Part shown: piece by piece, positions 1 through 52,379 of the stretch
Numbering within the stretch: the first letter of the stretch is position 1
Layout: each line of letters opens with the position of its first letter
NCBI GenBank assembly: GCA_013152375.1
Contig: JAADGM010000077.1
Span: forward strand, 1-52,379
Source: FCB group bacterium
GTDB lineage: Bacteria > Fidelibacterota > Marinisomatia > SCGC-AAA003-L08 > JACNLC01
Direction of reading: 5' to 3'
Length of the DNA: 52,379 nucleotides
Notes under the pieces: model-generated
Database searches by the model: none
What the model was told of the DNA's origin: nothing
Seen by the model: the letters and a program-made list of their open reading frames with translations, nothing else
Translations under genes and position numbers: made by a program

Positions 1-2
1 TG

Positions 3-122
3 GCGTGGCTCTTCTGGCGCTCGGTCTATCTCACGCGTATTGTCCGCTGGCGCAATAAGATCAAAGTAGTGGTGGACTGGGCCCTGAATATGATTTTTGG
101 CCGGGATATCAGTCAGTTCTGA
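3..122 (+). CDS. ndh: Type II NADH dehydrogenase, C-terminal end only (5' part outside window)
   Basis: An open frame runs from the first bases to a TGA at 120-122 and encodes the last 39 residues of a protein. It is too short for the ORF track. The tail (AWLFWRSVYLTRIVRWRNKI, then a segment ending GRDISQF) closely matches the C-terminal membrane-attachment region of single-subunit FAD-containing NADH:quinone oxidoreductases (NDH-2), as I recall the family. These enzymes sit on the cytoplasmic face and pass electrons from NADH to quinone without pumping protons. It is followed after 8 bases by the DUF3047 gene. An NDH-2 is compatible with the menaquinol-using nitrate reductase encoded further on. 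The catalytic part cannot be seen here. Confidence 0.75.
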   Translation, partial: AWLFWRSVYLTRIVRWRNKIKVVVDWALNMIFGRDISQF

Positions 123-130
123 TTTTCAGT

Positions 131-862
131 ATGGTGAAGGGACGCGTGTTACTCATTTACGTGGTGGTTTTCCTGCACTTGGGCGTCGGGCAGAGCTTTT
201 ATGAGGATTTCAGCACACTGACTCATTGGAAGGCTTTGTATTTCCCGGGTATAGCGGACCATTCAATTTACTCCCTTGCTTCTGAAAACGGAAATTCCGT
301 CCTGCAGGCGGAAACGCATGCTTCGGCTTCGGGGTTGATCCTGGACGACACAATCAACGTTTTTGAAACGCCCTGGTTGAGCTGGCGCTGGAAAATTGAA
401 AACATCCTTGAAGCGGGTGATGTCAGCTCGAGAGATACGGACGACTATGCTTTGAGAATTTATATCTTTTTCCCCTTCGAACCGGCCCGGGCGGGAACCC
501 TGAAGAAGCTGCGCTATAAAGCCGCCCGGTTATTGTACGGAGAATACCCGCCCCAAAGCAGTTTGAATTACATCTGGGCCAACCACGCCCACAACCGGAA
601 ATTCATCCCGAATTCCTATACTGATAAATCGATGATGATCCTGCTGGAGCATTCGGCGGCAAAAGCGGATGCCTGGGTTACGGAGACAGTTAACCTGCTC
701 GAAGATTATCAAATTGCTTTCGGCACTCTGCCAACAGCCGCTGCCAGACTCGTGATCATGGCGGATTCTGATAATACCGGCGGAACAGCAAGAGCTTATA
801 TGGATGATATCCGCTTATCACCTGAGGATCCGCAAATATTAACTGATGAATCGAAGCCATAA
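131..862 (+). CDS. DUF3047 family exported protein
   Basis: This 243-residue protein starts with a short hydrophobic segment (about residues 6-20, ending near GVGQSF) that looks like a cleavable signal peptide, so it is probably periplasmic or secreted. The body has the typical DUF3047 pattern: a SWRWKIE-type strand near residue 83, a DDYALRIYIFF segment, a YIWANHAHN motif and a late ADSDNTGG..AYMDDIRL segment. The family has no established reaction. It begins 8 bases after ndh and its end overlaps the start of the glycosylase gene by 17 bases, so the three genes are likely co-transcribed. There is no strong ribosome binding site before the ATG, and translation may be coupled to ndh. Function is unknown. 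Confidence 0.7.
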   Translation: MVKGRVLLIYVVVFLHLGVGQSFYEDFSTLTHWKALYFPGIADHSIYSLASENGNSVLQAETHASASGLILDDTINVFETPWLSWRWKIENILEAGDVSSRDTDDYALRIYIFFPFEPARAGTLKKLRYKAARLLYGEYPPQSSLNYIWANHAHNRKFIPNSYTDKSMMILLEHSAAKADAWVTETVNLLEDYQIAFGTLPTAAARLVIMADSDNTGGTARAYMDDIRLSPEDPQILTDESKP

Positions 863-1475
863 CCTGCAACACTCCCGTAAGGGTACCATTTTACCTCTGT
901 CATTTTACCTTAGGGAAGACGTACTTCTCATCAGCAGAGAACTTTTAGGAAAATTTCTGGTGACCCGTTTTGACGGCCATCTCACCAGCGGCATGATCAT
1001 AGAAACCGAAGCTTATCGTGGTCCCGAAGACCGGGCCAGCCATGCCTTCGGCAACCGCCGTACCGCACGCACTGAAGTCATGTTCCAGAAAGGCGGACGG
1101 GCTTATATCTACTTGTGTTACGGGATCCATCACCTGTTCAATGTCGTGACCAATGTTGAAGGAACACCCCATGCGGTACTCATCCGGGCTCTGCAGCCCG
1201 AGGACGGGATCGAGACCATGCTCGACAGACGGGGTAAAACCGTGGCGATAACTTCACTCTGTGCAGGACCGGGCTCTCTGGCCCGGGCATTGGGACTGCA
1301 TTACCGTTATTCGGGGACTCCCCTTGATGGCGATGTCATCTGGATAGAAGACCGGGGCGTCGATCCCCTTGCAGAAGATATTGTTGCCTCTTCCCGCATA
1401 GGTGTGGACTATGCCGGTGAGGATGCAAAACTGCCCTGGCGGTTTAGAATATTACCTGACGGACATTTGGAATAG
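846..1475 (+). CDS. mpg: DNA-3-methyladenine glycosylase (AAG/MPG type)
   Basis: The 209-residue product matches the monofunctional alkyladenine DNA glycosylase family, which removes 3-methyladenine and related alkylated purines to start base excision repair in the cytoplasm. Family hallmarks in order are the RELLGKFLV segment near residue 32, IIETEAYRGPEDRASHA (with the catalytic Glu of the family in the ETEAY motif), the YLCYGIHHLFNVVT segment, a CAGPGSLARALG segment and a short basic end. Length is normal for bacterial members. The ATG lies inside the end of the DUF3047 gene. The gene is followed by a strong hairpin terminator, so it closes this + strand unit. Confidence 0.9.
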   Translation: MNRSHNLQHSRKGTILPLSFYLREDVLLISRELLGKFLVTRFDGHLTSGMIIETEAYRGPEDRASHAFGNRRTARTEVMFQKGGRAYIYLCYGIHHLFNVVTNVEGTPHAVLIRALQPEDGIETMLDRRGKTVAITSLCAGPGSLARALGLHYRYSGTPLDGDVIWIEDRGVDPLAEDIVASSRIGVDYAGEDAKLPWRFRILPDGHLE

Positions 1476-1571
1476 CCTGTTTGGCCGGCTGCTCACCGGC
1501 AGCGTCCGGTCTTGCCTGCGACCCTGATTGCTGTATGGGGCCAGGCAGTGTGCAGCCATGGACAGGATATA

Positions 1572-1600
1572 AAAAGGGCTGCCCGATGAGCAGCCCTTTT
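1572..1600. terminator. Bidirectional hairpin terminator between mpg and the HAO-like gene
   Basis: A perfect 11-bp stem, AAAAGGGCTGC paired with GCAGCCCTTTT around a 7-base loop. It carries A residues on one side and T residues on the other, so it can work as a rho-independent terminator in both directions. It sits between two convergent genes, mpg (+) ending at 1475 and the octaheme cytochrome (-) ending at 1634. The small ORF at 1481-1669 runs through it and is not considered real. Confidence 0.85.
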
Positions 1601-1633
1601 GGTTTATTTCCATCATCCGGTGATCAAATGGTT

Positions 1634-3244
1634 TTATTTATTTTCCTCAAAATAAGGTTGGCCGGGTAATTTGAAATTGATCACCTGTTCTTTCATGGCT
1701 TTGCCGTCCACGGCTTTCCTGTCTTTGTAGAAATTCCATGTTTTCTGAACAGCCTTGTTATTCGTAAACTGAGTGCCGAGGTAGTAATCACGGTTTTCAA
1801 AACGATCCAGCCACAAGTCCCACTGGTCTTTGGAGAGCAGTCCCTTCTCGTAAGCGGCCTGGACATTCAATTTGACGCGCTCCCAGTAATCGTCGTAAGC
1901 TTTATAAACATATGGTGTCGTGTTCGTCATGGCTCCGATGCCCCAGGAATTTCCGGGAACATCATAAAGGGCGTAAGGCGTGAATTTTGCCGGACTGTTT
2001 GAAGTTACCCACTCCTCCGCCTCAGCGTCTCCGTGTTCAGCCGCCCAGGTGAGAAGTTCAACCATATCCTGCTGGATCTCCCACACCCCGTGCCACTGAG
2101 TATAATCAGCGCCCATCATCTCGGCACCGTGCCTGAATCTCCGCCCTTCGTGGTGCCAGGCCTTGTACATCAGGACCTCCGGCTCCTCATCCCAGCCGTT
2201 TAAAACCGGATTAGACATCATTTTATCATCAGCCTGAATTTGATTGATGAGACCGTTTTTGGTCAGTTTTTTGGTCCAGTAAACAAAGAACCGTCGCATT
2301 TCATTGTACTGCAAATTCACCAGATCAGCCGTAAGCAGGTACATCTGATAAAACCCGGGGGCGTGACAGCTCTGACAGATGGCCTCCATATTATCCCTTT
2401 TCTGCTGCCAGTCACCCAGGTTCTTCTCGTCCCACACTGTTCTGAAACTCCAGGGAGCCTGGGATTCCCAGGCGAGCCGGGCGCTGACATTATGGGTCAT
2501 GGGTTGGGATTCGTTACCGTCCATGTGGCAGGTTGTGCAAACGGGCGCCTCAATGGGGATGGGAGCATTGTCTTTAGAACTGAACCCCATATCCCAGTCT
2601 TTGCTCTTGGCCTTGAAGATGTTCCCGTGTTTGGATTCATTGTAGATTTCGATGTGCGGATGATCCGGACCGATATGGCATTCGCCACAGGTCTCAGGCT
2701 GTCTGGCTACAGCAATATCAAAACTGTGTTTGGGGTGACAGGCATCACATTCACCCACGCTGCCGTCGGGCCAGAGATTACCGATCTGATGGCATTGTTC
2801 ACAGCCATTCCGGGTACTTAAAGGATTTTCGAATGTTGCCCGGTCGGCATTTGCCAACAGCCAAAACTGATGGGCATGCTTGCTGTTATTAAATTCTGCC
2901 ACTTCTTTATCGTGGCATTCGGCGCAGTCTTTCGGCGTGGGATGCTTGGCAACCAGAATATCACTGCCCTCGCAGGTAAAGGCGTCAAAATCAGCTTTTT
3001 TCGCGGAATGGCATTCATAGCAGCCGACCTCATTGGCTGCATGCGCGCTGATGCCCCAGGCTTCAATTTGTTTTACGGCGATATTTTCTTTGCTGTGACA
3101 AGCGATGCATTTCGCCGACAGGTCATCGATCTCCAAAGCCGGGTCCAGTACGGGGGTTGTCCCTGCTGCCAGCATCGTCAGCAGCATACCGCACATCAGC
3201 ACCGCAGACCTGATGTTCAAAAGTTTGTGTTGGGTTGTTTTCAT
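1634..3244 (-). CDS. Octaheme c-type cytochrome, hydroxylamine oxidoreductase-like (HAO family)
   Basis: The 536-residue product starts with a signal peptide (hydrophobic residues about 12-30) and has eight CxxCH heme sites at residues 46, 75, 107, 148, 166, 186, 236 and 290. Number and spacing, plus a GPDHPH..IYNESKHG segment right after the sixth site and RHGAEMMGADYTQWHG near residue 390, fit the HAO family. The neighbouring Asp-His pair (194-195) corresponds to the conserved active-site pair as I recall it. Members oxidise hydroxylamine or hydrazine, or (in nitrate ammonifiers such as Campylobacter/Nautilia) are proposed to reduce nitrite. Next to narGHJI and narK, a reductive role is more likely; this is inference. 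No C-terminal anchor is present, so it should be soluble in the periplasm. Whether the C-terminal Tyr that cross-links heme P460 in oxidative enzymes is present could not be settled. A GAGGAG ribosome site precedes the ATG; the rrf2 gene ends 17 bases upstream. Confidence 0.85.
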   Translation of the reverse strand: MKTTQHKLLNIRSAVLMCGMLLTMLAAGTTPVLDPALEIDDLSAKCIACHSKENIAVKQIEAWGISAHAANEVGCYECHSAKKADFDAFTCEGSDILVAKHPTPKDCAECHDKEVAEFNNSKHAHQFWLLANADRATFENPLSTRNGCEQCHQIGNLWPDGSVGECDACHPKHSFDIAVARQPETCGECHIGPDHPHIEIYNESKHGNIFKAKSKDWDMGFSSKDNAPIPIEAPVCTTCHMDGNESQPMTHNVSARLAWESQAPWSFRTVWDEKNLGDWQQKRDNMEAICQSCHAPGFYQMYLLTADLVNLQYNEMRRFFVYWTKKLTKNGLINQIQADDKMMSNPVLNGWDEEPEVLMYKAWHHEGRRFRHGAEMMGADYTQWHGVWEIQQDMVELLTWAAEHGDAEAEEWVTSNSPAKFTPYALYDVPGNSWGIGAMTNTTPYVYKAYDDYWERVKLNVQAAYEKGLLSKDQWDLWLDRFENRDYYLGTQFTNNKAVQKTWNFYKDRKAVDGKAMKEQVINFKLPGQPYFEENK

Positions 3245-3261
3245 TTTTTCTCCTCGTTTGA

Positions 3262-3732
3262 TTAATTGTTAGTTGATTTGATTCCAGGGAATTTCATCCG
3301 GTCTCTGAACCATTCGTCGGAAGACAGCAAGGCGGCCTGCTCAAAGGTTGTCGTCTGAAGCCAGCGGATGATCTCCCCCTTAAAAGTGCTCCATTGGTCA
3401 TGGAAGGGGCAATATTCCTCGAGATTATCGCCGCAGCCGGGGATTCCCATGACACATTCGGTAAGAAATTTATCACCGTCAACTGCTGTAATTACATCGA
3501 AGATCATGATGCTGTCCGGTGTTTTTTTCAGATATACGCCGCCGGTTTTCCCCCGTGAGGAACCCAGGATCCCGATGGGGATAAGCCTGGCCAGGGACTG
3601 GGAAAGATACGCTGCCGGTGCATTCAGCTTTTCTGCCAGGGCATTGGCCGAAACGGTCTTGCCGAAGGGTTCCTTAAGCAAAAGCAGCAGGGCGGAGATA
3701 ACATACATTGAACGCTGTGAGATAAGTGCCAT
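3262..3732 (-). CDS. Rrf2-family transcriptional regulator with three conserved-position cysteines
   Basis: The product has the Rrf2 winged-helix pattern: an N-terminal ISQRSMYVISALLLL helix, the LAEKLNAPAAYLSQSLARL recognition region, then GILGSSRGKTGGVYL (wing). Next comes a cysteine loop, C-x6-C-x7-C, at residues 93, 100 and 108 counted from the chosen start. In IscR, NsrR and RsrR the equivalent three cysteines bind an Fe-S cluster that senses NO, redox state or cluster supply, so this protein probably does too. The ORF track starts 24 residues earlier at 3804. I prefer the internal ATG because the extra N-terminus is not typical of the family and a palindrome overlaps the upstream ATG; neither start has a strong ribosome site. 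The gene directly precedes the HAO-like gene and is likely to control it and itself. Confidence 0.8.
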   Translation of the reverse strand: MALISQRSMYVISALLLLLKEPFGKTVSANALAEKLNAPAAYLSQSLARLIPIGILGSSRGKTGGVYLKKTPDSIMIFDVITAVDGDKFLTECVMGIPGCGDNLEEYCPFHDQWSTFKGEIIRWLQTTTFEQAALLSSDEWFRDRMKFPGIKSTNN

Positions 3733-3803
3733 TTTAATTCTAATATCGTTGTTAGAAATTAAAACTCTGTTTTGATGCTGTGCAAATAATATCTCGTGGT
3801 CCA

Positions 3804-3821
3804 TATATCCTGATGGATATA
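3804..3821. promoter_or_regulatory. Palindrome TATATCC-TGAT-GGATATA upstream of rrf2, candidate operator
   Basis: Two perfect 7-base arms around a 4-base centre, lying 72 bases before the preferred rrf2 start and overlapping the ORF-track start codon. AT-rich inverted repeats of this size are typical of Rrf2-family operators, and autoregulation is common in that family. The assignment to this regulator is inference. Confidence 0.4.
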
Positions 3822-3920
3822 AATGGTACTGACATATATACGCGGCACCCTGACGCTATACATCGAGGTTGGGTTGAAATAAAGGATTTCCGGCTAGCCG
3901 CACGGAGGTTTGATGTGCAG

Positions 3921-3937
3921 CTTATGATCGTCATAAG
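3921..3937. promoter_or_regulatory. Palindrome CTTATGA-TCG-TCATAAG between narK2 and rrf2, candidate operator
   Basis: A perfect inverted repeat with 7-base arms and a 3-base centre, in the roughly 270-base gap between narK2 and rrf2. It has no T tract, so it is not a terminator. It differs in sequence from the palindrome at 3804, which suggests a second DNA-binding protein, for example a Crp/Fnr-type regulator, but no protein can be assigned from the sequence alone. The rest of this gap holds only an imperfect hairpin at 4015-4037. Confidence 0.35.
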
Positions 3938-4073
3938 ATCGTCTTGAACTGGCTTTCTGAAACCACACCGATGTGTAAGTCTGTCAGAAGCAACAGACCT
4001 ATGCCTCCCGGAGTCATCCCGAAAAGTATCGGGGATGTCACGTCCATTCAACCCAGACCGTACTTGAAGGTCT

Positions 4074-5720
4074 TTAGGGGTTCTTTACATAGGCGTTGGG
4101 ACGCATGTAGAACCACCAGTTCAGAGCCAGACAGATTGTGTAAAAAATAGTGAATCCATAGAGCGCATATTCCGGTGTGGTGGCCTTGATCTGCTCCCCG
4201 AAAACTTTGGGAATGATAAAAGCTCCGTAGGCAGCAACGGCCGATGTCCACCCGAGAACAGGTCCCGCCTGTTCCTCGTTGAAGACCACAGCAATGGTCC
4301 TGAAGGTTGAGCCGTTCCCTACACCGGTAGCGGTAAACAAAACAATAAACAGGAGAAAAAAGGGCAAGAAGTATTGCTCGGGAGTGGCCGACTGGTAAGC
4401 CGCAGACATAAAATATGCTACACCCAGAGCGGAGGCGATCATCACTGCAGAAACGATCTGTGTGATCTTTGCACCGCCTACCTTATCCGATATCCAGCCG
4501 CCGACGGGTCTGATGAGTGCTCCGATAAAGGGTCCCATCCAGGCAAACATGAGGGCACTGGGTCCGTTTGGGTTAATGGCGCTGTGGACAAGTGTTCCGT
4601 CAGGTCCCGGAACATGCGTAAAACCGAAGATTACCTTTATCGCCAGTGGGAATGCTGCAGAATACCCGATAAATGACCCGAATGTCATGGTATAAATAAT
4701 GGTCATCGCCCAGGTGTGTTTATTATTGAAAATTTTATATTGGCGCTTGAGATTTTCTTTCATCGCTCCCGGTGACAGGGACTTCATTAAGAAGACGGTC
4801 AATCCGATGATGAGGGGCAAAATGATCCACTTATTCTTCAAAACAGCGTCTGTGAACCAGCTTCCACCTTGCAGTCCGGTGGGGGCGGGAAGAATAAAAT
4901 ATAGTCCCACCGCCGCCGTGAGAAAACCTATGAGCAGCAGATAACTGATCCGGGCAAATGCCATTAGCGGGCTCCCCGGATTTGGCGTGACGGCCTCTGA
5001 AACGATATTGTTCATTTTGAACCATCCGAAAAATGCCAGCGGCACCAGAAAAATCAGCCACACAAATCCGGCGTTCTGGATCCACGCATTGGTTCCGGCA
5101 GGGATCTTGCCGATGAGTGTCCCACTGGTATTCACCAGCACCATGGGATCGCCGGAGAGTCCGCCAAACAGGGCAAAAGTCATCACCAGCGGAACCAGTA
5201 TCTGCATGGTGGTCACCCCAAAATTCCCCAGTCCCGCATTAAGCCCCAGAGAAGTACCCTGAACTTTTTTTGGGTAGAAAAAACTGATATTGCTCATGGA
5301 GGAAGCAAAGTTGCCGCCACCGAATCCCGACAGAAAAGCCAGGAGCTGGAATATCCAGAGGGGCGTGTTTTTGTCCTGGAGAAATATCCCGGCGCCGAAG
5401 GCGGGGATCATGAGCAGTGCTGTAGTGAAAAAGATGGTATTTCTGCCACCGGCAATCCGGATAAAAAATGTACTGGGGATGCGGAGCGTAGCGCCGGTCA
5501 ATCCGGCAATTGCAGTGAGCGTGAAAAGCTGGGACTGTGTGAAAGGAAATCCCAGATTCAGCATCTGGACCGAGATGATCCCCCACATAAGCCAGACCGC
5601 GAATCCAACCAGCAGACTGGGGATTGAGATCCATAAATTCCGGTTGGCGATTTTCTTTCCGGTGGCCTGCCAGAAGTCATCATTCTCTACGTTCCATTCA
5701 GTAATATTAATTTGAGACAT
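4074..5720 (-). CDS. narK: NarK-type nitrate/nitrite transporter (NarK2-like, MFS)
   Basis: A 548-residue polytopic membrane protein of the major facilitator superfamily with about 12 hydrophobic segments. It carries the nitrate/nitrite porter signatures: GATLRIPSTF with the substrate-binding arginine (near residue 97), FGGGNFASSMSNISFFYPK (near residue 150) and GALIRPVGGWISDKVGG (near residue 410) with the second conserved arginine. It resembles the E. coli NarK / NarK2 branch, generally regarded as nitrate/nitrite antiporters that export nitrite made by the cytoplasmic-facing NarG site. A long cytoplasmic N-terminus of about 30 residues is present. An AAGGAAG ribosome site precedes the ATG. 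It is the second of two consecutive narK genes, 33 bases after the first. Confidence 0.9.
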   Translation of the reverse strand: MSQINITEWNVENDDFWQATGKKIANRNLWISIPSLLVGFAVWLMWGIISVQMLNLGFPFTQSQLFTLTAIAGLTGATLRIPSTFFIRIAGGRNTIFFTTALLMIPAFGAGIFLQDKNTPLWIFQLLAFLSGFGGGNFASSMSNISFFYPKKVQGTSLGLNAGLGNFGVTTMQILVPLVMTFALFGGLSGDPMVLVNTSGTLIGKIPAGTNAWIQNAGFVWLIFLVPLAFFGWFKMNNIVSEAVTPNPGSPLMAFARISYLLLIGFLTAAVGLYFILPAPTGLQGGSWFTDAVLKNKWIILPLIIGLTVFLMKSLSPGAMKENLKRQYKIFNNKHTWAMTIIYTMTFGSFIGYSAAFPLAIKVIFGFTHVPGPDGTLVHSAINPNGPSALMFAWMGPFIGALIRPVGGWISDKVGGAKITQIVSAVMIASALGVAYFMSAAYQSATPEQYFLPFFLLFIVLFTATGVGNGSTFRTIAVVFNEEQAGPVLGWTSAVAAYGAFIIPKVFGEQIKATTPEYALYGFTIFYTICLALNWWFYMRPNAYVKNP

Positions 5721-5753
5721 GTTATGCTTCCTTTACATTGTTAAATTAGAGTC

Positions 5754-7298
5754 TTATTCTTCAGCAAACGCATTTTTAGGTTCGTCCAGCATGAAGAAAC
5801 AAATCAGAAAACTGATGGCTGCACCAGAGGCAATGGCCAGGAAAAATGTTTTGGAATCCACCAGTGAGAACAGCACCAGATAGAAAACCGCCCCGACATT
5901 TCCATAGGCCCCGGCCATTCCGGCGATCTGACCGGTCATCCGCCGCTTGATCATAGGGATGACCGCAAAGGTCGCCCCCTCGGCACCTTGTACAAACATG
6001 GAGCAAAGGATGGTGATGAACACGGAGACCACGAGCCACCAAATACCGTTGAACATGGGAATGATGGTTTGAACGCCGTCCACAACGGGGCCGTACTTAC
6101 CGATTTGCGCCATGCCGAAGAATCCAAGTGCGATCCCCACCATGTAGATGAGCATGGTCCGCTTCCGGTTGCTCATGCTGTCAGAGATCAGGCCCCCCAG
6201 CGGCCGTGCAAACAGATTGACGAAAGCAAATGACGCCGCGATCAGGCCGGCAAGGGTAGGTGTCATGATCAGACTTCCGGCGGAATTTGTGAGATTGGTA
6301 AAAGTAGTTTCAAAAAACATTGGCAGCATTGAGACCACAGCCAACTCGGCACCAAAATTGGCGAAATAAGTGCTGTTCAATGCGGCGACACTCCCCCAGT
6401 GATATTTCTCATTTTCGGGCACACCGGCTTTTAAAATGGGCAGATTGATCTGAAGCACTTTAATCACATGCGCCAGATAGATCAGCCCCAAAACCCAATA
6501 TACCGCCATGAGGACGGTATGCGATATAAGAGGCACACCTTCAACCCTCACATTACCGATACGCCAGGCGAGGATGCCCATGGCTCCCACCAGGGGAAAA
6601 GACCATACCAGATACTGGATCAGGTCACCATAAGAGGACACGGTCATAGGTTCCGTCTTTTTTGTTTTGTTGATCTGTTTTCCGGTAGGTCCGTCTGTAA
6701 CCAAAAAGTAATACCAGATACCGTAGATGAGGGAAACAAGACCATTGATCGCTAAGGCATAACGCCAGGAATTGCCATCCAACCCCAGAAAATCGTTGAA
6801 AAAATGAATTGCCAGCCAGGGCAGGGTCATTGCCGCCCAGGCCGAGCCGAAATTGCCCCACCCGGCGTAAAAGCCCTCAGCCCGACCGATCATCTTTGGC
6901 GGAAACCAATTGGCGACCATTTTGATTCCCACTACGAATCCGGCACCGATGGACCCTAATATCAACCGGGAAATGAGCAGCTGGGTAAAGGAATTTCCAA
7001 ATGCGAAAAAGAAAACTGGAATAGCCATACTGACCATGAGTCCGGAAAATACGATTCTGGGTCCGTAGCGGTCAATGAGCGCACCGATAACAATGCGCGC
7101 CGGTATGGTGAGCGCCACATTACAGATGGCCAGGACTTTGATATGCTCCTTAGTGAGCCAGTTGAGATTCCTCAGCATCGTCGTGGCCACGGGAGCCATA
7201 TTAAACCAAACGAAAAACGTAATGAAAAAGGCGATCCACGTGTAGTGTAAAACCCGTATTCTTTCCTGGCTGAAGTCAATGAGTTCAGGTTTGTTCAT
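5754..7298 (-). CDS. narK: NarK-type nitrate transporter (NarK1-like, MFS)
   Basis: A 514-residue MFS protein with about 12 membrane segments. Near residue 125 it has GIKMVANWFPPKMIGRAEGF followed by YAGWGNFGSA, and an early FFVWFNMAPVATTM segment, both typical of the NarK1 type, thought to bring nitrate in with protons. A conserved arginine-rich loop ARIVIGALIDRYGPR is near residue 68, and LFARPLGGLISD in the second half. The extra membrane segments in the middle and the FAEE end are unremarkable. An AAAGGA ribosome site precedes the ATG. It lies 44 bases after narI and immediately before the NarK2-like gene. The order K1 then K2 is the same as in the fused NarK of Paracoccus, here as two separate genes. 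Confidence 0.88.
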   Translation of the reverse strand: MNKPELIDFSQERIRVLHYTWIAFFITFFVWFNMAPVATTMLRNLNWLTKEHIKVLAICNVALTIPARIVIGALIDRYGPRIVFSGLMVSMAIPVFFFAFGNSFTQLLISRLILGSIGAGFVVGIKMVANWFPPKMIGRAEGFYAGWGNFGSAWAAMTLPWLAIHFFNDFLGLDGNSWRYALAINGLVSLIYGIWYYFLVTDGPTGKQINKTKKTEPMTVSSYGDLIQYLVWSFPLVGAMGILAWRIGNVRVEGVPLISHTVLMAVYWVLGLIYLAHVIKVLQINLPILKAGVPENEKYHWGSVAALNSTYFANFGAELAVVSMLPMFFETTFTNLTNSAGSLIMTPTLAGLIAASFAFVNLFARPLGGLISDSMSNRKRTMLIYMVGIALGFFGMAQIGKYGPVVDGVQTIIPMFNGIWWLVVSVFITILCSMFVQGAEGATFAVIPMIKRRMTGQIAGMAGAYGNVGAVFYLVLFSLVDSKTFFLAIASGAAISFLICFFMLDEPKNAFAEE

Positions 7299-7342
7299 AG
7301 TGTATTGGTCCTTTTATGAGTAATAATTGAAGAGAATTGAAC

Positions 7343-8032
7343 TTAAATGAACCTTTGGTTTCGGTTCCAATTCCAGCGAACCATCTGGGGTTTCCGCCAG
7401 AGATAGGGATTCGGGACAACCAGCACATGCACGAGCCGTGAAAAGGGAAAAAGCAATACAAGCGTCCAGGCACATACGATATGCAGCTGCACGATCCAGG
7501 GCAGCGGAGTGATATAATTGATCTGGGGATTCAACTGCAGGAGTGAGACAAGATAAGGATTAGCAATGGCTGTAAACCATGAACTCCCCCAGGAATTGAA
7601 GGCCGCCGTCCCCAATCCGGAAAGGATCTGCAGGAAAAGCAGAGACAGAACAATCCAGTCCATGCGGCTGGTGACAATTTTCGCTTTGGGGTTCGTCCAT
7701 CTGCGCAGGAAGATTGCGAGTATTCCCGCCAGCGCGAACAGGCCTCCCATGAAAGCGCTTATTTCGAGGATGTATAAGCGGGTGAGCTCGCTGTTCCAGG
7801 CGAGTATCTGCCCGGGAAGCAGGAACGCCGCCAGATGCCCCAAAAGCACAAAGATGATACCGAAATGAAACGGTACGAGCCCCCAGAAATGGACCCTGTT
7901 TTCCAAAAACTGCGAAGAGAGACTGGAATAGGAAAACCCGTGGCTGATATAACGGTAAATTGAGAAAAAGATGAACGTGAACACCGCCACATAGGGCAAT
8001 ATTCCGTAGAGTATCATGCTAAAATACGTCAT
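7343..8032 (-). CDS. narI: Respiratory nitrate reductase gamma subunit (cytochrome b)
   Basis: A 229-residue protein with five hydrophobic segments that anchors NarGH in the membrane and takes electrons from menaquinol through two b hemes. Counted from the chosen ATG, histidines 56 and 66 (in PFHFGIIFVLLGHL) and 184 and 202 (in QLHIVCAW and SRLVHVL) occupy the positions of the four heme ligands of E. coli NarI (56, 66, 187, 205). The ORF track starts at a TTG at 8038; the ATG at 8032 is preferred because it lies 7 bases after a GAGG ribosome site. narJ ends only 2 bases before, as usual in narGHJI operons. Confidence 0.92.
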   Translation of the reverse strand: MTYFSMILYGILPYVAVFTFIFFSIYRYISHGFSYSSLSSQFLENRVHFWGLVPFHFGIIFVLLGHLAAFLLPGQILAWNSELTRLYILEISAFMGGLFALAGILAIFLRRWTNPKAKIVTSRMDWIVLSLLFLQILSGLGTAAFNSWGSSWFTAIANPYLVSLLQLNPQINYITPLPWIVQLHIVCAWTLVLLFPFSRLVHVLVVPNPYLWRKPQMVRWNWNRNQRFI

Positions 8033-8034
8033 GG

Positions 8035-8565
8035 TCAATCCTCATTTATTGAATATTTTTTTGTCAGATGTGTCTGCAGTGCCAGGATACATGAACGATA
8101 TGGATTGTCCTCAGGGACAGCGTTTACGATCTTTCCCAGAGCCGGGTTAATATAGGTTTGGGTGAATGAAACCGCATTATCGGGACTGAGGTTCTCAAGC
8201 ACCAGCAGACAATGGCTGAGATGGTCGGGCAGTTCTGATGTTTCGGGAATACCGAAATTTCTGAGATACTGTCTCATTGTTACCAGAAATTCCCCCCTTT
8301 TATAAGTTTCACCGTAGAGGTGCCAGCCCAGTTCCAGGCAGCAGTCGGGGTTCAGATCAAAAGTATAGGTAAAGGCTTCCTCGAGTCCTGCCAAATTCAA
8401 CCCGGCGACGGCCTCTTTGAAACGAGCCAGCATACCGGAAACCTCCGGTGACAATCCCGCTGACTCTGCGAGAGAACCGACGGCTTCCTGATACTCAGTT
8501 GTCGGATAGGAAAAGACGGTGGCGAACAGCCGATAACAGGACTGCGCAGTCCGGGTCATTTCCAT
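8035..8565 (-). CDS. narJ: Nitrate reductase assembly chaperone (delta subunit)
   Basis: A 176-residue, mostly helical protein of the NarJ/TorD redox-chaperone family. It inserts the molybdenum cofactor into NarG and holds NarGH until it docks on NarI. Recognisable features are YRLFATVFSYPTTEY near the N-terminus, the acidic centre LEEAFTYTFDLNPDCCLELGWHLYGE.YKRGEFL (the most conserved NarJ block) and the ELPDHLSHCLLVL segment. Sequence conservation in this family is low outside the central block. It starts 4 bases after narH with a GAGAGGA ribosome site and sits in the standard position between narH and narI. Confidence 0.9.
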   Translation of the reverse strand: MEMTRTAQSCYRLFATVFSYPTTEYQEAVGSLAESAGLSPEVSGMLARFKEAVAGLNLAGLEEAFTYTFDLNPDCCLELGWHLYGETYKRGEFLVTMRQYLRNFGIPETSELPDHLSHCLLVLENLSPDNAVSFTQTYINPALGKIVNAVPEDNPYRSCILALQTHLTKKYSINED

Positions 8566-8569
8566 GGGA

Positions 8570-10060
8570 TTACAGTCCTCTCACTGGTTTTTCACGAAAA
8601 CCAAACCCGGCATGCTGCTTGTACTCAAGCGGATCGTTCAGCATTTCGATAGCTTCTTCCCGGTGTGCCGGTGGTATGACGAAGCGGTCCTCGAGGGTGG
8701 CAATGGACGTAAGATGATAGATTTTTTCGGCTTCTTCCACTGTGCAGTCGGCCGATTTGAGCATCCCGGCCGCTTTTTCCAGGGAGATATCACCCACTGT
8801 CTTTGCCCGGCGCCAGGTCCGGACAGCCATTTCTTTTTTCAGAACATATCTCATTTTCTCACTGTCGCCGGCTGAGAAAAGGCTGCTTAAAAATTCAATG
8901 GGTACCCGTGCCTGGTCAAAATCAGGGAAAATTCCGTCGGCCATATTTTTTCTGGCTTCACCGTCCATAGAGGAGATTACCGGGAGCATCGGGGGAACAT
9001 AAAACAGCATGGGGAAGGTCCGGTATTCGATATGGGGCGGCAGGGCTAATTTCCAGACTTTAACGAATTTATAGACGGGGGATTCCTGTGCAGCCTGGAT
9101 TGTGTGTTCATGGACACCGTTTTCTGCAGCCAGCCGGATAATTTCAGGATCGAACGGGTCGAGGATCATGTCCCGCTGGGCATCAACCAGTTCGCGGTCC
9201 GTTTTCCCCGCCATGGTCTCAATTTTGTCTGCGTCATACAGAAGAACTCCCAGATAGCGGATCCTGCCGACGCAGGAATGAAAGCAGGCCGGTGCCTGAC
9301 CGGTTTCGATGCGGGGGAAACATAAAATACATTTCTCCGATTTTCCGGTGGTCCAGTTGTAATAGGTTTTTTTGTACGGGCAGGCAGCCACGCAAGATCG
9401 CCATCCCCGACACCGGTTCTGATCGATCAGTACGATTCCATCTTCACCCCGTTTGTACAATGCCCCCGAGGGACAGGAGGCCACACAGGCAGGATTAAGA
9501 CAATGGTTACAGATACGCGGGAAATAAAATAAGACCAGCCTCTCAATGGCAAACAACTGCTGTTTCTGTTCTTCGGTCAGGGCGCTGAGGTTTGGATCAT
9601 TTTGTGCATAGAGAGGTGAGCCGCCTAAATCATCGTCCCAGTTGGGGCCGGCTTCAATATCGATATATTTGCCTGTGACCATCGATTTGGGCAGAGCCGT
9701 GGGCTGGTCATCTCCCTGGGGTGCGTTGAACAGATTCTGGTAATCATAAGTCCAGGGTTCGTAATAATCGTCCATGGTGGGTAAGCTGGGATTATGAAAA
9801 ATATTTGCCACAATTCGAGCCTTACCGGTTGATTTAAGCCGGAGCTTGTTGCCGTCTTTTTCCCAGCCTCCGCGGTACTTTTCCTGGTCTTCCCATTTTG
9901 TCGGAAAGCCCGTCCCTGGTTTTGTTTCGACATTATTCCACCACATATACTCGGTGCCTTTACGGTCTGTCCAGATATTCTTGCAGGCGATGCTGCAGGT
10001 GTGGCAACCGATACATTTATCGAGATGAAAGACCATTGAAATCTGACTGCGAATGTTCAT
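8570..10060 (-). CDS. narH: Respiratory nitrate reductase beta subunit (Fe-S electron transfer)
   Basis: A 496-residue Fe-S protein carrying electrons from NarI hemes to NarG. Four cysteine groups are visible: CIGCHTCSIAC at residue 16, CNHCLNPACVASC, CRGWRSCVAAC and KCILCFPR..GQAPACFHSC. The Trp in CRGWRSC replaces a cysteine, which is the NarH hallmark that makes one centre a [3Fe-4S] cluster. The ORF track begins 42 residues upstream inside narG; the correct start is the ATG at 10060, preceded by AAGGA and giving MNIRSQISMVFHLDK, the usual NarH N-terminus. It lies 19 bases after narG. Confidence 0.95.
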   Translation of the reverse strand: MNIRSQISMVFHLDKCIGCHTCSIACKNIWTDRKGTEYMWWNNVETKPGTGFPTKWEDQEKYRGGWEKDGNKLRLKSTGKARIVANIFHNPSLPTMDDYYEPWTYDYQNLFNAPQGDDQPTALPKSMVTGKYIDIEAGPNWDDDLGGSPLYAQNDPNLSALTEEQKQQLFAIERLVLFYFPRICNHCLNPACVASCPSGALYKRGEDGIVLIDQNRCRGWRSCVAACPYKKTYYNWTTGKSEKCILCFPRIETGQAPACFHSCVGRIRYLGVLLYDADKIETMAGKTDRELVDAQRDMILDPFDPEIIRLAAENGVHEHTIQAAQESPVYKFVKVWKLALPPHIEYRTFPMLFYVPPMLPVISSMDGEARKNMADGIFPDFDQARVPIEFLSSLFSAGDSEKMRYVLKKEMAVRTWRRAKTVGDISLEKAAGMLKSADCTVEEAEKIYHLTSIATLEDRFVIPPAHREEAIEMLNDPLEYKQHAGFGFREKPVRGL

Positions 10061-10079
10061 AATTATTTTCCTTATCTGT

Positions 10080-13000
10080 TTACCACTTGAGTTCCGGGAG
10101 CTTACGGACCAAAATATGGGTATCGCGGTTATTCCCCACGGGTCCCCAGTAATTGAAATGATATGTGAACTGACCATAACCACCAACCATCAGATTGGGT
10201 TTCAGCCGCGTACGCGTGAGGCTGTTATGTCCGCCGCCACGGCGATTCCCGCGCATGGGAGATTTCGGTACTGACAATGTCCGCTCCGGAGAGTGATATT
10301 GAATGCAGATACCGGTGGGTATCCTTGCGCTGACACAGGCGCGGGTCACAACTACCCCATTGTCATTATAGACTTCGACCCAATCGTTATCATTGATCCC
10401 GATATCTTTAGCGTCTTTATCGTTCATCCACAGGGGTTCCACACCTCTGGAAAGTGTTGACATTCTGTGGTTGTCTCCGTAGGTGGAGTGAATATGCCAT
10501 TTCCCATGTGGCGTAAGGTAATTCAGCATTTTGGTTTGAGTCTCCTCCTTGCTGAAATGGATGTCCGAATACTGCTTTACGGTGGGTTTTGGTTTATACG
10601 TGGGTACATGTTCACCGAATTCAATATATCCCGGATGATCCAGGTAAAAATGCTGCCTGCCGGTGAGCGTTCTCCAGGGAACCAGTTTTTCTTTGTTATA
10701 TGTGAAGGGAGCGTAAGCCCTTCCGTCGGTGACGAGTCCTGACCACATGGGACTGTTCACAAATCGGCGGGGCTGGGCGATAATATCCTCGAAAGATACG
10801 CGGAAGTCGCGGCTTTTTTCAACCAGATCAGCCAGAGGAAGCCCTACGCGTTTCTCCATGTTCTTATAGGATCGGTATGACAACTCACCGTTTGTTACCG
10901 TGGCCAGGTGCAGAATAAGATTGCATACGTGTTTATCCTTGAACAAAGAGGGGTACTTCTCACCTTCCCATTCAACCGTTGGGTCGGTTTCCAGCATTTT
11001 ATCGTAAAAATCATCGATTTGATAACCGGTGCCATGAGCGCCAATACCGTTGTCCCGTGCCTTTCTTCCGAAGGATATGTACTGGTGATAGAGATTGCGG
11101 TAATCCCGTTGGACGATTTTCAAACCGGGCATCGTTTTTCCCGGCAGCGCTTCAATCTCTCCTGTAATCCAGTCTTTGATCTCAGTCTGCGCAATCTCCG
11201 CCGGCGTATCATGGGGTAGAGCTGCGGCGATCACATCGGTAACCTTATCCGGGAAATGGGCTTCGGCCAGCTCGGAAAACCGCTTGGAAATTGCTTTAAA
11301 AATATCCCAGTCGCTTTTGGTCTCCCAGACCGGCGGCACCGCTTCCGAGAGCGGATGGATAAAACTGTGCATATCCGTTGAATTCAGATCATTTTTCTCA
11401 TACCAGGTAGCGGCCGGCAAAACAATATCGGAGTACAGGGCCGATGTATCCATGCGGAAATTCAGATCAACCACCAGGTCCATCTTCCCCTGCGGGACTT
11501 TATCATGCCAGGTGACTTCTTTTACGGAGTCCTTTGCAAAGTTGCTGTCCCCGATGTGATTTTTATGCGTCCCGAGATAGTGATCCAGAAAGTATTCATG
11601 ACCTTTGGCGCTGGACATGAGGGCATTTCCCCGCCAGATGTACCAGATCCTGGGCCAGTTTTCGGCGGCATCAGGGTCCTCCACCGAAAATTTCAATTCC
11701 CGTTTTTTCAGTTGGTCCACAATGTATTTTTTAATATCTTTTTCGTCCGATGAGCCGGTAGCTTTAATGGCTTCTTTGACCAGATCCAGCGGATTTTTAT
11801 TGAACTGTGGATAAAAGGGCAGCCAGCCGTTCCGGACGGCTTTGATCTGCGTATCCACGGCATGACCCCGGGCAAAACAATTTTTGTCCTTATTTTTCGG
11901 TACTGAATGATATTGGGTAAATTCTTTTTCATAACGCCACTGGTCAGTGTGGATATAATGCCAGCTGGGGGCATTCTGCAGGCGCTGACCATCGAACCAG
12001 TCTTTACCCAGAGCAACGGCTCCCCATGATTCCCCGGGAGCCAGTTTTTCCTGTCCCACATAATGTGCCAGCCCGCCGCCGTTAACACCCACACATCCGC
12101 ACAGCATTAAAGCATGGATACCCGCACGATACATGAGATTTCCATGATACCAGTGATTGATCCCTGCACCGATAATGATCGTGCACTTACCGTTAGTCAG
12201 TTCGGCGGTCGTACCCCACTCGCGGGCGAATTTAATCAGATTATCTTTGGACAGTCCGGTATATTTTTCAGACCATGCCGGTGTATAGGGCAGGTCCGGG
12301 TCTTCGTAATCAACGGGGTAGTCGCCGTCCAGTCCGCGATTTACGCCATACTGCGCCATCATGATGTCATATACGGTGGTTACCAGTACCGTTTCACCCG
12401 AATCCGTCTTGAGCGCTTTGACCGGGACTCCCCGGGTGCGCGTAGTATCATTTCCGAAATCATCAAACTTCACTTGTGCAACCGAATCGTGCTGATCCAG
12501 AAAAGTCAGGGTTGGGTCAATGGGTGAATCGTCCACACTGTCCTTCAGCTCCAGGTTCCACTTGCCCTGATTGGTATCCCAGCGGTGCCCCACGGTTCCT
12601 TTCGGCATTTTCGGTGAGGAAGTAGTTGAATCCCACATGAGAAATTTCCAATCGCCATTATTTTCGGCTTTATATGAAGTCAACCGGTTGGCGCGAAGTA
12701 ATTGGCCCGGTGTGTAAATTCCGTCGGTTTCGCTGATTTCCACCAGCATGGGCAAATCTGTAAATTGTTTTGAATAGTTGATAAAATAGGGAGTTTTCTT
12801 TTCATGGTGGAATTCTGTCAGCAAGACATGGTTGACGGCCATCCACCAGGCGCCATCCTGACCGGCGTTGATGGACATCCACTCATCGGCATATTTGGCC
12901 ACCTGGTTGAAATCCGGTGAAAAAACCACCATTTTGGTTCCGTTATGGCGGGATTCAGCGGCAAAGTGACAGTCCGGTGTGCGGGTCATGTTCAGATTAG

Positions 13001-13730
13001 AACCCATCACCGCCAGCATTTTGGCATTATACCAGTCGGCGGATTCATTTACATCCGTTTGTTCGCCCCAGGTTTCGGGAGAAGCGTTCGGAAGGTCGCA
13101 ATACCAGTCGTAAAAAGACAGAGAGACGCCGCCCATGAGCTGCAGCATCCGCGAACCGGCAGCATAGCTGACCATGGACATGGCCGGGATCGGTGAAAAA
13201 CCGGTGATTCTGTCTGGACCATATTTCCGGATCGTGTAAATATTCGCAGCGGCAATAAGGTCCAACACGGTATCCCAGTTGGTACGGCGAAAACCACCCT
13301 TACCCCTGGCAACCTGCCACTGCTTCCGCTTGACCGGGTCTTCCACCATAGACTTCCAGGCTTCAACCGGGTCTTCGTACAATGCTCTGGCATTTGACCA
13401 TAGATCAAGTAAAATTCCGCGAATATAAGGATATTTCACCCGTAACGGGCTGTACAGATACCAGGAATAGGATATCCCCCGCTGACATCCCCTGGGTTCA
13501 TAGGCCGGGAGCGAACTTTCGAGTTTAGGATAGTCCAGACCCTGCATTTCCCAGGTGACGATACCGTCTTTCACATGGATATTCCAGGTGCAGCTCCCCG
13601 TGCAGTTTACTCCGTGAGTACTTCGGACAATCTTATCGTACTGCCAACGGTTTCGGTAGAATTCCTCCCATTGTCTTTGATGGGGGACCACATCGTCCCT
13701 GATCCAGCCGTTTTTTGATTTTTCAGTCAT
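10080..13730 (-). CDS. narG: Respiratory nitrate reductase alpha subunit (Mo-bisMGD catalytic)
   Basis: A 1216-residue molybdoenzyme that reduces nitrate to nitrite. Near the N-terminus [11 protein letters not shown] followed by PRGCQRG gives the His-Cys3 pattern (H39, C43, C47, C82) that binds the FS0 cluster. The [19 protein letters not shown] block near residue 210 is the segment that supplies the aspartate ligand to molybdenum in E. coli NarG. Later blocks ([65 protein letters not shown]) are also typical. The N-terminus lacks a twin-arginine signal, so the active site should face the cytoplasm, unlike the exported archaeal-type NarG. Length is close to E. coli NarG. The gene starts 10 bases after the cytochrome c gene. 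Confidence 0.96.
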
Positions 13731-13740
13731 GGGATTACCC

Positions 13741-14580
13741 TTATTTTGTGGATTTTATAAAATATTTACCAGCCGATACCATGGGTTTTCGCACCGCCAT
13801 AAACCGGCGGTTCCAAATGCCCCCGATGAGCACAAACAACAGCAGGGTCGCAAGTGCGCCGTAAAGTATGAAATTGGCTATTGAGGCCAGTGTGGGGGCA
13901 CTGGCAGTTTCGGCTTCATTTTTCAAAAAGGCAGTGAGTGAGATTATTTCAGTTTCAGTCAGTGGGCGTTTTGAAAAGATGGGATTCATTGTTGGGACCG
14001 GAGGTAATTTAAGCCAGTTGGTAAGCCCTCTCACCTCACCGAGTTTTTTATAGGCGCCTGTGAGATTGTGCCCAAGTTTGCCGCCGCCAAGTCCGAACAT
14101 ACTGTTAATATTATGACAGGAGACACAGGGAGCGGCGCCGTTTGCCAACTTCTTTTTCCCGAGGAATAGATTTTTACCGGCAATTATATCGTCGGTAGTA
14201 AAGGTAGGAGGTACGTAGGAATCAGCGACAGCAGCACCCGAAACCGATTGTGTTTTAATGTAATCCAGCAACTGTCCGGCAAGGGTCTCATTAATGCCGG
14301 GCGCCGGTGTCATCGCAGCACCATTGGCCTCTCTCAGCAGTTTTGCGGCATAGGCATCACCCGAGGCCAGGACCCCTGCGGGATCCATGATCCATTGAAC
14401 CAGCCAGGGCCGGTCTTTGCGTTCTTCAACTCCCTTCAGGTCAGGGCCAACGAGCCTGCCGCCACCGATTGTATGACAGACTTTACAATTCGCTTTAAAA
14501 TACTGACCCGGATCAGTTTGTGAGAAAACGACGGATATGCCCAAGGCGGCAAGACAAAATAACCCTATCTTTAAATTCAT
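13741..14580 (-). CDS. Membrane-anchored diheme cytochrome c of the nitrate operon (NarC-like)
   Basis: A 279-residue protein with an N-terminal signal peptide (about 1-20), two cytochrome c domains with CKVCH at residue 32 and CVSCH at residue 152, likely distal methionines (M90 in AAMTP and M198 in PTMNP), and a C-terminal membrane segment (about 233-254) followed by a basic tail. It would sit on the outer face of the cytoplasmic membrane. Thermus nitrate operons also start with a diheme cytochrome (narC) ahead of narGHJIK, where it serves the nitrate reductase. The same position here suggests electron transfer to or from NarI or a role in assembly. It could alternatively deliver electrons to the periplasmic HAO-like protein. 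A GAGGGG ribosome site precedes the ATG. It is the first gene of the nar operon. Confidence 0.8.
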
Positions 14581-14639
14581 GATGGGAACCCCTCAAAAAA
14601 TGTTAGCATGTAATTCGGTTCTTCATTACTTTGGCAGTG

Positions 14640-14654
14640 ACAACTATTGTGCCT
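14640..14654 (-). promoter_or_regulatory. Candidate sigma54 promoter for the nar operon
   Basis: On the - strand the sequence AGGCAC-AATAG-TTGT matches the -24/-12 pattern TGGCAC-N5-TTGC with correct spacing and two mismatches, about 60 bases before the first ATG of the nar operon. The last base (T instead of C in the -12 element) is at a normally well conserved position, so this is tentative. It is supported by the NtrC-type activator gene directly upstream. The rest of the 14581-14991 gap holds the palindrome at 14847 and no gene. Confidence 0.3.
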
Positions 14655-14846
14655 GAAGTTTGCACGGGGCTTCAAATTCTTTGAAAAATACAGATTACTT
14701 CAATAATAATATTTGGATAAATCTATCAAAGGCTATGGCTCCGGTGACTTCTTTAAATCCTGTAAGTCCACACCGGTGCATACCGGAAAATGCTGCATAT
14801 CCACTAGAATTTGAATATCCTGATATTTGATAAGGGGTTATACTGT

Positions 14847-14864
14847 TGCATACAAAGGTATGCA
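14847..14864. promoter_or_regulatory. Palindrome TGCATAC-AAAG-GTATGCA, candidate activator binding site
   Basis: A perfect inverted repeat with 7-base arms, about 200 bases upstream of the candidate sigma54 promoter, the distance at which NtrC-family activators commonly bind. An imperfect second copy starts 70 bases closer to the promoter, at 14777 (TGCATAC-CGGA-AAATGCT). The neighbouring two-component regulator is the obvious candidate to bind it; this is inference. Confidence 0.45.
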
Positions 14865-14991
14865 GAAGATTAAACCTGGCAGAAGAAAGTATTAAAGAAA
14901 CTCAAACCGGATACTTTTCATCTGCTCCGGGGAAAGTCTATCGACAGCTGTTTGGTCCTTTTAAACTTCTATCATGATACGGTGCAAGAGA

Positions 14992-16392
14992 CTACCTGAA
15001 ATCGATTTTTTTCATGATCCGCTGGAATGCGGCCCGTGTGAGTCCGCATAGTTCGGCAGCATGGGTGATATTCCCATTGGTTTTTTCCAGGGCATTGCGC
15101 AGATACCGCTTCTGGAAGGATGCGATCGCATCCTGCTTGCCTGCCTCATAGGAGGGGAAATCACTGAAGATTTCTTTAATGGAAAGAACGCCGGTACCTA
15201 TCCCCAGGTCAGAGGGCAGGATCTTCTCCCGGTTGCACATCACCAGCGCCCGCTGGATGGTGTTCTCAAGTTCTCTTACATTTCCCTTCCAGTCGTGGTT
15301 AATGAGTGATGTCATCGCAGACTGCGTCAGGCGGGGAGGTCTGGCCTCTGCACCGAATAATTCCGCCGTGAATCGGGTGATGAAATACTCGGATAGCGCC
15401 GGTATGCTGGCCTTGCGTTCATTCAGGGTTGGCAGTTTGATCTTAACAACCTGGATCCGATAGAGCAGGTCATCACGGAATTGACCCTCTGTAGCCAGGG
15501 ATGTCAGATCTTTATTTGAGGCTGTGATCAGCCGGAATTCCACTTTTCGATTTTCCTGCGTACCCAGCGGCCTGACGATTTTATCTTCCAGCACTCTCAG
15601 CAATTTGCTCTGGAAATTAGGTGACATTGAAGAAATTTCATCGAGGAAAATGGTCCCGCCGCCGGCTTGTTCAAAGATGCCTTTCGAGTCCGTATGTGCG
15701 CCGGTAAAGGCCCCCTTCCGGTAGCCAAAGAGTTCGGATTCAAGCAGCGTATCGGGAATTGCCGCGCAGTTGATGGCCAGAAACTGAGCCTGGCGGACAC
15801 TGCTTTTCTCGTGGATTGCCCGGGCTACAAGTTCTTTCCCGGTGCCGCTGGCGCCTTCAATTAACACGGGCACCGATGTGGGCGCAACCTGCTCAACACT
15901 TTGAAGCACCTTCAACATCAGTTGATCTTCGGCGATGATGATGGAATGCCCCCGGAATTTCTTTGACCGCTCGGCAGCATAATTACGTGAGAGGATCTGA
16001 TAACCCGCTCTTTCCACAAACCGCAGGATCTCCTGATTGTCAAACGGTTTTGTGATGTAGTGAGCGGCACCGTTCTGAAGGCAGTGCACGGCCATTTCGA
16101 TCGTACCAAATCCGGTGATCATAATAACCTCAACGCCGGACTGATGATGGGTAATCCAGTCCAGCAATTCTATCCCGGACATTCCCGTCATTTTAATGTC
16201 TGTAAAAACGATGTGATAAGAGTCCTGCTCTAAAAGTGATACCGCTTCTTCACCACTGGCTGCAATATCGACAGAGCAGTGCAGGGTGGATATCAGTTTT
16301 TGGAGTCCCCGGCGGACATCGGCCTGATCATCTACGACCAGAACCCGCAATGCTTCCAGACTTATTTTTAGCTGTGTTGGCCTGTTTTTCAT
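14992..16392 (-). CDS. NtrC-family sigma54-dependent response regulator
   Basis: A 466-residue regulator with three parts: a receiver domain (VLVVDDQ near residue 17, phosphorylated Asp in FTDIKMTG near residue 65, lysine in YITKPF), a central AAA+ ATPase with Walker A GASGTGKE (about 180), the sigma54-contact loop GAFTGA (about 227) and Walker B TIFLDEI, and a C-terminal Fis-type helix-turn-helix (NITHAAELCGLTRAAFQRI). It should activate sigma54 RNA polymerase when phosphorylated by the kinase encoded just upstream. The track start is a TTG at 16404; I prefer the ATG at 16392, which follows CAGGAG, though the spacing is short. Its position directly upstream of the nar operon, on the same strand, suggests it controls nitrate respiration. 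Confidence 0.9.
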   Translation of the reverse strand: MKNRPTQLKISLEALRVLVVDDQADVRRGLQKLISTLHCSVDIAASGEEAVSLLEQDSYHIVFTDIKMTGMSGIELLDWITHHQSGVEVIMITGFGTIEMAVHCLQNGAAHYITKPFDNQEILRFVERAGYQILSRNYAAERSKKFRGHSIIIAEDQLMLKVLQSVEQVAPTSVPVLIEGASGTGKELVARAIHEKSSVRQAQFLAINCAAIPDTLLESELFGYRKGAFTGAHTDSKGIFEQAGGGTIFLDEISSMSPNFQSKLLRVLEDKIVRPLGTQENRKVEFRLITASNKDLTSLATEGQFRDDLLYRIQVVKIKLPTLNERKASIPALSEYFITRFTAELFGAEARPPRLTQSAMTSLINHDWKGNVRELENTIQRALVMCNREKILPSDLGIGTGVLSIKEIFSDFPSYEAGKQDAIASFQKRYLRNALEKTNGNITHAAELCGLTRAAFQRIMKKIDFR

Positions 16393-16426
16393 AATCTCCT
16401 GCAATCGGGTTTTGTAATAAGTAGAA

Positions 16427-18718
16427 TCATCTCAAAGCTCCTTTTTCCCCTGGGCTGTGATGGCCGAATTCTCCGCCCCCCTGGTATCGAAAGGGCAGGA
16501 CAATCCTGAATACTGTAAAACGGGGTCTGTTCTGTAACAAAATCACCGAGCCGCCATGGGCTTCGGCAATCCGCTTTCCGGTAGATAATCCCAGGCCGGT
16601 GCCCATATCACTCCCTCGTGTGGTGAAAAAAGGATTGAAAATATCTTTCACGATGGCTGGATCGATCCCCGGTCCGGTATCTTCAACGTCAATAACTATC
16701 ATCTGCCTGTCATCATCGTTGGAAGTCCGAATTCTGACCTGACCTCCAATCTCTTTCACAGCCTGAATGGCATTCAGGATAATATTGGCAAAGATCTGTT
16801 TCAACCTGCTTAAATCCCCTTCGATTTCCGCCTGTTCCGCATCCAGATACAATTTAACGGCTATATTAGCCTTTTCATGCAGCGGGACCAACAGGCGTAT
16901 GGTTTGATTAATGACCTCATGGATATCCACCTTGCTGATATTCAGTGTGGGAGTTCGGGCAAAATCCAACAGATTTGTGATGATTTCACGACAGGTTTCC
17001 GTATTTCTTCGAATGACATCAACGTGTTCGGTGAATTGGGAGTCCTGGTCGAATTCATCCATCATCATCTGATTATACATGGAAATCGCTGCCAGGGGGC
17101 TGTTCATTTCGTGGGCAACCACTGCTGCCATATTTCCCAGCACTGCCAGGCGTTCCTGCCGGGCATGTTTATCGTGCATCAGCGTTCTTTCGGTTATGTC
17201 TCTGGCCACCAGTATTTTCCCCGCACCTCCGCTCATGGCCGGCAGCTTCGTGGCCAGAATTTCAAAGAAACGCTCTTCCATTTTTACTGTACAGTCCTGC
17301 ATGGACGAAATATCCATCAGGCAGTTGACGCATTCTCTGGCAGTTGATTTTTCAGGGTGTTTGCATTCGAATTTTTCGAGCTGTTTATCAGGTGAATTCA
17401 AATAAGCGATCAGCGGTTCACCGGCCTGATTGTGAAGCACGATCTCACCGGCGCTGTTGAGCAGGATCAAACCGTCATTCATCGAATTCACAACCGCTTT
17501 CAAACGGTCGTGCTGAATGCGGATTACTTTTTCACGTTCGGTTAAGTCAGCGGCTGTTTTTTTCAGTACCCGCGTTCTTTCTTCCAGCGCTTCAGCCATC
17601 TGATTGAAGCTGGTGGCAAGGTCACCGATCTCATCTTCTGAATCCGTTACCACCCGGGCGGAATAATCCCCCTCTTTGATGTTAAAAGCCATCGTCTCAA
17701 GCTCACTTAGAGGCTGTATGAGAAACCGTACCGGGAAGTACATGGCAATCAGGATCAAAAGAGCGATGAGCAGTCCGACGAAAAAAAGTTTTTCTTCCAA
17801 AACAGAGATGGTTTTCAATGCACTTGAAGTTCCCAACTCAACCAGGATCGTCCAATTAACATACTTCAGGGGGAAACTGTAGCCAAACATATCCTCGCCG
17901 TCTCTGCAGATGTGTCGGCCTTCATGGGAATTTGCTCCCGGGGCGTAACCCTCAGTAGGCCGCTTCAGGTTCAGATCGATTAGCGCGACATTTTCCCGTT
18001 CATTCAATGTCCACCAGGGAATATCGAGAACACTGCCGGTCTGATCGATAAAAGAGAGATATTTTTCCACATCTGAAAATGACATGGCCTTTTGATATTG
18101 GCCTGAAATGTAATTGATAACACTGCGGAAATCCACGACACACACCAGATAGCCGATATGTTGTGTCTGATGAATATTGATCAGAGGAGTCACAATGGCA
18201 AATTGCGGCTCGTTATTCCCCGCTGCAGATTGAAACAGAGGACTGTACCACAATGTATCCTGTCCCAATCCTGCTGAAAGCATACGGCGGAGCCGGTCAT
18301 CGGACGGGAACACGGATACAAGCAGATTTGAATTGTTGTCAAATACCAGAAGGTTCGAGAATTCCTCAACGATGGGCAGTTTATTGATCAGCAGGTGATT
18401 TATCAGACGCTCTTTCGTTTTTGACTCCGTTTGCGGGTCGGTTTCAAGAAGTTCCGTCTGTGTCCGGATAAAGCCGTCCGATGCGAAATCCTGTGAGCGC
18501 CGCCCCAGCAGCAGCAGATGCTGATCGAAAACAGAGGCCTGGGCCACTGTTTCACTTTTCAGACGGGTCTGGATTTCTCTGGACAGGCTGGCATGGACGG
18601 ATTTAATAATGAGAAATCCACCCAGCCCAAAAGCGATTAAACTCACCATGACAAAGCTCAGCGGCAGTTTGTATTTTATGCGGAGTTTCGCCAGAGGATC
18701 TTTTTGTAACCAGTTCAA
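16427..18718 (-). CDS. Membrane sensor histidine kinase, Cache-HAMP-PAS(4 Cys)-HisKA-HATPase
   Basis: A 763-residue kinase with a membrane segment at about 21-38, a periplasmic sensing region of about 270 residues with a double-Cache look, a second membrane segment (about 310-330), HAMP (330-383), a PAS domain (about 400-512), the phosphoacceptor His 536 in VVAHEMNSPLAAI, and a HATPase domain with N box NIILNAIQAV and G boxes DTGPGID and GTGLGLS. The PAS domain has four cysteines in the order C452-x10-C463-x2-C466-x9-C476, which could hold an Fe-S cluster or act as a redox switch. It starts with TTG, 7 bases after AAGGG. The partner regulator follows 34 bases downstream. Nitrate, nitrite or redox are likely signals, by context only; no NarX-type P-box was recognised. 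Confidence 0.88.
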   Translation of the reverse strand: MNWLQKDPLAKLRIKYKLPLSFVMVSLIAFGLGGFLIIKSVHASLSREIQTRLKSETVAQASVFDQHLLLLGRRSQDFASDGFIRTQTELLETDPQTESKTKERLINHLLINKLPIVEEFSNLLVFDNNSNLLVSVFPSDDRLRRMLSAGLGQDTLWYSPLFQSAAGNNEPQFAIVTPLINIHQTQHIGYLVCVVDFRSVINYISGQYQKAMSFSDVEKYLSFIDQTGSVLDIPWWTLNERENVALIDLNLKRPTEGYAPGANSHEGRHICRDGEDMFGYSFPLKYVNWTILVELGTSSALKTISVLEEKLFFVGLLIALLILIAMYFPVRFLIQPLSELETMAFNIKEGDYSARVVTDSEDEIGDLATSFNQMAEALEERTRVLKKTAADLTEREKVIRIQHDRLKAVVNSMNDGLILLNSAGEIVLHNQAGEPLIAYLNSPDKQLEKFECKHPEKSTARECVNCLMDISSMQDCTVKMEERFFEILATKLPAMSGGAGKILVARDITERTLMHDKHARQERLAVLGNMAAVVAHEMNSPLAAISMYNQMMMDEFDQDSQFTEHVDVIRRNTETCREIITNLLDFARTPTLNISKVDIHEVINQTIRLLVPLHEKANIAVKLYLDAEQAEIEGDLSRLKQIFANIILNAIQAVKEIGGQVRIRTSNDDDRQMIVIDVEDTGPGIDPAIVKDIFNPFFTTRGSDMGTGLGLSTGKRIAEAHGGSVILLQNRPRFTVFRIVLPFRYQGGGEFGHHSPGEKGALR

Positions 18719-18926
18719 CTCAATACCCTTAAAATGATAATAAGTTGTCTGGATGTGTCCGAATCATACTGTAACCGGTTTAGAAACATGAGAAATATTA
18801 AAACTTTATCGGAGTTTACCCAAAAGGAAATGCGAACACTGAAACGAAACACCGCCGGCTCATAATTTTCCCTACATCTCCATCCGGAGAAAATCCTATA
18901 TTTCGGCTTTATTAATAGGATGTTAT

Positions 18927-20321
18927 ATGCCGGAAACTGTAAATATTCTCCAAATGCTTGAAACCTGGTCTGCCGGTTTTGCGGATTTTATGTGGGGCAC
19001 ACCCCTGCTGGTGCTGTTATTGGGCGGCGGACTGTTTTTTACGATTTATTCCCGTTTCATTCCTTTCAGATACCTGGGGCATGCCCTTCAGATTGTCAGG
19101 GGAAAATTTGATGATCCCGATGAGCCGGGACAGATCAATCATTTTCAGGCTTTGTCCAGTGCTTTGGCCAGCACGGTGGGGATGGGGAACATCAGCGGTG
19201 TGGCTGTGGCCATCCATACCGGCGGACCCGGTGCACTTTTCTGGATGTGGATAAGCGCAATTGTAGGAATGGCTACAAAATTCTTCACCTGCACACTTTC
19301 GATTATGTATCGTGGGAAGGATGATCAGGGGGAGATACAGGGCGGACCGATGTATGTTGTCATGGAAGGAATGGGTCGTCGATTCAAGCCCCTGGCTGTC
19401 CTGTTCAGTGTGGCCGGTTTATTCGGCTGTCTGACCTTATTCCAGTCAAATCAACTGACCCAGATCATTGTGGATGAAATTTTTATTCCGGGGAATATCA
19501 GTATCGGAAGCCTGTTCTGGGATAAATTTATCATTGGTGTGATTACCGCTGTTCTAGTGGCAGCGGTGATTTTCGGCGGAATACGGCGGATTGGCTATGT
19601 GGCGGCCCGCATGGTGCCTATGATGGTCACGCTCTATCTGCTGGCGGGGATTGTCGTACTCCTTAGAAATTTCTCTGATCTGCCGGGATATTTCAGTCTC
19701 ATCGTCAGGGATGCCTTCACCGGTGATGCCGTCCTGGGTGGTGCCCTGGGGACGGTGATCATTACCGGAATTCGCCGGGCAGCGTTTTCCAACGAAGCGG
19801 GGATAGGGACTGAGGCTATGGCTCACGGTGCTGCAAAAACCAGTGAACCGGTTCGGGAAGGCATGGTGGCTATGATGGGTCCCCTCATCGATACTATTTT
19901 CGTATGCAGCATTACTGCCCTGGTAATTCTTTCCGCAGGCGTCTGGCAGGGGTCAGAGGCCAACGGTGTCACGCTCACGACTCAGGCATTCTCTCTGGGG
20001 CTGCCGGTAGTAGGGCGTTATATTCTGATTTTCTCGGTGTTCGTTTTCAGTCTCTCAACGATGATAGGATATTCTTATTACGGCGCTAAATGCACAAGCT
20101 TTCTCTTCGGTACCCGGTATAAAGTAACCTACCGGCAGGTTTACGTGCTTGCTATCATCCTTGGAGCCCTCGTCTCATTGGATGTCGTGATCAATTTTTT
20201 GGATGGTATGTTCGCATTGATGGCCATTCCTACCATGGTGTCTGCGTTGTTCCTGTCACCAAAAGTGATGAAGGAAACCAAAAATTATTTTCATCGTATG
20301 AAACAGTCGGGCTTAACCTAG
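18927..20321 (+). CDS. Sodium/alanine-type amino acid symporter (AGCS family)
   Basis: A 464-residue membrane protein with about 11 hydrophobic segments. It shows AGCS family marks: a LLLGGGLFFTIYSRFIPFR start, the FQALSSALASTVGMGNISGVAVAI block near residue 75, GGPGALFWMWISAIVGMATKF, and RAAFSNEAGIGTEAMAHGAAKT near residue 285. Members import alanine or glycine with sodium or protons. It stands alone and is transcribed away from the kinase gene; the 208-base gap between them must hold both promoters but no clear sigma70 boxes were seen. A TAGGA ribosome site precedes the ATG. Confidence 0.9.
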   Translation: MPETVNILQMLETWSAGFADFMWGTPLLVLLLGGGLFFTIYSRFIPFRYLGHALQIVRGKFDDPDEPGQINHFQALSSALASTVGMGNISGVAVAIHTGGPGALFWMWISAIVGMATKFFTCTLSIMYRGKDDQGEIQGGPMYVVMEGMGRRFKPLAVLFSVAGLFGCLTLFQSNQLTQIIVDEIFIPGNISIGSLFWDKFIIGVITAVLVAAVIFGGIRRIGYVAARMVPMMVTLYLLAGIVVLLRNFSDLPGYFSLIVRDAFTGDAVLGGALGTVIITGIRRAAFSNEAGIGTEAMAHGAAKTSEPVREGMVAMMGPLIDTIFVCSITALVILSAGVWQGSEANGVTLTTQAFSLGLPVVGRYILIFSVFVFSLSTMIGYSYYGAKCTSFLFGTRYKVTYRQVYVLAIILGALVSLDVVINFLDGMFALMAIPTMVSALFLSPKVMKETKNYFHRMKQSGLT

Positions 20322-20401
20322 CCTCGTTGGGAGCTCCCTGTTTAAGTATTGATGTTCCCTAAAATGATCAGAGCCGGATTGTAGGCAAGACCGGAAGGTG
20401 T

Positions 20402-20959
20402 TTAGTTTTTAGCGAGGTAAGAAATTCTGTCCCGGATTTTGGCCGCGACTTCGTAATTTTCTTCTTCAATGGCAATCTGTAAGATATTCTGAAGGTTCTT
20501 CAGGGTTTCTTCCACTGCAGAATCGTCAGCCGGTGTGTCTATCGGTTCATGAGCTTTAGATTTGGTTTCAGTAATACCATTTAACAGAGTTTCGCTGGCG
20601 AAGATGGGAGCATTCATCCGCAGGCCTACCGCAATGGCGTCACTGGGACGGGAATCAATGGTGATTTCCCCATCCTGTTCATGTTGAAGGACGATTTTCG
20701 CGAAATAGGTTCCTTTGGAAAGGTGGGTGATTAAAACCCGCGTAACATCTGAATCCAGGGCCGTGATCACATCCACAAGCAAATCATGTGTGAGGGGGCG
20801 CGGCATCTCGACACCCTCAAAAGCCAGGGCAATTGCCTGAGCCTCCGTGGCACCGACAATTATGGGCAGGATGCGTTCACTGCCGATGTCTTTGAGTGTT
20901 ATGGCATAACCGCGGTCAGGGTTGTTGTAGGAGATTCTTATGACTTCAACTTCTAACAT
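20402..20959 (-). CDS. Bifunctional nuclease (BFN/DUF151) domain protein with C-terminal UVR motif
   Basis: The first 135 residues form a DUF151 (bifunctional nuclease) domain: ILPIIVGATEAQAIALAFEG near residue 30, RPLTHDLL and the highly conserved DSRPSDAIAVGLR near residue 102. The C-terminal 35 residues form a UvrB/UvrC-type helical motif (EENYEVAAKIRDRI). This two-part layout is common in Bacteroidota, Chlorobi and related groups. Plant and bacterial homologs are reported to have DNase/RNase activity, and a physiological role is not settled. It is the last gene on the - strand before the convergent symporter gene and may be read from the murQ cluster upstream. Confidence 0.85.
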   Translation of the reverse strand: MLEVEVIRISYNNPDRGYAITLKDIGSERILPIIVGATEAQAIALAFEGVEMPRPLTHDLLVDVITALDSDVTRVLITHLSKGTYFAKIVLQHEQDGEITIDSRPSDAIAVGLRMNAPIFASETLLNGITETKSKAHEPIDTPADDSAVEETLKNLQNILQIAIEEENYEVAAKIRDRISYLAKN

Positions 20960-21005
20960 GACGACTGATGAAATTTATTTTGAAATACGAATAGAAACAA
21001 AGCGT

Positions 21006-22058
21006 TCAATTTGACATCTTTTTCTTCAACAACATGATCCTGTTCACAGGTGTGGGATCCGTTTCATTCAGCAGTGCGGTGTAATAACTTATCCAGTCAA
21101 CAAGATGGATCAATTTCAGAAGGCGCTCCAGGGGAGTGGTACCTTCAGTCTGAAGGGTGATCTCGCAGGCAGTTTTATCCTTCAAAAGGCCGCTGGTGAT
21201 CTCTCTGCGTTTTGAGACCCGCGGGTGATCATCCTGATCTGCCAGCCAGACGAGCGACAGATTTTTCAGCAGTTCTGCATTGCAGGTCCAGCCCTCGATC
21301 TCATTGTGGTTCTGTTCGGGGAGGACAAAGTGCCAGGCCAGCATTTTTGAATTTTCCGCCAGCTGTCCCCGGAAGCGCAGCGCCGCCACTTCCGAAAAAC
21401 CTGCAGTACCGTATATCACTGGTATGGTCCGGTGGATTTTTTCTGCGATCTGCTGGGCAAAATTCCCCTCGCTTTCAATTTGCAGTTCAGCGGCATTCTG
21501 CTTCACCTTTTCTGCAGCGTTATCAAGCTCGTACCGTATTTTGCCGGCAATGAAACCGGAACGTATAAGTATGCCGGTTAAAGCTGCGAGCGAATATCCC
21601 AGGGCGGCCCGGGGCTGCAGTCCGGCCGGGACTTTGATGAGGTCGTACCCTTTTTTCTCTGCCAGATCACTGATTTTTCCTCCCGTCGAAAGTACTGTGA
21701 TATGAGCTCCGCTTTTTTCTGCGGCGGAGAAGGCGGACAAGGTCTCTTCGGTATTGCCTGAATACGAGGATGCGATCACGAATGTGGACGCATCGACCCA
21801 GGCTGGGATCACATAGGACCGGTTCACCAGGATTGGAAGTCTGCATTGGGATCCCACAAGGGTTCTAAGCAGGTCCCCCCCTATGGCAGAGCCGCCCATC
21901 CCCAGAATCAAAATGGTTGAATATTGCCTGGGTGCGATTTCAATTTTCCAGGTATCGACCTGGTTCAGTATCAGTCTGATCTGGTCCGGGAAACCGGCAA
22001 TGGCAGCATGCATATCGCTGCCGTCATATTTTGATTTTAACCTGGGAAAATTTGTCAA
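21006..22058 (-). CDS. Bifunctional phosphoglucose/phosphomannose isomerase
   Basis: A 350-residue SIS-domain protein of the PGI/PMI family, which interconverts glucose-6-phosphate or mannose-6-phosphate with fructose-6-phosphate. Marks are LGMGGSAIGGDLLR (phosphate-binding SIS motif), ASSYSGNTEETLSA and a PEQNHNEIEGW segment carrying the conserved Glu-His area. The track starts at an ATG at 22091 inside the preceding gene. I choose the TTG at 22058: it is 4 bases after the stop of the polyprenyl synthase gene, and AGAAGGAAAT lies about 6 bases before it. Archaea and several bacterial phyla use this enzyme instead of a classical PGI. It sits downstream of a phosphohexomutase, which supplies or uses the same hexose phosphates. 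Confidence 0.88.
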   Translation of the reverse strand: MTNFPRLKSKYDGSDMHAAIAGFPDQIRLILNQVDTWKIEIAPRQYSTILILGMGGSAIGGDLLRTLVGSQCRLPILVNRSYVIPAWVDASTFVIASSYSGNTEETLSAFSAAEKSGAHITVLSTGGKISDLAEKKGYDLIKVPAGLQPRAALGYSLAALTGILIRSGFIAGKIRYELDNAAEKVKQNAAELQIESEGNFAQQIAEKIHRTIPVIYGTAGFSEVAALRFRGQLAENSKMLAWHFVLPEQNHNEIEGWTCNAELLKNLSLVWLADQDDHPRVSKRREITSGLLKDKTACEITLQTEGTTPLERLLKLIHLVDWISYYTALLNETDPTPVNRIMLLKKKMSN

Positions 22059-22062
22059 AGAT

Positions 22063-23016
22063 CTATTTCCTTCTGTTAGTGATGATGTCACTGAAATATC
22101 TCAATTCAGTGGTGTCAATCGGAATTTTCGTAAGTAATTCATTCGCCTGTCGAATTGTCATGGAGATAAAATCCTGGGTATTGCCGGTGATGCCGGATGT
22201 GTTCAACAGGTTGCGAAGGAGGTACAACCCGGCTGAATAGTCCTCTTTGGCAAGTGTTATGGCCTGGTGTGTTTCCACCGGCAGTCGTTCCATTGCCTGG
22301 ATCAGGATATATGTTTTCTTTTCCAGGATGAGATCACTTTTAAGAGATTTTCCCATATTGGAGGCTTCTGAATAGACCTCAAGCAAATCATCCTGAACCT
22401 GAAAAGCCCTGCCGATCAGACGTGCATAATCCCTCAGTGCCACCTGAATATCCCGCGGGGCATCCGCCGAGATAGCTCCCAGTTCCGCTGCCAAACCCAC
22501 CAGGTGGCCCGTTTTCAGGTCAATCATCTCGATATAATCATTGAGCGAGACGGAAGCCAGCGTCTCAAACTCTTTATCAAGAGCCTGTCCCTCGCAGACT
22601 CTGAGCAAGCCCTCGGTGAAACTGTCCAGCAGTTGGCGCGTGCGGTTTTCACACTTCAGGATCAGTTTCAAAGCCAGTGAAACCATGGCATCACCGGTGA
22701 GAATAGCACTGCCAAGATCCCATTTTTCGTGGACTGTTTTCTGGCCGTGGCGCAGCGCGTCGTCGTCCATGATATCATCATGCACCAGTGTAAAATTATG
22801 CAGCACTTCAACGGCAATGGCGGCGGGTAACCCCCGGTGATAATCTCCGCAACAGGCATCGGCACAGATGAGGGTAAGGATGGGCCTAAGACGTTTTCCC
22901 CCTCCTGTAAGCACATAATGGATAGGTTCGGTGAGGGAAACCGGGCCGGAGGGATAGATCCCGGCGATGGCAGAATTGATCAGATCCCTGAATTTTTCGT
23001 GCCGGCTATTTTCCAT
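22063..23016 (-). CDS. Polyprenyl (farnesyl/geranylgeranyl-type) diphosphate synthase
   Basis: A 317-residue trans-isoprenyl diphosphate synthase. It has GGKRLRPIL (residue 40), the first aspartate-rich motif LVHDDIMDDD..RHG (near 80), the KTGHLVGLAAELG region and the second motif FQVQDDLLEV (near 210). It makes C15-C20 or longer prenyl diphosphates for quinone side chains or lipid carriers; product length cannot be read safely from the sequence. The track start is a TTG just before the ATG at 23016; the ATG is preferred. The start overlaps the end of the phosphohexomutase gene by 11 bases and its stop is 4 bases before the PGI/PMI start, so translation is probably coupled. Confidence 0.9.
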   Translation of the reverse strand: MENSRHEKFRDLINSAIAGIYPSGPVSLTEPIHYVLTGGGKRLRPILTLICADACCGDYHRGLPAAIAVEVLHNFTLVHDDIMDDDALRHGQKTVHEKWDLGSAILTGDAMVSLALKLILKCENRTRQLLDSFTEGLLRVCEGQALDKEFETLASVSLNDYIEMIDLKTGHLVGLAAELGAISADAPRDIQVALRDYARLIGRAFQVQDDLLEVYSEASNMGKSLKSDLILEKKTYILIQAMERLPVETHQAITLAKEDYSAGLYLLRNLLNTSGITGNTQDFISMTIRQANELLTKIPIDTTELRYFSDIITNRRK

Positions 23017-24376
23017 CAATCGTAATTGTGCCGAAATCGCTTAATTTGGAAAGTACCAGCTCTTTGATTTCTTCCATCCGCTCGGGTGTTTGAGCCTCAA
23101 AACGGCAGACGATTACCGGCTGGGTATTTGAGGCTCTCACGAGTCCCCAACCGTCGCCGAATTTAATCCGAACGCCATCGACTGTGATGCAGTCAAAATT
23201 TTCGCTGAAATATTCCTCCGCCTGCCGGGCGATCCTGAATTTTTCCTCATCACTCGGGCAGTCCATCCGCAATTCAGGAGTGGAGTAGTAAACCGGGATT
23301 TCCCGGACCATCTCAGATAGTGGTGTATCAGTCTGAGATAATTTCTGGGCCATTCGGAGGGAAACATATACGGCGTCATCAAACCCGTAAAAATCATCCG
23401 CAAAAAACAGATGGCCGCTCATTTCACCGGCAAACTTGACATGTTCTTCTTTCATTTTATCTTTGATGAGGGAGTGGCCGGTTTTCCACATGATGGGACG
23501 ACCGCCGTACTTGAGGATCATGTCCTCCAGAGCCTGACTGCATTTCACGTCGAAGACAACTGCGTCGTCAGGTTCAATGATCTCTGGAAGAAACAGCGCC
23601 ATCATATTATCGGCTCGGATAATACCACCTTTATTATCTATTATCACGACCCTGTCGGCATCTCCGTCATAGGCAGCACCAAAATCGTACTGACCGGTTT
23701 TCATCAGTTCCACGATATCGGTCAGGTTTGCATCCACTGTGGGATCGGGGTGATGGTTCGGGAAAGCAGCATCGACCTCACAGTAAAGTTCGGTCACATT
23801 CATGCCCAGTTCTTTAAAGACGCGCGGGGCAGTGAGGCAGCCGGTGGCGTTGCCGCAATCGAGGACTACATTCAGGGGACGTTTGATCCTGATCTTATGC
23901 CGCAGCATACTCAGATAGTCTTCCAGGATAGGCAGTTCTTCTATCGTCCCCCGGCCTGTTTCAAAATCTCTTTTTTCGATGAGTTTCCGCAATTCCTGAA
24001 TTTGATCACCATAAAAGGCTCTCGTCTTGTAGGAGAGTTTAAACCCGTTGAATTCAGGTGGATTGTGACTTCCGGTAATCTGAACGGCCCCGGCAATTTC
24101 CAGGTGATACATGCTGAAATAATTGGCCGGTGTGGGAATGATGCCCATGTCGAGTACATGCACGCCCGTTTCCATGAGACCCTTACCGAATAGTTTTTTT
24201 AAGTCCGGCGACGTATCGCGGATGTCCCCGCTAAGAGCGACCATTGAACCGCCTTCCCGTATGATGAAGGTCCCAAAGGCCCGGCCTAAATCCAGGACGA
24301 CGTCGTCCGTGAAGTCCTCTTTGACAATTCCCCGGATATCATATTTTCTGAAGATATATGTGTTCATAATGGACAC
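23006..24376 (-). CDS. Phosphomannomutase/phosphoglucomutase (alpha-D-phosphohexomutase)
   Basis: A 456-residue four-domain phosphohexomutase of the AlgC/ManB type. Visible motifs are IFRKYDIRGIV at the start, the phosphoserine loop QITGSHNPPEFNGFK (Ser near residue 102), the metal loop AYDGDADRVVIID (near 240), the sugar-binding GEMSGHLFF (near 317) and the phosphate loop RASNTQPVIVCRFEA (near 425). It moves the phosphate between C6 and C1 of mannose or glucose, feeding sugar-nucleotide synthesis. The GTG at 24376 fits an AAGGA site 4 bases upstream better than the in-frame ATG at 24367. About 75 bases separate it from anmK. Confidence 0.9.
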   Translation of the reverse strand: MSIMNTYIFRKYDIRGIVKEDFTDDVVLDLGRAFGTFIIREGGSMVALSGDIRDTSPDLKKLFGKGLMETGVHVLDMGIIPTPANYFSMYHLEIAGAVQITGSHNPPEFNGFKLSYKTRAFYGDQIQELRKLIEKRDFETGRGTIEELPILEDYLSMLRHKIRIKRPLNVVLDCGNATGCLTAPRVFKELGMNVTELYCEVDAAFPNHHPDPTVDANLTDIVELMKTGQYDFGAAYDGDADRVVIIDNKGGIIRADNMMALFLPEIIEPDDAVVFDVKCSQALEDMILKYGGRPIMWKTGHSLIKDKMKEEHVKFAGEMSGHLFFADDFYGFDDAVYVSLRMAQKLSQTDTPLSEMVREIPVYYSTPELRMDCPSDEEKFRIARQAEEYFSENFDCITVDGVRIKFGDGWGLVRASNTQPVIVCRFEAQTPERMEEIKELVLSKLSDFGTITIDGK

Positions 24377-24450
24377 CCATTCCTTTTTTTCTGATCATTT
24401 TATCTCTTACCAACTCCGCCGTAAGGGTCTTTTACCTCATACACGTCCGA

Positions 24451-25584
24451 TCAAACAGGGTATACTTTGCCCAGCACGGTCTCATGGCGGGCACCAGTGA
24501 CGCCAATCATATTTGCAGGCAGACGCTTCAGTCTTGCCACTGCAAGCACTGCGATGAGGAGGGCTTCTTTCAAATCTCCATCTGGACCCGCATCGCCGGA
24601 ATGAAGGATTTCCTCAATGGTAAGGGCATCCTTCAGCTCCTGCAGCAGGATCGGATGCCGCACTCCGCCACCCGCTAAGACCAATCTGGAATTATCCCCG
24701 GGAAATTTAAGGTGGTTTGTGATGTTCGCTGAAATGCTTTTCGCAGTGAACGCGACGAATGTCCGCATGAAATTTTTCCGGGGAATATCCGGAAACAACT
24801 TCAGTAATTTCTGTAAATATGCAGGGCCGAACTCATGCCGGCCGGTGGATTTTGGAGGTTTTTTAACCACGAAAGGATGATGCATCAACCCTGAGAGCAG
24901 TTTTTCGTCAGTGGTTCCGTTGACTGAAAACATGCCGTTTTGGTCGCAATCAGTCCCATAGAAATATTTGGCTGCTTCATCGATCAATGCCATACCGGGA
25001 CCTGTGTCAAAGCCAGAGACATCACGGCGCCGGCTGTGGGGCGGTATATGGGTGAGATTGGCGATTCCACCTATGTTCAGGGTGAGGGTGTGCTGAGATA
25101 AATTATGGTAGAGCAGCCAGTCCAGAAAAGGAACCAGAGGAGCGCCATTGCCGCCGGCCATGATGTCTGCTGTACGGAAGTCATAAACTACGGGAACTTC
25201 AAGCAATTCGGCTAAAGGTTTTACATCTCCGATCTGCAAAGTGGATACGCCGTCCTCATGGGCAACCGTCTGCCCGTGAGAACCTGCCAGGTCGATTTTC
25301 CGGCCTTGCAGAAAGCGCTTCACAGAAGCTGCAAAAACAGCCCCCAACCGGTGATGGGCAGCCTCAATCTGTTGATGATCTCCCTTTAGGGCCTGTCGGA
25401 TCAGCTTGCGGGTTTCATCCGAATAGGGATATGTTCTGAAATCCAACACCTCATAGGCAAACTCATAATCAGTGGAAAGGCGGATCCTGCACAGCAGACA
25501 ATCCAGTCCGTCCATGGAAGTACCTGACATGAGCCCCAGGGCTGTGAGGGAGGATTGGTTAACAGACGGTGGGGAGGAGGACAT
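24451..25584 (-). CDS. anmK: Anhydro-N-acetylmuramic acid kinase
   Basis: A 377-residue sugar kinase of the AnmK family. It has the signature LGLMSGTSMDGLD (nucleotide-binding loop), SHGQTVAH, DFRTADIMAGGNGAPLVPFLD, LNIGGIANLT and FDTGPGMALID. It opens and phosphorylates 1,6-anhydro-MurNAc from peptidoglycan turnover to MurNAc-6-phosphate, which MurQ then converts. It begins 18 bases after murQ, in pathway-partner order. The N-terminal about 14 residues are extra compared with typical members, so a slightly later start is possible; no clear ribosome site helps decide. Confidence 0.92.
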   Translation of the reverse strand: MSSSPPSVNQSSLTALGLMSGTSMDGLDCLLCRIRLSTDYEFAYEVLDFRTYPYSDETRKLIRQALKGDHQQIEAAHHRLGAVFAASVKRFLQGRKIDLAGSHGQTVAHEDGVSTLQIGDVKPLAELLEVPVVYDFRTADIMAGGNGAPLVPFLDWLLYHNLSQHTLTLNIGGIANLTHIPPHSRRRDVSGFDTGPGMALIDEAAKYFYGTDCDQNGMFSVNGTTDEKLLSGLMHHPFVVKKPPKSTGRHEFGPAYLQKLLKLFPDIPRKNFMRTFVAFTAKSISANITNHLKFPGDNSRLVLAGGGVRHPILLQELKDALTIEEILHSGDAGPDGDLKEALLIAVLAVARLKRLPANMIGVTGARHETVLGKVYPV

Positions 25585-25602
25585 ACCGGTGCGATGAGCC
25601 TC

Positions 25603-26490
25603 TCAACCGATGACCTTGCGCAAAGAACCACCGCATTGCTCGAGTGAGGTTTTAGCAGATGCGTAATCCTGTGAGCAGCAGGCCATGACGATCGCTGTTT
25701 TGACTTCACCTTTGGCTGAAATTAACAGTTCCCGGGCGGATTCATAATCCAAAGGTACAAATTCACGGATGATCCTCGTTCCCCGGTCCCACAATTTTTG
25801 ATTGAGCGCCTTCAAATCAACCATGAGATTGCCGTAGGTCTTGTTGAGTTTGATCATCGTGGTTGTACTGATCATGTTCAAAACCAGTTTGGTTGCCGTA
25901 CCGGCTTTCATGCGGGTGGAACCGGTGATAATCTCAGGACCGACAATGACCGGTATAAGGACATCAATATACGCCGGTTTTGCCATTTCATTGCAGATCA
26001 GCAAGCCCGTTGAAGCGCCCATTTCGGCAGCTCTTTCCAGTGCCGCCAGCACATAAGGGGTCGCAGAACTGGTGGATATTCCAAGCACTACATCCTGAGG
26101 AGTCACCGCCGCCTTTTCCACGGAAGCCTTCCCCTCTGCCAGGCTGTCTTCTGCATTTTCAACCGACTGCACCAGGGCTTTTTCGCCGCCGGCAATGATT
26201 CCCTGAACCAGTGTCGGCTCAACGGAAAACGTCGGCGGGCACTCGGCTGCATCCAGAACGCCCAACCGGCCGCTCGTGCCGGAACCCACATAAAAAAGCC
26301 GGCCATCGCTGCTAAGCGCCTTCACGGTTAAGCGGACAAAATCTTCGATTCGTGGAATGGCTCCTTCCACTGCCCCGGCCACTGTTGCATCTTCCGCATT
26401 GATCAGTTCGAGAATGTCACGAATGGACTTTGAATCAATGTCTGCGGATTTTTTATTTCGTCTCTCAGTGATTTTTTCCACCAAAGGCAT
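25603..26490 (-). CDS. murQ: N-acetylmuramic acid 6-phosphate etherase
   Basis: A 295-residue SIS-domain enzyme that cleaves the lactyl ether of MurNAc-6-phosphate to give GlcNAc-6-phosphate and D-lactate. Family marks are TERRNKKSADID at the start, YVGSGTSGRLGVLDAAECPPTFS (sugar phosphate pocket with the catalytic Glu area), VVLGISTSSATPYV and the late GSTRMKAGTATKLVLNMIST block. A strong AAAGGAAAC ribosome site precedes the ATG. It is the first gene of the - strand cluster and is divergent from the CNNM gene; the two start regions are separated by under 80 bases. Confidence 0.95.
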   Translation of the reverse strand: MPLVEKITERRNKKSADIDSKSIRDILELINAEDATVAGAVEGAIPRIEDFVRLTVKALSSDGRLFYVGSGTSGRLGVLDAAECPPTFSVEPTLVQGIIAGGEKALVQSVENAEDSLAEGKASVEKAAVTPQDVVLGISTSSATPYVLAALERAAEMGASTGLLICNEMAKPAYIDVLIPVIVGPEIITGSTRMKAGTATKLVLNMISTTTMIKLNKTYGNLMVDLKALNQKLWDRGTRIIREFVPLDYESARELLISAKGEVKTAIVMACCSQDYASAKTSLEQCGGSLRKVIG

Positions 26491-26562
26491 AACTGTTTCC
26501 TTTGATTGTTTTTATACTTACTGGTAATTTTTCTTCCATCTTATGAAATTAATTTTCACAAT

Positions 26563-27774
26563 ATGCTCGCCTTAAACTTAGCCCTGATCGGTCTTATATT
26601 TTCAGCTATCTTTTCCAGCTCTGAGATTGCCCTGATCACGGCGAATAAGCTCCAGTTCAAAGTCTGGATCAAGCAGAACCGTACAGGAGCCTCTTCGGGA
26701 TATTCCATCTTAAAGGCCAGGGAAGAATACCTGGCGACAATTCTGTTTGGAACCAATCTCTCAAATATATTGGCCACCTCTTTCGCCACGGTTTATCTGC
26801 AGGATTATTTTTCCTATCCGGTGCTGCTGGTTATGATCACGGCAACCATTCTGCTGTTTGGGGAGATCCTCCCGAAAACGATCATCCGGGAGCATGCGAA
26901 TTCAGGACTAAAAATTCTGGCACCCATTCTGATTGCCACCCGGTATCTTTTCTACCCGGTAATTTTTTTGCTCTATAAAGCCGGCTGGATTTCATACTCC
27001 AAAACCATTTCAAGTGCTGAAGAACTGGCGGAGGAAAGAGATGACCTGCAGCATGTTTACGAACAGATCAGCGATCCTGAAACCATGGAACGGGAGCAGC
27101 AGGAAATGATCTCCAACGTGTTTGAATTCGGAGAAGCCGTCGTCTCGGATGCCATGACACCCAGAACGGATATTTCCGCCGTCTCCATCAACAATTCTCT
27201 GGAGGAAGCCCTGCAGATCTTCATTGATTCGGGGCATTCAAAATTACCGGTTTTCGATAGTGATTTTGATGACATTATCGGTGCCATTCATGTCTATGAT
27301 ATGTTTAATAATCCGGAAAACATTGCCGATATTCTAAAGCCCATTCTGCACATCCCCTTTTCAAAACCGGTGACGGATACCCTTTCGGAATTTCAGACTG
27401 CCCACCACGCCATGGCCATCGTACTGGATGAACATGGCGGAACAGCCGGCCTGGTAACCGCAGAAGATCTGTTTGAGGAGCTCTTCGGTGAATTTGAAGA
27501 TGAGTTTGATGCGGACGAACACAAGGCTGAAATGATGCCAGACGGCTCCATCATCGCCAGCGCTGCCTTGAATTGGGATGTTTTCAATGAGAAATTCGGC
27601 CCGCTTATCCCTGAAGGGGACTATGAAACACTGGGAGGCTATATTATGGAAGAGATCGGACGTATTCCTTACCGTGGAGAACATCTCTACCTGCCCATCG
27701 GAAAAGTCATCATCAAGAAGGCCTCTGCCCGAACCATCGAACAGGTACAGATCTATCCCAGCCTTAAAAGCTGA
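26563..27774 (+). CDS. CNNM/CorC-type transporter (DUF21-CBS-CorC_HlyC)
   Basis: A 403-residue protein with an N-terminal DUF21 membrane domain (IFSAIFSSSEIALITANK, later NLSNILATSFATVY and LLFGEILPKTIIRE), a CBS pair (about 180-300, with DAMTPRTDISAVS and VLDEHGGTAGLVTAEDLFEELFGEFEDE), and a C-terminal CorC_HlyC domain. The family is linked to magnesium or other divalent cation efflux and was formerly called hemolysin-related. The ORF track begins at a TTG at 26506; I prefer the ATG at 26563 because members usually start about ten residues before the SSSEIAL motif, though no ribosome site is evident for either. Confidence 0.87.
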   Translation: MLALNLALIGLIFSAIFSSSEIALITANKLQFKVWIKQNRTGASSGYSILKAREEYLATILFGTNLSNILATSFATVYLQDYFSYPVLLVMITATILLFGEILPKTIIREHANSGLKILAPILIATRYLFYPVIFLLYKAGWISYSKTISSAEELAEERDDLQHVYEQISDPETMEREQQEMISNVFEFGEAVVSDAMTPRTDISAVSINNSLEEALQIFIDSGHSKLPVFDSDFDDIIGAIHVYDMFNNPENIADILKPILHIPFSKPVTDTLSEFQTAHHAMAIVLDEHGGTAGLVTAEDLFEELFGEFEDEFDADEHKAEMMPDGSIIASAALNWDVFNEKFGPLIPEGDYETLGGYIMEEIGRIPYRGEHLYLPIGKVIIKKASARTIEQVQIYPSLKS

Positions 27775-27908
27775 TTTCCATCCCTGTTTCACTCGAGGGT
27801 CCTGTACCGGAAGGCGATAAATTTTTTCGGGAAATTTTACAGAGAATTGTGAGAACATTACCGGACCACCCCATTAAATTACCTATCTAAATTAAGAGAA
27901 AATTTAAG

Positions 27909-29135
27909 TTGACCATCTCCCGGTATATTGCTTTCAGACATCTGCGGTCCAAACATACTTTTGGCTTCATTTCTTTTACGACGTTATTAAGCATAATCGG
28001 ACTCATGCTGGGCGTTGCTTCTTTAAATATTATCTCCTCTTTTTCATCAGGATTCTCGGACCGGATCCAGAAAAAACTCTCTGATATTGACGGTCATATC
28101 CGTATTAAGAAGTATGCTCACAGTCAGGATCCTGCCCTGTCCTGGCAGGAATATGTGACGATACAGGATTCACTGCAAACTCTCCCGGAAATTGAAACAG
28201 CTATTCCATACATTGAAAAAAGGGCAATGGTGCGGAAAAAAAATTCGACTGAGGGTATTCTCCTGTATGGTGTTCCGGATTCATCTCTCATCCCTGTTTT
28301 CCATCTGGATGAATTTATCAGTGCAGGGTCGCTGGAATTTACGGCGGGGGATCAACTGATCCTGGGAAGCCGCCTTGCTGAAGAGCTGGGTCTGCAGATC
28401 AACAGTAGCGTCATTATCTTTGATCTGGAGAAGACGGTTTTTGAAAATTCATTGTCAGCAAGGAGATTCATCGTAACCGGGATCATTAAGACGGGGTTCT
28501 CCGAATATGACAAGATCATCGCTTTCATACCCCTGCGTTCAGCTCAGGAATTTTTTATTCCAGATAATGGTGTGACGGGGATCATTGCCAATTTTCAGCA
28601 TCCCGACCGAATCGCTGAGATCGACGAACAAATACTGGGGAAAATCGGCAGCTATCCCTACATCACCTCCACCTGGCTCGAACGACATGCGACGCTCTTT
28701 AACTGGCTGAATATCTATGACCTGCCCATAAAACTGGTCATGATCTTTATTACCCTGGTGGCAATTTTTAATATCTCTTCAACTCTGTGGATGATCATCA
28801 GTGAGAAAACGAGGGACATTGGAATCCTGAAAACCATAGGCTTCAGTTCCGGACATATCAGAAATATCTTTTTAACGGAAGGTTTTGTGATAGGCCTGGC
28901 AGGTGCTTCATTAGGCCTGGCTGGCAGTGTTATTTTCCTGGCCCTGCAGGTTAAGTACAAATTTATTTCGCTGTCTTCCGATGTCTATTTTCTGGAATAC
29001 CTGCCGGTTCACTGGTCCGTTGAAAATATTGCACTATACCCGGCAGTGGCGTTATTCCTGTCTCTGGCAGCGTCCTATATTCCCTGTCTGAAGGCAAAAA
29101 ACATACAACCCTCAGAGGCAGTGAGGTACGAATGA
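27909..29135 (+). CDS. LolC/LolE-type lipoprotein-release ABC transporter permease (first)
   Basis: A 408-residue permease with a membrane segment at about 23-45, a large periplasmic MacB-PCD-type domain (about 50-265) and three C-terminal membrane segments, ending ..AKNIQPSEAVRYE, the typical FtsX/LolC tail. The start RYIAFRHLRSKHTFGFISF is typical of LolC/LolE. With the next two genes it should form a transporter that detaches outer-membrane lipoproteins from the inner membrane for transfer to a LolA-like carrier. It begins with TTG; the ribosome site is weak. Its stop overlaps the next start by 4 bases. Confidence 0.85.
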   Translation: MTISRYIAFRHLRSKHTFGFISFTTLLSIIGLMLGVASLNIISSFSSGFSDRIQKKLSDIDGHIRIKKYAHSQDPALSWQEYVTIQDSLQTLPEIETAIPYIEKRAMVRKKNSTEGILLYGVPDSSLIPVFHLDEFISAGSLEFTAGDQLILGSRLAEELGLQINSSVIIFDLEKTVFENSLSARRFIVTGIIKTGFSEYDKIIAFIPLRSAQEFFIPDNGVTGIIANFQHPDRIAEIDEQILGKIGSYPYITSTWLERHATLFNWLNIYDLPIKLVMIFITLVAIFNISSTLWMIISEKTRDIGILKTIGFSSGHIRNIFLTEGFVIGLAGASLGLAGSVIFLALQVKYKFISLSSDVYFLEYLPVHWSVENIALYPAVALFLSLAASYIPCLKAKNIQPSEAVRYE

Positions 29136-30304
29136 ATTTCTGGAAGTTTATCTGGAAGTTCACAACCCGGAAAGGAATCTCATCCCGCACAAGCTGGTCT
29201 GTGTTCCTGCCGGTGGGCGGTGTGTTCCTCGGGACCCTGGTGGTGACCCTCACTTTTGCCATCATGGACGGCATGGAGAGTGATATCTACGGAAAGCTAA
29301 GAGATTTCTCCTCGGCTGCTGTCATCGACCTTGGAAACTCCACAACCGGTGAACAGGCCGAATTAGCGAATTTTCTCACAGAAAATCAAATTACTTTTTA
29401 CCGGGCAATTGACCGTAACGGAGTCCTGGTGAAAGATGACCTGTTCCGACTGGTTCAAATCAGAGCCGTGGATGATTTCCCCAATTATGTGATGTCCCAT
29501 TTGAAAATTGCTGCTGTTGATACAATGGCAGACGTGATAATTCTCGGCAGTGGTCTTGCAGACCGGTTAGGGGCCTCCCGGGCCTCCGGTTTGGATCTGG
29601 TGTCACCTCTCGATATCAGCCTAACTACTGGAATCCCGCCGAGAAAAAAATTATATATCGCTGATATTTTTGAATCCGGTTTAGTGGATTTTGATCTTAA
29701 TTCCGCTGTGATTCCCTTACAGACAGGCCGAGCGGTTTTCCATCACAGCAGCAGTGAAAAATTTCTGCTGGATACTGAGTTCACACAAGATGTGGCAGAA
29801 CAGTTCCACTCGGATTTCGGCACATTTCAGTATTCTACCTGGGAGGATGAATACAGCGAATTATTATCAGCGATGCGTCTTGAGAAAATTGCTTATTCGA
29901 TCTTTGGATTTATGATTGTTTTCATTTCAGGTTTTAATCTCCTCAGTGTCATGAGTATGTCGGTCATGCGCAAGATTGCCCGCATTGGAATTTTGAAGAC
30001 TCTGGGATTTACCCGGCAAAGGATCGCATGGATCTTTTTTACCCAAGCCCTCATCACCGGATTGTGCGGTGCCCTGCTGGGAACATTATCTGCGTGGGCT
30101 GCCGTCCAGGCGGAACGACATTTTCATCTGCTTAAATCTTTTATGTCAACCTTTCCGCTGGCAGAATTTCCCCTGATCCTTCAGCCGGGAAAGATCCTGC
30201 TGGTGATCGGCATTTCGCTGATACTCACGATCGTTGCAGGGATTTACCCGGCTCGTAAAGCCGCAAGCCTTCACCCGGTAAAAGCCATTGATTATGTTCG
30301 TTGA
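29132..30304 (+). CDS. LolC/LolE-type lipoprotein-release ABC transporter permease (second)
   Basis: A 390-residue permease with the same layout as the preceding gene: an early membrane segment (about 25-45), a periplasmic domain and a C-terminal FtsX domain. RKIARIGILKTLGFTRQRIAWIFFTQ marks the FtsX core, and the end IYPARKAASLHPVKAIDYV is typical. It overlaps the first permease by the ATGA junction, so the two are co-translated and probably form a heterodimer, as LolC and LolE do. It is clearly diverged from its partner rather than a recent copy. Confidence 0.85.
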   Translation: MNFWKFIWKFTTRKGISSRTSWSVFLPVGGVFLGTLVVTLTFAIMDGMESDIYGKLRDFSSAAVIDLGNSTTGEQAELANFLTENQITFYRAIDRNGVLVKDDLFRLVQIRAVDDFPNYVMSHLKIAAVDTMADVIILGSGLADRLGASRASGLDLVSPLDISLTTGIPPRKKLYIADIFESGLVDFDLNSAVIPLQTGRAVFHHSSSEKFLLDTEFTQDVAEQFHSDFGTFQYSTWEDEYSELLSAMRLEKIAYSIFGFMIVFISGFNLLSVMSMSVMRKIARIGILKTLGFTRQRIAWIFFTQALITGLCGALLGTLSAWAAVQAERHFHLLKSFMSTFPLAEFPLILQPGKILLVIGISLILTIVAGIYPARKAASLHPVKAIDYVR

Positions 30305-30382
30305 CTCACGGATTGATTGCCGGGAAAGAGACAGAATGAAACAAATCCGTTTCCACGATCGTATTAACCGGACAAATCCATC

Positions 30383-31042
30383 ATGATCCTCAAAGCAACA
30401 GATATCCGTAAAACCTACAGGACCCGGGCTGAGAAAATTCAGGTCTTAAACGGGGTTAATCTGGAAATTTCCCCCGGTGAAATTGTAGTTGTCATGGGGC
30501 CCAGCGGCGCCGGAAAATCGACCCTGCTCCATATCCTGGGACTGATCGACAATTGTGACAGCGGCTCCATTGAATTCGAAGGCCATGTCGTGAATATGAC
30601 CCAGGACCTGTCCTCCATTCGTGCCCGAAAACTGGGATTTGTATTTCAATATCATCATCTGCTGCCTGAATTTACCGTGCTTGAAAATCTCCTCATTCCG
30701 CAGACACTCATTGGCACAAAACCCGCAGACGCAAAGTCACGCGGTTTGGACCTGCTGAACTTCATGGGGCTCGAAAACAGGGCGGAACATTACCCTTCAC
30801 AAATATCCGGTGGTGAAAAACAGAGGGTTGCTTTACTGCGGGCGCTCGTTAACTCTCCCCGGCTCGTGCTGGCGGACGAACCCACCGGTAATCTGGATCT
30901 TGGTAACAGCGTTCTCCTGCTGAAGCTGATCACGAATTTGCGGGATGAGTTCAATCAGTCGTTTTTAATTGCCACCCATGACAGGACAGTGGCGGATGTT
31001 GCCGATAGGGTTTTATCGCTTGATTGTGGTAAATTAAGTTAA
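30383..31042 (+). CDS. lolD: LolD-type ABC transporter ATP-binding protein
   Basis: A 219-residue ATPase of the MacB/LolD group. Walker A GPSGAGKST is at residue 39, the Q-loop is VFQYHHLLPEFTVLENL, the signature motif is ISGGEKQRVALLRAL, Walker B with the following group mark is LVLADEPTGNLD, and the H-loop is ATHD. It drives the two permeases encoded just upstream. The gap of 78 bases to the second permease shows no hairpin. The short end after LDCGKLS is normal for LolD. Confidence 0.9.
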   Translation: MILKATDIRKTYRTRAEKIQVLNGVNLEISPGEIVVVMGPSGAGKSTLLHILGLIDNCDSGSIEFEGHVVNMTQDLSSIRARKLGFVFQYHHLLPEFTVLENLLIPQTLIGTKPADAKSRGLDLLNFMGLENRAEHYPSQISGGEKQRVALLRALVNSPRLVLADEPTGNLDLGNSVLLLKLITNLRDEFNQSFLIATHDRTVADVADRVLSLDCGKLS

Positions 31043-31060
31043 GGATAAGCGAAGGAATTG

Positions 31061-33511
31061 ATGAAAAGTAACTATTCAAAGAAAATTCAGATCATCCTGA
31101 AATTCGCCAAAGACGAAGCCATTCGTTACGGCCAGAGTTTCATTGGTTCAGAACACCTGCTGTTAGGGATCATCAAAAGCGGCCCGGGTAAAGCATCAGA
31201 TTTGCTGACTTCGGTTGGCGTAAATCTGACGGACCTGCGCAGGATGATAGATGCCAAAGCCAAACCAATGGGCGACACCATCACACTGGGTCATTTGCCC
31301 TTAACACGCAGGGCTGAAAGAATTTTACGAAATACGGTCACGGAAGCCGAAATGATGGGAAATGATCTCGTTGATGATATCCACCTGCTGTTGGCAATCG
31401 CCAGGGAAACGGATGGAATCATTGCCGAGATTCTGGAATCTTTTTCACTGGATTACGAATTGCTGTTAAGTTATGTGAAAAGTTCATCCCAGCCCTCGGG
31501 TCAGTCTGCAAAAAAACAAAAATCTGCCACGCCCACGCTGGATATGTTCAGCAGAGATATCTCTAAATTAGCCTCAACAGGAAAACTGGATCCCGTCATC
31601 GGCAGGACGGCAGAAATAGAAAGAGTAGCCCAAATCCTTTCCCGGCGTAAGAAAAATAATCCAGTGTTGATCGGGGAACCGGGTGTGGGCAAAACGGCCA
31701 TAGTGGAGGGGTTGGCGCTGAGAATTCTGAACAAGTCCGTTCCCCGAATCCTCTGGTCACAGAAAGTGAAGGCGCTGGATCTTGCCGGCCTTATTGCCGG
31801 TACAAAATATCGCGGACAGTTTGAAGAGAGAATGCAATCTTTGATGAAAGAACTGGAATCCGCAAAAGACGTTATCATTTTTATTGATGAATTGCATACG
31901 TTGGTAGGTGCGGGCAGCGCCTCAGGCTCTCTGGATGCTGCCAATCTGCTCAAACCCGCTCTCGCCAGAGGAGAAGTTCAGGTCATTGGCGCCACTACGC
32001 TGGACGAGTACCGGCGGCATGTTGAAAAAGACGGCGCTCTTGAAAGAAGATTTCAAAAAATAATTGTAAATCCCCCCTCGATCGAGGCCTCCATAAAAAT
32101 TCTCACCGGCCTTAAAGCCAAATATGAAGCTCATCATCAGATCCTGTATTCCGATGATGCTATCACTGCCTGTGTGGAACTCAGTGACCGTTACATCAGT
32201 GATAAATTTCTGCCGGATAAAGCCATCGATGTAATGGACGAAGTTGGCTCGAGAGTACACATCAACAATATCTTCGTGCCCGATTTTATTGTAAAAATCG
32301 AAAAGCAACTTCAGAAAATCCGTGGTGAAAAGGATCAGGTCATCAGCCACCAGCAATTTGAGAAAGCAGCTGAATTAAGAGATAGGGAACGAAAGCTCCT
32401 GGAAAAACAAAAAGAACTGCAAACCCGCTGGAATGAAGAACGCGGGGACAACCAGCCTGTCGTTTCCCCCGAAGATGTGGCCGGTGTGGTCTCGATGATC
32501 ACGGGCATTCCCCTGAATAAACTGGAAGAGAGCGAAAACGAACGGCTGCTGAGCATGGACCACGAACTTAAAAAGTGGATTATCGGACAGGGTGAGGCCA
32601 TCAGCCGGTTGACAAAGTCCATCCGCAGGGCCAGAACCGGATTTAATAATCCCAAGCGTCCCATCGGGTCCTTTCTGTTTCTCGGCCCCACGGGCGTCGG
32701 GAAGACTGAGCTGGCCAAAGTTCTCGCCCGTTATTTGTTCGACAATGAGGATTCCCTCGTTCGAATCGATATGTCAGAATACATGGAACGCTATAATGTG
32801 TCTCGTTTGGTGGGTGCCCCACCCGGGTACGTAGGATATGAAGAGGGAGGACAATTAACGGAGCGTGTTCGACGTCATCCTTATTCCGTCGTATTATTTG
32901 ACGAAATTGAAAAGGCGCACCGTGATGTGTACAATATACTGCTGCAGGTTCTGGATGAGGGTCAGCTTACCGATAGTTACGGCAGAAAAATTGATTTCAG
33001 AAATACGATTATCATCCTGACGACCAATCTGGGGACGAAGAGTTTCAGTCCGACATCTTTTGGTTTTGAGAACGACCAGGAAAATTCCGAACGCAAGAAA
33101 TTGAACGAAGACATTATGGCCGAAGTCAAACTTAAGTTCAAACCCGAATTTTTAAACCGCCTGGATGACATCATCCTTTTCAGCCAGCTTAGCAAAGAAG
33201 ATCTTTTCGGGATCGTGGATTTGCAGCTTGCGGATATTCGGGCAAATCTGAAATCCCGCAATATCAAATTTCGGATTGCCAAAAGTGCCCGGGAGTTGCT
33301 CATTGCCGAAGGGAATCATAAAGAATGGGGTGCACGACCTCTGCGCAGGGTCATCCAGAACCGGATCGAAAATGCAATCTCTGAAAAATTCCTGGGTGGT
33401 GAGTTTATAGACTCCGGAACCATCACCGTCAAAGCCGTGCGGGGCGAAATCATCATTACACAGACAACCCGGCCGGAACAGAAACCCGCGGAGAATCTCC
33501 TCAACCCCTGA
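31061..33511 (+). CDS. clpC: ClpC-type AAA+ unfoldase (ATP-binding subunit of Clp protease)
   Basis: An 816-residue Clp ATPase with a double N-terminal Clp-N repeat (about 1-145), a first AAA+ module (Walker A GEPGVGKT near 205, Walker B VIIFIDELHTL), a UVR motif in the middle (HQQFEKAAELRDRERKLL near 430), a second AAA+ module (GPTGVGKTELAKV near 545, GAPPGYVGYEEGGQLTE) and the D2-small domain. The UVR insert identifies ClpC rather than ClpA or ClpB. A loop with FGF after the second Walker region could be the ClpP-docking tripeptide. The ATG at 31061 follows AAGGA; the track includes one extra TTG codon. No clpP or mcsAB genes are in the window. It sits between lolD and dnaK. Confidence 0.93.
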   Translation: MKSNYSKKIQIILKFAKDEAIRYGQSFIGSEHLLLGIIKSGPGKASDLLTSVGVNLTDLRRMIDAKAKPMGDTITLGHLPLTRRAERILRNTVTEAEMMGNDLVDDIHLLLAIARETDGIIAEILESFSLDYELLLSYVKSSSQPSGQSAKKQKSATPTLDMFSRDISKLASTGKLDPVIGRTAEIERVAQILSRRKKNNPVLIGEPGVGKTAIVEGLALRILNKSVPRILWSQKVKALDLAGLIAGTKYRGQFEERMQSLMKELESAKDVIIFIDELHTLVGAGSASGSLDAANLLKPALARGEVQVIGATTLDEYRRHVEKDGALERRFQKIIVNPPSIEASIKILTGLKAKYEAHHQILYSDDAITACVELSDRYISDKFLPDKAIDVMDEVGSRVHINNIFVPDFIVKIEKQLQKIRGEKDQVISHQQFEKAAELRDRERKLLEKQKELQTRWNEERGDNQPVVSPEDVAGVVSMITGIPLNKLEESENERLLSMDHELKKWIIGQGEAISRLTKSIRRARTGFNNPKRPIGSFLFLGPTGVGKTELAKVLARYLFDNEDSLVRIDMSEYMERYNVSRLVGAPPGYVGYEEGGQLTERVRRHPYSVVLFDEIEKAHRDVYNILLQVLDEGQLTDSYGRKIDFRNTIIILTTNLGTKSFSPTSFGFENDQENSERKKLNEDIMAEVKLKFKPEFLNRLDDIILFSQLSKEDLFGIVDLQLADIRANLKSRNIKFRIAKSARELLIAEGNHKEWGARPLRRVIQNRIENAISEKFLGGEFIDSGTITVKAVRGEIIITQTTRPEQKPAENLLNP

Positions 33512-33639
33512 TACCGCTCTGTCAATTTCGAGCATATTTTTATTCTCACTGACAAAAAGGCTTAATCCTTTCTCCGGCATTATTATTGATGACCGTCACG
33601 TCAACTGAATAAAAAAATTTGTTAATAATTGGAGAAGAA

Positions 33640-35547
33640 ATGGGCAAAATCATTGGCATAGATCTTGGGACAACGAATTCCTGTGTTTCTGTAATGGAGG
33701 GCGGAAGCCCCACCGTTATCACAAACAGTGAAGGTGGACGGACAACACCATCTGTAGTTGCTTTCACAAAAGACGGTGACAGATTGGTGGGACAACCTGC
33801 CAAAAGACAGGCGGTAACCAATCCGGAAAACACCGTATTTTCAACCAAGCGGTTTGTGGGGCGTCTTTTTAAAGAAGTCGGCACCGAAATAAACGAAATG
33901 CCTTACCAGATCATCGAAGGGAAAAACGGTGGCGTCAAAATTAAGGTCGCCGGCAAAACCTATGATCCACCGGAGATCAGTGCCATGGTACTGCAGAAAT
34001 TAAAGCAGACCGCTGAGGAATATCTGGGTGAAAAAGTCACCGACGCAGTTATCACGGTTCCGGCCTATTTTAACGACAGTCAGAGACAAGCCACTAAAGA
34101 TGCCGGTAAAATTGCCGGGCTGAACGTGCGCAGGATCATCAACGAACCAACGGCAGCTGCTCTGGCTTACGGACTGGAGAAGCAGAAGGATGAAAAAATT
34201 GCGGTATTCGACCTCGGTGGCGGTACATTTGATATCTCGATTCTCGAACTGGGCGAGGGCGTGTTCGAGGTCAAATCCACTAATGGCGATACGCACCTTG
34301 GGGGTGACGATTTTGACCAGGCTCTTGTAACCTGGCTCGCTGATGAATTTAAAAAATCCGACGGGATTGATCTTCGGTCAGATCCCATGGCGCTACAGCG
34401 ACTGCGTGAAGCGGCAGAAAAAGCCAAATGCGAATTATCCTCGAATAAGCAGACCGATGTAAACCTGCCTTTCATTACCGCGGACGCCAGCGGTCCGAAG
34501 CATCTGAACATTGCACTGACCCGTGCAAAATTTGAAGGCTTGATCGCATCACTGCTGGACCGGACAAAAAAGCCCTGTCTGAAAGCGCTGAAGGATGCGG
34601 GACTGAAACCCGACGATATCAATGAAGTCATACTGGTCGGAGGTTCCACAAGAATTCCAAAAGTTCAGGAAATCGTAAAAGAGATATTTAATAAAACTCC
34701 CAATAAAGGAGTTAACCCTGATGAGGTTGTATCCATCGGTGCAGCCATTCAGGGTGGTGTTCTCGCCGGAGAAGTTGATGATATTTTACTGTTAGATGTG
34801 ACACCACTGTCACTTGGCATAGAGACGCTTGGGGGGGTTTTCACACGATTGATCGATGCGAACACGACCATCCCGACCAAGAAAAGCCAGGTTTTTTCCA
34901 CAGCTGCAGACAATCAACCCTCTGTCGAGGTACATGTGCTTCAGGGTGAAAGACAAATGGCCATAGATAATAAATCCCTGGGACGTTTCCATCTTGACGG
35001 TATTCCTCCGGCACCCCGGGGGGTTCCGCAAATCGAAGTGACGTTTGATATCGATGCCAATGGGATTCTGAATGTTTCCGCCAAAGACAAGGCTACCGGA
35101 AAAGAGCAGAACATTCGTATCGAAGCCTCCAGCGGTCTTACCGAGGCAGAAATCGAAAAGATGAAACGGGATGCTGAAGAACATTCGAAGGAAGACTCAG
35201 CAAAACGGGACGCCGTCGAAACCCATAACCAGGCGGATCAGCTGATCTATCAAACTGAAAAACAGATCTCCGATCTGGGAGATAAACTGTCTGGTGATGA
35301 TAAAAAGACACTGGAAGCAGCCATCGAAAAAATCAGAGAAGCTAACAAAGGAACTGATACCGATGCCATCAGGGCTGCCATGGAGGAATTGAACAAGGCC
35401 TGGAGCAAGATTTCCGAATCGCTTTATCAGCAGGCCCAGCAGCAGGGAGGTGATACCAAAACGGAAACAGACAAGTCTGCAAAATCAGAAACCAGTGGCG
35501 ACAGCAACGTGGAAGATGCTGATTTCGAGGTAGTGGACGAAAAATAA
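33640..35547 (+). CDS. dnaK: Chaperone DnaK (Hsp70)
   Basis: A 635-residue Hsp70. The ATPase domain shows [47 protein letters not shown] and [12 protein letters not shown]; the substrate-binding domain has [13 protein letters not shown]; the end is an acidic ..[11 protein letters not shown]. The ORF track starts seven codons early; the ATG at 33640 is preceded by GGAG and gives the standard [15 protein letters not shown] glutamine-rich stretch (YQQAQQQGG) precedes the tail. No grpE or dnaJ neighbours and no CIRCE repeat were seen upstream, so its heat control is not visible. A clear terminator follows. Confidence 0.97.
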
Positions 35548-35576
35548 CCGGTTTTGATTTTCACGCATTTTGCTTA

Positions 35577-35609
35577 GAACGGACAGTTATTGCTGTCCGT
35601 TCTTTTTTT
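35577..35609 (+). terminator. Rho-independent terminator after dnaK
   Basis: A perfect 10-bp stem, GAACGGACAG paired with CTGTCCGTTC around a 6-base loop, followed by a run of seven T residues. It lies 30 bases after the dnaK stop and before tamB, so it separates the two. Confidence 0.92.
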
Positions 35610-35644
35610 CAGAATCTAAACCGCTGTAATTTCGTACAACTGTA

Positions 35645-38600
35645 ATGTCACAAAAACGGATAAGAAAATGGTTTGCCGGGATATCACTCTCAATAATTGC
35701 TGTTATTGCAGGAACCATTCTCTTATTTTTACTGAAACCTTCCCTGTTCATCAGAGACCTCGAAAAAAAGGCCACTGCTCTGTTTCCCCGGTCCTCAAAG
35801 CTCACTATAACAATCGAATCCTTCAGCGGGAATTTCCTTAAGGGTTTCCATTTCAACGAGATCGAATTACACAAAGAATCGGAACTTATTGGATATGCAG
35901 GGGAAAGTACCGCCAATATAAGCCTTAGAGATCTGCTGTTCGGGAGGATCTACTTCAACAAACTGACTCTAACGGACTGCGGTATTAATCTTGACTCGCT
36001 GGTAATCATAAAATTCAACTCGCTCAAGAAAAATTCTTCAAATGAGCGATTTCCCTTTGCGGTCAACCGGCTGGAAATTGATCGGGCCACCCTCCGCTAC
36101 CGCGGGACGGATCTGCAGTTGAACCTTACAGGGAGTCTCACGACAGCCTATGGTCCCACCCTTACAATTGAAACGGCCGATCTTCAAACAGAGGGACTTG
36201 ATGACCCGGTTTTTCTGGATGGGTCGATTCTCACCCTGCGCGGGAAAAATCTGGAGATCAACCCGTTTAATGTGTACACCCGTTATCGTGGGAAGTCCCT
36301 CATTGCCCGGACCATGGTCAGATTTATCAATAATGACTCCGGACGGGTGGAAGTGCGATTCGGCGGGGACACAAAATACGGGGAATTCAAAATCAAAAAT
36401 ATGAATGGCCAGGGGCATATAGCAGAAAATGTTCTCACGATTGATACCAGCTATTGTGAATATGAAACCGGCAGTCTGAGGTCCTCCGGCCGGTTTGACC
36501 TGAAAACCAGAAACTGGGATATCTCCAGCAGGATTGACAGTGTAACCATCGCCGGAGATTCCCTCTACACAAATTTCGGTGGAGATGTTACACTGATCGG
36601 CAGGGATCTGCTGAAGTCTCTGCAAGCCACAGTAAATCTACAGAAAGTTACGGTAAACGAATTCGGTTTCAGCACTATCCGCGGTACCCTGGCCTGGAGT
36701 GACGGTAAACTGGTAAATGTCGATACACTAGCTTTTTCCGGTACGGACTATTCCGGAATTATTTCCGATCTCGAGGTGACCTCGCAGCGGGATATGGTGA
36801 TTACCGGGAAATTAGAGGTCGCCGGCCTCACGCTGAGTACCCTGACGGAGAAATTACCCGAGGTCACCACTACCGGCGAAGGAGAGTTCCACTTTGAAAG
36901 TTCCGGTTTAAAGAAAAAATTCCGGGCGTTACTCCGGGCAGAGTCCATGAGTTACGGCAAGTTGACCACCGGCAAAGTGATTTGTGATATTGATTATAAT
37001 TCACCGGAGAAGAAAATCTCCGACACCAACATCAGCGGTGTCATAGGGGATCTGTCACTGGTGAAAAAGAGATTTGATAAAGTGCTGTTTATCGTCTCTG
37101 CCAAAAACGGACGCATTGATGTAGAAAATATCAAGGCTCATAATTCAGAAGGGGATGTCCTCACTTTCTCCGGCAGTATCTATGATTCGCTGCGCGTCGT
37201 GGAGGTAGATTCTCTTTACGGCGTTTTGAACACCCTGGATTTTCGAGCTGATAAGTTCACCCTTCAAAAAAATGGTGATGTTTACACCCTGGGGAATACC
37301 ATTCTGAATATCGGAGAGGGTACTATAGGGCTGTCAGGCGAATTTAAAAATTTGCTGAATTATCAGTTTCTAACTGATGTAAATGATCTGGATATTCAAT
37401 TAATGAACGATTTCTTCCGGTTCAACCAACTTTTTCAGGGAACCGCAAACGGCAGTTTTCAAATCAGCCGCTCGGGAGGTCCTCCCAGAGTTTTTTCCGA
37501 TGTCTCCATCTCAAGCGGGAAACTCGACAATCTTGACTTTAACAAACTGGCAGGGCAGTTTTCATTTCTGAATAACCGACTCCTCATCAGTGACCTGTCA
37601 CTCGATTCCCACGAAGGGCAATTGTCAATAGCCGGAATTATTAACTTCTCTTTCGAACCGGGGCGCAGCCTGGTGTCAGCCGTCGATTCCCTGGGCGTCA
37701 TTTGTAAACTGGATAATTTTGAACTGGACACATTTCACCGTTATTTCCGCTGGGGTTTGGACACTAGAGGAATGATCAGCGGAGACCTGTCTATCAGCGG
37801 CAGACCTGACAGCCCCAAAATGCTGGGAAATTTCACTATCGATCAGCCCGTTTTTGACCGGATCAAAGGTAAATCGGTCACCGGGACTTTTGTTTACGAG
37901 AATCAAAAAGCCTATTTCAAATCAGTAAAAGCGATCCTCGAGAATGGCGCCTATACAGTGACGGGTTATATCCCTGCCAATTTTGATTTTGTAACGGCGG
38001 ATCGAAAAAGCGCTAAAAATATGCCCATGGACCTGATGATCACGGGTACCGCCACAGCGATTGATTTTTTACAGCCATATATCGAATCAGTGGATTCTCT
38101 CACCGGGAACTTTGCCATGCAGATGTCCATCTCCGGTACTTTTCTGGACCCCGTGCGAAACGGTCAGGTCGTGCTTGAAAATGGCCGGATAAGTGTATTG
38201 AACCTGGACAATACATTCAGCAGCCTTAACGGTTATGCCACCATCGATGACAACAAGCTAACGATTAAATACCTGAATGGAAAGTCCAGGGGGACTGTTG
38301 ACGACAGTAATCTATGGGATTCGATGAAAGGATTTATTCTGAGAATTTTCAGGACAGATGAAAAACCTGAAGATTCACCTAATTTGCAAGTTTCCGGCGG
38401 TATGGACCTGTCCCAGTTTTTCAGGCCGGATTACAATCTGGAATTGACGGGTGAGGACCTCTTCTTAAAAAGTTCGGAAAACAAATTCATTGGTATAGGG
38501 GATGCCAAAATTTACGTTACCGGACGGGATACGGTCATGGTCACGGGTCAGTTTATACCCAAGCCGAATGAATTTCTCATCACGGATGATTTTCATTCGG

Positions 38601-39376
38601 AAGCTTCCCTGAAAATAAACCGTCATAAAACAGGGCCCGTTTTCGGTTACGATATCCATGTACCGCTGGATAATGTTGTACGTATGGAAAACAGTTTCCT
38701 TCAGGGATTTGAACTGGATGGGGATTTGACCATTACCGCCATGGGAGACAGCGATTTCCGGTTTTCCGGAACGGTGAATATCATCAACGGCACCTTCATT
38801 CTGAACGGTACCGAATATACCAATACTACGGGCTCAATATTTCTGGACCCGTCCAACACTATCCCAACGGTCGATATTGAGGCTTTAACGTCCGTGAACG
38901 GCAATCAGTACCGGATTTTTTTCCGGGGGCCCTTGAATGATCCCAATTATGAGATCCGGGATGAGGATACGGGAAGCTTTATTACTTCTGACGAACAGGA
39001 TGCTATCCTGCGCCTGCTTATCACCGGCGGATCGGGCAATAACGGCAATATCGGAGAAACCGGAAAAACGCTCTTCTCAAATTATATTGAAAATGAATTT
39101 GAACAGTTTATCGCTCAGCACAGTCCCATCGACCGCTTTCAGGTTGAAAGTGAGTCAGCCCTGCTCACGGATTTCAATAAAGCAGATGTGAATATTTCCA
39201 TCGCAAAAAATATTACACAAAAATTATACATGAATATTCGCAGTGATGTATTTTCGGATCAGATCACCAACGAATACGAAGTGGGATACCGTATTAACCG
39301 TAACATGTCGCTGGTGGGCCGACTGGACCAGAATGGCCTGCCGCACATGAATTACAGGATCAAGATCGACTACTGA
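35645..39376 (+). CDS. tamB: TamB-like translocation and assembly module protein
   Basis: A 1243-residue protein with one N-terminal membrane segment (about 12-35), a very long beta-rich, repetitive middle typical of AsmA-like bridge proteins, and a C-terminal TamB (DUF490) domain. The end contains GTVNIINGTFILNGTEYTNTTGSIFLDP and the late DVNISIAKNITQKLYMNIRSDV block. Such proteins span the periplasm, and work with an Omp85 partner in outer-membrane protein assembly or lipid transport. The next gene, starting 1 base after its stop, is that Omp85 partner. No strong ribosome site is present before the ATG. Length is close to E. coli TamB (about 1260 residues). Confidence 0.85.
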   Translation: MSQKRIRKWFAGISLSIIAVIAGTILLFLLKPSLFIRDLEKKATALFPRSSKLTITIESFSGNFLKGFHFNEIELHKESELIGYAGESTANISLRDLLFGRIYFNKLTLTDCGINLDSLVIIKFNSLKKNSSNERFPFAVNRLEIDRATLRYRGTDLQLNLTGSLTTAYGPTLTIETADLQTEGLDDPVFLDGSILTLRGKNLEINPFNVYTRYRGKSLIARTMVRFINNDSGRVEVRFGGDTKYGEFKIKNMNGQGHIAENVLTIDTSYCEYETGSLRSSGRFDLKTRNWDISSRIDSVTIAGDSLYTNFGGDVTLIGRDLLKSLQATVNLQKVTVNEFGFSTIRGTLAWSDGKLVNVDTLAFSGTDYSGIISDLEVTSQRDMVITGKLEVAGLTLSTLTEKLPEVTTTGEGEFHFESSGLKKKFRALLRAESMSYGKLTTGKVICDIDYNSPEKKISDTNISGVIGDLSLVKKRFDKVLFIVSAKNGRIDVENIKAHNSEGDVLTFSGSIYDSLRVVEVDSLYGVLNTLDFRADKFTLQKNGDVYTLGNTILNIGEGTIGLSGEFKNLLNYQFLTDVNDLDIQLMNDFFRFNQLFQGTANGSFQISRSGGPPRVFSDVSISSGKLDNLDFNKLAGQFSFLNNRLLISDLSLDSHEGQLSIAGIINFSFEPGRSLVSAVDSLGVICKLDNFELDTFHRYFRWGLDTRGMISGDLSISGRPDSPKMLGNFTIDQPVFDRIKGKSVTGTFVYENQKAYFKSVKAILENGAYTVTGYIPANFDFVTADRKSAKNMPMDLMITGTATAIDFLQPYIESVDSLTGNFAMQMSISGTFLDPVRNGQVVLENGRISVLNLDNTFSSLNGYATIDDNKLTIKYLNGKSRGTVDDSNLWDSMKGFILRIFRTDEKPEDSPNLQVSGGMDLSQFFRPDYNLELTGEDLFLKSSENKFIGIGDAKIYVTGRDTVMVTGQFIPKPNEFLITDDFHSEASLKINRHKTGPVFGYDIHVPLDNVVRMENSFLQGFELDGDLTITAMGDSDFRFSGTVNIINGTFILNGTEYTNTTGSIFLDPSNTIPTVDIEALTSVNGNQYRIFFRGPLNDPNYEIRDEDTGSFITSDEQDAILRLLITGGSGNNGNIGETGKTLFSNYIENEFEQFIAQHSPIDRFQVESESALLTDFNKADVNISIAKNITQKLYMNIRSDVFSDQITNEYEVGYRINRNMSLVGRLDQNGLPHMNYRIKIDY

Positions 39377-39377
39377 T

Positions 39378-41168
39378 ATGCGCAATCCCAGAAATATCCT
39401 CAGTGGTTTTCTGATATTGGTTCTGTTTTCCGGTCTGGTCTGCGGGGCCGAGCAGTACGTGTCCAGTGTTATTTTTAAAGGCAATGACTCCTTTTCGGCA
39501 AGGACCCTGACAAAATATATCAGGCTCAAACCCAAGGGCATATTCAAGCAGTCCGTTTACAGCCCCCGGGCGTTGAAGCTGGATGTGATCTCACTGCGGA
39601 CCTTTTATCAGTCCGAAGGCTTTATGGATGTAGCCATCGAATCGGAGATTAAAGTGTCGGATGAGCAGTTTATAGATATTTACCTGACCATTTCCGAAGG
39701 GCATCGATATACCGTCAATTCCCTGCAGATTTTTGGCGATCACCTCTTTACAAAAGAGAAAATCCTGAAAATCCTGGATATCCGCGCTGGGGATGTTTAC
39801 AATCCCGCCAAACTGACCTCGCAGATCAAGACTCTCGAAAACGAGTATCTGAAAAACGGTAAATTGCTGAATTCCATTGCAGATGAAATCGAAGTGCAAT
39901 CCGGCAAGGTAAATATCCGCATCAACATTTCCGAAGGAGCGACCTATTATATCGGTGACATAACAATTTCGGGTTTGTCCAGGGTTTCGGAAAAATACGT
40001 CCGCAGGGAACTGATCGTGAAACCCGCAGAGCTTTACAATATTTCGAAAATTGAAAAATCTCAACGCCGCATATTTTCCTCAGGACTGTTCAGTTCCGTG
40101 GAGATCTATCCGGTCGTTGCGGCCGAAAATGAACACCTTGTCAACATCAATATCAAAGTCCGCGAATATGATGCCCGAAACGTCCAATTCGATTTCGGTA
40201 TTGGACAGGAAGCCTCTACACTCGGTGCAGGAGCACCCCCGGCCACCGTTATCGGGGTTGAAGGGAAATGGCTGCCAGGTGCTCTTTTTAACACCGCAAA
40301 CCGGATCGAACTGGGCGGGCAGATCGGCGTGCGGGTGGACCAGCAAATGTCTTTCCTGCCGTGGAATATTTATGTAAACTGGTTCAATCCCTGGCTTTTT
40401 GGTTTCAGGGTACCCGTGCGATTAAAATATATTTACGAAGAATTAAAAGATGAATTTGCGTTAAGCCGCCAGGGGATTGAAATGTCCCTGCTTTATAAAC
40501 AGGGAGAGAGCTACAATTTTGTGGGGGGATTCAAACTCGAAGACATCCGCACAAAGGGCGACACCACGGTCGTCAACACTTCCCTTGAGCTCGACCGGAA
40601 GATCAATTTCAGTTTTTTCCGTCAGAAACTGGATAATTTCATCATGCCGACCTCGGGTTATTTCTACTCAATCTCGCTGGATTTGAACGGTACCTTTCTC
40701 GGTGGCAGTAAACATTTTCTGAAATTCGACAGTGAAATCAAGAAATTTTACCCGCTCGGGAATAACAGCACTTTCGGACAGCGAATAAAACTGGGATATC
40801 TGCATATCTTCCCCAAAAGCACTGAGAGTGATCTTGAATTCTATGATAAATTCTGGTTGGGGGGCAATACTTCGCTGCGCGGCTGGAATTCCCCCAAAGC
40901 CTACAATCCTTACGGCGCGCTGATTCGGCTGCAGTACAACGCCGAAGTACGGTTTCCCCTGTATAAAAAACTCGGCGCGGAAGTTTTCTTTGACAGCGGA
41001 AAACTGACCGATTCATTTGATAAAGACATCCTGTCCAACTGGAGCTGGGACACGGGTGCCGGGGTCACCTTTCTAACCCCAATCGGCCCGGCGCGCATCG
41101 ATGTGGCCTATCCTTTTGCAAAAAAGGTGCAGCCGGTCGTCCTGCTCTCGCTGCTGTTCATGTTTTAA
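39378..41168 (+). CDS. tamA: TamA/BamA-type Omp85 outer-membrane protein
   Basis: A 596-residue protein with a signal peptide (about 1-23, ending GLVCGA), three POTRA-like domains (about 25-265, for example YTVNSLQIFGDHLFTKEKILK and YYIGDITISGLSRVSEKYV) and a C-terminal 16-strand barrel. The LGGNTSLRGW motif near residue 500 is the conserved inward loop of Omp85 barrels (usually VRGF/Y), and the last residues end in F as expected for BAM recognition. Three POTRA domains and linkage to tamB favour TamA over BamA. Its ATG is 1 base after the tamB stop, so the two are translated together. Confidence 0.87.
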   Translation: MRNPRNILSGFLILVLFSGLVCGAEQYVSSVIFKGNDSFSARTLTKYIRLKPKGIFKQSVYSPRALKLDVISLRTFYQSEGFMDVAIESEIKVSDEQFIDIYLTISEGHRYTVNSLQIFGDHLFTKEKILKILDIRAGDVYNPAKLTSQIKTLENEYLKNGKLLNSIADEIEVQSGKVNIRINISEGATYYIGDITISGLSRVSEKYVRRELIVKPAELYNISKIEKSQRRIFSSGLFSSVEIYPVVAAENEHLVNINIKVREYDARNVQFDFGIGQEASTLGAGAPPATVIGVEGKWLPGALFNTANRIELGGQIGVRVDQQMSFLPWNIYVNWFNPWLFGFRVPVRLKYIYEELKDEFALSRQGIEMSLLYKQGESYNFVGGFKLEDIRTKGDTTVVNTSLELDRKINFSFFRQKLDNFIMPTSGYFYSISLDLNGTFLGGSKHFLKFDSEIKKFYPLGNNSTFGQRIKLGYLHIFPKSTESDLEFYDKFWLGGNTSLRGWNSPKAYNPYGALIRLQYNAEVRFPLYKKLGAEVFFDSGKLTDSFDKDILSNWSWDTGAGVTFLTPIGPARIDVAYPFAKKVQPVVLLSLLFMF

Positions 41169-41316
41169 AGTTCAGGGATACCCTTCCATTCCCGACAATT
41201 ATTTCCGACCGGCAGCTGCAAAAACCGGTTTTCGAAAATTTTCCCTATTTTATCCGGAACTTTGGGAAATCTGTCATGTTATTGGGTAGCTTCGATGCTT
41301 TAAATTTCGTGACATT

Positions 41317-41440
41317 TTTATCCGTCTATATCCGGCAATGCCGGACTACGCCGGACAGGACGATTTGGTTAATTCTCCGGGGCTTGCCCCGGGATTTTGG
41401 GTCCAGGGCTTGCCCTGTGGTTAATACCAATTTATTATTA
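41317..41440 (+). repeat. Dispersed intergenic repeat, copy A (full length, two hairpins)
   Basis: A 124-base element in the gap between tamA and the TPR lipoprotein gene (41169-41457 holds no gene). It starts TTTATCCGTCTATATCCGG and ends GTGGTTAATACCAATTTATT just before the ribosome site. Inside are two tight hairpins, CCGGGGC-TT-GCCCCGG and CAGGGC-TT-GCCCTG. Related copies lie at 45861 and 49421. It carries no ORF. Confidence 0.7.
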
Positions 41441-41457
41441 AGACGAAAGAGGTTATG

Positions 41458-41949
41458 ATGAAAAAATATATGCTTTTTGCAATAGTTATTTTCGCCTTCA
41501 TGGGCTGCAGTAAAAATGACGCCGCGGTCGACGAACATTTCAACAAAGCCCTGGAATTCAGGCAGAATGAAAAAATTGGAGAATCCATCACTGAACTTGG
41601 CGCAGTGATCAAGGATTCCCCCGAAAATCCCCGAGCCGCCGAAGCGCAGTTTGAAATAGGGAAGATTTATTTGAATGATGTGAAAGACTATGAGATCGCC
41701 ATCGAAGAATTTCAAAAAGTCATTGACCAATATCCTGAGTCTGAATTTGCTCCCAAAGCCCTTTTTATGATCGGTTACATCGAGGCTAACAATCTTCAGG
41801 CTTACAGCGACGCCTTAGAAGATTATCAAAATTTTATCAAGCAGTATCCGGACCATGAACTGGTTCCTTCTGTGCAGTATGAATTGGACTCAATGAGTGA
41901 GGTGAGTGATAAAATCGTTGAATTGAATTCAAGAACACGGGAAAATTAA
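41458..41949 (+). CDS. Lipoprotein with TPR-type repeats
   Basis: A 163-residue lipoprotein: MKKYMLFAIVIFAFMGCS is a type II signal peptide with the lipid-modified Cys at about residue 17. The rest is helical, with three TPR-like units (for example AAEAQFEIGKIYLNDVKDYEIAIEEFQKVIDQYPESEFAPKAL, part of the repeat). The pattern resembles the BamD/YbgF group of outer-membrane-facing scaffold lipoproteins but is shorter than BamD, so the partner is unknown. Two ATGs are adjacent; the second (41458) lies 5 bases after AAAGAGG and is preferred. A repeat copy ends directly before the ribosome site. The moxR gene follows after 18 bases. Confidence 0.8.
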   Translation: MKKYMLFAIVIFAFMGCSKNDAAVDEHFNKALEFRQNEKIGESITELGAVIKDSPENPRAAEAQFEIGKIYLNDVKDYEIAIEEFQKVIDQYPESEFAPKALFMIGYIEANNLQAYSDALEDYQNFIKQYPDHELVPSVQYELDSMSEVSDKIVELNSRTREN

Positions 41950-41967
41950 TCGGAGGAATGTGCACCA

Positions 41968-42963
41968 ATGGAAAATTTTGACCTTACCGGATTAAATGAG
42001 AAGATCAAATCTGAATCGACCTTTATTGACAAACTAAAGGCTGAACTATCTTCCGTGATCATCGGGCAGGACGAGTTGATCAATAAGCTGGTGATTGCTT
42101 TATTATCCAATGGTCATGTCTTTCTGGAGGGGGTTCCGGGCTTGGCCAAAACACTCACAGTGAGCACTCTTGCGAGTTTGATCGACACCCAATTCCAAAG
42201 GATTCAGTTTACCCCCGACCTGCTTCCGGCCGATTTGCTGGGTACGCTGATCTATAACCCGAAGGATGCCAATTTCGAGGTTAAAAAAGGCCCCGTGTTT
42301 TCCAACATTATTCTGGCGGATGAAATTAACCGGGCACCGGCCAAGGTTCAGAGCGCACTGCTCGAGGCCATGCAGGAGCGTCAGGTCACGATTGGGGAGT
42401 CCACCTTTCCCCTGGATGAACCCTTTCTGGTGATGGCCACGCAGAACCCCATCGAACAGGAGGGTACTTACCCATTGCCTGAGGCCCAGGTGGACCGCTT
42501 TATGTTCAAAATTTTAGTTGATTATCCCAGTGAGACCGAAGAGCTGCAAATTCTCCAGAGGATGGGTAATATCACCAATCATATTGAAGTAAAACCGGTA
42601 GTGAGTGCAGCCGAGATCCTCAGTGCCCGCAAAGTCGTGGATCAGATCCACACCGCAGAGAACATCCAAAAGTACATTGTCTCCCTGGTGATGGCAACCC
42701 GTGATCCGGAGCAGTACGGTCTCAACGACCTGGCACCGCTGATCAGCTTCGGGGCTTCTCCCAGGGCCTCGATTTTCATTGCTACAGCCTCTAAAGCCCG
42801 GGCTTTTGTAGCCCATCGCGGTTATGTCATCCCTGAAGATATCCGGGACGTGAGCCGGGCAATCCTGCGCCACCGTATCCTGCTGACCTTTGAAGCAGAG
42901 GCCGAAGATGTCACTACTGAAGACATCATAACCCGCATCTTCGAATCAGTTCCCACACCCTAA
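41968..42963 (+). CDS. MoxR-family AAA+ ATPase
   Basis: A 331-residue AAA+ protein. It has a Walker A variant EGVPGLAKT (near 54), DEINRAPAKVQSALLEAMQERQVT (Walker B and helix-2 insert region), MATQNPIEQEGTYPLPEAQVDRF (sensor 1) and FGASPRASIFIATASKARAF (sensor 2). MoxR ATPases act as chaperones for vWA-domain proteins and metalloenzyme maturation. The two genes that follow, DUF58 and a BatD-like protein, are its usual partners. A GGAGGA ribosome site precedes the ATG. A gap of 123 bases with no gene separates it from the DUF58 gene. Confidence 0.92.
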   Translation: MENFDLTGLNEKIKSESTFIDKLKAELSSVIIGQDELINKLVIALLSNGHVFLEGVPGLAKTLTVSTLASLIDTQFQRIQFTPDLLPADLLGTLIYNPKDANFEVKKGPVFSNIILADEINRAPAKVQSALLEAMQERQVTIGESTFPLDEPFLVMATQNPIEQEGTYPLPEAQVDRFMFKILVDYPSETEELQILQRMGNITNHIEVKPVVSAAEILSARKVVDQIHTAENIQKYIVSLVMATRDPEQYGLNDLAPLISFGASPRASIFIATASKARAFVAHRGYVIPEDIRDVSRAILRHRILLTFEAEAEDVTTEDIITRIFESVPTP

Positions 42964-43086
42964 ACCGGTATCCATGGCCACTCCATTCATGTGCCGCCTT
43001 AACATTTCCGTCCATTTGTGGCTGCTGAAACATTTTTCAACTGAGGAATATTCTCCCTTATATCAGCCGCGAAATTCAGTGGAGAA

Positions 43087-43974
43087 TTGAATAATTTGCT
43101 GATTCCTGCTGAAATATTAAAAAAAGTCAAGCTCATTGAGATCCGCACGCGCAGGCTGGTGAACAATTTGTTCGGGGGTGAGTACCATTCCGCCTTCAAG
43201 GGTATGGGAATGGAATTTGCCGAAGTCCGGGAGTATATGCCCGGGGATGATATCCGCAATATCGACTGGAACGTCACCGCCCGGACCGGTAAACCGTATA
43301 TCAAAAAATACGAGGAAGAACGCGAATTGACGGTAATGCTGGTGGTGGATGTGAGCGCTTCAGGGTATTTCGGTACGGGCTCGGCCCTGAAAAGTGACAT
43401 AATGGTAGAGATCGCCGCTATCCTCAGTTTCAGTGCCATCAAGAACAATGACAAAGTAGGACTGCTGCTTTTCTCCGATCAGGTGGAAAAATTCATCCCG
43501 CCGAAGAAAGGCAAAGCCCATGTCATGCGGGTTGTCCGGGAGTTGATCTATTACAAGGCGGAAGACCGCAAAACCGATATTACCGGGTCCCTGGAATACC
43601 TGTTGAAAATGCTCAAACGGCGGTCCGTGATTTTTCTGATCTCGGACTTTCTGGACGATGGTTTTGAATCCCTGCTGAAGTTCGTCAACCATAAGCATGA
43701 TCTCATTTGCATCCAACTGAATGATAAGGCCGAACTGGATCTGCTGAATATCGGCCTGGTCAAACTGCACGATGCCGAGACCCAGTCCTTTCACTGGGTG
43801 GACACAACGTCTCCCCGGTTTGCCGAAATGATGCGGACAGCCGTAGAGGAACGCCTAAGTAAATATCGCAGATTCTGTAAGAAAAACGAGATTGATCTGA
43901 TCTCCATCAACACCGCCGAAAGTTATATTGATCCGCTGGTGAATTATTTCAACCGCCGTACCGCCCGAAAATGA
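43087..43974 (+). CDS. DUF58 (vWA-like) domain protein
   Basis: A 295-residue cytoplasmic protein with the DUF58 core: GEYHSAFKGMGMEFAEVREY, then MPGDDIRNIDWNVTAR, then the VVDVSASGYFG motif that corresponds to the metal-site (MIDAS-like) DxSxS of vWA domains. Proteins of this type are encoded beside MoxR ATPases throughout bacteria. The start is uncertain: the track TTG at 43087 is only 2 bases after GGAG, while a second in-frame TTG at 43096 has a more usual distance. The end overlaps the next gene by 4 bases. Confidence 0.88.
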   Translation: MNNLLIPAEILKKVKLIEIRTRRLVNNLFGGEYHSAFKGMGMEFAEVREYMPGDDIRNIDWNVTARTGKPYIKKYEEERELTVMLVVDVSASGYFGTGSALKSDIMVEIAAILSFSAIKNNDKVGLLLFSDQVEKFIPPKKGKAHVMRVVRELIYYKAEDRKTDITGSLEYLLKMLKRRSVIFLISDFLDDGFESLLKFVNHKHDLICIQLNDKAELDLLNIGLVKLHDAETQSFHWVDTTSPRFAEMMRTAVEERLSKYRRFCKKNEIDLISINTAESYIDPLVNYFNRRTARK

Positions 43975-44849
43975 TCAGAGCCTGCTTACTGACACTGCTG
44001 TTAACAGTAACCGCTTTTACTCAGGTTCGTCTCGAGACGGAGATAAGCCCTGACACCATAACCGTTGGTGACCATGTGAAGTTGACCGTCACTGCTGAAG
44101 TCCCCGGGGGACAGGTCGTTAATTTTTTAGAGCTGCCTGCAGATTCGGGAAGCTATCAGATCATTGATAAACAACTCACGGAAAATTCAGTAACCTATGT
44201 GATCACATTCTGGGAAACCGGCAAAACCGTGATACCGGGGATTCCCGTACAGGTACTTGAAGACGGTAAACTCATTACTACTTTATCAACTGATCCTCTG
44301 CCGGTGGAGATCATGAGCGTGCTGGACCCCTCGGCCAAGGACATCCGGGAGATCAAGGGAATGCAGGATGTGCATCTCACAAAAGGCTGGATACAGCTTC
44401 TCTACGGCGTGAGCGCCCTGCTCTCTTTTCTCATTGCCCTGCTGCTCTGGCGCCGCCGGGTCAGGGTCATGAAAAAAGCCGAAAAATGGGTCGCACCGCC
44501 TGATCCCCCTCATGTTCTGGCCAAAAACAGGCTTGAAGCATTATCGTCTCCCTATCCGCTGACGAGTGAAACGGCTGAGAAATATTATCTTGAACTTTCA
44601 GGCATCTTCAGGAAATACCTGGAGGACGAGTTTTTTATCAAATCGCTGGAGATGACGACCACCGAATTAATGAATTACCTGGACGTCATGAAGCTTGATC
44701 CGGATGTGAAGCAAAGAACGATTCAGCTGCTGGAAAAATCAGACCTGTCAAAATTTGCCCGTCACGTTCCGGCACCGGAGCAATTCGAAAATGACAAAGT
44801 GCTGACCGCAGACCTCATTGATGCTTATCATGCGATGGCACAGGTTTAA
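43971..44849 (+). CDS. BatD/DUF4381-like membrane protein of the MoxR operon
   Basis: A 292-residue protein with a signal peptide (about 1-18), a periplasmic beta-rich domain (about 20-135, a BatD-like Ig fold judging by SPDTITVGDHVKLTVTAE and the TYVITFWETGKTVIPG strand), one membrane segment (about 143-162), and a cytoplasmic helical part with KYYLELSGIFRKYLEDEF..SLEMTTTEL, typical of the C-terminal region of these proteins. It overlaps the DUF58 gene by ATGA, so they are co-translated. The vWA proteins BatA and BatB that usually follow are absent; the unit ends here. Confidence 0.75.
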   Translation: MIRACLLTLLLTVTAFTQVRLETEISPDTITVGDHVKLTVTAEVPGGQVVNFLELPADSGSYQIIDKQLTENSVTYVITFWETGKTVIPGIPVQVLEDGKLITTLSTDPLPVEIMSVLDPSAKDIREIKGMQDVHLTKGWIQLLYGVSALLSFLIALLLWRRRVRVMKKAEKWVAPPDPPHVLAKNRLEALSSPYPLTSETAEKYYLELSGIFRKYLEDEFFIKSLEMTTTELMNYLDVMKLDPDVKQRTIQLLEKSDLSKFARHVPAPEQFENDKVLTADLIDAYHAMAQV

Positions 44850-44903
44850 ATGAGATAATATCCGCTTAACGGAATTTTCCCGTTATCAGAGAAAGGACCT
44901 AAA

Positions 44904-45512
44904 ATGCTGATTGAAATACATTCCGACACTCCGGGAGTGCGACGCACCCAAAGGGCTGTCGAGGCCCTGAAAAACGGAGAACTGATCGTTTATCCGACCG
45001 ATACGCTTTATGGTGTCGGCTGCGACATTCATTGCAAGTCAGCCATTGAAAAAATCTATGCGCTGAAATTCATGGACAAGAAAAAGCCTCTGAGCATCCT
45101 TTGTAAAGATTTTACGCAGATCGCAGAGTACGCCCATATTTCCAACTATGCCTTCAAGATCATGAAAAAACTCCTGCCCGGTCCTTTCACGGTAATCTTG
45201 CCGGCCTCTAACAAGGTCCCCAAAATGCTGGTCACGAAGCAGCGCACAATCGGTATCCGCATACCGGACAATACTTTCGCTTTGCAGCTGGTGGAAGGTC
45301 TGGGTGCGCCCATCATCACCACAACACTTGAAACGGACGAGGAAATGATCATCTCCGATCCGGAGGAAATACATGACCGCTTTTCAAACCAGATCAGTCT
45401 GGTCTTTTCCGAAGGGGTTTCTTACTCCGACCCATCTACAGTCATCGATCTCACAGGGCCTGAGTTGGTAGTCCTGCGGGAAGGGAAAGGGCATATCGGC
45501 GGCGCTGAGTGA
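44904..45512 (+). CDS. yciO: YciO-type YrdC/Sua5-like protein
   Basis: A 202-residue protein with the YrdC fold: ELIVYPTDTLYGVGCD (nucleotide entry), KIYALKFMDKKKPLSILCKD and TIGIRIPDN..LQLVEGLGAPIITTTL. The last segment ends as in E. coli YciO, and lacks the S-x-N motif (APSAN) found in true threonylcarbamoyladenylate synthases (TsaC/Sua5). YciO is a paralog of TsaC with weak or uncertain activity in t6A tRNA modification, so I do not call it TsaC. AAGGA precedes the ATG. It follows the BatD-like gene by 54 bases and a small hairpin. Confidence 0.8.
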   Translation: MLIEIHSDTPGVRRTQRAVEALKNGELIVYPTDTLYGVGCDIHCKSAIEKIYALKFMDKKKPLSILCKDFTQIAEYAHISNYAFKIMKKLLPGPFTVILPASNKVPKMLVTKQRTIGIRIPDNTFALQLVEGLGAPIITTTLETDEEMIISDPEEIHDRFSNQISLVFSEGVSYSDPSTVIDLTGPELVVLREGKGHIGGAE

Positions 45513-45952
45513 GAGAAAATGAACGGATTGGAGTGTCCAGAGAACCCGTCACCTTTTCGTCCCCTCCTGATGTTGACGGCAGGTAGAATCACGCTCCGGC
45601 GGACAAGACCGCCTTCTCGACAATCCTGCACATCCTCTTAATTCCGGTACTTCCCGGGACCATCGGGAAAATCAAAGGTTGTTAAATATTCCCGGGAATC
45701 ACTAAACTAACCCCTCGAAACCGTATTTATTTTGTGGCTGACGGTCAGGTTGTCGGCTTTCCACCTGCCTGCGACAAAAGGCCCGGCTTTCTTATCATTT
45801 TGTCACTGCCCGATTTCAGACACACTCGATATTTTGAACATTGATTCCGTGAAAACGAATAGATCCCGGCAATTGCCGAAAGAGAAGATTTATTAATTCC
45901 CAGGGGCTTCCCCTGTGGTTAATACCAACTTATTTAAGAAAGGATCGGTACC
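45513..45952. other. Intergenic region without a recognised gene
   Basis: 440 bases between yciO and the PH-domain gene. The two small - strand frames reaching in from yciO have no ribosome site or homolog-like features. The only recognisable structure is a copy of the dispersed repeat at 45861-45942; the first 350 bases show scattered short inverted repeats (for example around TTCCCGGGAA) but nothing I can name. Confidence 0.6.
45861..45942 (+). repeat. Dispersed intergenic repeat, copy B (shortened, one hairpin)
   Basis: It shares CGGCAATTGCCG and a GATTTATTAATTC-like centre with copy A, then the hairpin CAGGGG-CTT-CCCCTG and the same end GTGGTTAATACCAACTTATT. Compared with the corresponding hairpin in copy A (CAGGGC-TT-GCCCTG) the inner pair is changed on both sides, so pairing is kept. 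It ends directly before the AAGGAT ribosome site of the PH-domain gene, in the same orientation as copy A relative to its gene. Confidence 0.7.
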
Positions 45953-46555
45953 ATGGAAAAATCAATTCATCCCGACAACAAATACTACACGGCACAATTA
46001 CTCGTTCTTGCCACCATTTCAGGTTTCTGTCTGCTGACAGCAGGGGTCATACAGTTTATACTTAGTTTTTCAGAACCTGATCCAATTATCATGAAGGTGA
46101 TCTGGCTGGTTAGCACCGGGTCCGTCGCTGCTCTGTGGATTGTCTCATTTCCGATAATTTATTTTTGGATTAAAAACCTCAAGTATGTCATCCACGATGA
46201 TCGTATCACCATTCACAAAGGTATTCTGACCAAGAAGTATCAGAACATTCCCTACCGCTCCATTACGGATTTTGTGTTAAAGAGAGGACTTTATGAACGT
46301 CTCCTGGGAATTGGTTCAGTCCAGATCCAGACCGCCGGGCAGTCACCGTCGGCATCCGGGTATGAAGGCAGTCTTTCCGGTCTGAGGGAGTATGATGTGA
46401 TCCACACCGAGCTGAGAAATAAAATAAAATCGTTACATCCGGTTTCCATATCTGCAAGTGCTGATGACTCCAAGCCGACATCCGATGCAGATCTTCTCGT
46501 ACAGATACTCGATGAAGTGAGACAGATCAGAAAGAATACCGCAACAAAACCCTGA
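45953..46555 (+). CDS. PH-domain (bPH2/YdbS-like) membrane protein
   Basis: A 200-residue protein with two membrane segments (about 16-40 and 46-72) followed by a bacterial PH domain (bPH2, formerly DUF304): YVIHDDRITIHKGILTKKYQNIPYRSITDFVLKRGLYERLLGIG spans the usual conserved region. The last 40 residues are polar and could be disordered or a short coiled coil (LLVQILDEVRQIRKNT). Function is unknown for most members. An AAGGAT site 8 bases upstream sets the start. Downstream it converges with the LCAT-like gene with a weak 5-bp hairpin between them. Confidence 0.82.
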   Translation: MEKSIHPDNKYYTAQLLVLATISGFCLLTAGVIQFILSFSEPDPIIMKVIWLVSTGSVAALWIVSFPIIYFWIKNLKYVIHDDRITIHKGILTKKYQNIPYRSITDFVLKRGLYERLLGIGSVQIQTAGQSPSASGYEGSLSGLREYDVIHTELRNKIKSLHPVSISASADDSKPTSDADLLVQILDEVRQIRKNTATKP

Positions 46556-46611
46556 TATCAGCAACGATTCATAGTTCTGTCACAGCGGTGAGCCCGTGCT
46601 CCAAACGGGTA

Positions 46612-47964
46612 TCAGGGGGCCAGGTGATCGATGATGAATTGCTGAACTTCAGGGTAGCTGGGTATGTTTTTATGGAGGTATGGTCCCGTTAAAAAATGAC
46701 CTTCCGGCGGGAGATGTCTCAACTGCTGGTCCAGAGAAACCGTGCCGTCTCCGTCAGTGTTGAAATAATAAGATTCCCTGATGAATTTGTGATCCACAAA
46801 ACGAATACCCTCTCCATTTTTCGAGGGGTTCCCCTTCACTCGTCCCGCCGATAACGTCGGCTCTCCGGTGCCGGCGATAATATACTGTTCCGTGCTCAGG
46901 CGGGCCTGATCCAGCTGCTGCAGTGCGGTCTGAAAGCGGAAACCCCTGTCCAGAGCGGCCCCGATGAAACTCTCGAACTCCAGCAGCAGTCTCTGTGATC
47001 TCTCATCGCCGTCATGGGGATAGAGCAGCGAACATTCCCTCTGAAAATATTTCCAGTCGGAGCTGCTGAAAATGCTGAAACCGTTGGCTTCCCACGCTCC
47101 CAGACGAAACAGATTCAGCTCGACCGGTTTGCCCCGCTCCGTCATGAAGGACTGATATTGGGGCAGGGGTATCAGTTCATAAAGGGACGGCATGGTGAAG
47201 GTGGCCCATTTGGACACCGTGACGAAGGGCATGATAAACTCGCCTTCATTAAGCGATTTCAAGGCATTCATGGAGCCGTCATGGGGTGTGCCGAGATAGA
47301 AGATACGGCTCACGTTCCCGGCGCCGGCATAGGTAGGCTCCGGGAGTTCATCAGCTTTAAAGTCTGAAATAACATCCTGATCGCCGTAGAGCAGGTAATA
47401 TTTGGCAATCACACCGCCCATACTGTGAGCGATGATGGTGACTTTCTGCCGGGGATTTTCCGAAACCTGCTGGATTTGGCGGATCCTTTCAGCCAGCAGC
47501 TGAGCCGTCTCCACCAGATCCCGGCGCCAGTCATAGGGGAAAAGATAGACATTCTCCTGCTGGCGGCAGCGCTCAATATCACCGGGTTTCAGTCCACATC
47601 GGCTGAAAGCGTTGACCAGATCACGATACACTTTGACTTCTCCGATGCGGTTGATGATCTCAAATTCCGTGAGGATCGATTTGGGAACCAACCGGTCCCG
47701 GTTGGCGGTAATAGGGTGCCGGTCTGTGGGCAGTTCCAGGCCGTCCAGTGCCGTATCCAGCAGAGCCCGATGGGGGTCCACAGCCCGCAGGTTGATCATT
47801 TTGCCCCAGACCATATTCCCGGTGACCGGGTCCACCAGCTGGGTACCCATGATACCCGGAATGATGATGATGGGTGTCCCGGTGTGGACGGTCAACGGGC
47901 GCAGCTGTCTCGGAGCACACCCCGATTGTACAGCTAACAAAATGATGAATACAAGCATTCGCAC
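46612..47964 (-). CDS. Lecithin:cholesterol acyltransferase (LCAT)-like lipoprotein
   Basis: A 450-residue alpha/beta hydrolase with a lipoprotein signal (MLVFIILLAVQSGC, Cys near residue 16). The mature part begins with PIIIIPGIMGTQLVDP and MVWG, the typical LCAT N-terminal block with the oxyanion and lid region. The nucleophile elbow is IIAHSMGGVIAKYYL (Ser near residue 180), followed by NTDGDGTVS (likely acid) and a His in PYLHKNIP near the end. LCAT-type enzymes cleave or transfer acyl groups from phospholipids or glycolipids. Placement in the outer membrane is inferred from the lipobox. The start is GTG at 47964; the ATG at 47958 is an equal choice. No ribosome site is evident. Confidence 0.8.
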   Translation of the reverse strand: MRMLVFIILLAVQSGCAPRQLRPLTVHTGTPIIIIPGIMGTQLVDPVTGNMVWGKMINLRAVDPHRALLDTALDGLELPTDRHPITANRDRLVPKSILTEFEIINRIGEVKVYRDLVNAFSRCGLKPGDIERCRQQENVYLFPYDWRRDLVETAQLLAERIRQIQQVSENPRQKVTIIAHSMGGVIAKYYLLYGDQDVISDFKADELPEPTYAGAGNVSRIFYLGTPHDGSMNALKSLNEGEFIMPFVTVSKWATFTMPSLYELIPLPQYQSFMTERGKPVELNLFRLGAWEANGFSIFSSSDWKYFQRECSLLYPHDGDERSQRLLLEFESFIGAALDRGFRFQTALQQLDQARLSTEQYIIAGTGEPTLSAGRVKGNPSKNGEGIRFVDHKFIRESYYFNTDGDGTVSLDQQLRHLPPEGHFLTGPYLHKNIPSYPEVQQFIIDHLAP

Positions 47965-47984
47965 TGAAGTAAATTAAGACTAAT

Positions 47985-48047
47985 TTGATATATGATGGGG
48001 TTATCATCCTGGGCTGGCTGGTGCTCGCTTTTGGGGTGGGTTTATGA
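47985..48047 (+). CDS. Very small candidate ORF, 20 residues, one hydrophobic helix
   Basis: A TTG-started frame encoding MIYDGVIILGWLVLAFGVGL, a single membrane-helix-like peptide, in the start region of the divergent LCAT-like gene. The stop overlaps the ATG of the next small frame in a TTATGA junction, as in translationally coupled genes. No ribosome site is clear and short hydrophobic frames arise by chance, so it is a weak call. Confidence 0.15.
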   Translation: MIYDGVIILGWLVLAFGVGL

Positions 48048-48199
48048 TTTCACGAATTGGAGATCTGCGTGGCTCGGTTTTATCGTCGCAGACCGGGACT
48101 GCCGGAATCAGCGCAACTTACGCTGCACATCGACGCAGGGTGAACGCAAAAAACGGAAACAAGGCCCTGGCCCAATGGGGATACGATCCTGACCCCTGA
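48044..48199 (+). CDS. Small candidate ORF, 51 residues, basic
   Basis: An ATG frame below the size cut-off of the ORF track, encoding a 51-residue peptide with MISRIGDLRGSVLSS at the start, a basic middle (AAHRRRVNAKNGN) and the end LAQWGYDPDP. It overlaps the previous tiny frame by ATGA. The GGGGTGGG upstream is a poor ribosome site. I do not recognise a family and the region may simply be non-coding. Confidence 0.18.
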   Translation: MISRIGDLRGSVLSSQTGTAGISATYAAHRRRVNAKNGNKALAQWGYDPDP

Positions 48200-48571
48200 A
48201 ATGTACCGGTTTTTATTTAACCCCTTCAGGGTTGATCGCCGGTTATTACCTTCTATTCATATTCAACCCCTGCGGAGTTTTATCACCGTGAATCAGTGTA
48301 ATCGAGATCCGGCACAATCCACCTGGCGAACAACCTGCGCCAGGAAAAGTACAGAGAAGCTATGTCATCTCTTTGGGATTTTGATCATAATCCGATGACC
48401 GTGTTTTGCCAGTTGTTGAAAGCCTCTGAAGCCTAAGTTGGCGATCATTATTCCATATCAGGGGGTAGTGACTCCCTCCGGCTCACACTTGTCAGGGGGA
48501 GAGGATATTCGGAGTGGTTATTGGATTTAATGCCGAATATTAATGGCTAAGCAGCCCACAAGTGCACTGGC

Positions 48572-49294
48572 TCACTGGTCTGCGTTCACCGCCCAATAGA
48601 TTTTGGATACTCCAAAAGTGAGAGACTGAACTTCTACCGTGCTGAATCCCGCATGCACCAGCATCCCGGCAACTTCGCGATCCGGTGGAAAAACCTCCAC
48701 TGATTCCGGCAGATAGCGGTAGGCCCGGGATTGGGAAAAGAGACCAGCCAGGCGCGGCAGGACTTGCTTAAAATAAAAGCGATACAGATGGCCGAAAAGT
48801 TTTGATCGGGGTTGTGAAAACTCAAGAATGGCCAGTTTGCCGCCAGGTTTAAGCACTCTCTGGAACTCTCTGGCCGCGACCTCATAGTGGCCGATATTGC
48901 GGAAACCGTAGGAAATGGTAAGGGCATCGAAGCTGTTATCCCTGAAAGGCAGTGCTTCTCCATCTCCCTGCACAAATGTGATATTCCCGGTTTGACGGCG
49001 ACGGGCTTTCTCCCGGGCGAGCAGGGTCATATTGAAGGCATAATCCAGCCCGATTACTGCTGCATCAGTGTACCTTTTCAGGATGGCGAATCCCACATCG
49101 CCGGTCCCGGTGGCCACATCCAGCACGTGCTGTCCTTTCTCAAGTGTGAGACCTTTCACTAACTGTCTCCGCCAATACAGATCGACTCCAAAACTCAGGA
49201 AATGGTTGAGAAAATCATAGCGCGGCGAGATGTCCTCGAACATCTGCTGTACGAATTTTTTCTTTTCCTCGCCACTGTGTATAAATTCTGTCAT
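48572..49294 (-). CDS. menG: Demethylmenaquinone methyltransferase (MenG/UbiE)
   Basis: A 240-residue SAM-dependent methyltransferase. Family marks are KKKFVQQMFEDISPRYDFLNHFLSFGVDLYWRR (the MenG/UbiE N-terminal block), motif I VLDVATGTGDVGFAI, the SYGFRNIGHYEVAAREFQRVLKPGG segment and LEFSQPRSKLFGHLYRFYFKQVLPRLAGLFS. It adds the last methyl group to make menaquinone, the quinone expected to connect NDH-2 with NarGHI. A GGAAGGA ribosome site precedes the ATG. It stands alone between two gaps. Confidence 0.93.
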   Translation of the reverse strand: MTEFIHSGEEKKKFVQQMFEDISPRYDFLNHFLSFGVDLYWRRQLVKGLTLEKGQHVLDVATGTGDVGFAILKRYTDAAVIGLDYAFNMTLLAREKARRRQTGNITFVQGDGEALPFRDNSFDALTISYGFRNIGHYEVAAREFQRVLKPGGKLAILEFSQPRSKLFGHLYRFYFKQVLPRLAGLFSQSRAYRYLPESVEVFPPDREVAGMLVHAGFSTVEVQSLTFGVSKIYWAVNADQ

Positions 49295-49420
49295 GGATTC
49301 CTTCCGGTTTGATCCGTCATTCCAAATCTGTACCAGTTCAGCACCGGCAATGCAGTAAAATTAGGGAGTTTTGGCAGTGGATAGCTAACGGTACAGCCTG
49401 TGCCGTGCACGATCTCATAT

Positions 49421-49480
49421 CGATTTAATCCGTCTATGTCGGCAATTGCCCAACTACACAGGGCGAGACGATTCGGTTAA
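49421..49480 (+). repeat. Dispersed intergenic repeat, copy C (first half)
   Basis: It starts AATCCGTCTATGTCGGCAATT, continues with an AACTACAC segment and ends GACGATTCGGTTAA, matching the first 55 bases of copy A mostly with A/G and C/T differences. The hairpin half with GTGGTTAATACC is missing. It lies in the 276-base gap between the dockerin protein gene and menG, which otherwise holds no gene. Confidence 0.6.
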
Positions 49481-49570
49481 AGCACGGCCGCTTAGGGCGG
49501 GGTAGTTCATTTTCAAAAGCGGATCGAAGAAGAATTGAATATTACGGAAAGAATATTATGCTAAAAAACT

Positions 49571-51400
49571 CTAGCCGCCATTTAGAATGATCTGTATCAA
49601 CAGAATGACATCAAGGACATTTATTATCCCGCTGTTATCCAGATCAGCTGTGATCACTTGCAGCGTTGTCGGTTCTTCTCCCAGAATAATATCAATTATT
49701 CCTACAAGATCCAGTATATCTATGATAAAATCTCCATTTACATCTCCGATAATATATTCCTGATGGTAGTAATTAGCGCCCATATCTGCAATCGTTCCAT
49801 CAGGGTCCGGCTGAGAATTTGGATCTCCTGCATCGATACAGGGACTGTCTGCAGAAAGATTATAAAGCCCGTCTTCAATTTCGAATAATGGGTTTTCATC
49901 AATATTCTCATGATCGATCAGATTTAGTTCTACATCAAAGTCGTCAAGGGTATTTGTCCAGTCTGAATATGAAATCTCGATATCATAAGGATCCGACAGA
50001 AAGTCATACAGACCAATGTCATTTGGCCAATTGTCCCACATTATACTATTTATAACGGCCAAATATGTGGTTCCATCACTGAACAGATAGATACCACCAC
50101 CGTATTGAAATCCGATATTACCACTTATTGTACAATTCTTTATAAAATTATTATTATTTAATGAAGAGTAGCAAATTCCTCCTCCATAGAAACTTGTATT
50201 ATTGGTAATCTGAATACGCTCAATCTCTATATAAAACGCATCTGAAAAACTGGCTATATAAATTCCACCTCCAGATTGAGAGTTATTATCATTCACGACC
50301 AAACCGGATAATTTTAATGAGTCTGATGGAGAACCCCCGGAGCAATTAATCCCGCCACCTGAACCTTCTTCCGCCGTATTTCCCGAAACTGATGAGTCAT
50401 GAGCTCTGATTTCAACGGTACCAAGGGCACTTATGCCACCTCCTGATAGTCCTGCTGTATTGTTGTCAACATGAACATCTTCAAATATTAAGGTAGAAGT
50501 AGAAGCATGAATCCCACCGGCTAAAACAGTACCTACATTATTACTTATCTCCACATCCGAAAATGAACCGGTAGAATGCAACATATCTATCCCTCCGGCG
50601 ATGATTGCTGTATTATTTTGTATAAGGACATTGCTTAAATATATATCGGAAAACGAACAATGTATACCGCCTCCGGTTTGGATACTTAAGCTATCTGGAA
50701 ATAAAGTATTATCCGATATTATGGAATTTGATAAAAATACGGTTGAATAGGATATTTTTAAACCCGCACCAAATCCGGACCCGTGAATTACATTTTCATA
50801 AATATGAATATTCTGGATTGTGACATTTGAGTCTTCGCACATCACACCGGCGCCACGACTAAAAACGTATACCCCTTCCTGTCCTTCTGGCACTATATTA
50901 TTTATAACTTCGATATCTCGAAGAACCGGGTAAGCATATAAGCAGAATATTCCAATCCCCATATTTTCATAGTCAACAACTCCCTGATTATCCCGGACTA
51001 TTAGATCTTCCAGGAGTGGACCTGAGTTACCAACACCAATCCCGGCGCCCGTAGAATTTTGCCCGTTTCTGATTGTAAAATTCCGAATAACAGTGTTTGT
51101 ATCCCATGGTTCGGATACATAATATGGTTGATATAAAATTCCTATTACTCTGCCTGATGCATTACCATCAATGATAGTCTCGGATTTATCCTCACCGATT
51201 AATTTTATGCCTTGTTTATCAGGCCAGGAAATATTCTCATAGTAGATGCCGTTGCTGACAAAAACAGTGTCATAATCCTGAGAATCTTCAAACGCCTGTT
51301 GGATCGAAGGGTAATCAGCAGGCACATGTAAAACCGATGCATTGAGATAAGATAAAAGAAGACTGCTTAGAACACACAGTATTCCAATTCGGTAAAACAT
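49571..51400 (-). CDS. Secreted parallel beta-helix protein with C-terminal type I dockerin
   Basis: A 609-residue protein with a signal peptide (about 1-22). It has a VLHVPADYPSIQQAFEDSQDYDTVFVSNGIYYENI start typical of right-handed beta-helix proteins, about ten turns with repeated GGGI..S/N..NNT..GGGI units (Pmp-like repeats), then DSPCIDAGDP and a dockerin. The dockerin has two Ca-binding loops: GDVNGDFIIDILDLVGIID and ADLDNSGIINVLDVILLIQ. Dockerins usually bind cohesins; whether a cohesin partner exists is unknown. No C-terminal type 9 secretion signal was seen. The gene is AT-richer than its neighbours. AGGAG precedes the ATG. The role may be surface attachment or polysaccharide binding; this is a guess. 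Confidence 0.88.
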   Translation of the reverse strand: MFYRIGILCVLSSLLLSYLNASVLHVPADYPSIQQAFEDSQDYDTVFVSNGIYYENISWPDKQGIKLIGEDKSETIIDGNASGRVIGILYQPYYVSEPWDTNTVIRNFTIRNGQNSTGAGIGVGNSGPLLEDLIVRDNQGVVDYENMGIGIFCLYAYPVLRDIEVINNIVPEGQEGVYVFSRGAGVMCEDSNVTIQNIHIYENVIHGSGFGAGLKISYSTVFLSNSIISDNTLFPDSLSIQTGGGIHCSFSDIYLSNVLIQNNTAIIAGGIDMLHSTGSFSDVEISNNVGTVLAGGIHASTSTLIFEDVHVDNNTAGLSGGGISALGTVEIRAHDSSVSGNTAEEGSGGGINCSGGSPSDSLKLSGLVVNDNNSQSGGGIYIASFSDAFYIEIERIQITNNTSFYGGGICYSSLNNNNFIKNCTISGNIGFQYGGGIYLFSDGTTYLAVINSIMWDNWPNDIGLYDFLSDPYDIEISYSDWTNTLDDFDVELNLIDHENIDENPLFEIEDGLYNLSADSPCIDAGDPNSQPDPDGTIADMGANYYHQEYIIGDVNGDFIIDILDLVGIIDIILGEEPTTLQVITADLDNSGIINVLDVILLIQIILNGG

Positions 51401-51436
51401 TGGGCTCTCCTATAAAAAAGATAATTGCATGGTTAC

Positions 51437-51871
51437 TTAATCCAATATATTTCTCATTCCACCAGCAGCAGTTTTTGAGTCTGGGTGAAAACAGGTGTCT
51501 TCAATGTCATGGACTTCCCGGTTTTTATCAACCCACAGTCCTATTATTTCGATAGTTTCATTTTTTTGATGAAGTAGGTGCATTGACTGTTGGATGTGCA
51601 TAATTTGATCGTCTCGTGGTGCCGAATTTTTGGCACAACCGTGATGGCCGACCACAGCAATTCCCACTGAACCGTGATTCTCAATTGAAATTTTCAGCCT
51701 TTCAAGAATCGACTGAATTGAGGCCATATCTTTCTGTTCCGATAAAATCAAATTTGGGGCGGCTTCAGTAATGGAATCTACATAATCAACATTGAACCGT
51801 TTTTGCAGATACCTGATTACAGGCAATTGAACTCGCCCGTCCATGCAGTTGATGACTGTACAGAATCGCAT
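51437..51871 (-). CDS. Short beta-carbonic-anhydrase-like protein
   Basis: A 144-residue protein with the beta-carbonic anhydrase zinc site: C9-M-D11-G-R13 (CxDxR) and H76-x2-C79 in VVGHHGCAKNSAP. Real carbonic anhydrases are about 200 residues, so this belongs to a shorter related group whose reaction is not established, and I do not call it a carbonic anhydrase. The ORF track starts 51 residues earlier at 52024, but the ATG at 51871 follows AGGAGA at good distance and starts directly before the CMDGR motif. It ends 36 bases before the dockerin protein gene, on the same strand. Confidence 0.7.
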   Translation of the reverse strand: MRFCTVINCMDGRVQLPVIRYLQKRFNVDYVDSITEAAPNLILSEQKDMASIQSILERLKISIENHGSVGIAVVGHHGCAKNSAPRDDQIMHIQQSMHLLHQKNETIEIIGLWVDKNREVHDIEDTCFHPDSKTAAGGMRNILD

Positions 51872-52041
51872 ACGGTCTCCTTTTTTTGGTGAAGACCCCT
51901 CATCACCTGCACGAGGAATTTGAGTTATTACCGTCCTGTCAGGTTTGTGTTTCATTTTTTGGTAAATCCTTGTTTTCAGTCTGCTGGTCACACATGTCCG
52001 ATACAGCCAATTGTCAGATGGCAATTAAGATAGTTAATTAC

Positions 52042-52377
52042 TTATAAGCAGGCCGAACAAGCCACCAGTGTTATTTCCGTCGTCTGATTAGAAGTAAGTG
52101 TGACAGGTTCATGGTAAGAAATATTCCCTGGGCCAATACAACAAACTTCTGCATCTACATAATAATCGCCAGGATCAAGTTCAAAACTACATTTTCCGGT
52201 TAAATCCGTTTGTTTAATAATGCCTTCCGGTACGATTGTAATTGATATACCCGGAACGGCTGAATCATCAGTTGAATTATCTATTACAGAAACTGTAAGA
52301 GTTCCTTCATTAGAATCAGCAGATTCTATATCGCAGCTTGACACAAAGAATAGAATAAATAATGAGATTATAATTCC
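52042..52377 (-). CDS. Lipoprotein with carboxypeptidase-regulatory-like domain, 5' end beyond the window
   Basis: The ORF track begins at a GTG at 52344, but the frame stays open to the window end and encodes IIISLLFILFFVSSCDIES. That is the hydrophobic part and lipobox (VSSC) of a lipoprotein signal peptide, so the true start is probably beyond the edge. The mature part of about 99 residues is a small beta domain: TVSVIDNSTDDSAVPGISITI, DLTGKCSFELDPGDYYVDAEV and TSNQTTEITLVAC, which fits a carboxypeptidase-regulatory/CnaB-like fold, with several cysteines near the C-terminus. It probably sits at the membrane or surface. Function is unknown. Confidence 0.7.
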   Translation of the reverse strand, partial: GIIISLFILFFVSSCDIESADSNEGTLTVSVIDNSTDDSAVPGISITIVPEGIIKQTDLTGKCSFELDPGDYYVDAEVCCIGPGNISYHEPVTLTSNQTTEITLVACSACL

Positions 52378-52379
52378 AA

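Follow-up and report, generated by a model that had tools for sequence, protein, structure and literature searches.

A NarGHJI locus adjoining an epsilonHao-type octaheme protein in an uncultured marine Neomarinimicrobiota bacterium: a probable route from nitrate to ammonium

We propose that a gene locus in an uncultured marine Neomarinimicrobiota bacterium probably serves the respiration of nitrate to ammonium, with an octaheme HAO-like protein as its periplasmic nitrite-to-ammonium reductase. The locus lies in a stretch of 52,379 nucleotides, which we analysed in full and call the window. In the proposed scheme, a histidine kinase and response regulator pair with a sigma54-type activator would switch on narC-narGHJI-narK-narK. 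NarGHI would then reduce nitrate to nitrite in the cytoplasm at the expense of quinol, and the NarK proteins would swap nitrate and nitrite, with the second presumably exporting nitrite. The inferred flux would end in the periplasm, where the exported octaheme protein would reduce nitrite to ammonium with six electrons, the reaction ascribed to epsilonHao enzymes. Expression of hao would fall separately under the adjacent Rrf2 regulator.

Neomarinimicrobiota are widespread in low-oxygen seas. If Nar is indeed paired with an octaheme that makes ammonium, scoring genomes by nrfA, nirK and nirS only would wrongly yield the verdict 'nitrate to nitrite only', and such genomes may keep nitrogen as ammonium. 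The pairing would also constitute a natural experiment in which one octaheme family occurs with Nap (outside) or Nar (inside), and with and without Rieske/cytochrome b. This Nap/Nar contrast would allow the electron supply of epsilonHao to be tested.

Organization of the locus

ORF calls and profile searches of the window found every named gene intact on the minus strand, in the order histidine kinase-response regulator, then NarC-NarGHJI-NarK-NarK, then Rrf2-octaheme HAO, as follows.

16427..18718, minus: NtrB-like sensor histidine kinase (ORF; orthologues precede the Nar module in loci L109 (70%), L110 (53%) and L107 (43%))
14992..16404, minus: NtrC-type sigma54 response regulator (Pfam Response_reg, Sigma54_activat and HTH_8)
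14847..14864: predicted response-regulator box TGCATAC-N4-GTATGCA upstream of narC (exact palindrome)
13741..14580, minus: NarC-like membrane-anchored diheme cytochrome c (two CXXCH, C-terminal hydrophobic segment, Cytochrom_C)
10080..13730, minus: narG, cytoplasmic-type nitrate reductase alpha subunit (TIGR01580, 1516 bits, cut-off 1084)
8570..10060, minus: narH, beta subunit (TIGR01660, 664 bits, cut-off 524)
8035..8565, minus: narJ, chaperone (PF02613 above cut-off; TIGR00684 just below, 50 bits against 59)
7343..8038, minus: narI, heme b subunit (TIGR00351, 115 bits, cut-off 106)
5754..7298, minus: NarK-type nitrate/nitrite transporter 1, MFS (TIGR00886, E 9e-83, 278 bits, below its cut-off)
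4074..5720, minus: NarK-type nitrate/nitrite transporter 2, MFS (TIGR00886, E 9e-85, 285 bits, below its cut-off)
3732..3764: predicted Rrf2 operator TTTTAATTTCTAA-N8-TTAGAATTAAAA, abutting the revised rrf2 start (core 3739-3756)
3262..3732, minus: Rrf2-family regulator with three Cys, C-x6-C-x7-C (PF02082, 80 bits)
1634..3244, minus: octaheme HAO-like protein, epsilonHao type (PF13447, 90 bits; eight CXXCH)
1572..1600: intrinsic-terminator-like hairpin downstream of hao (11-pair stem, T-rich tails on both sides), common to the convergent gene

The claim of a sequence-only reading of this DNA that these genes are consecutive on one strand therefore holds. Its description of a complete island is right as to strand and fails as to a single unit, because gaps of 411 nt before narC and 341 nt between the second narK and the revised rrf2 start divide the genes into at least three predicted units.

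The nitrate reductase belongs to the NarGHJI class, with NarG, NarH and NarI above their curated cut-offs and NarJ present. A search for an RR signal at the NarG N-terminus found none, and there is no Tat signal. Comparison with L109 and L110 places the likely narH start at 10060 (MNIRSQIS), not 10186. Wherever another Neomarinimicrobiota Nar locus extends far enough, a narC-like gene also precedes narG. In the Thermus-type narCGHJI arrangement a c-type cytochrome gene likewise stands ahead of narGHJI and NarK transporters are present, whereas control in the window lies with a histidine kinase/sigma54-type response regulator pair and Rrf2; we know of no epsilonHao partner for the Thermus type.

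An assembly chimera was considered and rejected as unlikely, because the base composition of the HAO and Nar genes resembles that of the housekeeping genes of the window, as does the codon usage of the longer ones. The hao gene itself matches the window (GC 0.51; codon-usage r 0.81 to housekeeping genes), unlike most relatives' hao loci, whose GC is 0.35-0.46. The AGCS gene at the right flank has a 93% identical counterpart in a genome of the same genus.

The octaheme protein

Among 29 aligned members, the heme-binding Cys and His residues of the octaheme protein are all invariant, and D194-H195 is conserved in the octaheme alignment. The published epsilonHao signature replaces the cross-link Tyr by Trp, with a Met eight residues ahead (PMC8940962). 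M376-x7-W384 is the sole conserved pair with that spacing, which puts Trp384 at the cross-link-Tyr position; both residues are invariant in 30/30 members of subfamily A, and the Trp in 56/56 of the wider homologue set. This position was assigned through the published signature because the NeHAO alignment stopped short of Tyr467.

The nearest solved structures are IhOCC of Ignicoccus hospitalis (4qo5) and then Kuenenia Kustc0457/0458 (6h5l), both non-cross-linked, and profile and fold alike rank them above the cross-linked HAOs; the structure model is of moderate quality (pLDDT 69, TM about 0.5) and served to rank known folds only. The residues aligned with W384 in these structures are Phe and Trp, respectively, not Tyr. 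Both differ from the window protein in gene context and are about 19-23% identical to it in fold alignment, and the window subfamily carries about 125 extra C-terminal residues past the sequence match with 4qo5.

Two features of the protein set it somewhat apart. Its N-terminus is signal-peptide-like, whereas those of its orthologues are anchor-like, and its end branch is about 3.5 times the median length. For these reasons, its function could have drifted.

Orthologue neighbourhoods and known systems

We compared 30 named loci with upstream sequence from Neomarinimicrobiota, Calditrichota/KSB1, Ignavibacteria and Kryptonia, whose hao orthologues are 60-72% identical to the window protein. Cytochrome b lies directly upstream of hao in all 30, and Rieske is found in 29/29. 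NapA occurs in the hao cluster at 20 loci (59-100% to the L031 reference) and NarG at none. The window hao instead adjoins NarGHJI, with no adjacent NapA, Rieske or cytochrome b, a linkage known from this one genome. Nap is taken to be absent from that genome, judging by the missing Nap-type cytochrome b. Because the octaheme clusters of close relatives contain periplasmic Nap, we regard the window as carrying a known pathway in re-wired form.

The closest published case is Caldithrix abyssi, which has a Nap/Rieske-b/epsilonHao cluster (Cabys_2564-2556), lacks NrfAH and can grow on nitrate, which it reduces to ammonium (PMC5317091). Its octaheme is of the same subfamily (the orthologue in a Caldithrix MAG, L059, is 72% identical) and the proposed NrfA-independent route is the same, although there the nitrate reductase is periplasmic Nap and a quinol feed through the adjacent Rieske and cytochrome b is proposed. 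In Nautilia profundicola, the Campylobacterota epsilonHao/reverse-HURM case (PMC3701875), an HAO-family octaheme likewise serves nitrite reduction, and ammonium is made from nitrate without canonical NrfA. That system uses Nap, a NapC-family quinol dehydrogenase and Hcp, whereas ours has Nar; the window holds no NapC/NrfH-type haoC partner (the Campylobacterota form), and neither the genome nor seven related ones encode Hcp. NapC-like domains do occur elsewhere in the genome, within larger multihemes. For Deferribacteres, a napMADGH-hao cluster has been described and its Nap-linked Hao proposed for ammonification (PMC6896113); some members also carry narGHJI in the same genome, but there hao is reported alongside nap and hcp, and nap is never missing.

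The route is thus not confined to Campylobacterota, for some of which the sequence-only reading noted it as proposed. That reading also took the arrangement to be novel and suggested comparing homologue neighbourhoods. The comparison left the Nar arrangement unmatched, while Nap-Hao clusters were already published. The gene arrangement is new and the pathway itself is known; only the link to Nar and the lost Rieske/b partner look new.

Separate control of nar and hao

Nar and hao seem to be controlled from separate regions. The 411-nt gap before narC contains an enhancer-like repeat, and matches to the palindromic box with up to two mismatches are expected 0.09 times by chance in the window. 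Similar sites lie upstream of narC in two other genomes (G181 and G180), as pairs 71 bp apart in both. Inspection by eye gave no clear -24/-12 sigma54 site for narC, and sigma70 and terminator scans of the window performed at about chance level. The most likely Rrf2 start is 3732 instead of 3804, as the shorter form scores slightly better against the profile. Its box, with one arm a base longer than the other and therefore missed by the inverted-repeat finder, is not above chance from the window alone; its core recurs upstream of rrf2-hao in L026 and upstream of hao in L045.

Judging by its sequence, the Rrf2 protein is likely an Fe-S sensor, and it would probably respond to nitrite/NO stress. 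In a rival explanation based on detoxification, Rrf2 would sense such stress and switch on the octaheme to clear nitrite, NO or hydroxylamine leaking from Nar; ammonium would be a by-product and the enzyme no main electron sink. The separate regulator and recurring box that set hao apart from nar would fit such a role, as would the three Cys, typical of Fe-S sensors, the missing energy-conserving Rieske/cytochrome b partner, and a genome with no Hcp or NorB to remove hydroxylamine or NO. However, orthologues sit inside respiratory nap-Rieske-cytochrome b clusters and the pathway supports growth of Caldithrix (PMC5317091), and we consider detoxification as the main role unlikely.

Electron supply to the octaheme

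The window encodes no quinol dehydrogenase for the HAO-like protein. Because the Rieske/b partner is missing at the locus, electrons probably come either from the candidate donor on contig C143, a quinol-oxidising Rieske/cytochrome b/9-heme cluster, or from another multiheme cytochrome. A close homologue of the cytochrome b of the Nap clusters is lacking in the genome, where the best counterpart, on C143, stands at 40%. A bolder version, in which the octaheme has been detached from Rieske/b and functionally tied to Nar, would have NarC pass electrons from the Nar/quinol side to an octaheme that is now soluble. Nar would then drive a single unit, with nitrate reduction inside the cell and the step from nitrite to ammonium outside; we hold this to be decidedly unlikely. 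Nor does the locus look like the self-contained relay first envisaged, given the missing donor, the apparently separate control regions and two same-family genomes that carry the Nar module without hao.

Other candidates for nitrite reduction

Profile searches of the genome (89% complete) returned no NrfA (PF02335), NirS, NirB-like nitrite reductase, Hcp (PF03063) or NorB, and no NirK above cut-off; ten related genomes are likewise without an NrfA match over cut-off. The absence of NrfA, NirK and NirS noticed in the window thus extends to the assembled genome. Together with the epsilonHao signature, the kinship to reductive octahemes and the Nap-clustered family, it favours the earlier suggestion that the HAO-like protein handles nitrite. 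A nitrite reductase may still have gone unseen, as the assembly comprises 150 contigs and is incomplete. A NirK-like match on C53 is a CopA/laccase-like multicopper oxidase (68-90 bits, cut-off 296), and the single COX1 match, considered for NorB, is a CcoNO oxidase.

Two proteins remain as alternative nitrite reducers: a second octaheme on C101 and a siroheme sulfite-reductase-like protein on C37. If the latter reduced Nar's nitrite in the cytoplasm, or if nitrite were exported and excreted, the neighbouring HAO would be incidental. The C37 protein contains a ferredoxin domain and two NIR_SIR repeats, and for the nitrite step beside NarGHI in Acididesulfobacillus the candidates were AsrABC and a putative sulfite reductase (PMC10949509). 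However, its best NCBIfam match is sulfite reductase subunit C, its NirB score is 94 against a cut-off of 578, and NirBD is absent. Sulfur assimilation is the simpler role, because its neighbours are cysH-, cysteine-synthase- and TusA-like genes, resembling a cluster for cysteine synthesis. We judge this explanation improbable.

The octaheme might instead act like Kustc0458 and release NO, making the organism a partial denitrifier. Kustc0458 is the second nearest solved structure, and its enzyme class is described as converting nitrite to NO (PMC10732223, citing Ferousi 2021). Ammonium as the octaheme product is for this reason an inferred one. The genome lacks NorB, however, the nearest structure is IhOCC, and orthologue-bearing Caldithrix makes ammonium, which together make NO release highly improbable. 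Hydroxylamine oxidation, as in nitrifiers, draws on a fold family common to HAO and HOX, and we give it almost no credence: by the published signature the residue at the cross-link (P460) position is Trp, not Tyr, in all 56 homologues examined, and the orthologues adjoin nitrate reductases.

Gene content and active site

Every gene named in the sequence-only reading was found intact on the minus strand. NarG, NarH and NarI passed curated cut-offs in the profile search, and the HAO-like protein gave a PF13447 match and carries eight CXXCH motifs. Three positions matter below:

1634-3244, minus strand: octaheme HAO-like gene (hao)
3732, minus strand: revised start of the Rrf2 gene
about 10060, minus strand: revised start of NarH

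The window is the entire contig C106 of a 2.6-Mb genome (150 contigs, 89% complete). Public octaheme loci from the same phylum carry the label Candidatus Neomarinimicrobiota, and the tree labels read Fidelibacterota.

By one published criterion, an epsilonHao has a Trp at the position of the cross-link Tyr and a Met eight residues earlier (PMC8940962). M376 and W384 are the sole conserved pair with this spacing, and they are invariant in all 30 members of subfamily A (the window octaheme and its close orthologues); the Trp is present in 56 of 56 aligned sequences. An Asp-His pair following heme motif six (D194-H195) is likewise invariant in the alignment. The nearest structures, both by sequence profile and by fold (the latter using a predicted model of moderate confidence), are 4qo5, the Ignicoccus octaheme, and 6h5l, the reducing Kuenenia HAO-like protein Kustc0457/0458, with cross-linked HAOs ranking behind. 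In the profile alignment, W384 pairs with a Phe of 4qo5 and with a Trp of 6h5l.

Two further features were seen. C91, an extra Cys beyond the heme motifs and after heme 2, is invariant in a seven-member alignment, and residues of about 410-536 form a conserved C-terminal extension of the subfamily (about 125 residues) that lies beyond the region matching 4qo5 and the phylum's other octaheme subfamilies in sequence.

A known pathway in an apparently new arrangement

The search of the phylum recovered close hao orthologues in seven genomes (65-71% identical), where, as far as the contigs extend, the order is napM-like small multiheme cytochrome, napA, Fe-S protein, napD, napG-like Fe-S protein, napH, Rieske, cytochrome b and finally hao, the last gene in all seven. 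The same cluster has been published for Caldithrix abyssi, an organism that lacks NrfAH and grows with reduction of nitrate to ammonium (PMC5317091). A GTDB genome scan gave 31 hao loci from Neomarinimicrobiota, Calditrichota/KSB1, Ignavibacteria/Melioribacteraceae and Kryptonia. Cytochrome b lies immediately 5' of hao in 30 of the 30 with upstream sequence, and Rieske is present in all 29 that extend far enough; NapA (59-100% to the reference locus L031) occurs in 20, a divergent molybdoenzyme in two, and NarG in none of the neighbourhoods examined. In two Kryptonia loci (L066 and L079), epsilonHao, Rieske and cytochrome b are kept and NapA is replaced by a divergent molybdoenzyme, 34-44% to NapA.

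The window hao differs from its subfamily in having no Rieske/cytochrome b neighbours. By eye, its N-terminus (MKTTQHKLLNIRSAVLMCGMLLTMLAAGTTP) is signal-peptide-like, and other members start with a hydrophobic QQWLIGIFSxLLIVxLIIVAG-type anchor that has no obvious cleavage site. Its end branch is long (0.49 versus a median of 0.14), it groups with Neomarinimicrobiota copies (support 92/99), and its codon usage agrees with that of the host.

The module HK-RR-NarC-NarGHJI-NarK-NarK also occurs in G181 and G180, genomes of the same family (NarG 88% and 84% identical), where an unrelated gene rather than hao follows narK2 and a different octaheme is encoded elsewhere. G182, also of this family, has a Nap-type cluster and gave no match in a NarG search. 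One family thus shows three states: G181 and G180 have Nar but not this hao, G182 has hao in its Nap-type cluster, and the window combines Nar and hao. Elsewhere in the phylum, Nar lies near more distant octahemes in G094 and G129. The G094 locus (L114, contig C65) reads, on one strand, Rieske-cytochrome b-octaheme, several genes, then Rrf2-NarC-NarGHJI-NarK-NarK; its octaheme is 30% to the window protein. The G129 locus (L119, contig C19), a further Nar-octaheme pairing, reads on one strand narGHJI, two narK, ScdA/RIC-like, alternative complex III-like genes, porin-like, octaheme HAO-like and moaA-like/moaC-like, so that a possible quinol-oxidizing complex lies between. What is new in the window is how the genes of a known pathway are arranged, and we found no earlier description of Nar with epsilonHao in the open-licence literature.

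Nitrite reduction and electron supply

The proposed genome search for nrfA, nirK and nirS found neither NrfA nor NirS in the 89%-complete genome, which also yielded no Hcp or NorB; a NirK-like match is a multicopper oxidase, leaving no NirK. One siroheme protein, which has two NIR_SIR repeats, is encoded beside cysH-, cysteine-synthase- and TusA-like genes. The HAO-like protein had been proposed as the nitrite-handling enzyme, and this stands as the best-supported reading, given the neighbourhoods, the residues and the lack of NrfA and NirS: the epsilonHao-type octaheme would reduce nitrite to ammonium in the periplasm, downstream of Nar. The analysis shows the gene content, the neighbourhoods and the residues; from there, the substrate and product of the enzyme, the transport steps, the electron donor and the regulation are inferred.

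The best candidate for its electron source is a Rieske/cytochrome b/9-heme cluster on contig C143, common to the family. On contig C82, a 662-aa protein (L139:2532-4520) with 17 CXXCH motifs and a NapC-like N-terminal part adjoins an 11-heme protein, and the pair is a possible quinol-to-multiheme conduit. Contig C101 encodes a second, shorter octaheme HAO-like protein (L049:1713-2960, 415 aa) in which the signature Trp is kept and Met is replaced by His; it has homologues in several Neomarinimicrobiota.

Predicted regulatory sites

A palindrome, TGCATAC-N4-GTATGCA, lies 5' of narC, and like sites precede narC in G181 and G180, in both as pairs 71 bp apart; it is likely the site of the sigma54-dependent regulator. 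An inverted repeat, TTTTAATTTCTAA-N8-TTAGAATTAAAA, directly adjoins the revised rrf2 start, and its core, TCTAA-N8-TTAGA, recurs 5' of rrf2-hao in G002 and 5' of hao in G125. One match within the window alone is at chance level. The weight of this predicted Rrf2 box lies instead in its recurrence at hao loci: three of the four distinct core matches in 1.6 Mb of loci, themselves selected around hao, are the window, G002 and G125 sites. With separate predicted boxes at narC and rrf2, nar and hao appear to be separately controlled.

Follow-up and report, generated by a model that had tools for sequence, protein, structure and literature searches.

An octaheme cytochrome beside a nitrate reductase cluster in a Fidelibacterota genome lacks the P460 cross-link tyrosine and is probably a nitrite reductase

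Does the octaheme c-type cytochrome (OCC) encoded on a 52,379-nucleotide contig of a Fidelibacterota bacterium (JAADGM010000077.1, the whole of which we call the window) withdraw electrons from its substrate or deliver electrons to it? The protein shares its fold, its eight hemes and an Asp–His pair with Nitrosomonas HAO, Kuenenia HAO and HDH, and in those three enzymes a tyrosine is cross-linked to the active heme of the neighboring subunit, whereas the window protein has a tryptophan in its place. The initial annotation had asked whether this HAO-like protein is reductive, had made the tyrosine, present in oxidative forms and reported to be missing from nitrite-reducing ones, the key test, and had named beforehand the finding that would count against it, a tyrosine precisely at the cross-link position.

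Counted from its ATG, the protein of 536 residues opens with a signal-peptide-like stretch and contains CxxCH motifs beginning at positions 46, 75, 107, 148, 166, 186, 236 and 290; eight such motifs within one open reading frame are not a product of chance. Its Pfam match is Multi-haem_cyto (PF13447, E = 2e-25), and its relatives in the PDB, found by sequence (4qo5, 4n4j, 6t5e, 4fas, 6m0p, 1fgj, 6hif and 6h5l), all belong to the HAO family, the best match being Ignicoccus IhOCC (4qo5). The active-site pair, Asp194–His195, is unchanged throughout 23 aligned relatives, and both features on which the first reading of the locus relied, the eight heme sites and the Asp–His pair, are indeed present. 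A Foldseek search gave 11 significant matches (E from 1e-10 to 1e-6), every one an HAO/OCC entry; the query was an AlphaFold2 monomer of medium confidence at best (pLDDT 67, pTM 0.60), built without hemes and poor in the active-site half, and it backs the fold only. With eight hemes, the HAO fold and Asp–His after heme 6, the protein belongs to the HAO superfamily, and the pentaheme NrfA is ruled out, there being no PF02335 (Cytochrom_C552) match anywhere in its own genome bin.

The cross-linking residue of Nitrosomonas HAO is Tyr467 of the neighboring subunit (4FAS; PMC5872139). It lies in the block G456-LA-H459-VNPGGWT-Y467 of the 4fas chain, that is, H459-x7-Y467; the corresponding blocks are AH-MSMYNQT-Y (H407-x7-Y415) in the 4n4j chain of Kuenenia HAO and AH-GSWNDAT-Y (AHGSWNDATY) in HDH, so that His-x7-Tyr is common to the oxidative trio. 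Position 415 of the 4n4j chain we take to be the published Tyr451 of Kuenenia HAO, given a leader of 36 residues. The chain of 6h5l, whose PDB title reads 'reducing HAO-like protein complex Kustc0457/Kustc0458', has His-x7-Trp. Ignicoccus IhOCC has Met-x7-Phe at the block, and the window protein has Met376-x7-Trp384, followed by His385-Gly386.

The many tyrosines of the C-terminal region had been described as not reliably alignable by eye; at the sequence level the cross-link site does align, to residue 384. A MAFFT alignment of the window protein's relatives with IhOCC and the three oxidative chains carries Tyr467 to Trp384, and the stretch from the His/Met to the site is free of gaps; hhalign, run with the oxidative set against the window protein's relatives, carries Tyr467 to Gln383, one residue earlier. 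In PMC12758564 the reductive residue is described as His, and the register that this implies would fit His385. Tyrosine is absent from the position in all three registers (MAFFT, hhalign and literature); the nearest Tyr, Tyr381, stands three residues before the site, no register places it there, and residue 381 is Tyr or Phe across the close homologues and Trp in IhOCC. The Trp is found in all 26 aligned W-H-G sequences, the window protein counted in; in three related genomes (L017, L018 and L025), Glu or Lys takes the place of the His that follows this Trp (WEG, WKG). The passage of PMC8940962 that cites Haase 2017 gives the mark of epsilonHao as Trp in place of the tyrosine and, eight residues earlier, Met, and Trp384 and Met376 fit the signature described there exactly. 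The tyrosine that would have spoken for an oxidative enzyme was looked for and is not there, and the suspicion of a reductive protein is supported, with Trp, Gln or His at the site. Judged from the alignments, the protein would thus not be an oxidative HAO or HDH with a heme P460, for which Tyr at the Tyr467 position is the criterion; the missing Tyr correlates with reductive function and predicts, rather than proves, the direction of catalysis.

Residue 384 lies just before the last 150 residues, which had been said to hold many tyrosines. We counted 11 of them (residues 424, 427, 445, 447, 450, 453, 465, 487, 488, 506 and 531), all beyond the segment shared with HAO; a Pfam search with the C-terminal extension gave no match. 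Only Tyr453 is invariant across the ten members of the close group, and a cross-linking role for any of the 11 was rejected, the extension being lineage specific; we know of no precedent for a cross-linking Tyr in an extension of this kind. That the protein is an oxidative hydroxylamine or hydrazine dehydrogenase, as the HAO fold and the Asp–His pair might suggest, seems extremely unlikely: apart from the missing Tyr and the poorly conserved tyrosines of the extension, the match to the HDH model is partial (72.9 bits, cut-off 900), and the neighborhood is one of nitrate reduction.

The genes of this neighborhood (Table 1) are transcribed from the minus strand in the order sensor kinase, response regulator, diheme cytochrome c, narG, narH, narJ, narI, narK, narK, Rrf2 and OCC, the sensor kinase and a response regulator of sigma-54 type, both named by inspection, standing at the head. 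The octaheme gene thus has the linkage to a respiratory nitrate reductase expected of epsilonHao, with narGHJI and narK adjoining, and the diheme cytochrome c is a possible electron carrier. As the end of the Rrf2 gene is 17 bases from the start of the OCC gene and approximately 270 bases separate it from narK, Rrf2 and OCC may form a two-gene unit of their own. At 3732-3763, directly beside a probable start codon inside the Rrf2 gene, there is an imperfect 12-bp inverted repeat (TTTTAATTCTAA / TTAGAAATTAAA, with 8 bases between), possibly an autoregulatory operator, in surroundings that are AT rich and hold other repeats. The Rrf2–OCC pair is absent after narK in two genomes of the same family with 84-88% identical NarG, and the pair has therefore either joined nar in the window lineage or been lost in the others. 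In another genome (G094), some 3-4 kb separate a nar cluster from a further W-H-G octaheme gene (L094:13754-16875) that has Rieske and cytochrome b upstream, from which it follows that nar and OCC genes came close more than once.

Table 1. Octaheme gene, its key sites and the adjoining nar cluster in the window
Feature	Position	Strand	Remarks
Octaheme c-type cytochrome, HAO family (epsilonHao-type), predicted nitrite reductase	1634..3244	-	536 aa
C-terminal extension, ~residues 405-536	1634..2032	-	present in close homologue group; no Pfam match
Key block G373-AEMMGADYTQ-W384-H385-G386	2087..2128	-	W384 at NeHAO Tyr467 position, M376 eight residues earlier
Active-site pair Asp194-His195, directly after heme-6 CxxCH	2660..2665	-	unchanged in 23 aligned relatives
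Rrf2-family regulator (IscR/NsrR superfamily)	3262..3804	-	
NarK-type nitrate/nitrite transporter 2	4074..5720	-	
NarK-type nitrate/nitrite transporter 1	5754..7298	-	
NarI-like cytochrome b subunit	7343..8038	-	position and similarity to relatives' nar clusters
NarJ-like chaperone	8035..8565	-	position and similarity to relatives' nar clusters
NarH-like Fe-S subunit	8570..10186	-	uncertain start codon; listed coordinates overlap narG
NarG, cytoplasmic-type nitrate reductase catalytic subunit	10080..13730	-	88% identical in a same-family genome
Diheme cytochrome c, C-terminal hydrophobic stretch, nar cluster	13741..14580	-	

Matches to the window protein were found in 55 of 245 genomes of the phylum. 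A tree of 47 sequences divides the relatives into three broad groups: the close group of the window protein, with 10 sequences (UFBoot 100, SH-aLRT 97), which takes in one genome each of the Ignavibacteriae and the Anaerolineales; a mixed group in which most sequences read W-H-G at the site; and a strongly separated group of 14 sequences with W-Y-G. The tree program warned of long branches meeting, and we draw nothing from its deep joins. All ten close homologues (nine in the tree and a partial one in G241) are directly preceded by Rieske and cytochrome b genes, and most of them, those on contigs of sufficient length, belong to a nap-like cluster that includes a tetraheme protein, NapA being named there by motif and position. 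The order, tetraheme/NapA-like/Fe-S/Rieske/cytochrome b/OCC, is that of Caldithrix abyssi, whose epsilonHao (Cabys_2556) lies in a nap-Rieske-cytochrome b cluster and is without the Tyr (PMC5317091); by that published description, it resembles the window protein as an octaheme HAO homologue linked to nitrate reductase and lacking the Tyr. The window protein differs in standing beside narGHJI and narK with an Rrf2 gene of its own, and no Rieske or cytochrome b genes adjoin it. Its N terminus differs as well: the anchor of the homologues is longer and more hydrophobic (mean hydropathy 2.5-3.1), whereas the short stretch of the window protein (best 19-residue mean 1.8) looks like a cleavable signal peptide, a distinction drawn from hydropathy alone. 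The location with nar and not nap, the missing Rieske/cytochrome b neighbors and the changed N terminus make the window protein unusual.

The rest of the genome, a bin of 150 contigs that is 89% complete, was searched family by family with profiles; given this completeness, the missing NrfA, NO reductase and Hcp may reflect assembly gaps. Within it, we found no match to NrfA (PF02335) and no NirS. The NirK match at C53 (67 bits, cut-off 296) is a multicopper oxidase, and the NIR_SIR match is sulfite reductase-like and adjoins a PAPS-reductase-like gene. As far as an 89% complete bin allows the conclusion, nitrite reduction has no candidates in view other than the octaheme proteins, of which the window protein is the one placed with nar.

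From these observations, we infer the localization, direction, substrate, product and electron donor of the window protein, which is probably a periplasmic nitrite reductase of the epsilonHao type serving nitrate ammonification. NarGHJI would reduce nitrate to nitrite in the cytoplasm, NarK would export the nitrite, and the octaheme protein, drawing on the quinol pool either directly or by way of a c-type cytochrome, would reduce it at the active-site heme; because that heme carries no covalently attached Tyr, electrons are expected to flow into the substrate. The product would most likely be ammonium, perhaps accompanied by a little hydroxylamine or NO. Such a reductive role in nitrite metabolism is what the sequence evidence makes most likely, given the Trp384/Met376 signature, the Trp in 6h5l, the nar, narK and Rrf2 neighbors, the nap-like clusters of the homologues and the lack of other nitrite reductases among the matches in the 89% complete bin. 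On the other side, the usual Rieske/cytochrome b neighbors are absent, and IhOCC (4QO5), the nearest solved relative by both sequence and fold, has to our knowledge no settled physiological role. IhOCC has Phe at the site and PDV where the window protein has Trp and PDH, the latter keeping the HAO-type Asp–His.

Ammonium, reached by complete reduction, is a better fit for the end product than NO or free hydroxylamine. The Rrf2 family includes NO sensors, and the adjacent regulator could be read as a sign of an enzyme stopping at NO. The Kuenenia protein HAOr (kustc0458, 6H5L), which likewise combines the HAO fold with Trp at the site and is reductive, makes NO from nitrite (PMC12485887), and the window protein might do the same. 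We consider this unlikely: the residue at -8 is Met in the window protein and His in HAOr, which moreover pairs with kustc0457; the closest relatives occupy a Caldithrix-type epsilonHao setting; and the Rrf2 protein is a weak match to the NsrR model, at 22 bits for a cut-off of 182. In the 89% complete bin we found no NO reductase, the sole COX1 (PF00115) match being a cbb3-type CcoN-CcoO fusion, and NO would thus be left without a respiratory outlet.

The epsilonHao proteins of the Campylobacterota (Nautilia, Caminibacter and Campylobacter) are, going by the descriptions in the relevant passage of PMC8940962 and in PMC3701875, like the window protein in having Trp at the site, Met at -8 and a nitrate setting. 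The HaoA of Nautilia, an HAO homologue without the Tyr and linked to nitrate reduction (PMC3701875), is the precedent for a reverse-HURM step, in which nitrite would be reduced to hydroxylamine and Hcp would finish the work in the cytoplasm. For the window protein, this is very unlikely, as prismane/Hcp (PF03063) had no match in the 89% complete bin while five control genomes did match, and the operon has neither Hcp nor the NapC/NrfH-type donor proposed for the Campylobacterota, in which epsilonHao is proposed to occur together with Hcp. A NapC-like multiheme protein is encoded elsewhere, on contig C82 (L107, G000:C82, ~4245-4499): it is a large cytochrome of more than 590 aa with a NapC/NrfH-like N terminus, a candidate quinol dehydrogenase. 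Roles in the reduction of other substrates, such as sulfur species, or purely in electron transfer have been proposed within the HAO family (PMC9213671); given nar and narK next to the window gene and the nap-like clusters around its homologues, we regard them as highly unlikely here.

The genome encodes a second octaheme HAO-family protein of 415 aa on contig C101 (L002:1447-2694). Its cross-link block reads H-x7-W-Y-G; the Tyr, which directly follows the Trp, is conserved in 14 of the 14 members of the W-Y-G type in the phylum (among them L043 and L045-L055); in several genomes, a gene for a nine-heme cytochrome is found near the W-Y-G octaheme gene. One could picture two octaheme enzymes of opposite bias, the window protein reducing nitrite and the C101 paralogue oxidative through a Tyr heme cross-link; the idea is quite improbable, but if true of the paralogue, a part of the phylum would join the nitrifiers and anammox bacteria in having a hydroxylamine-oxidizing arm. 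Elsewhere in the genome (G000:C143:9412-10398; L056, L106), a Rieske–cytochrome b pair precedes the gene of a nine-heme cytochrome that has a hydrophobic helix at its C terminus, and the locus looks like a bc-type complex in which the multiheme protein replaces cytochrome c1; this pair differs from the one linked to the octaheme gene in the homologues.

Overall, the window protein is most likely an ordinary member of a known and often misannotated kind of enzyme. Annotation routinely labels genes of this kind hydroxylamine dehydrogenase (hao), and they can be taken as evidence of nitrification, whereas the Trp/Met signature and the nar setting point the opposite way, to nitrate ammonification, with the nitrogen kept in the system. 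An epsilonHao-type enzyme that stands away from the Rieske and cytochrome b genes and beside nar also makes the question of the electron donor testable.
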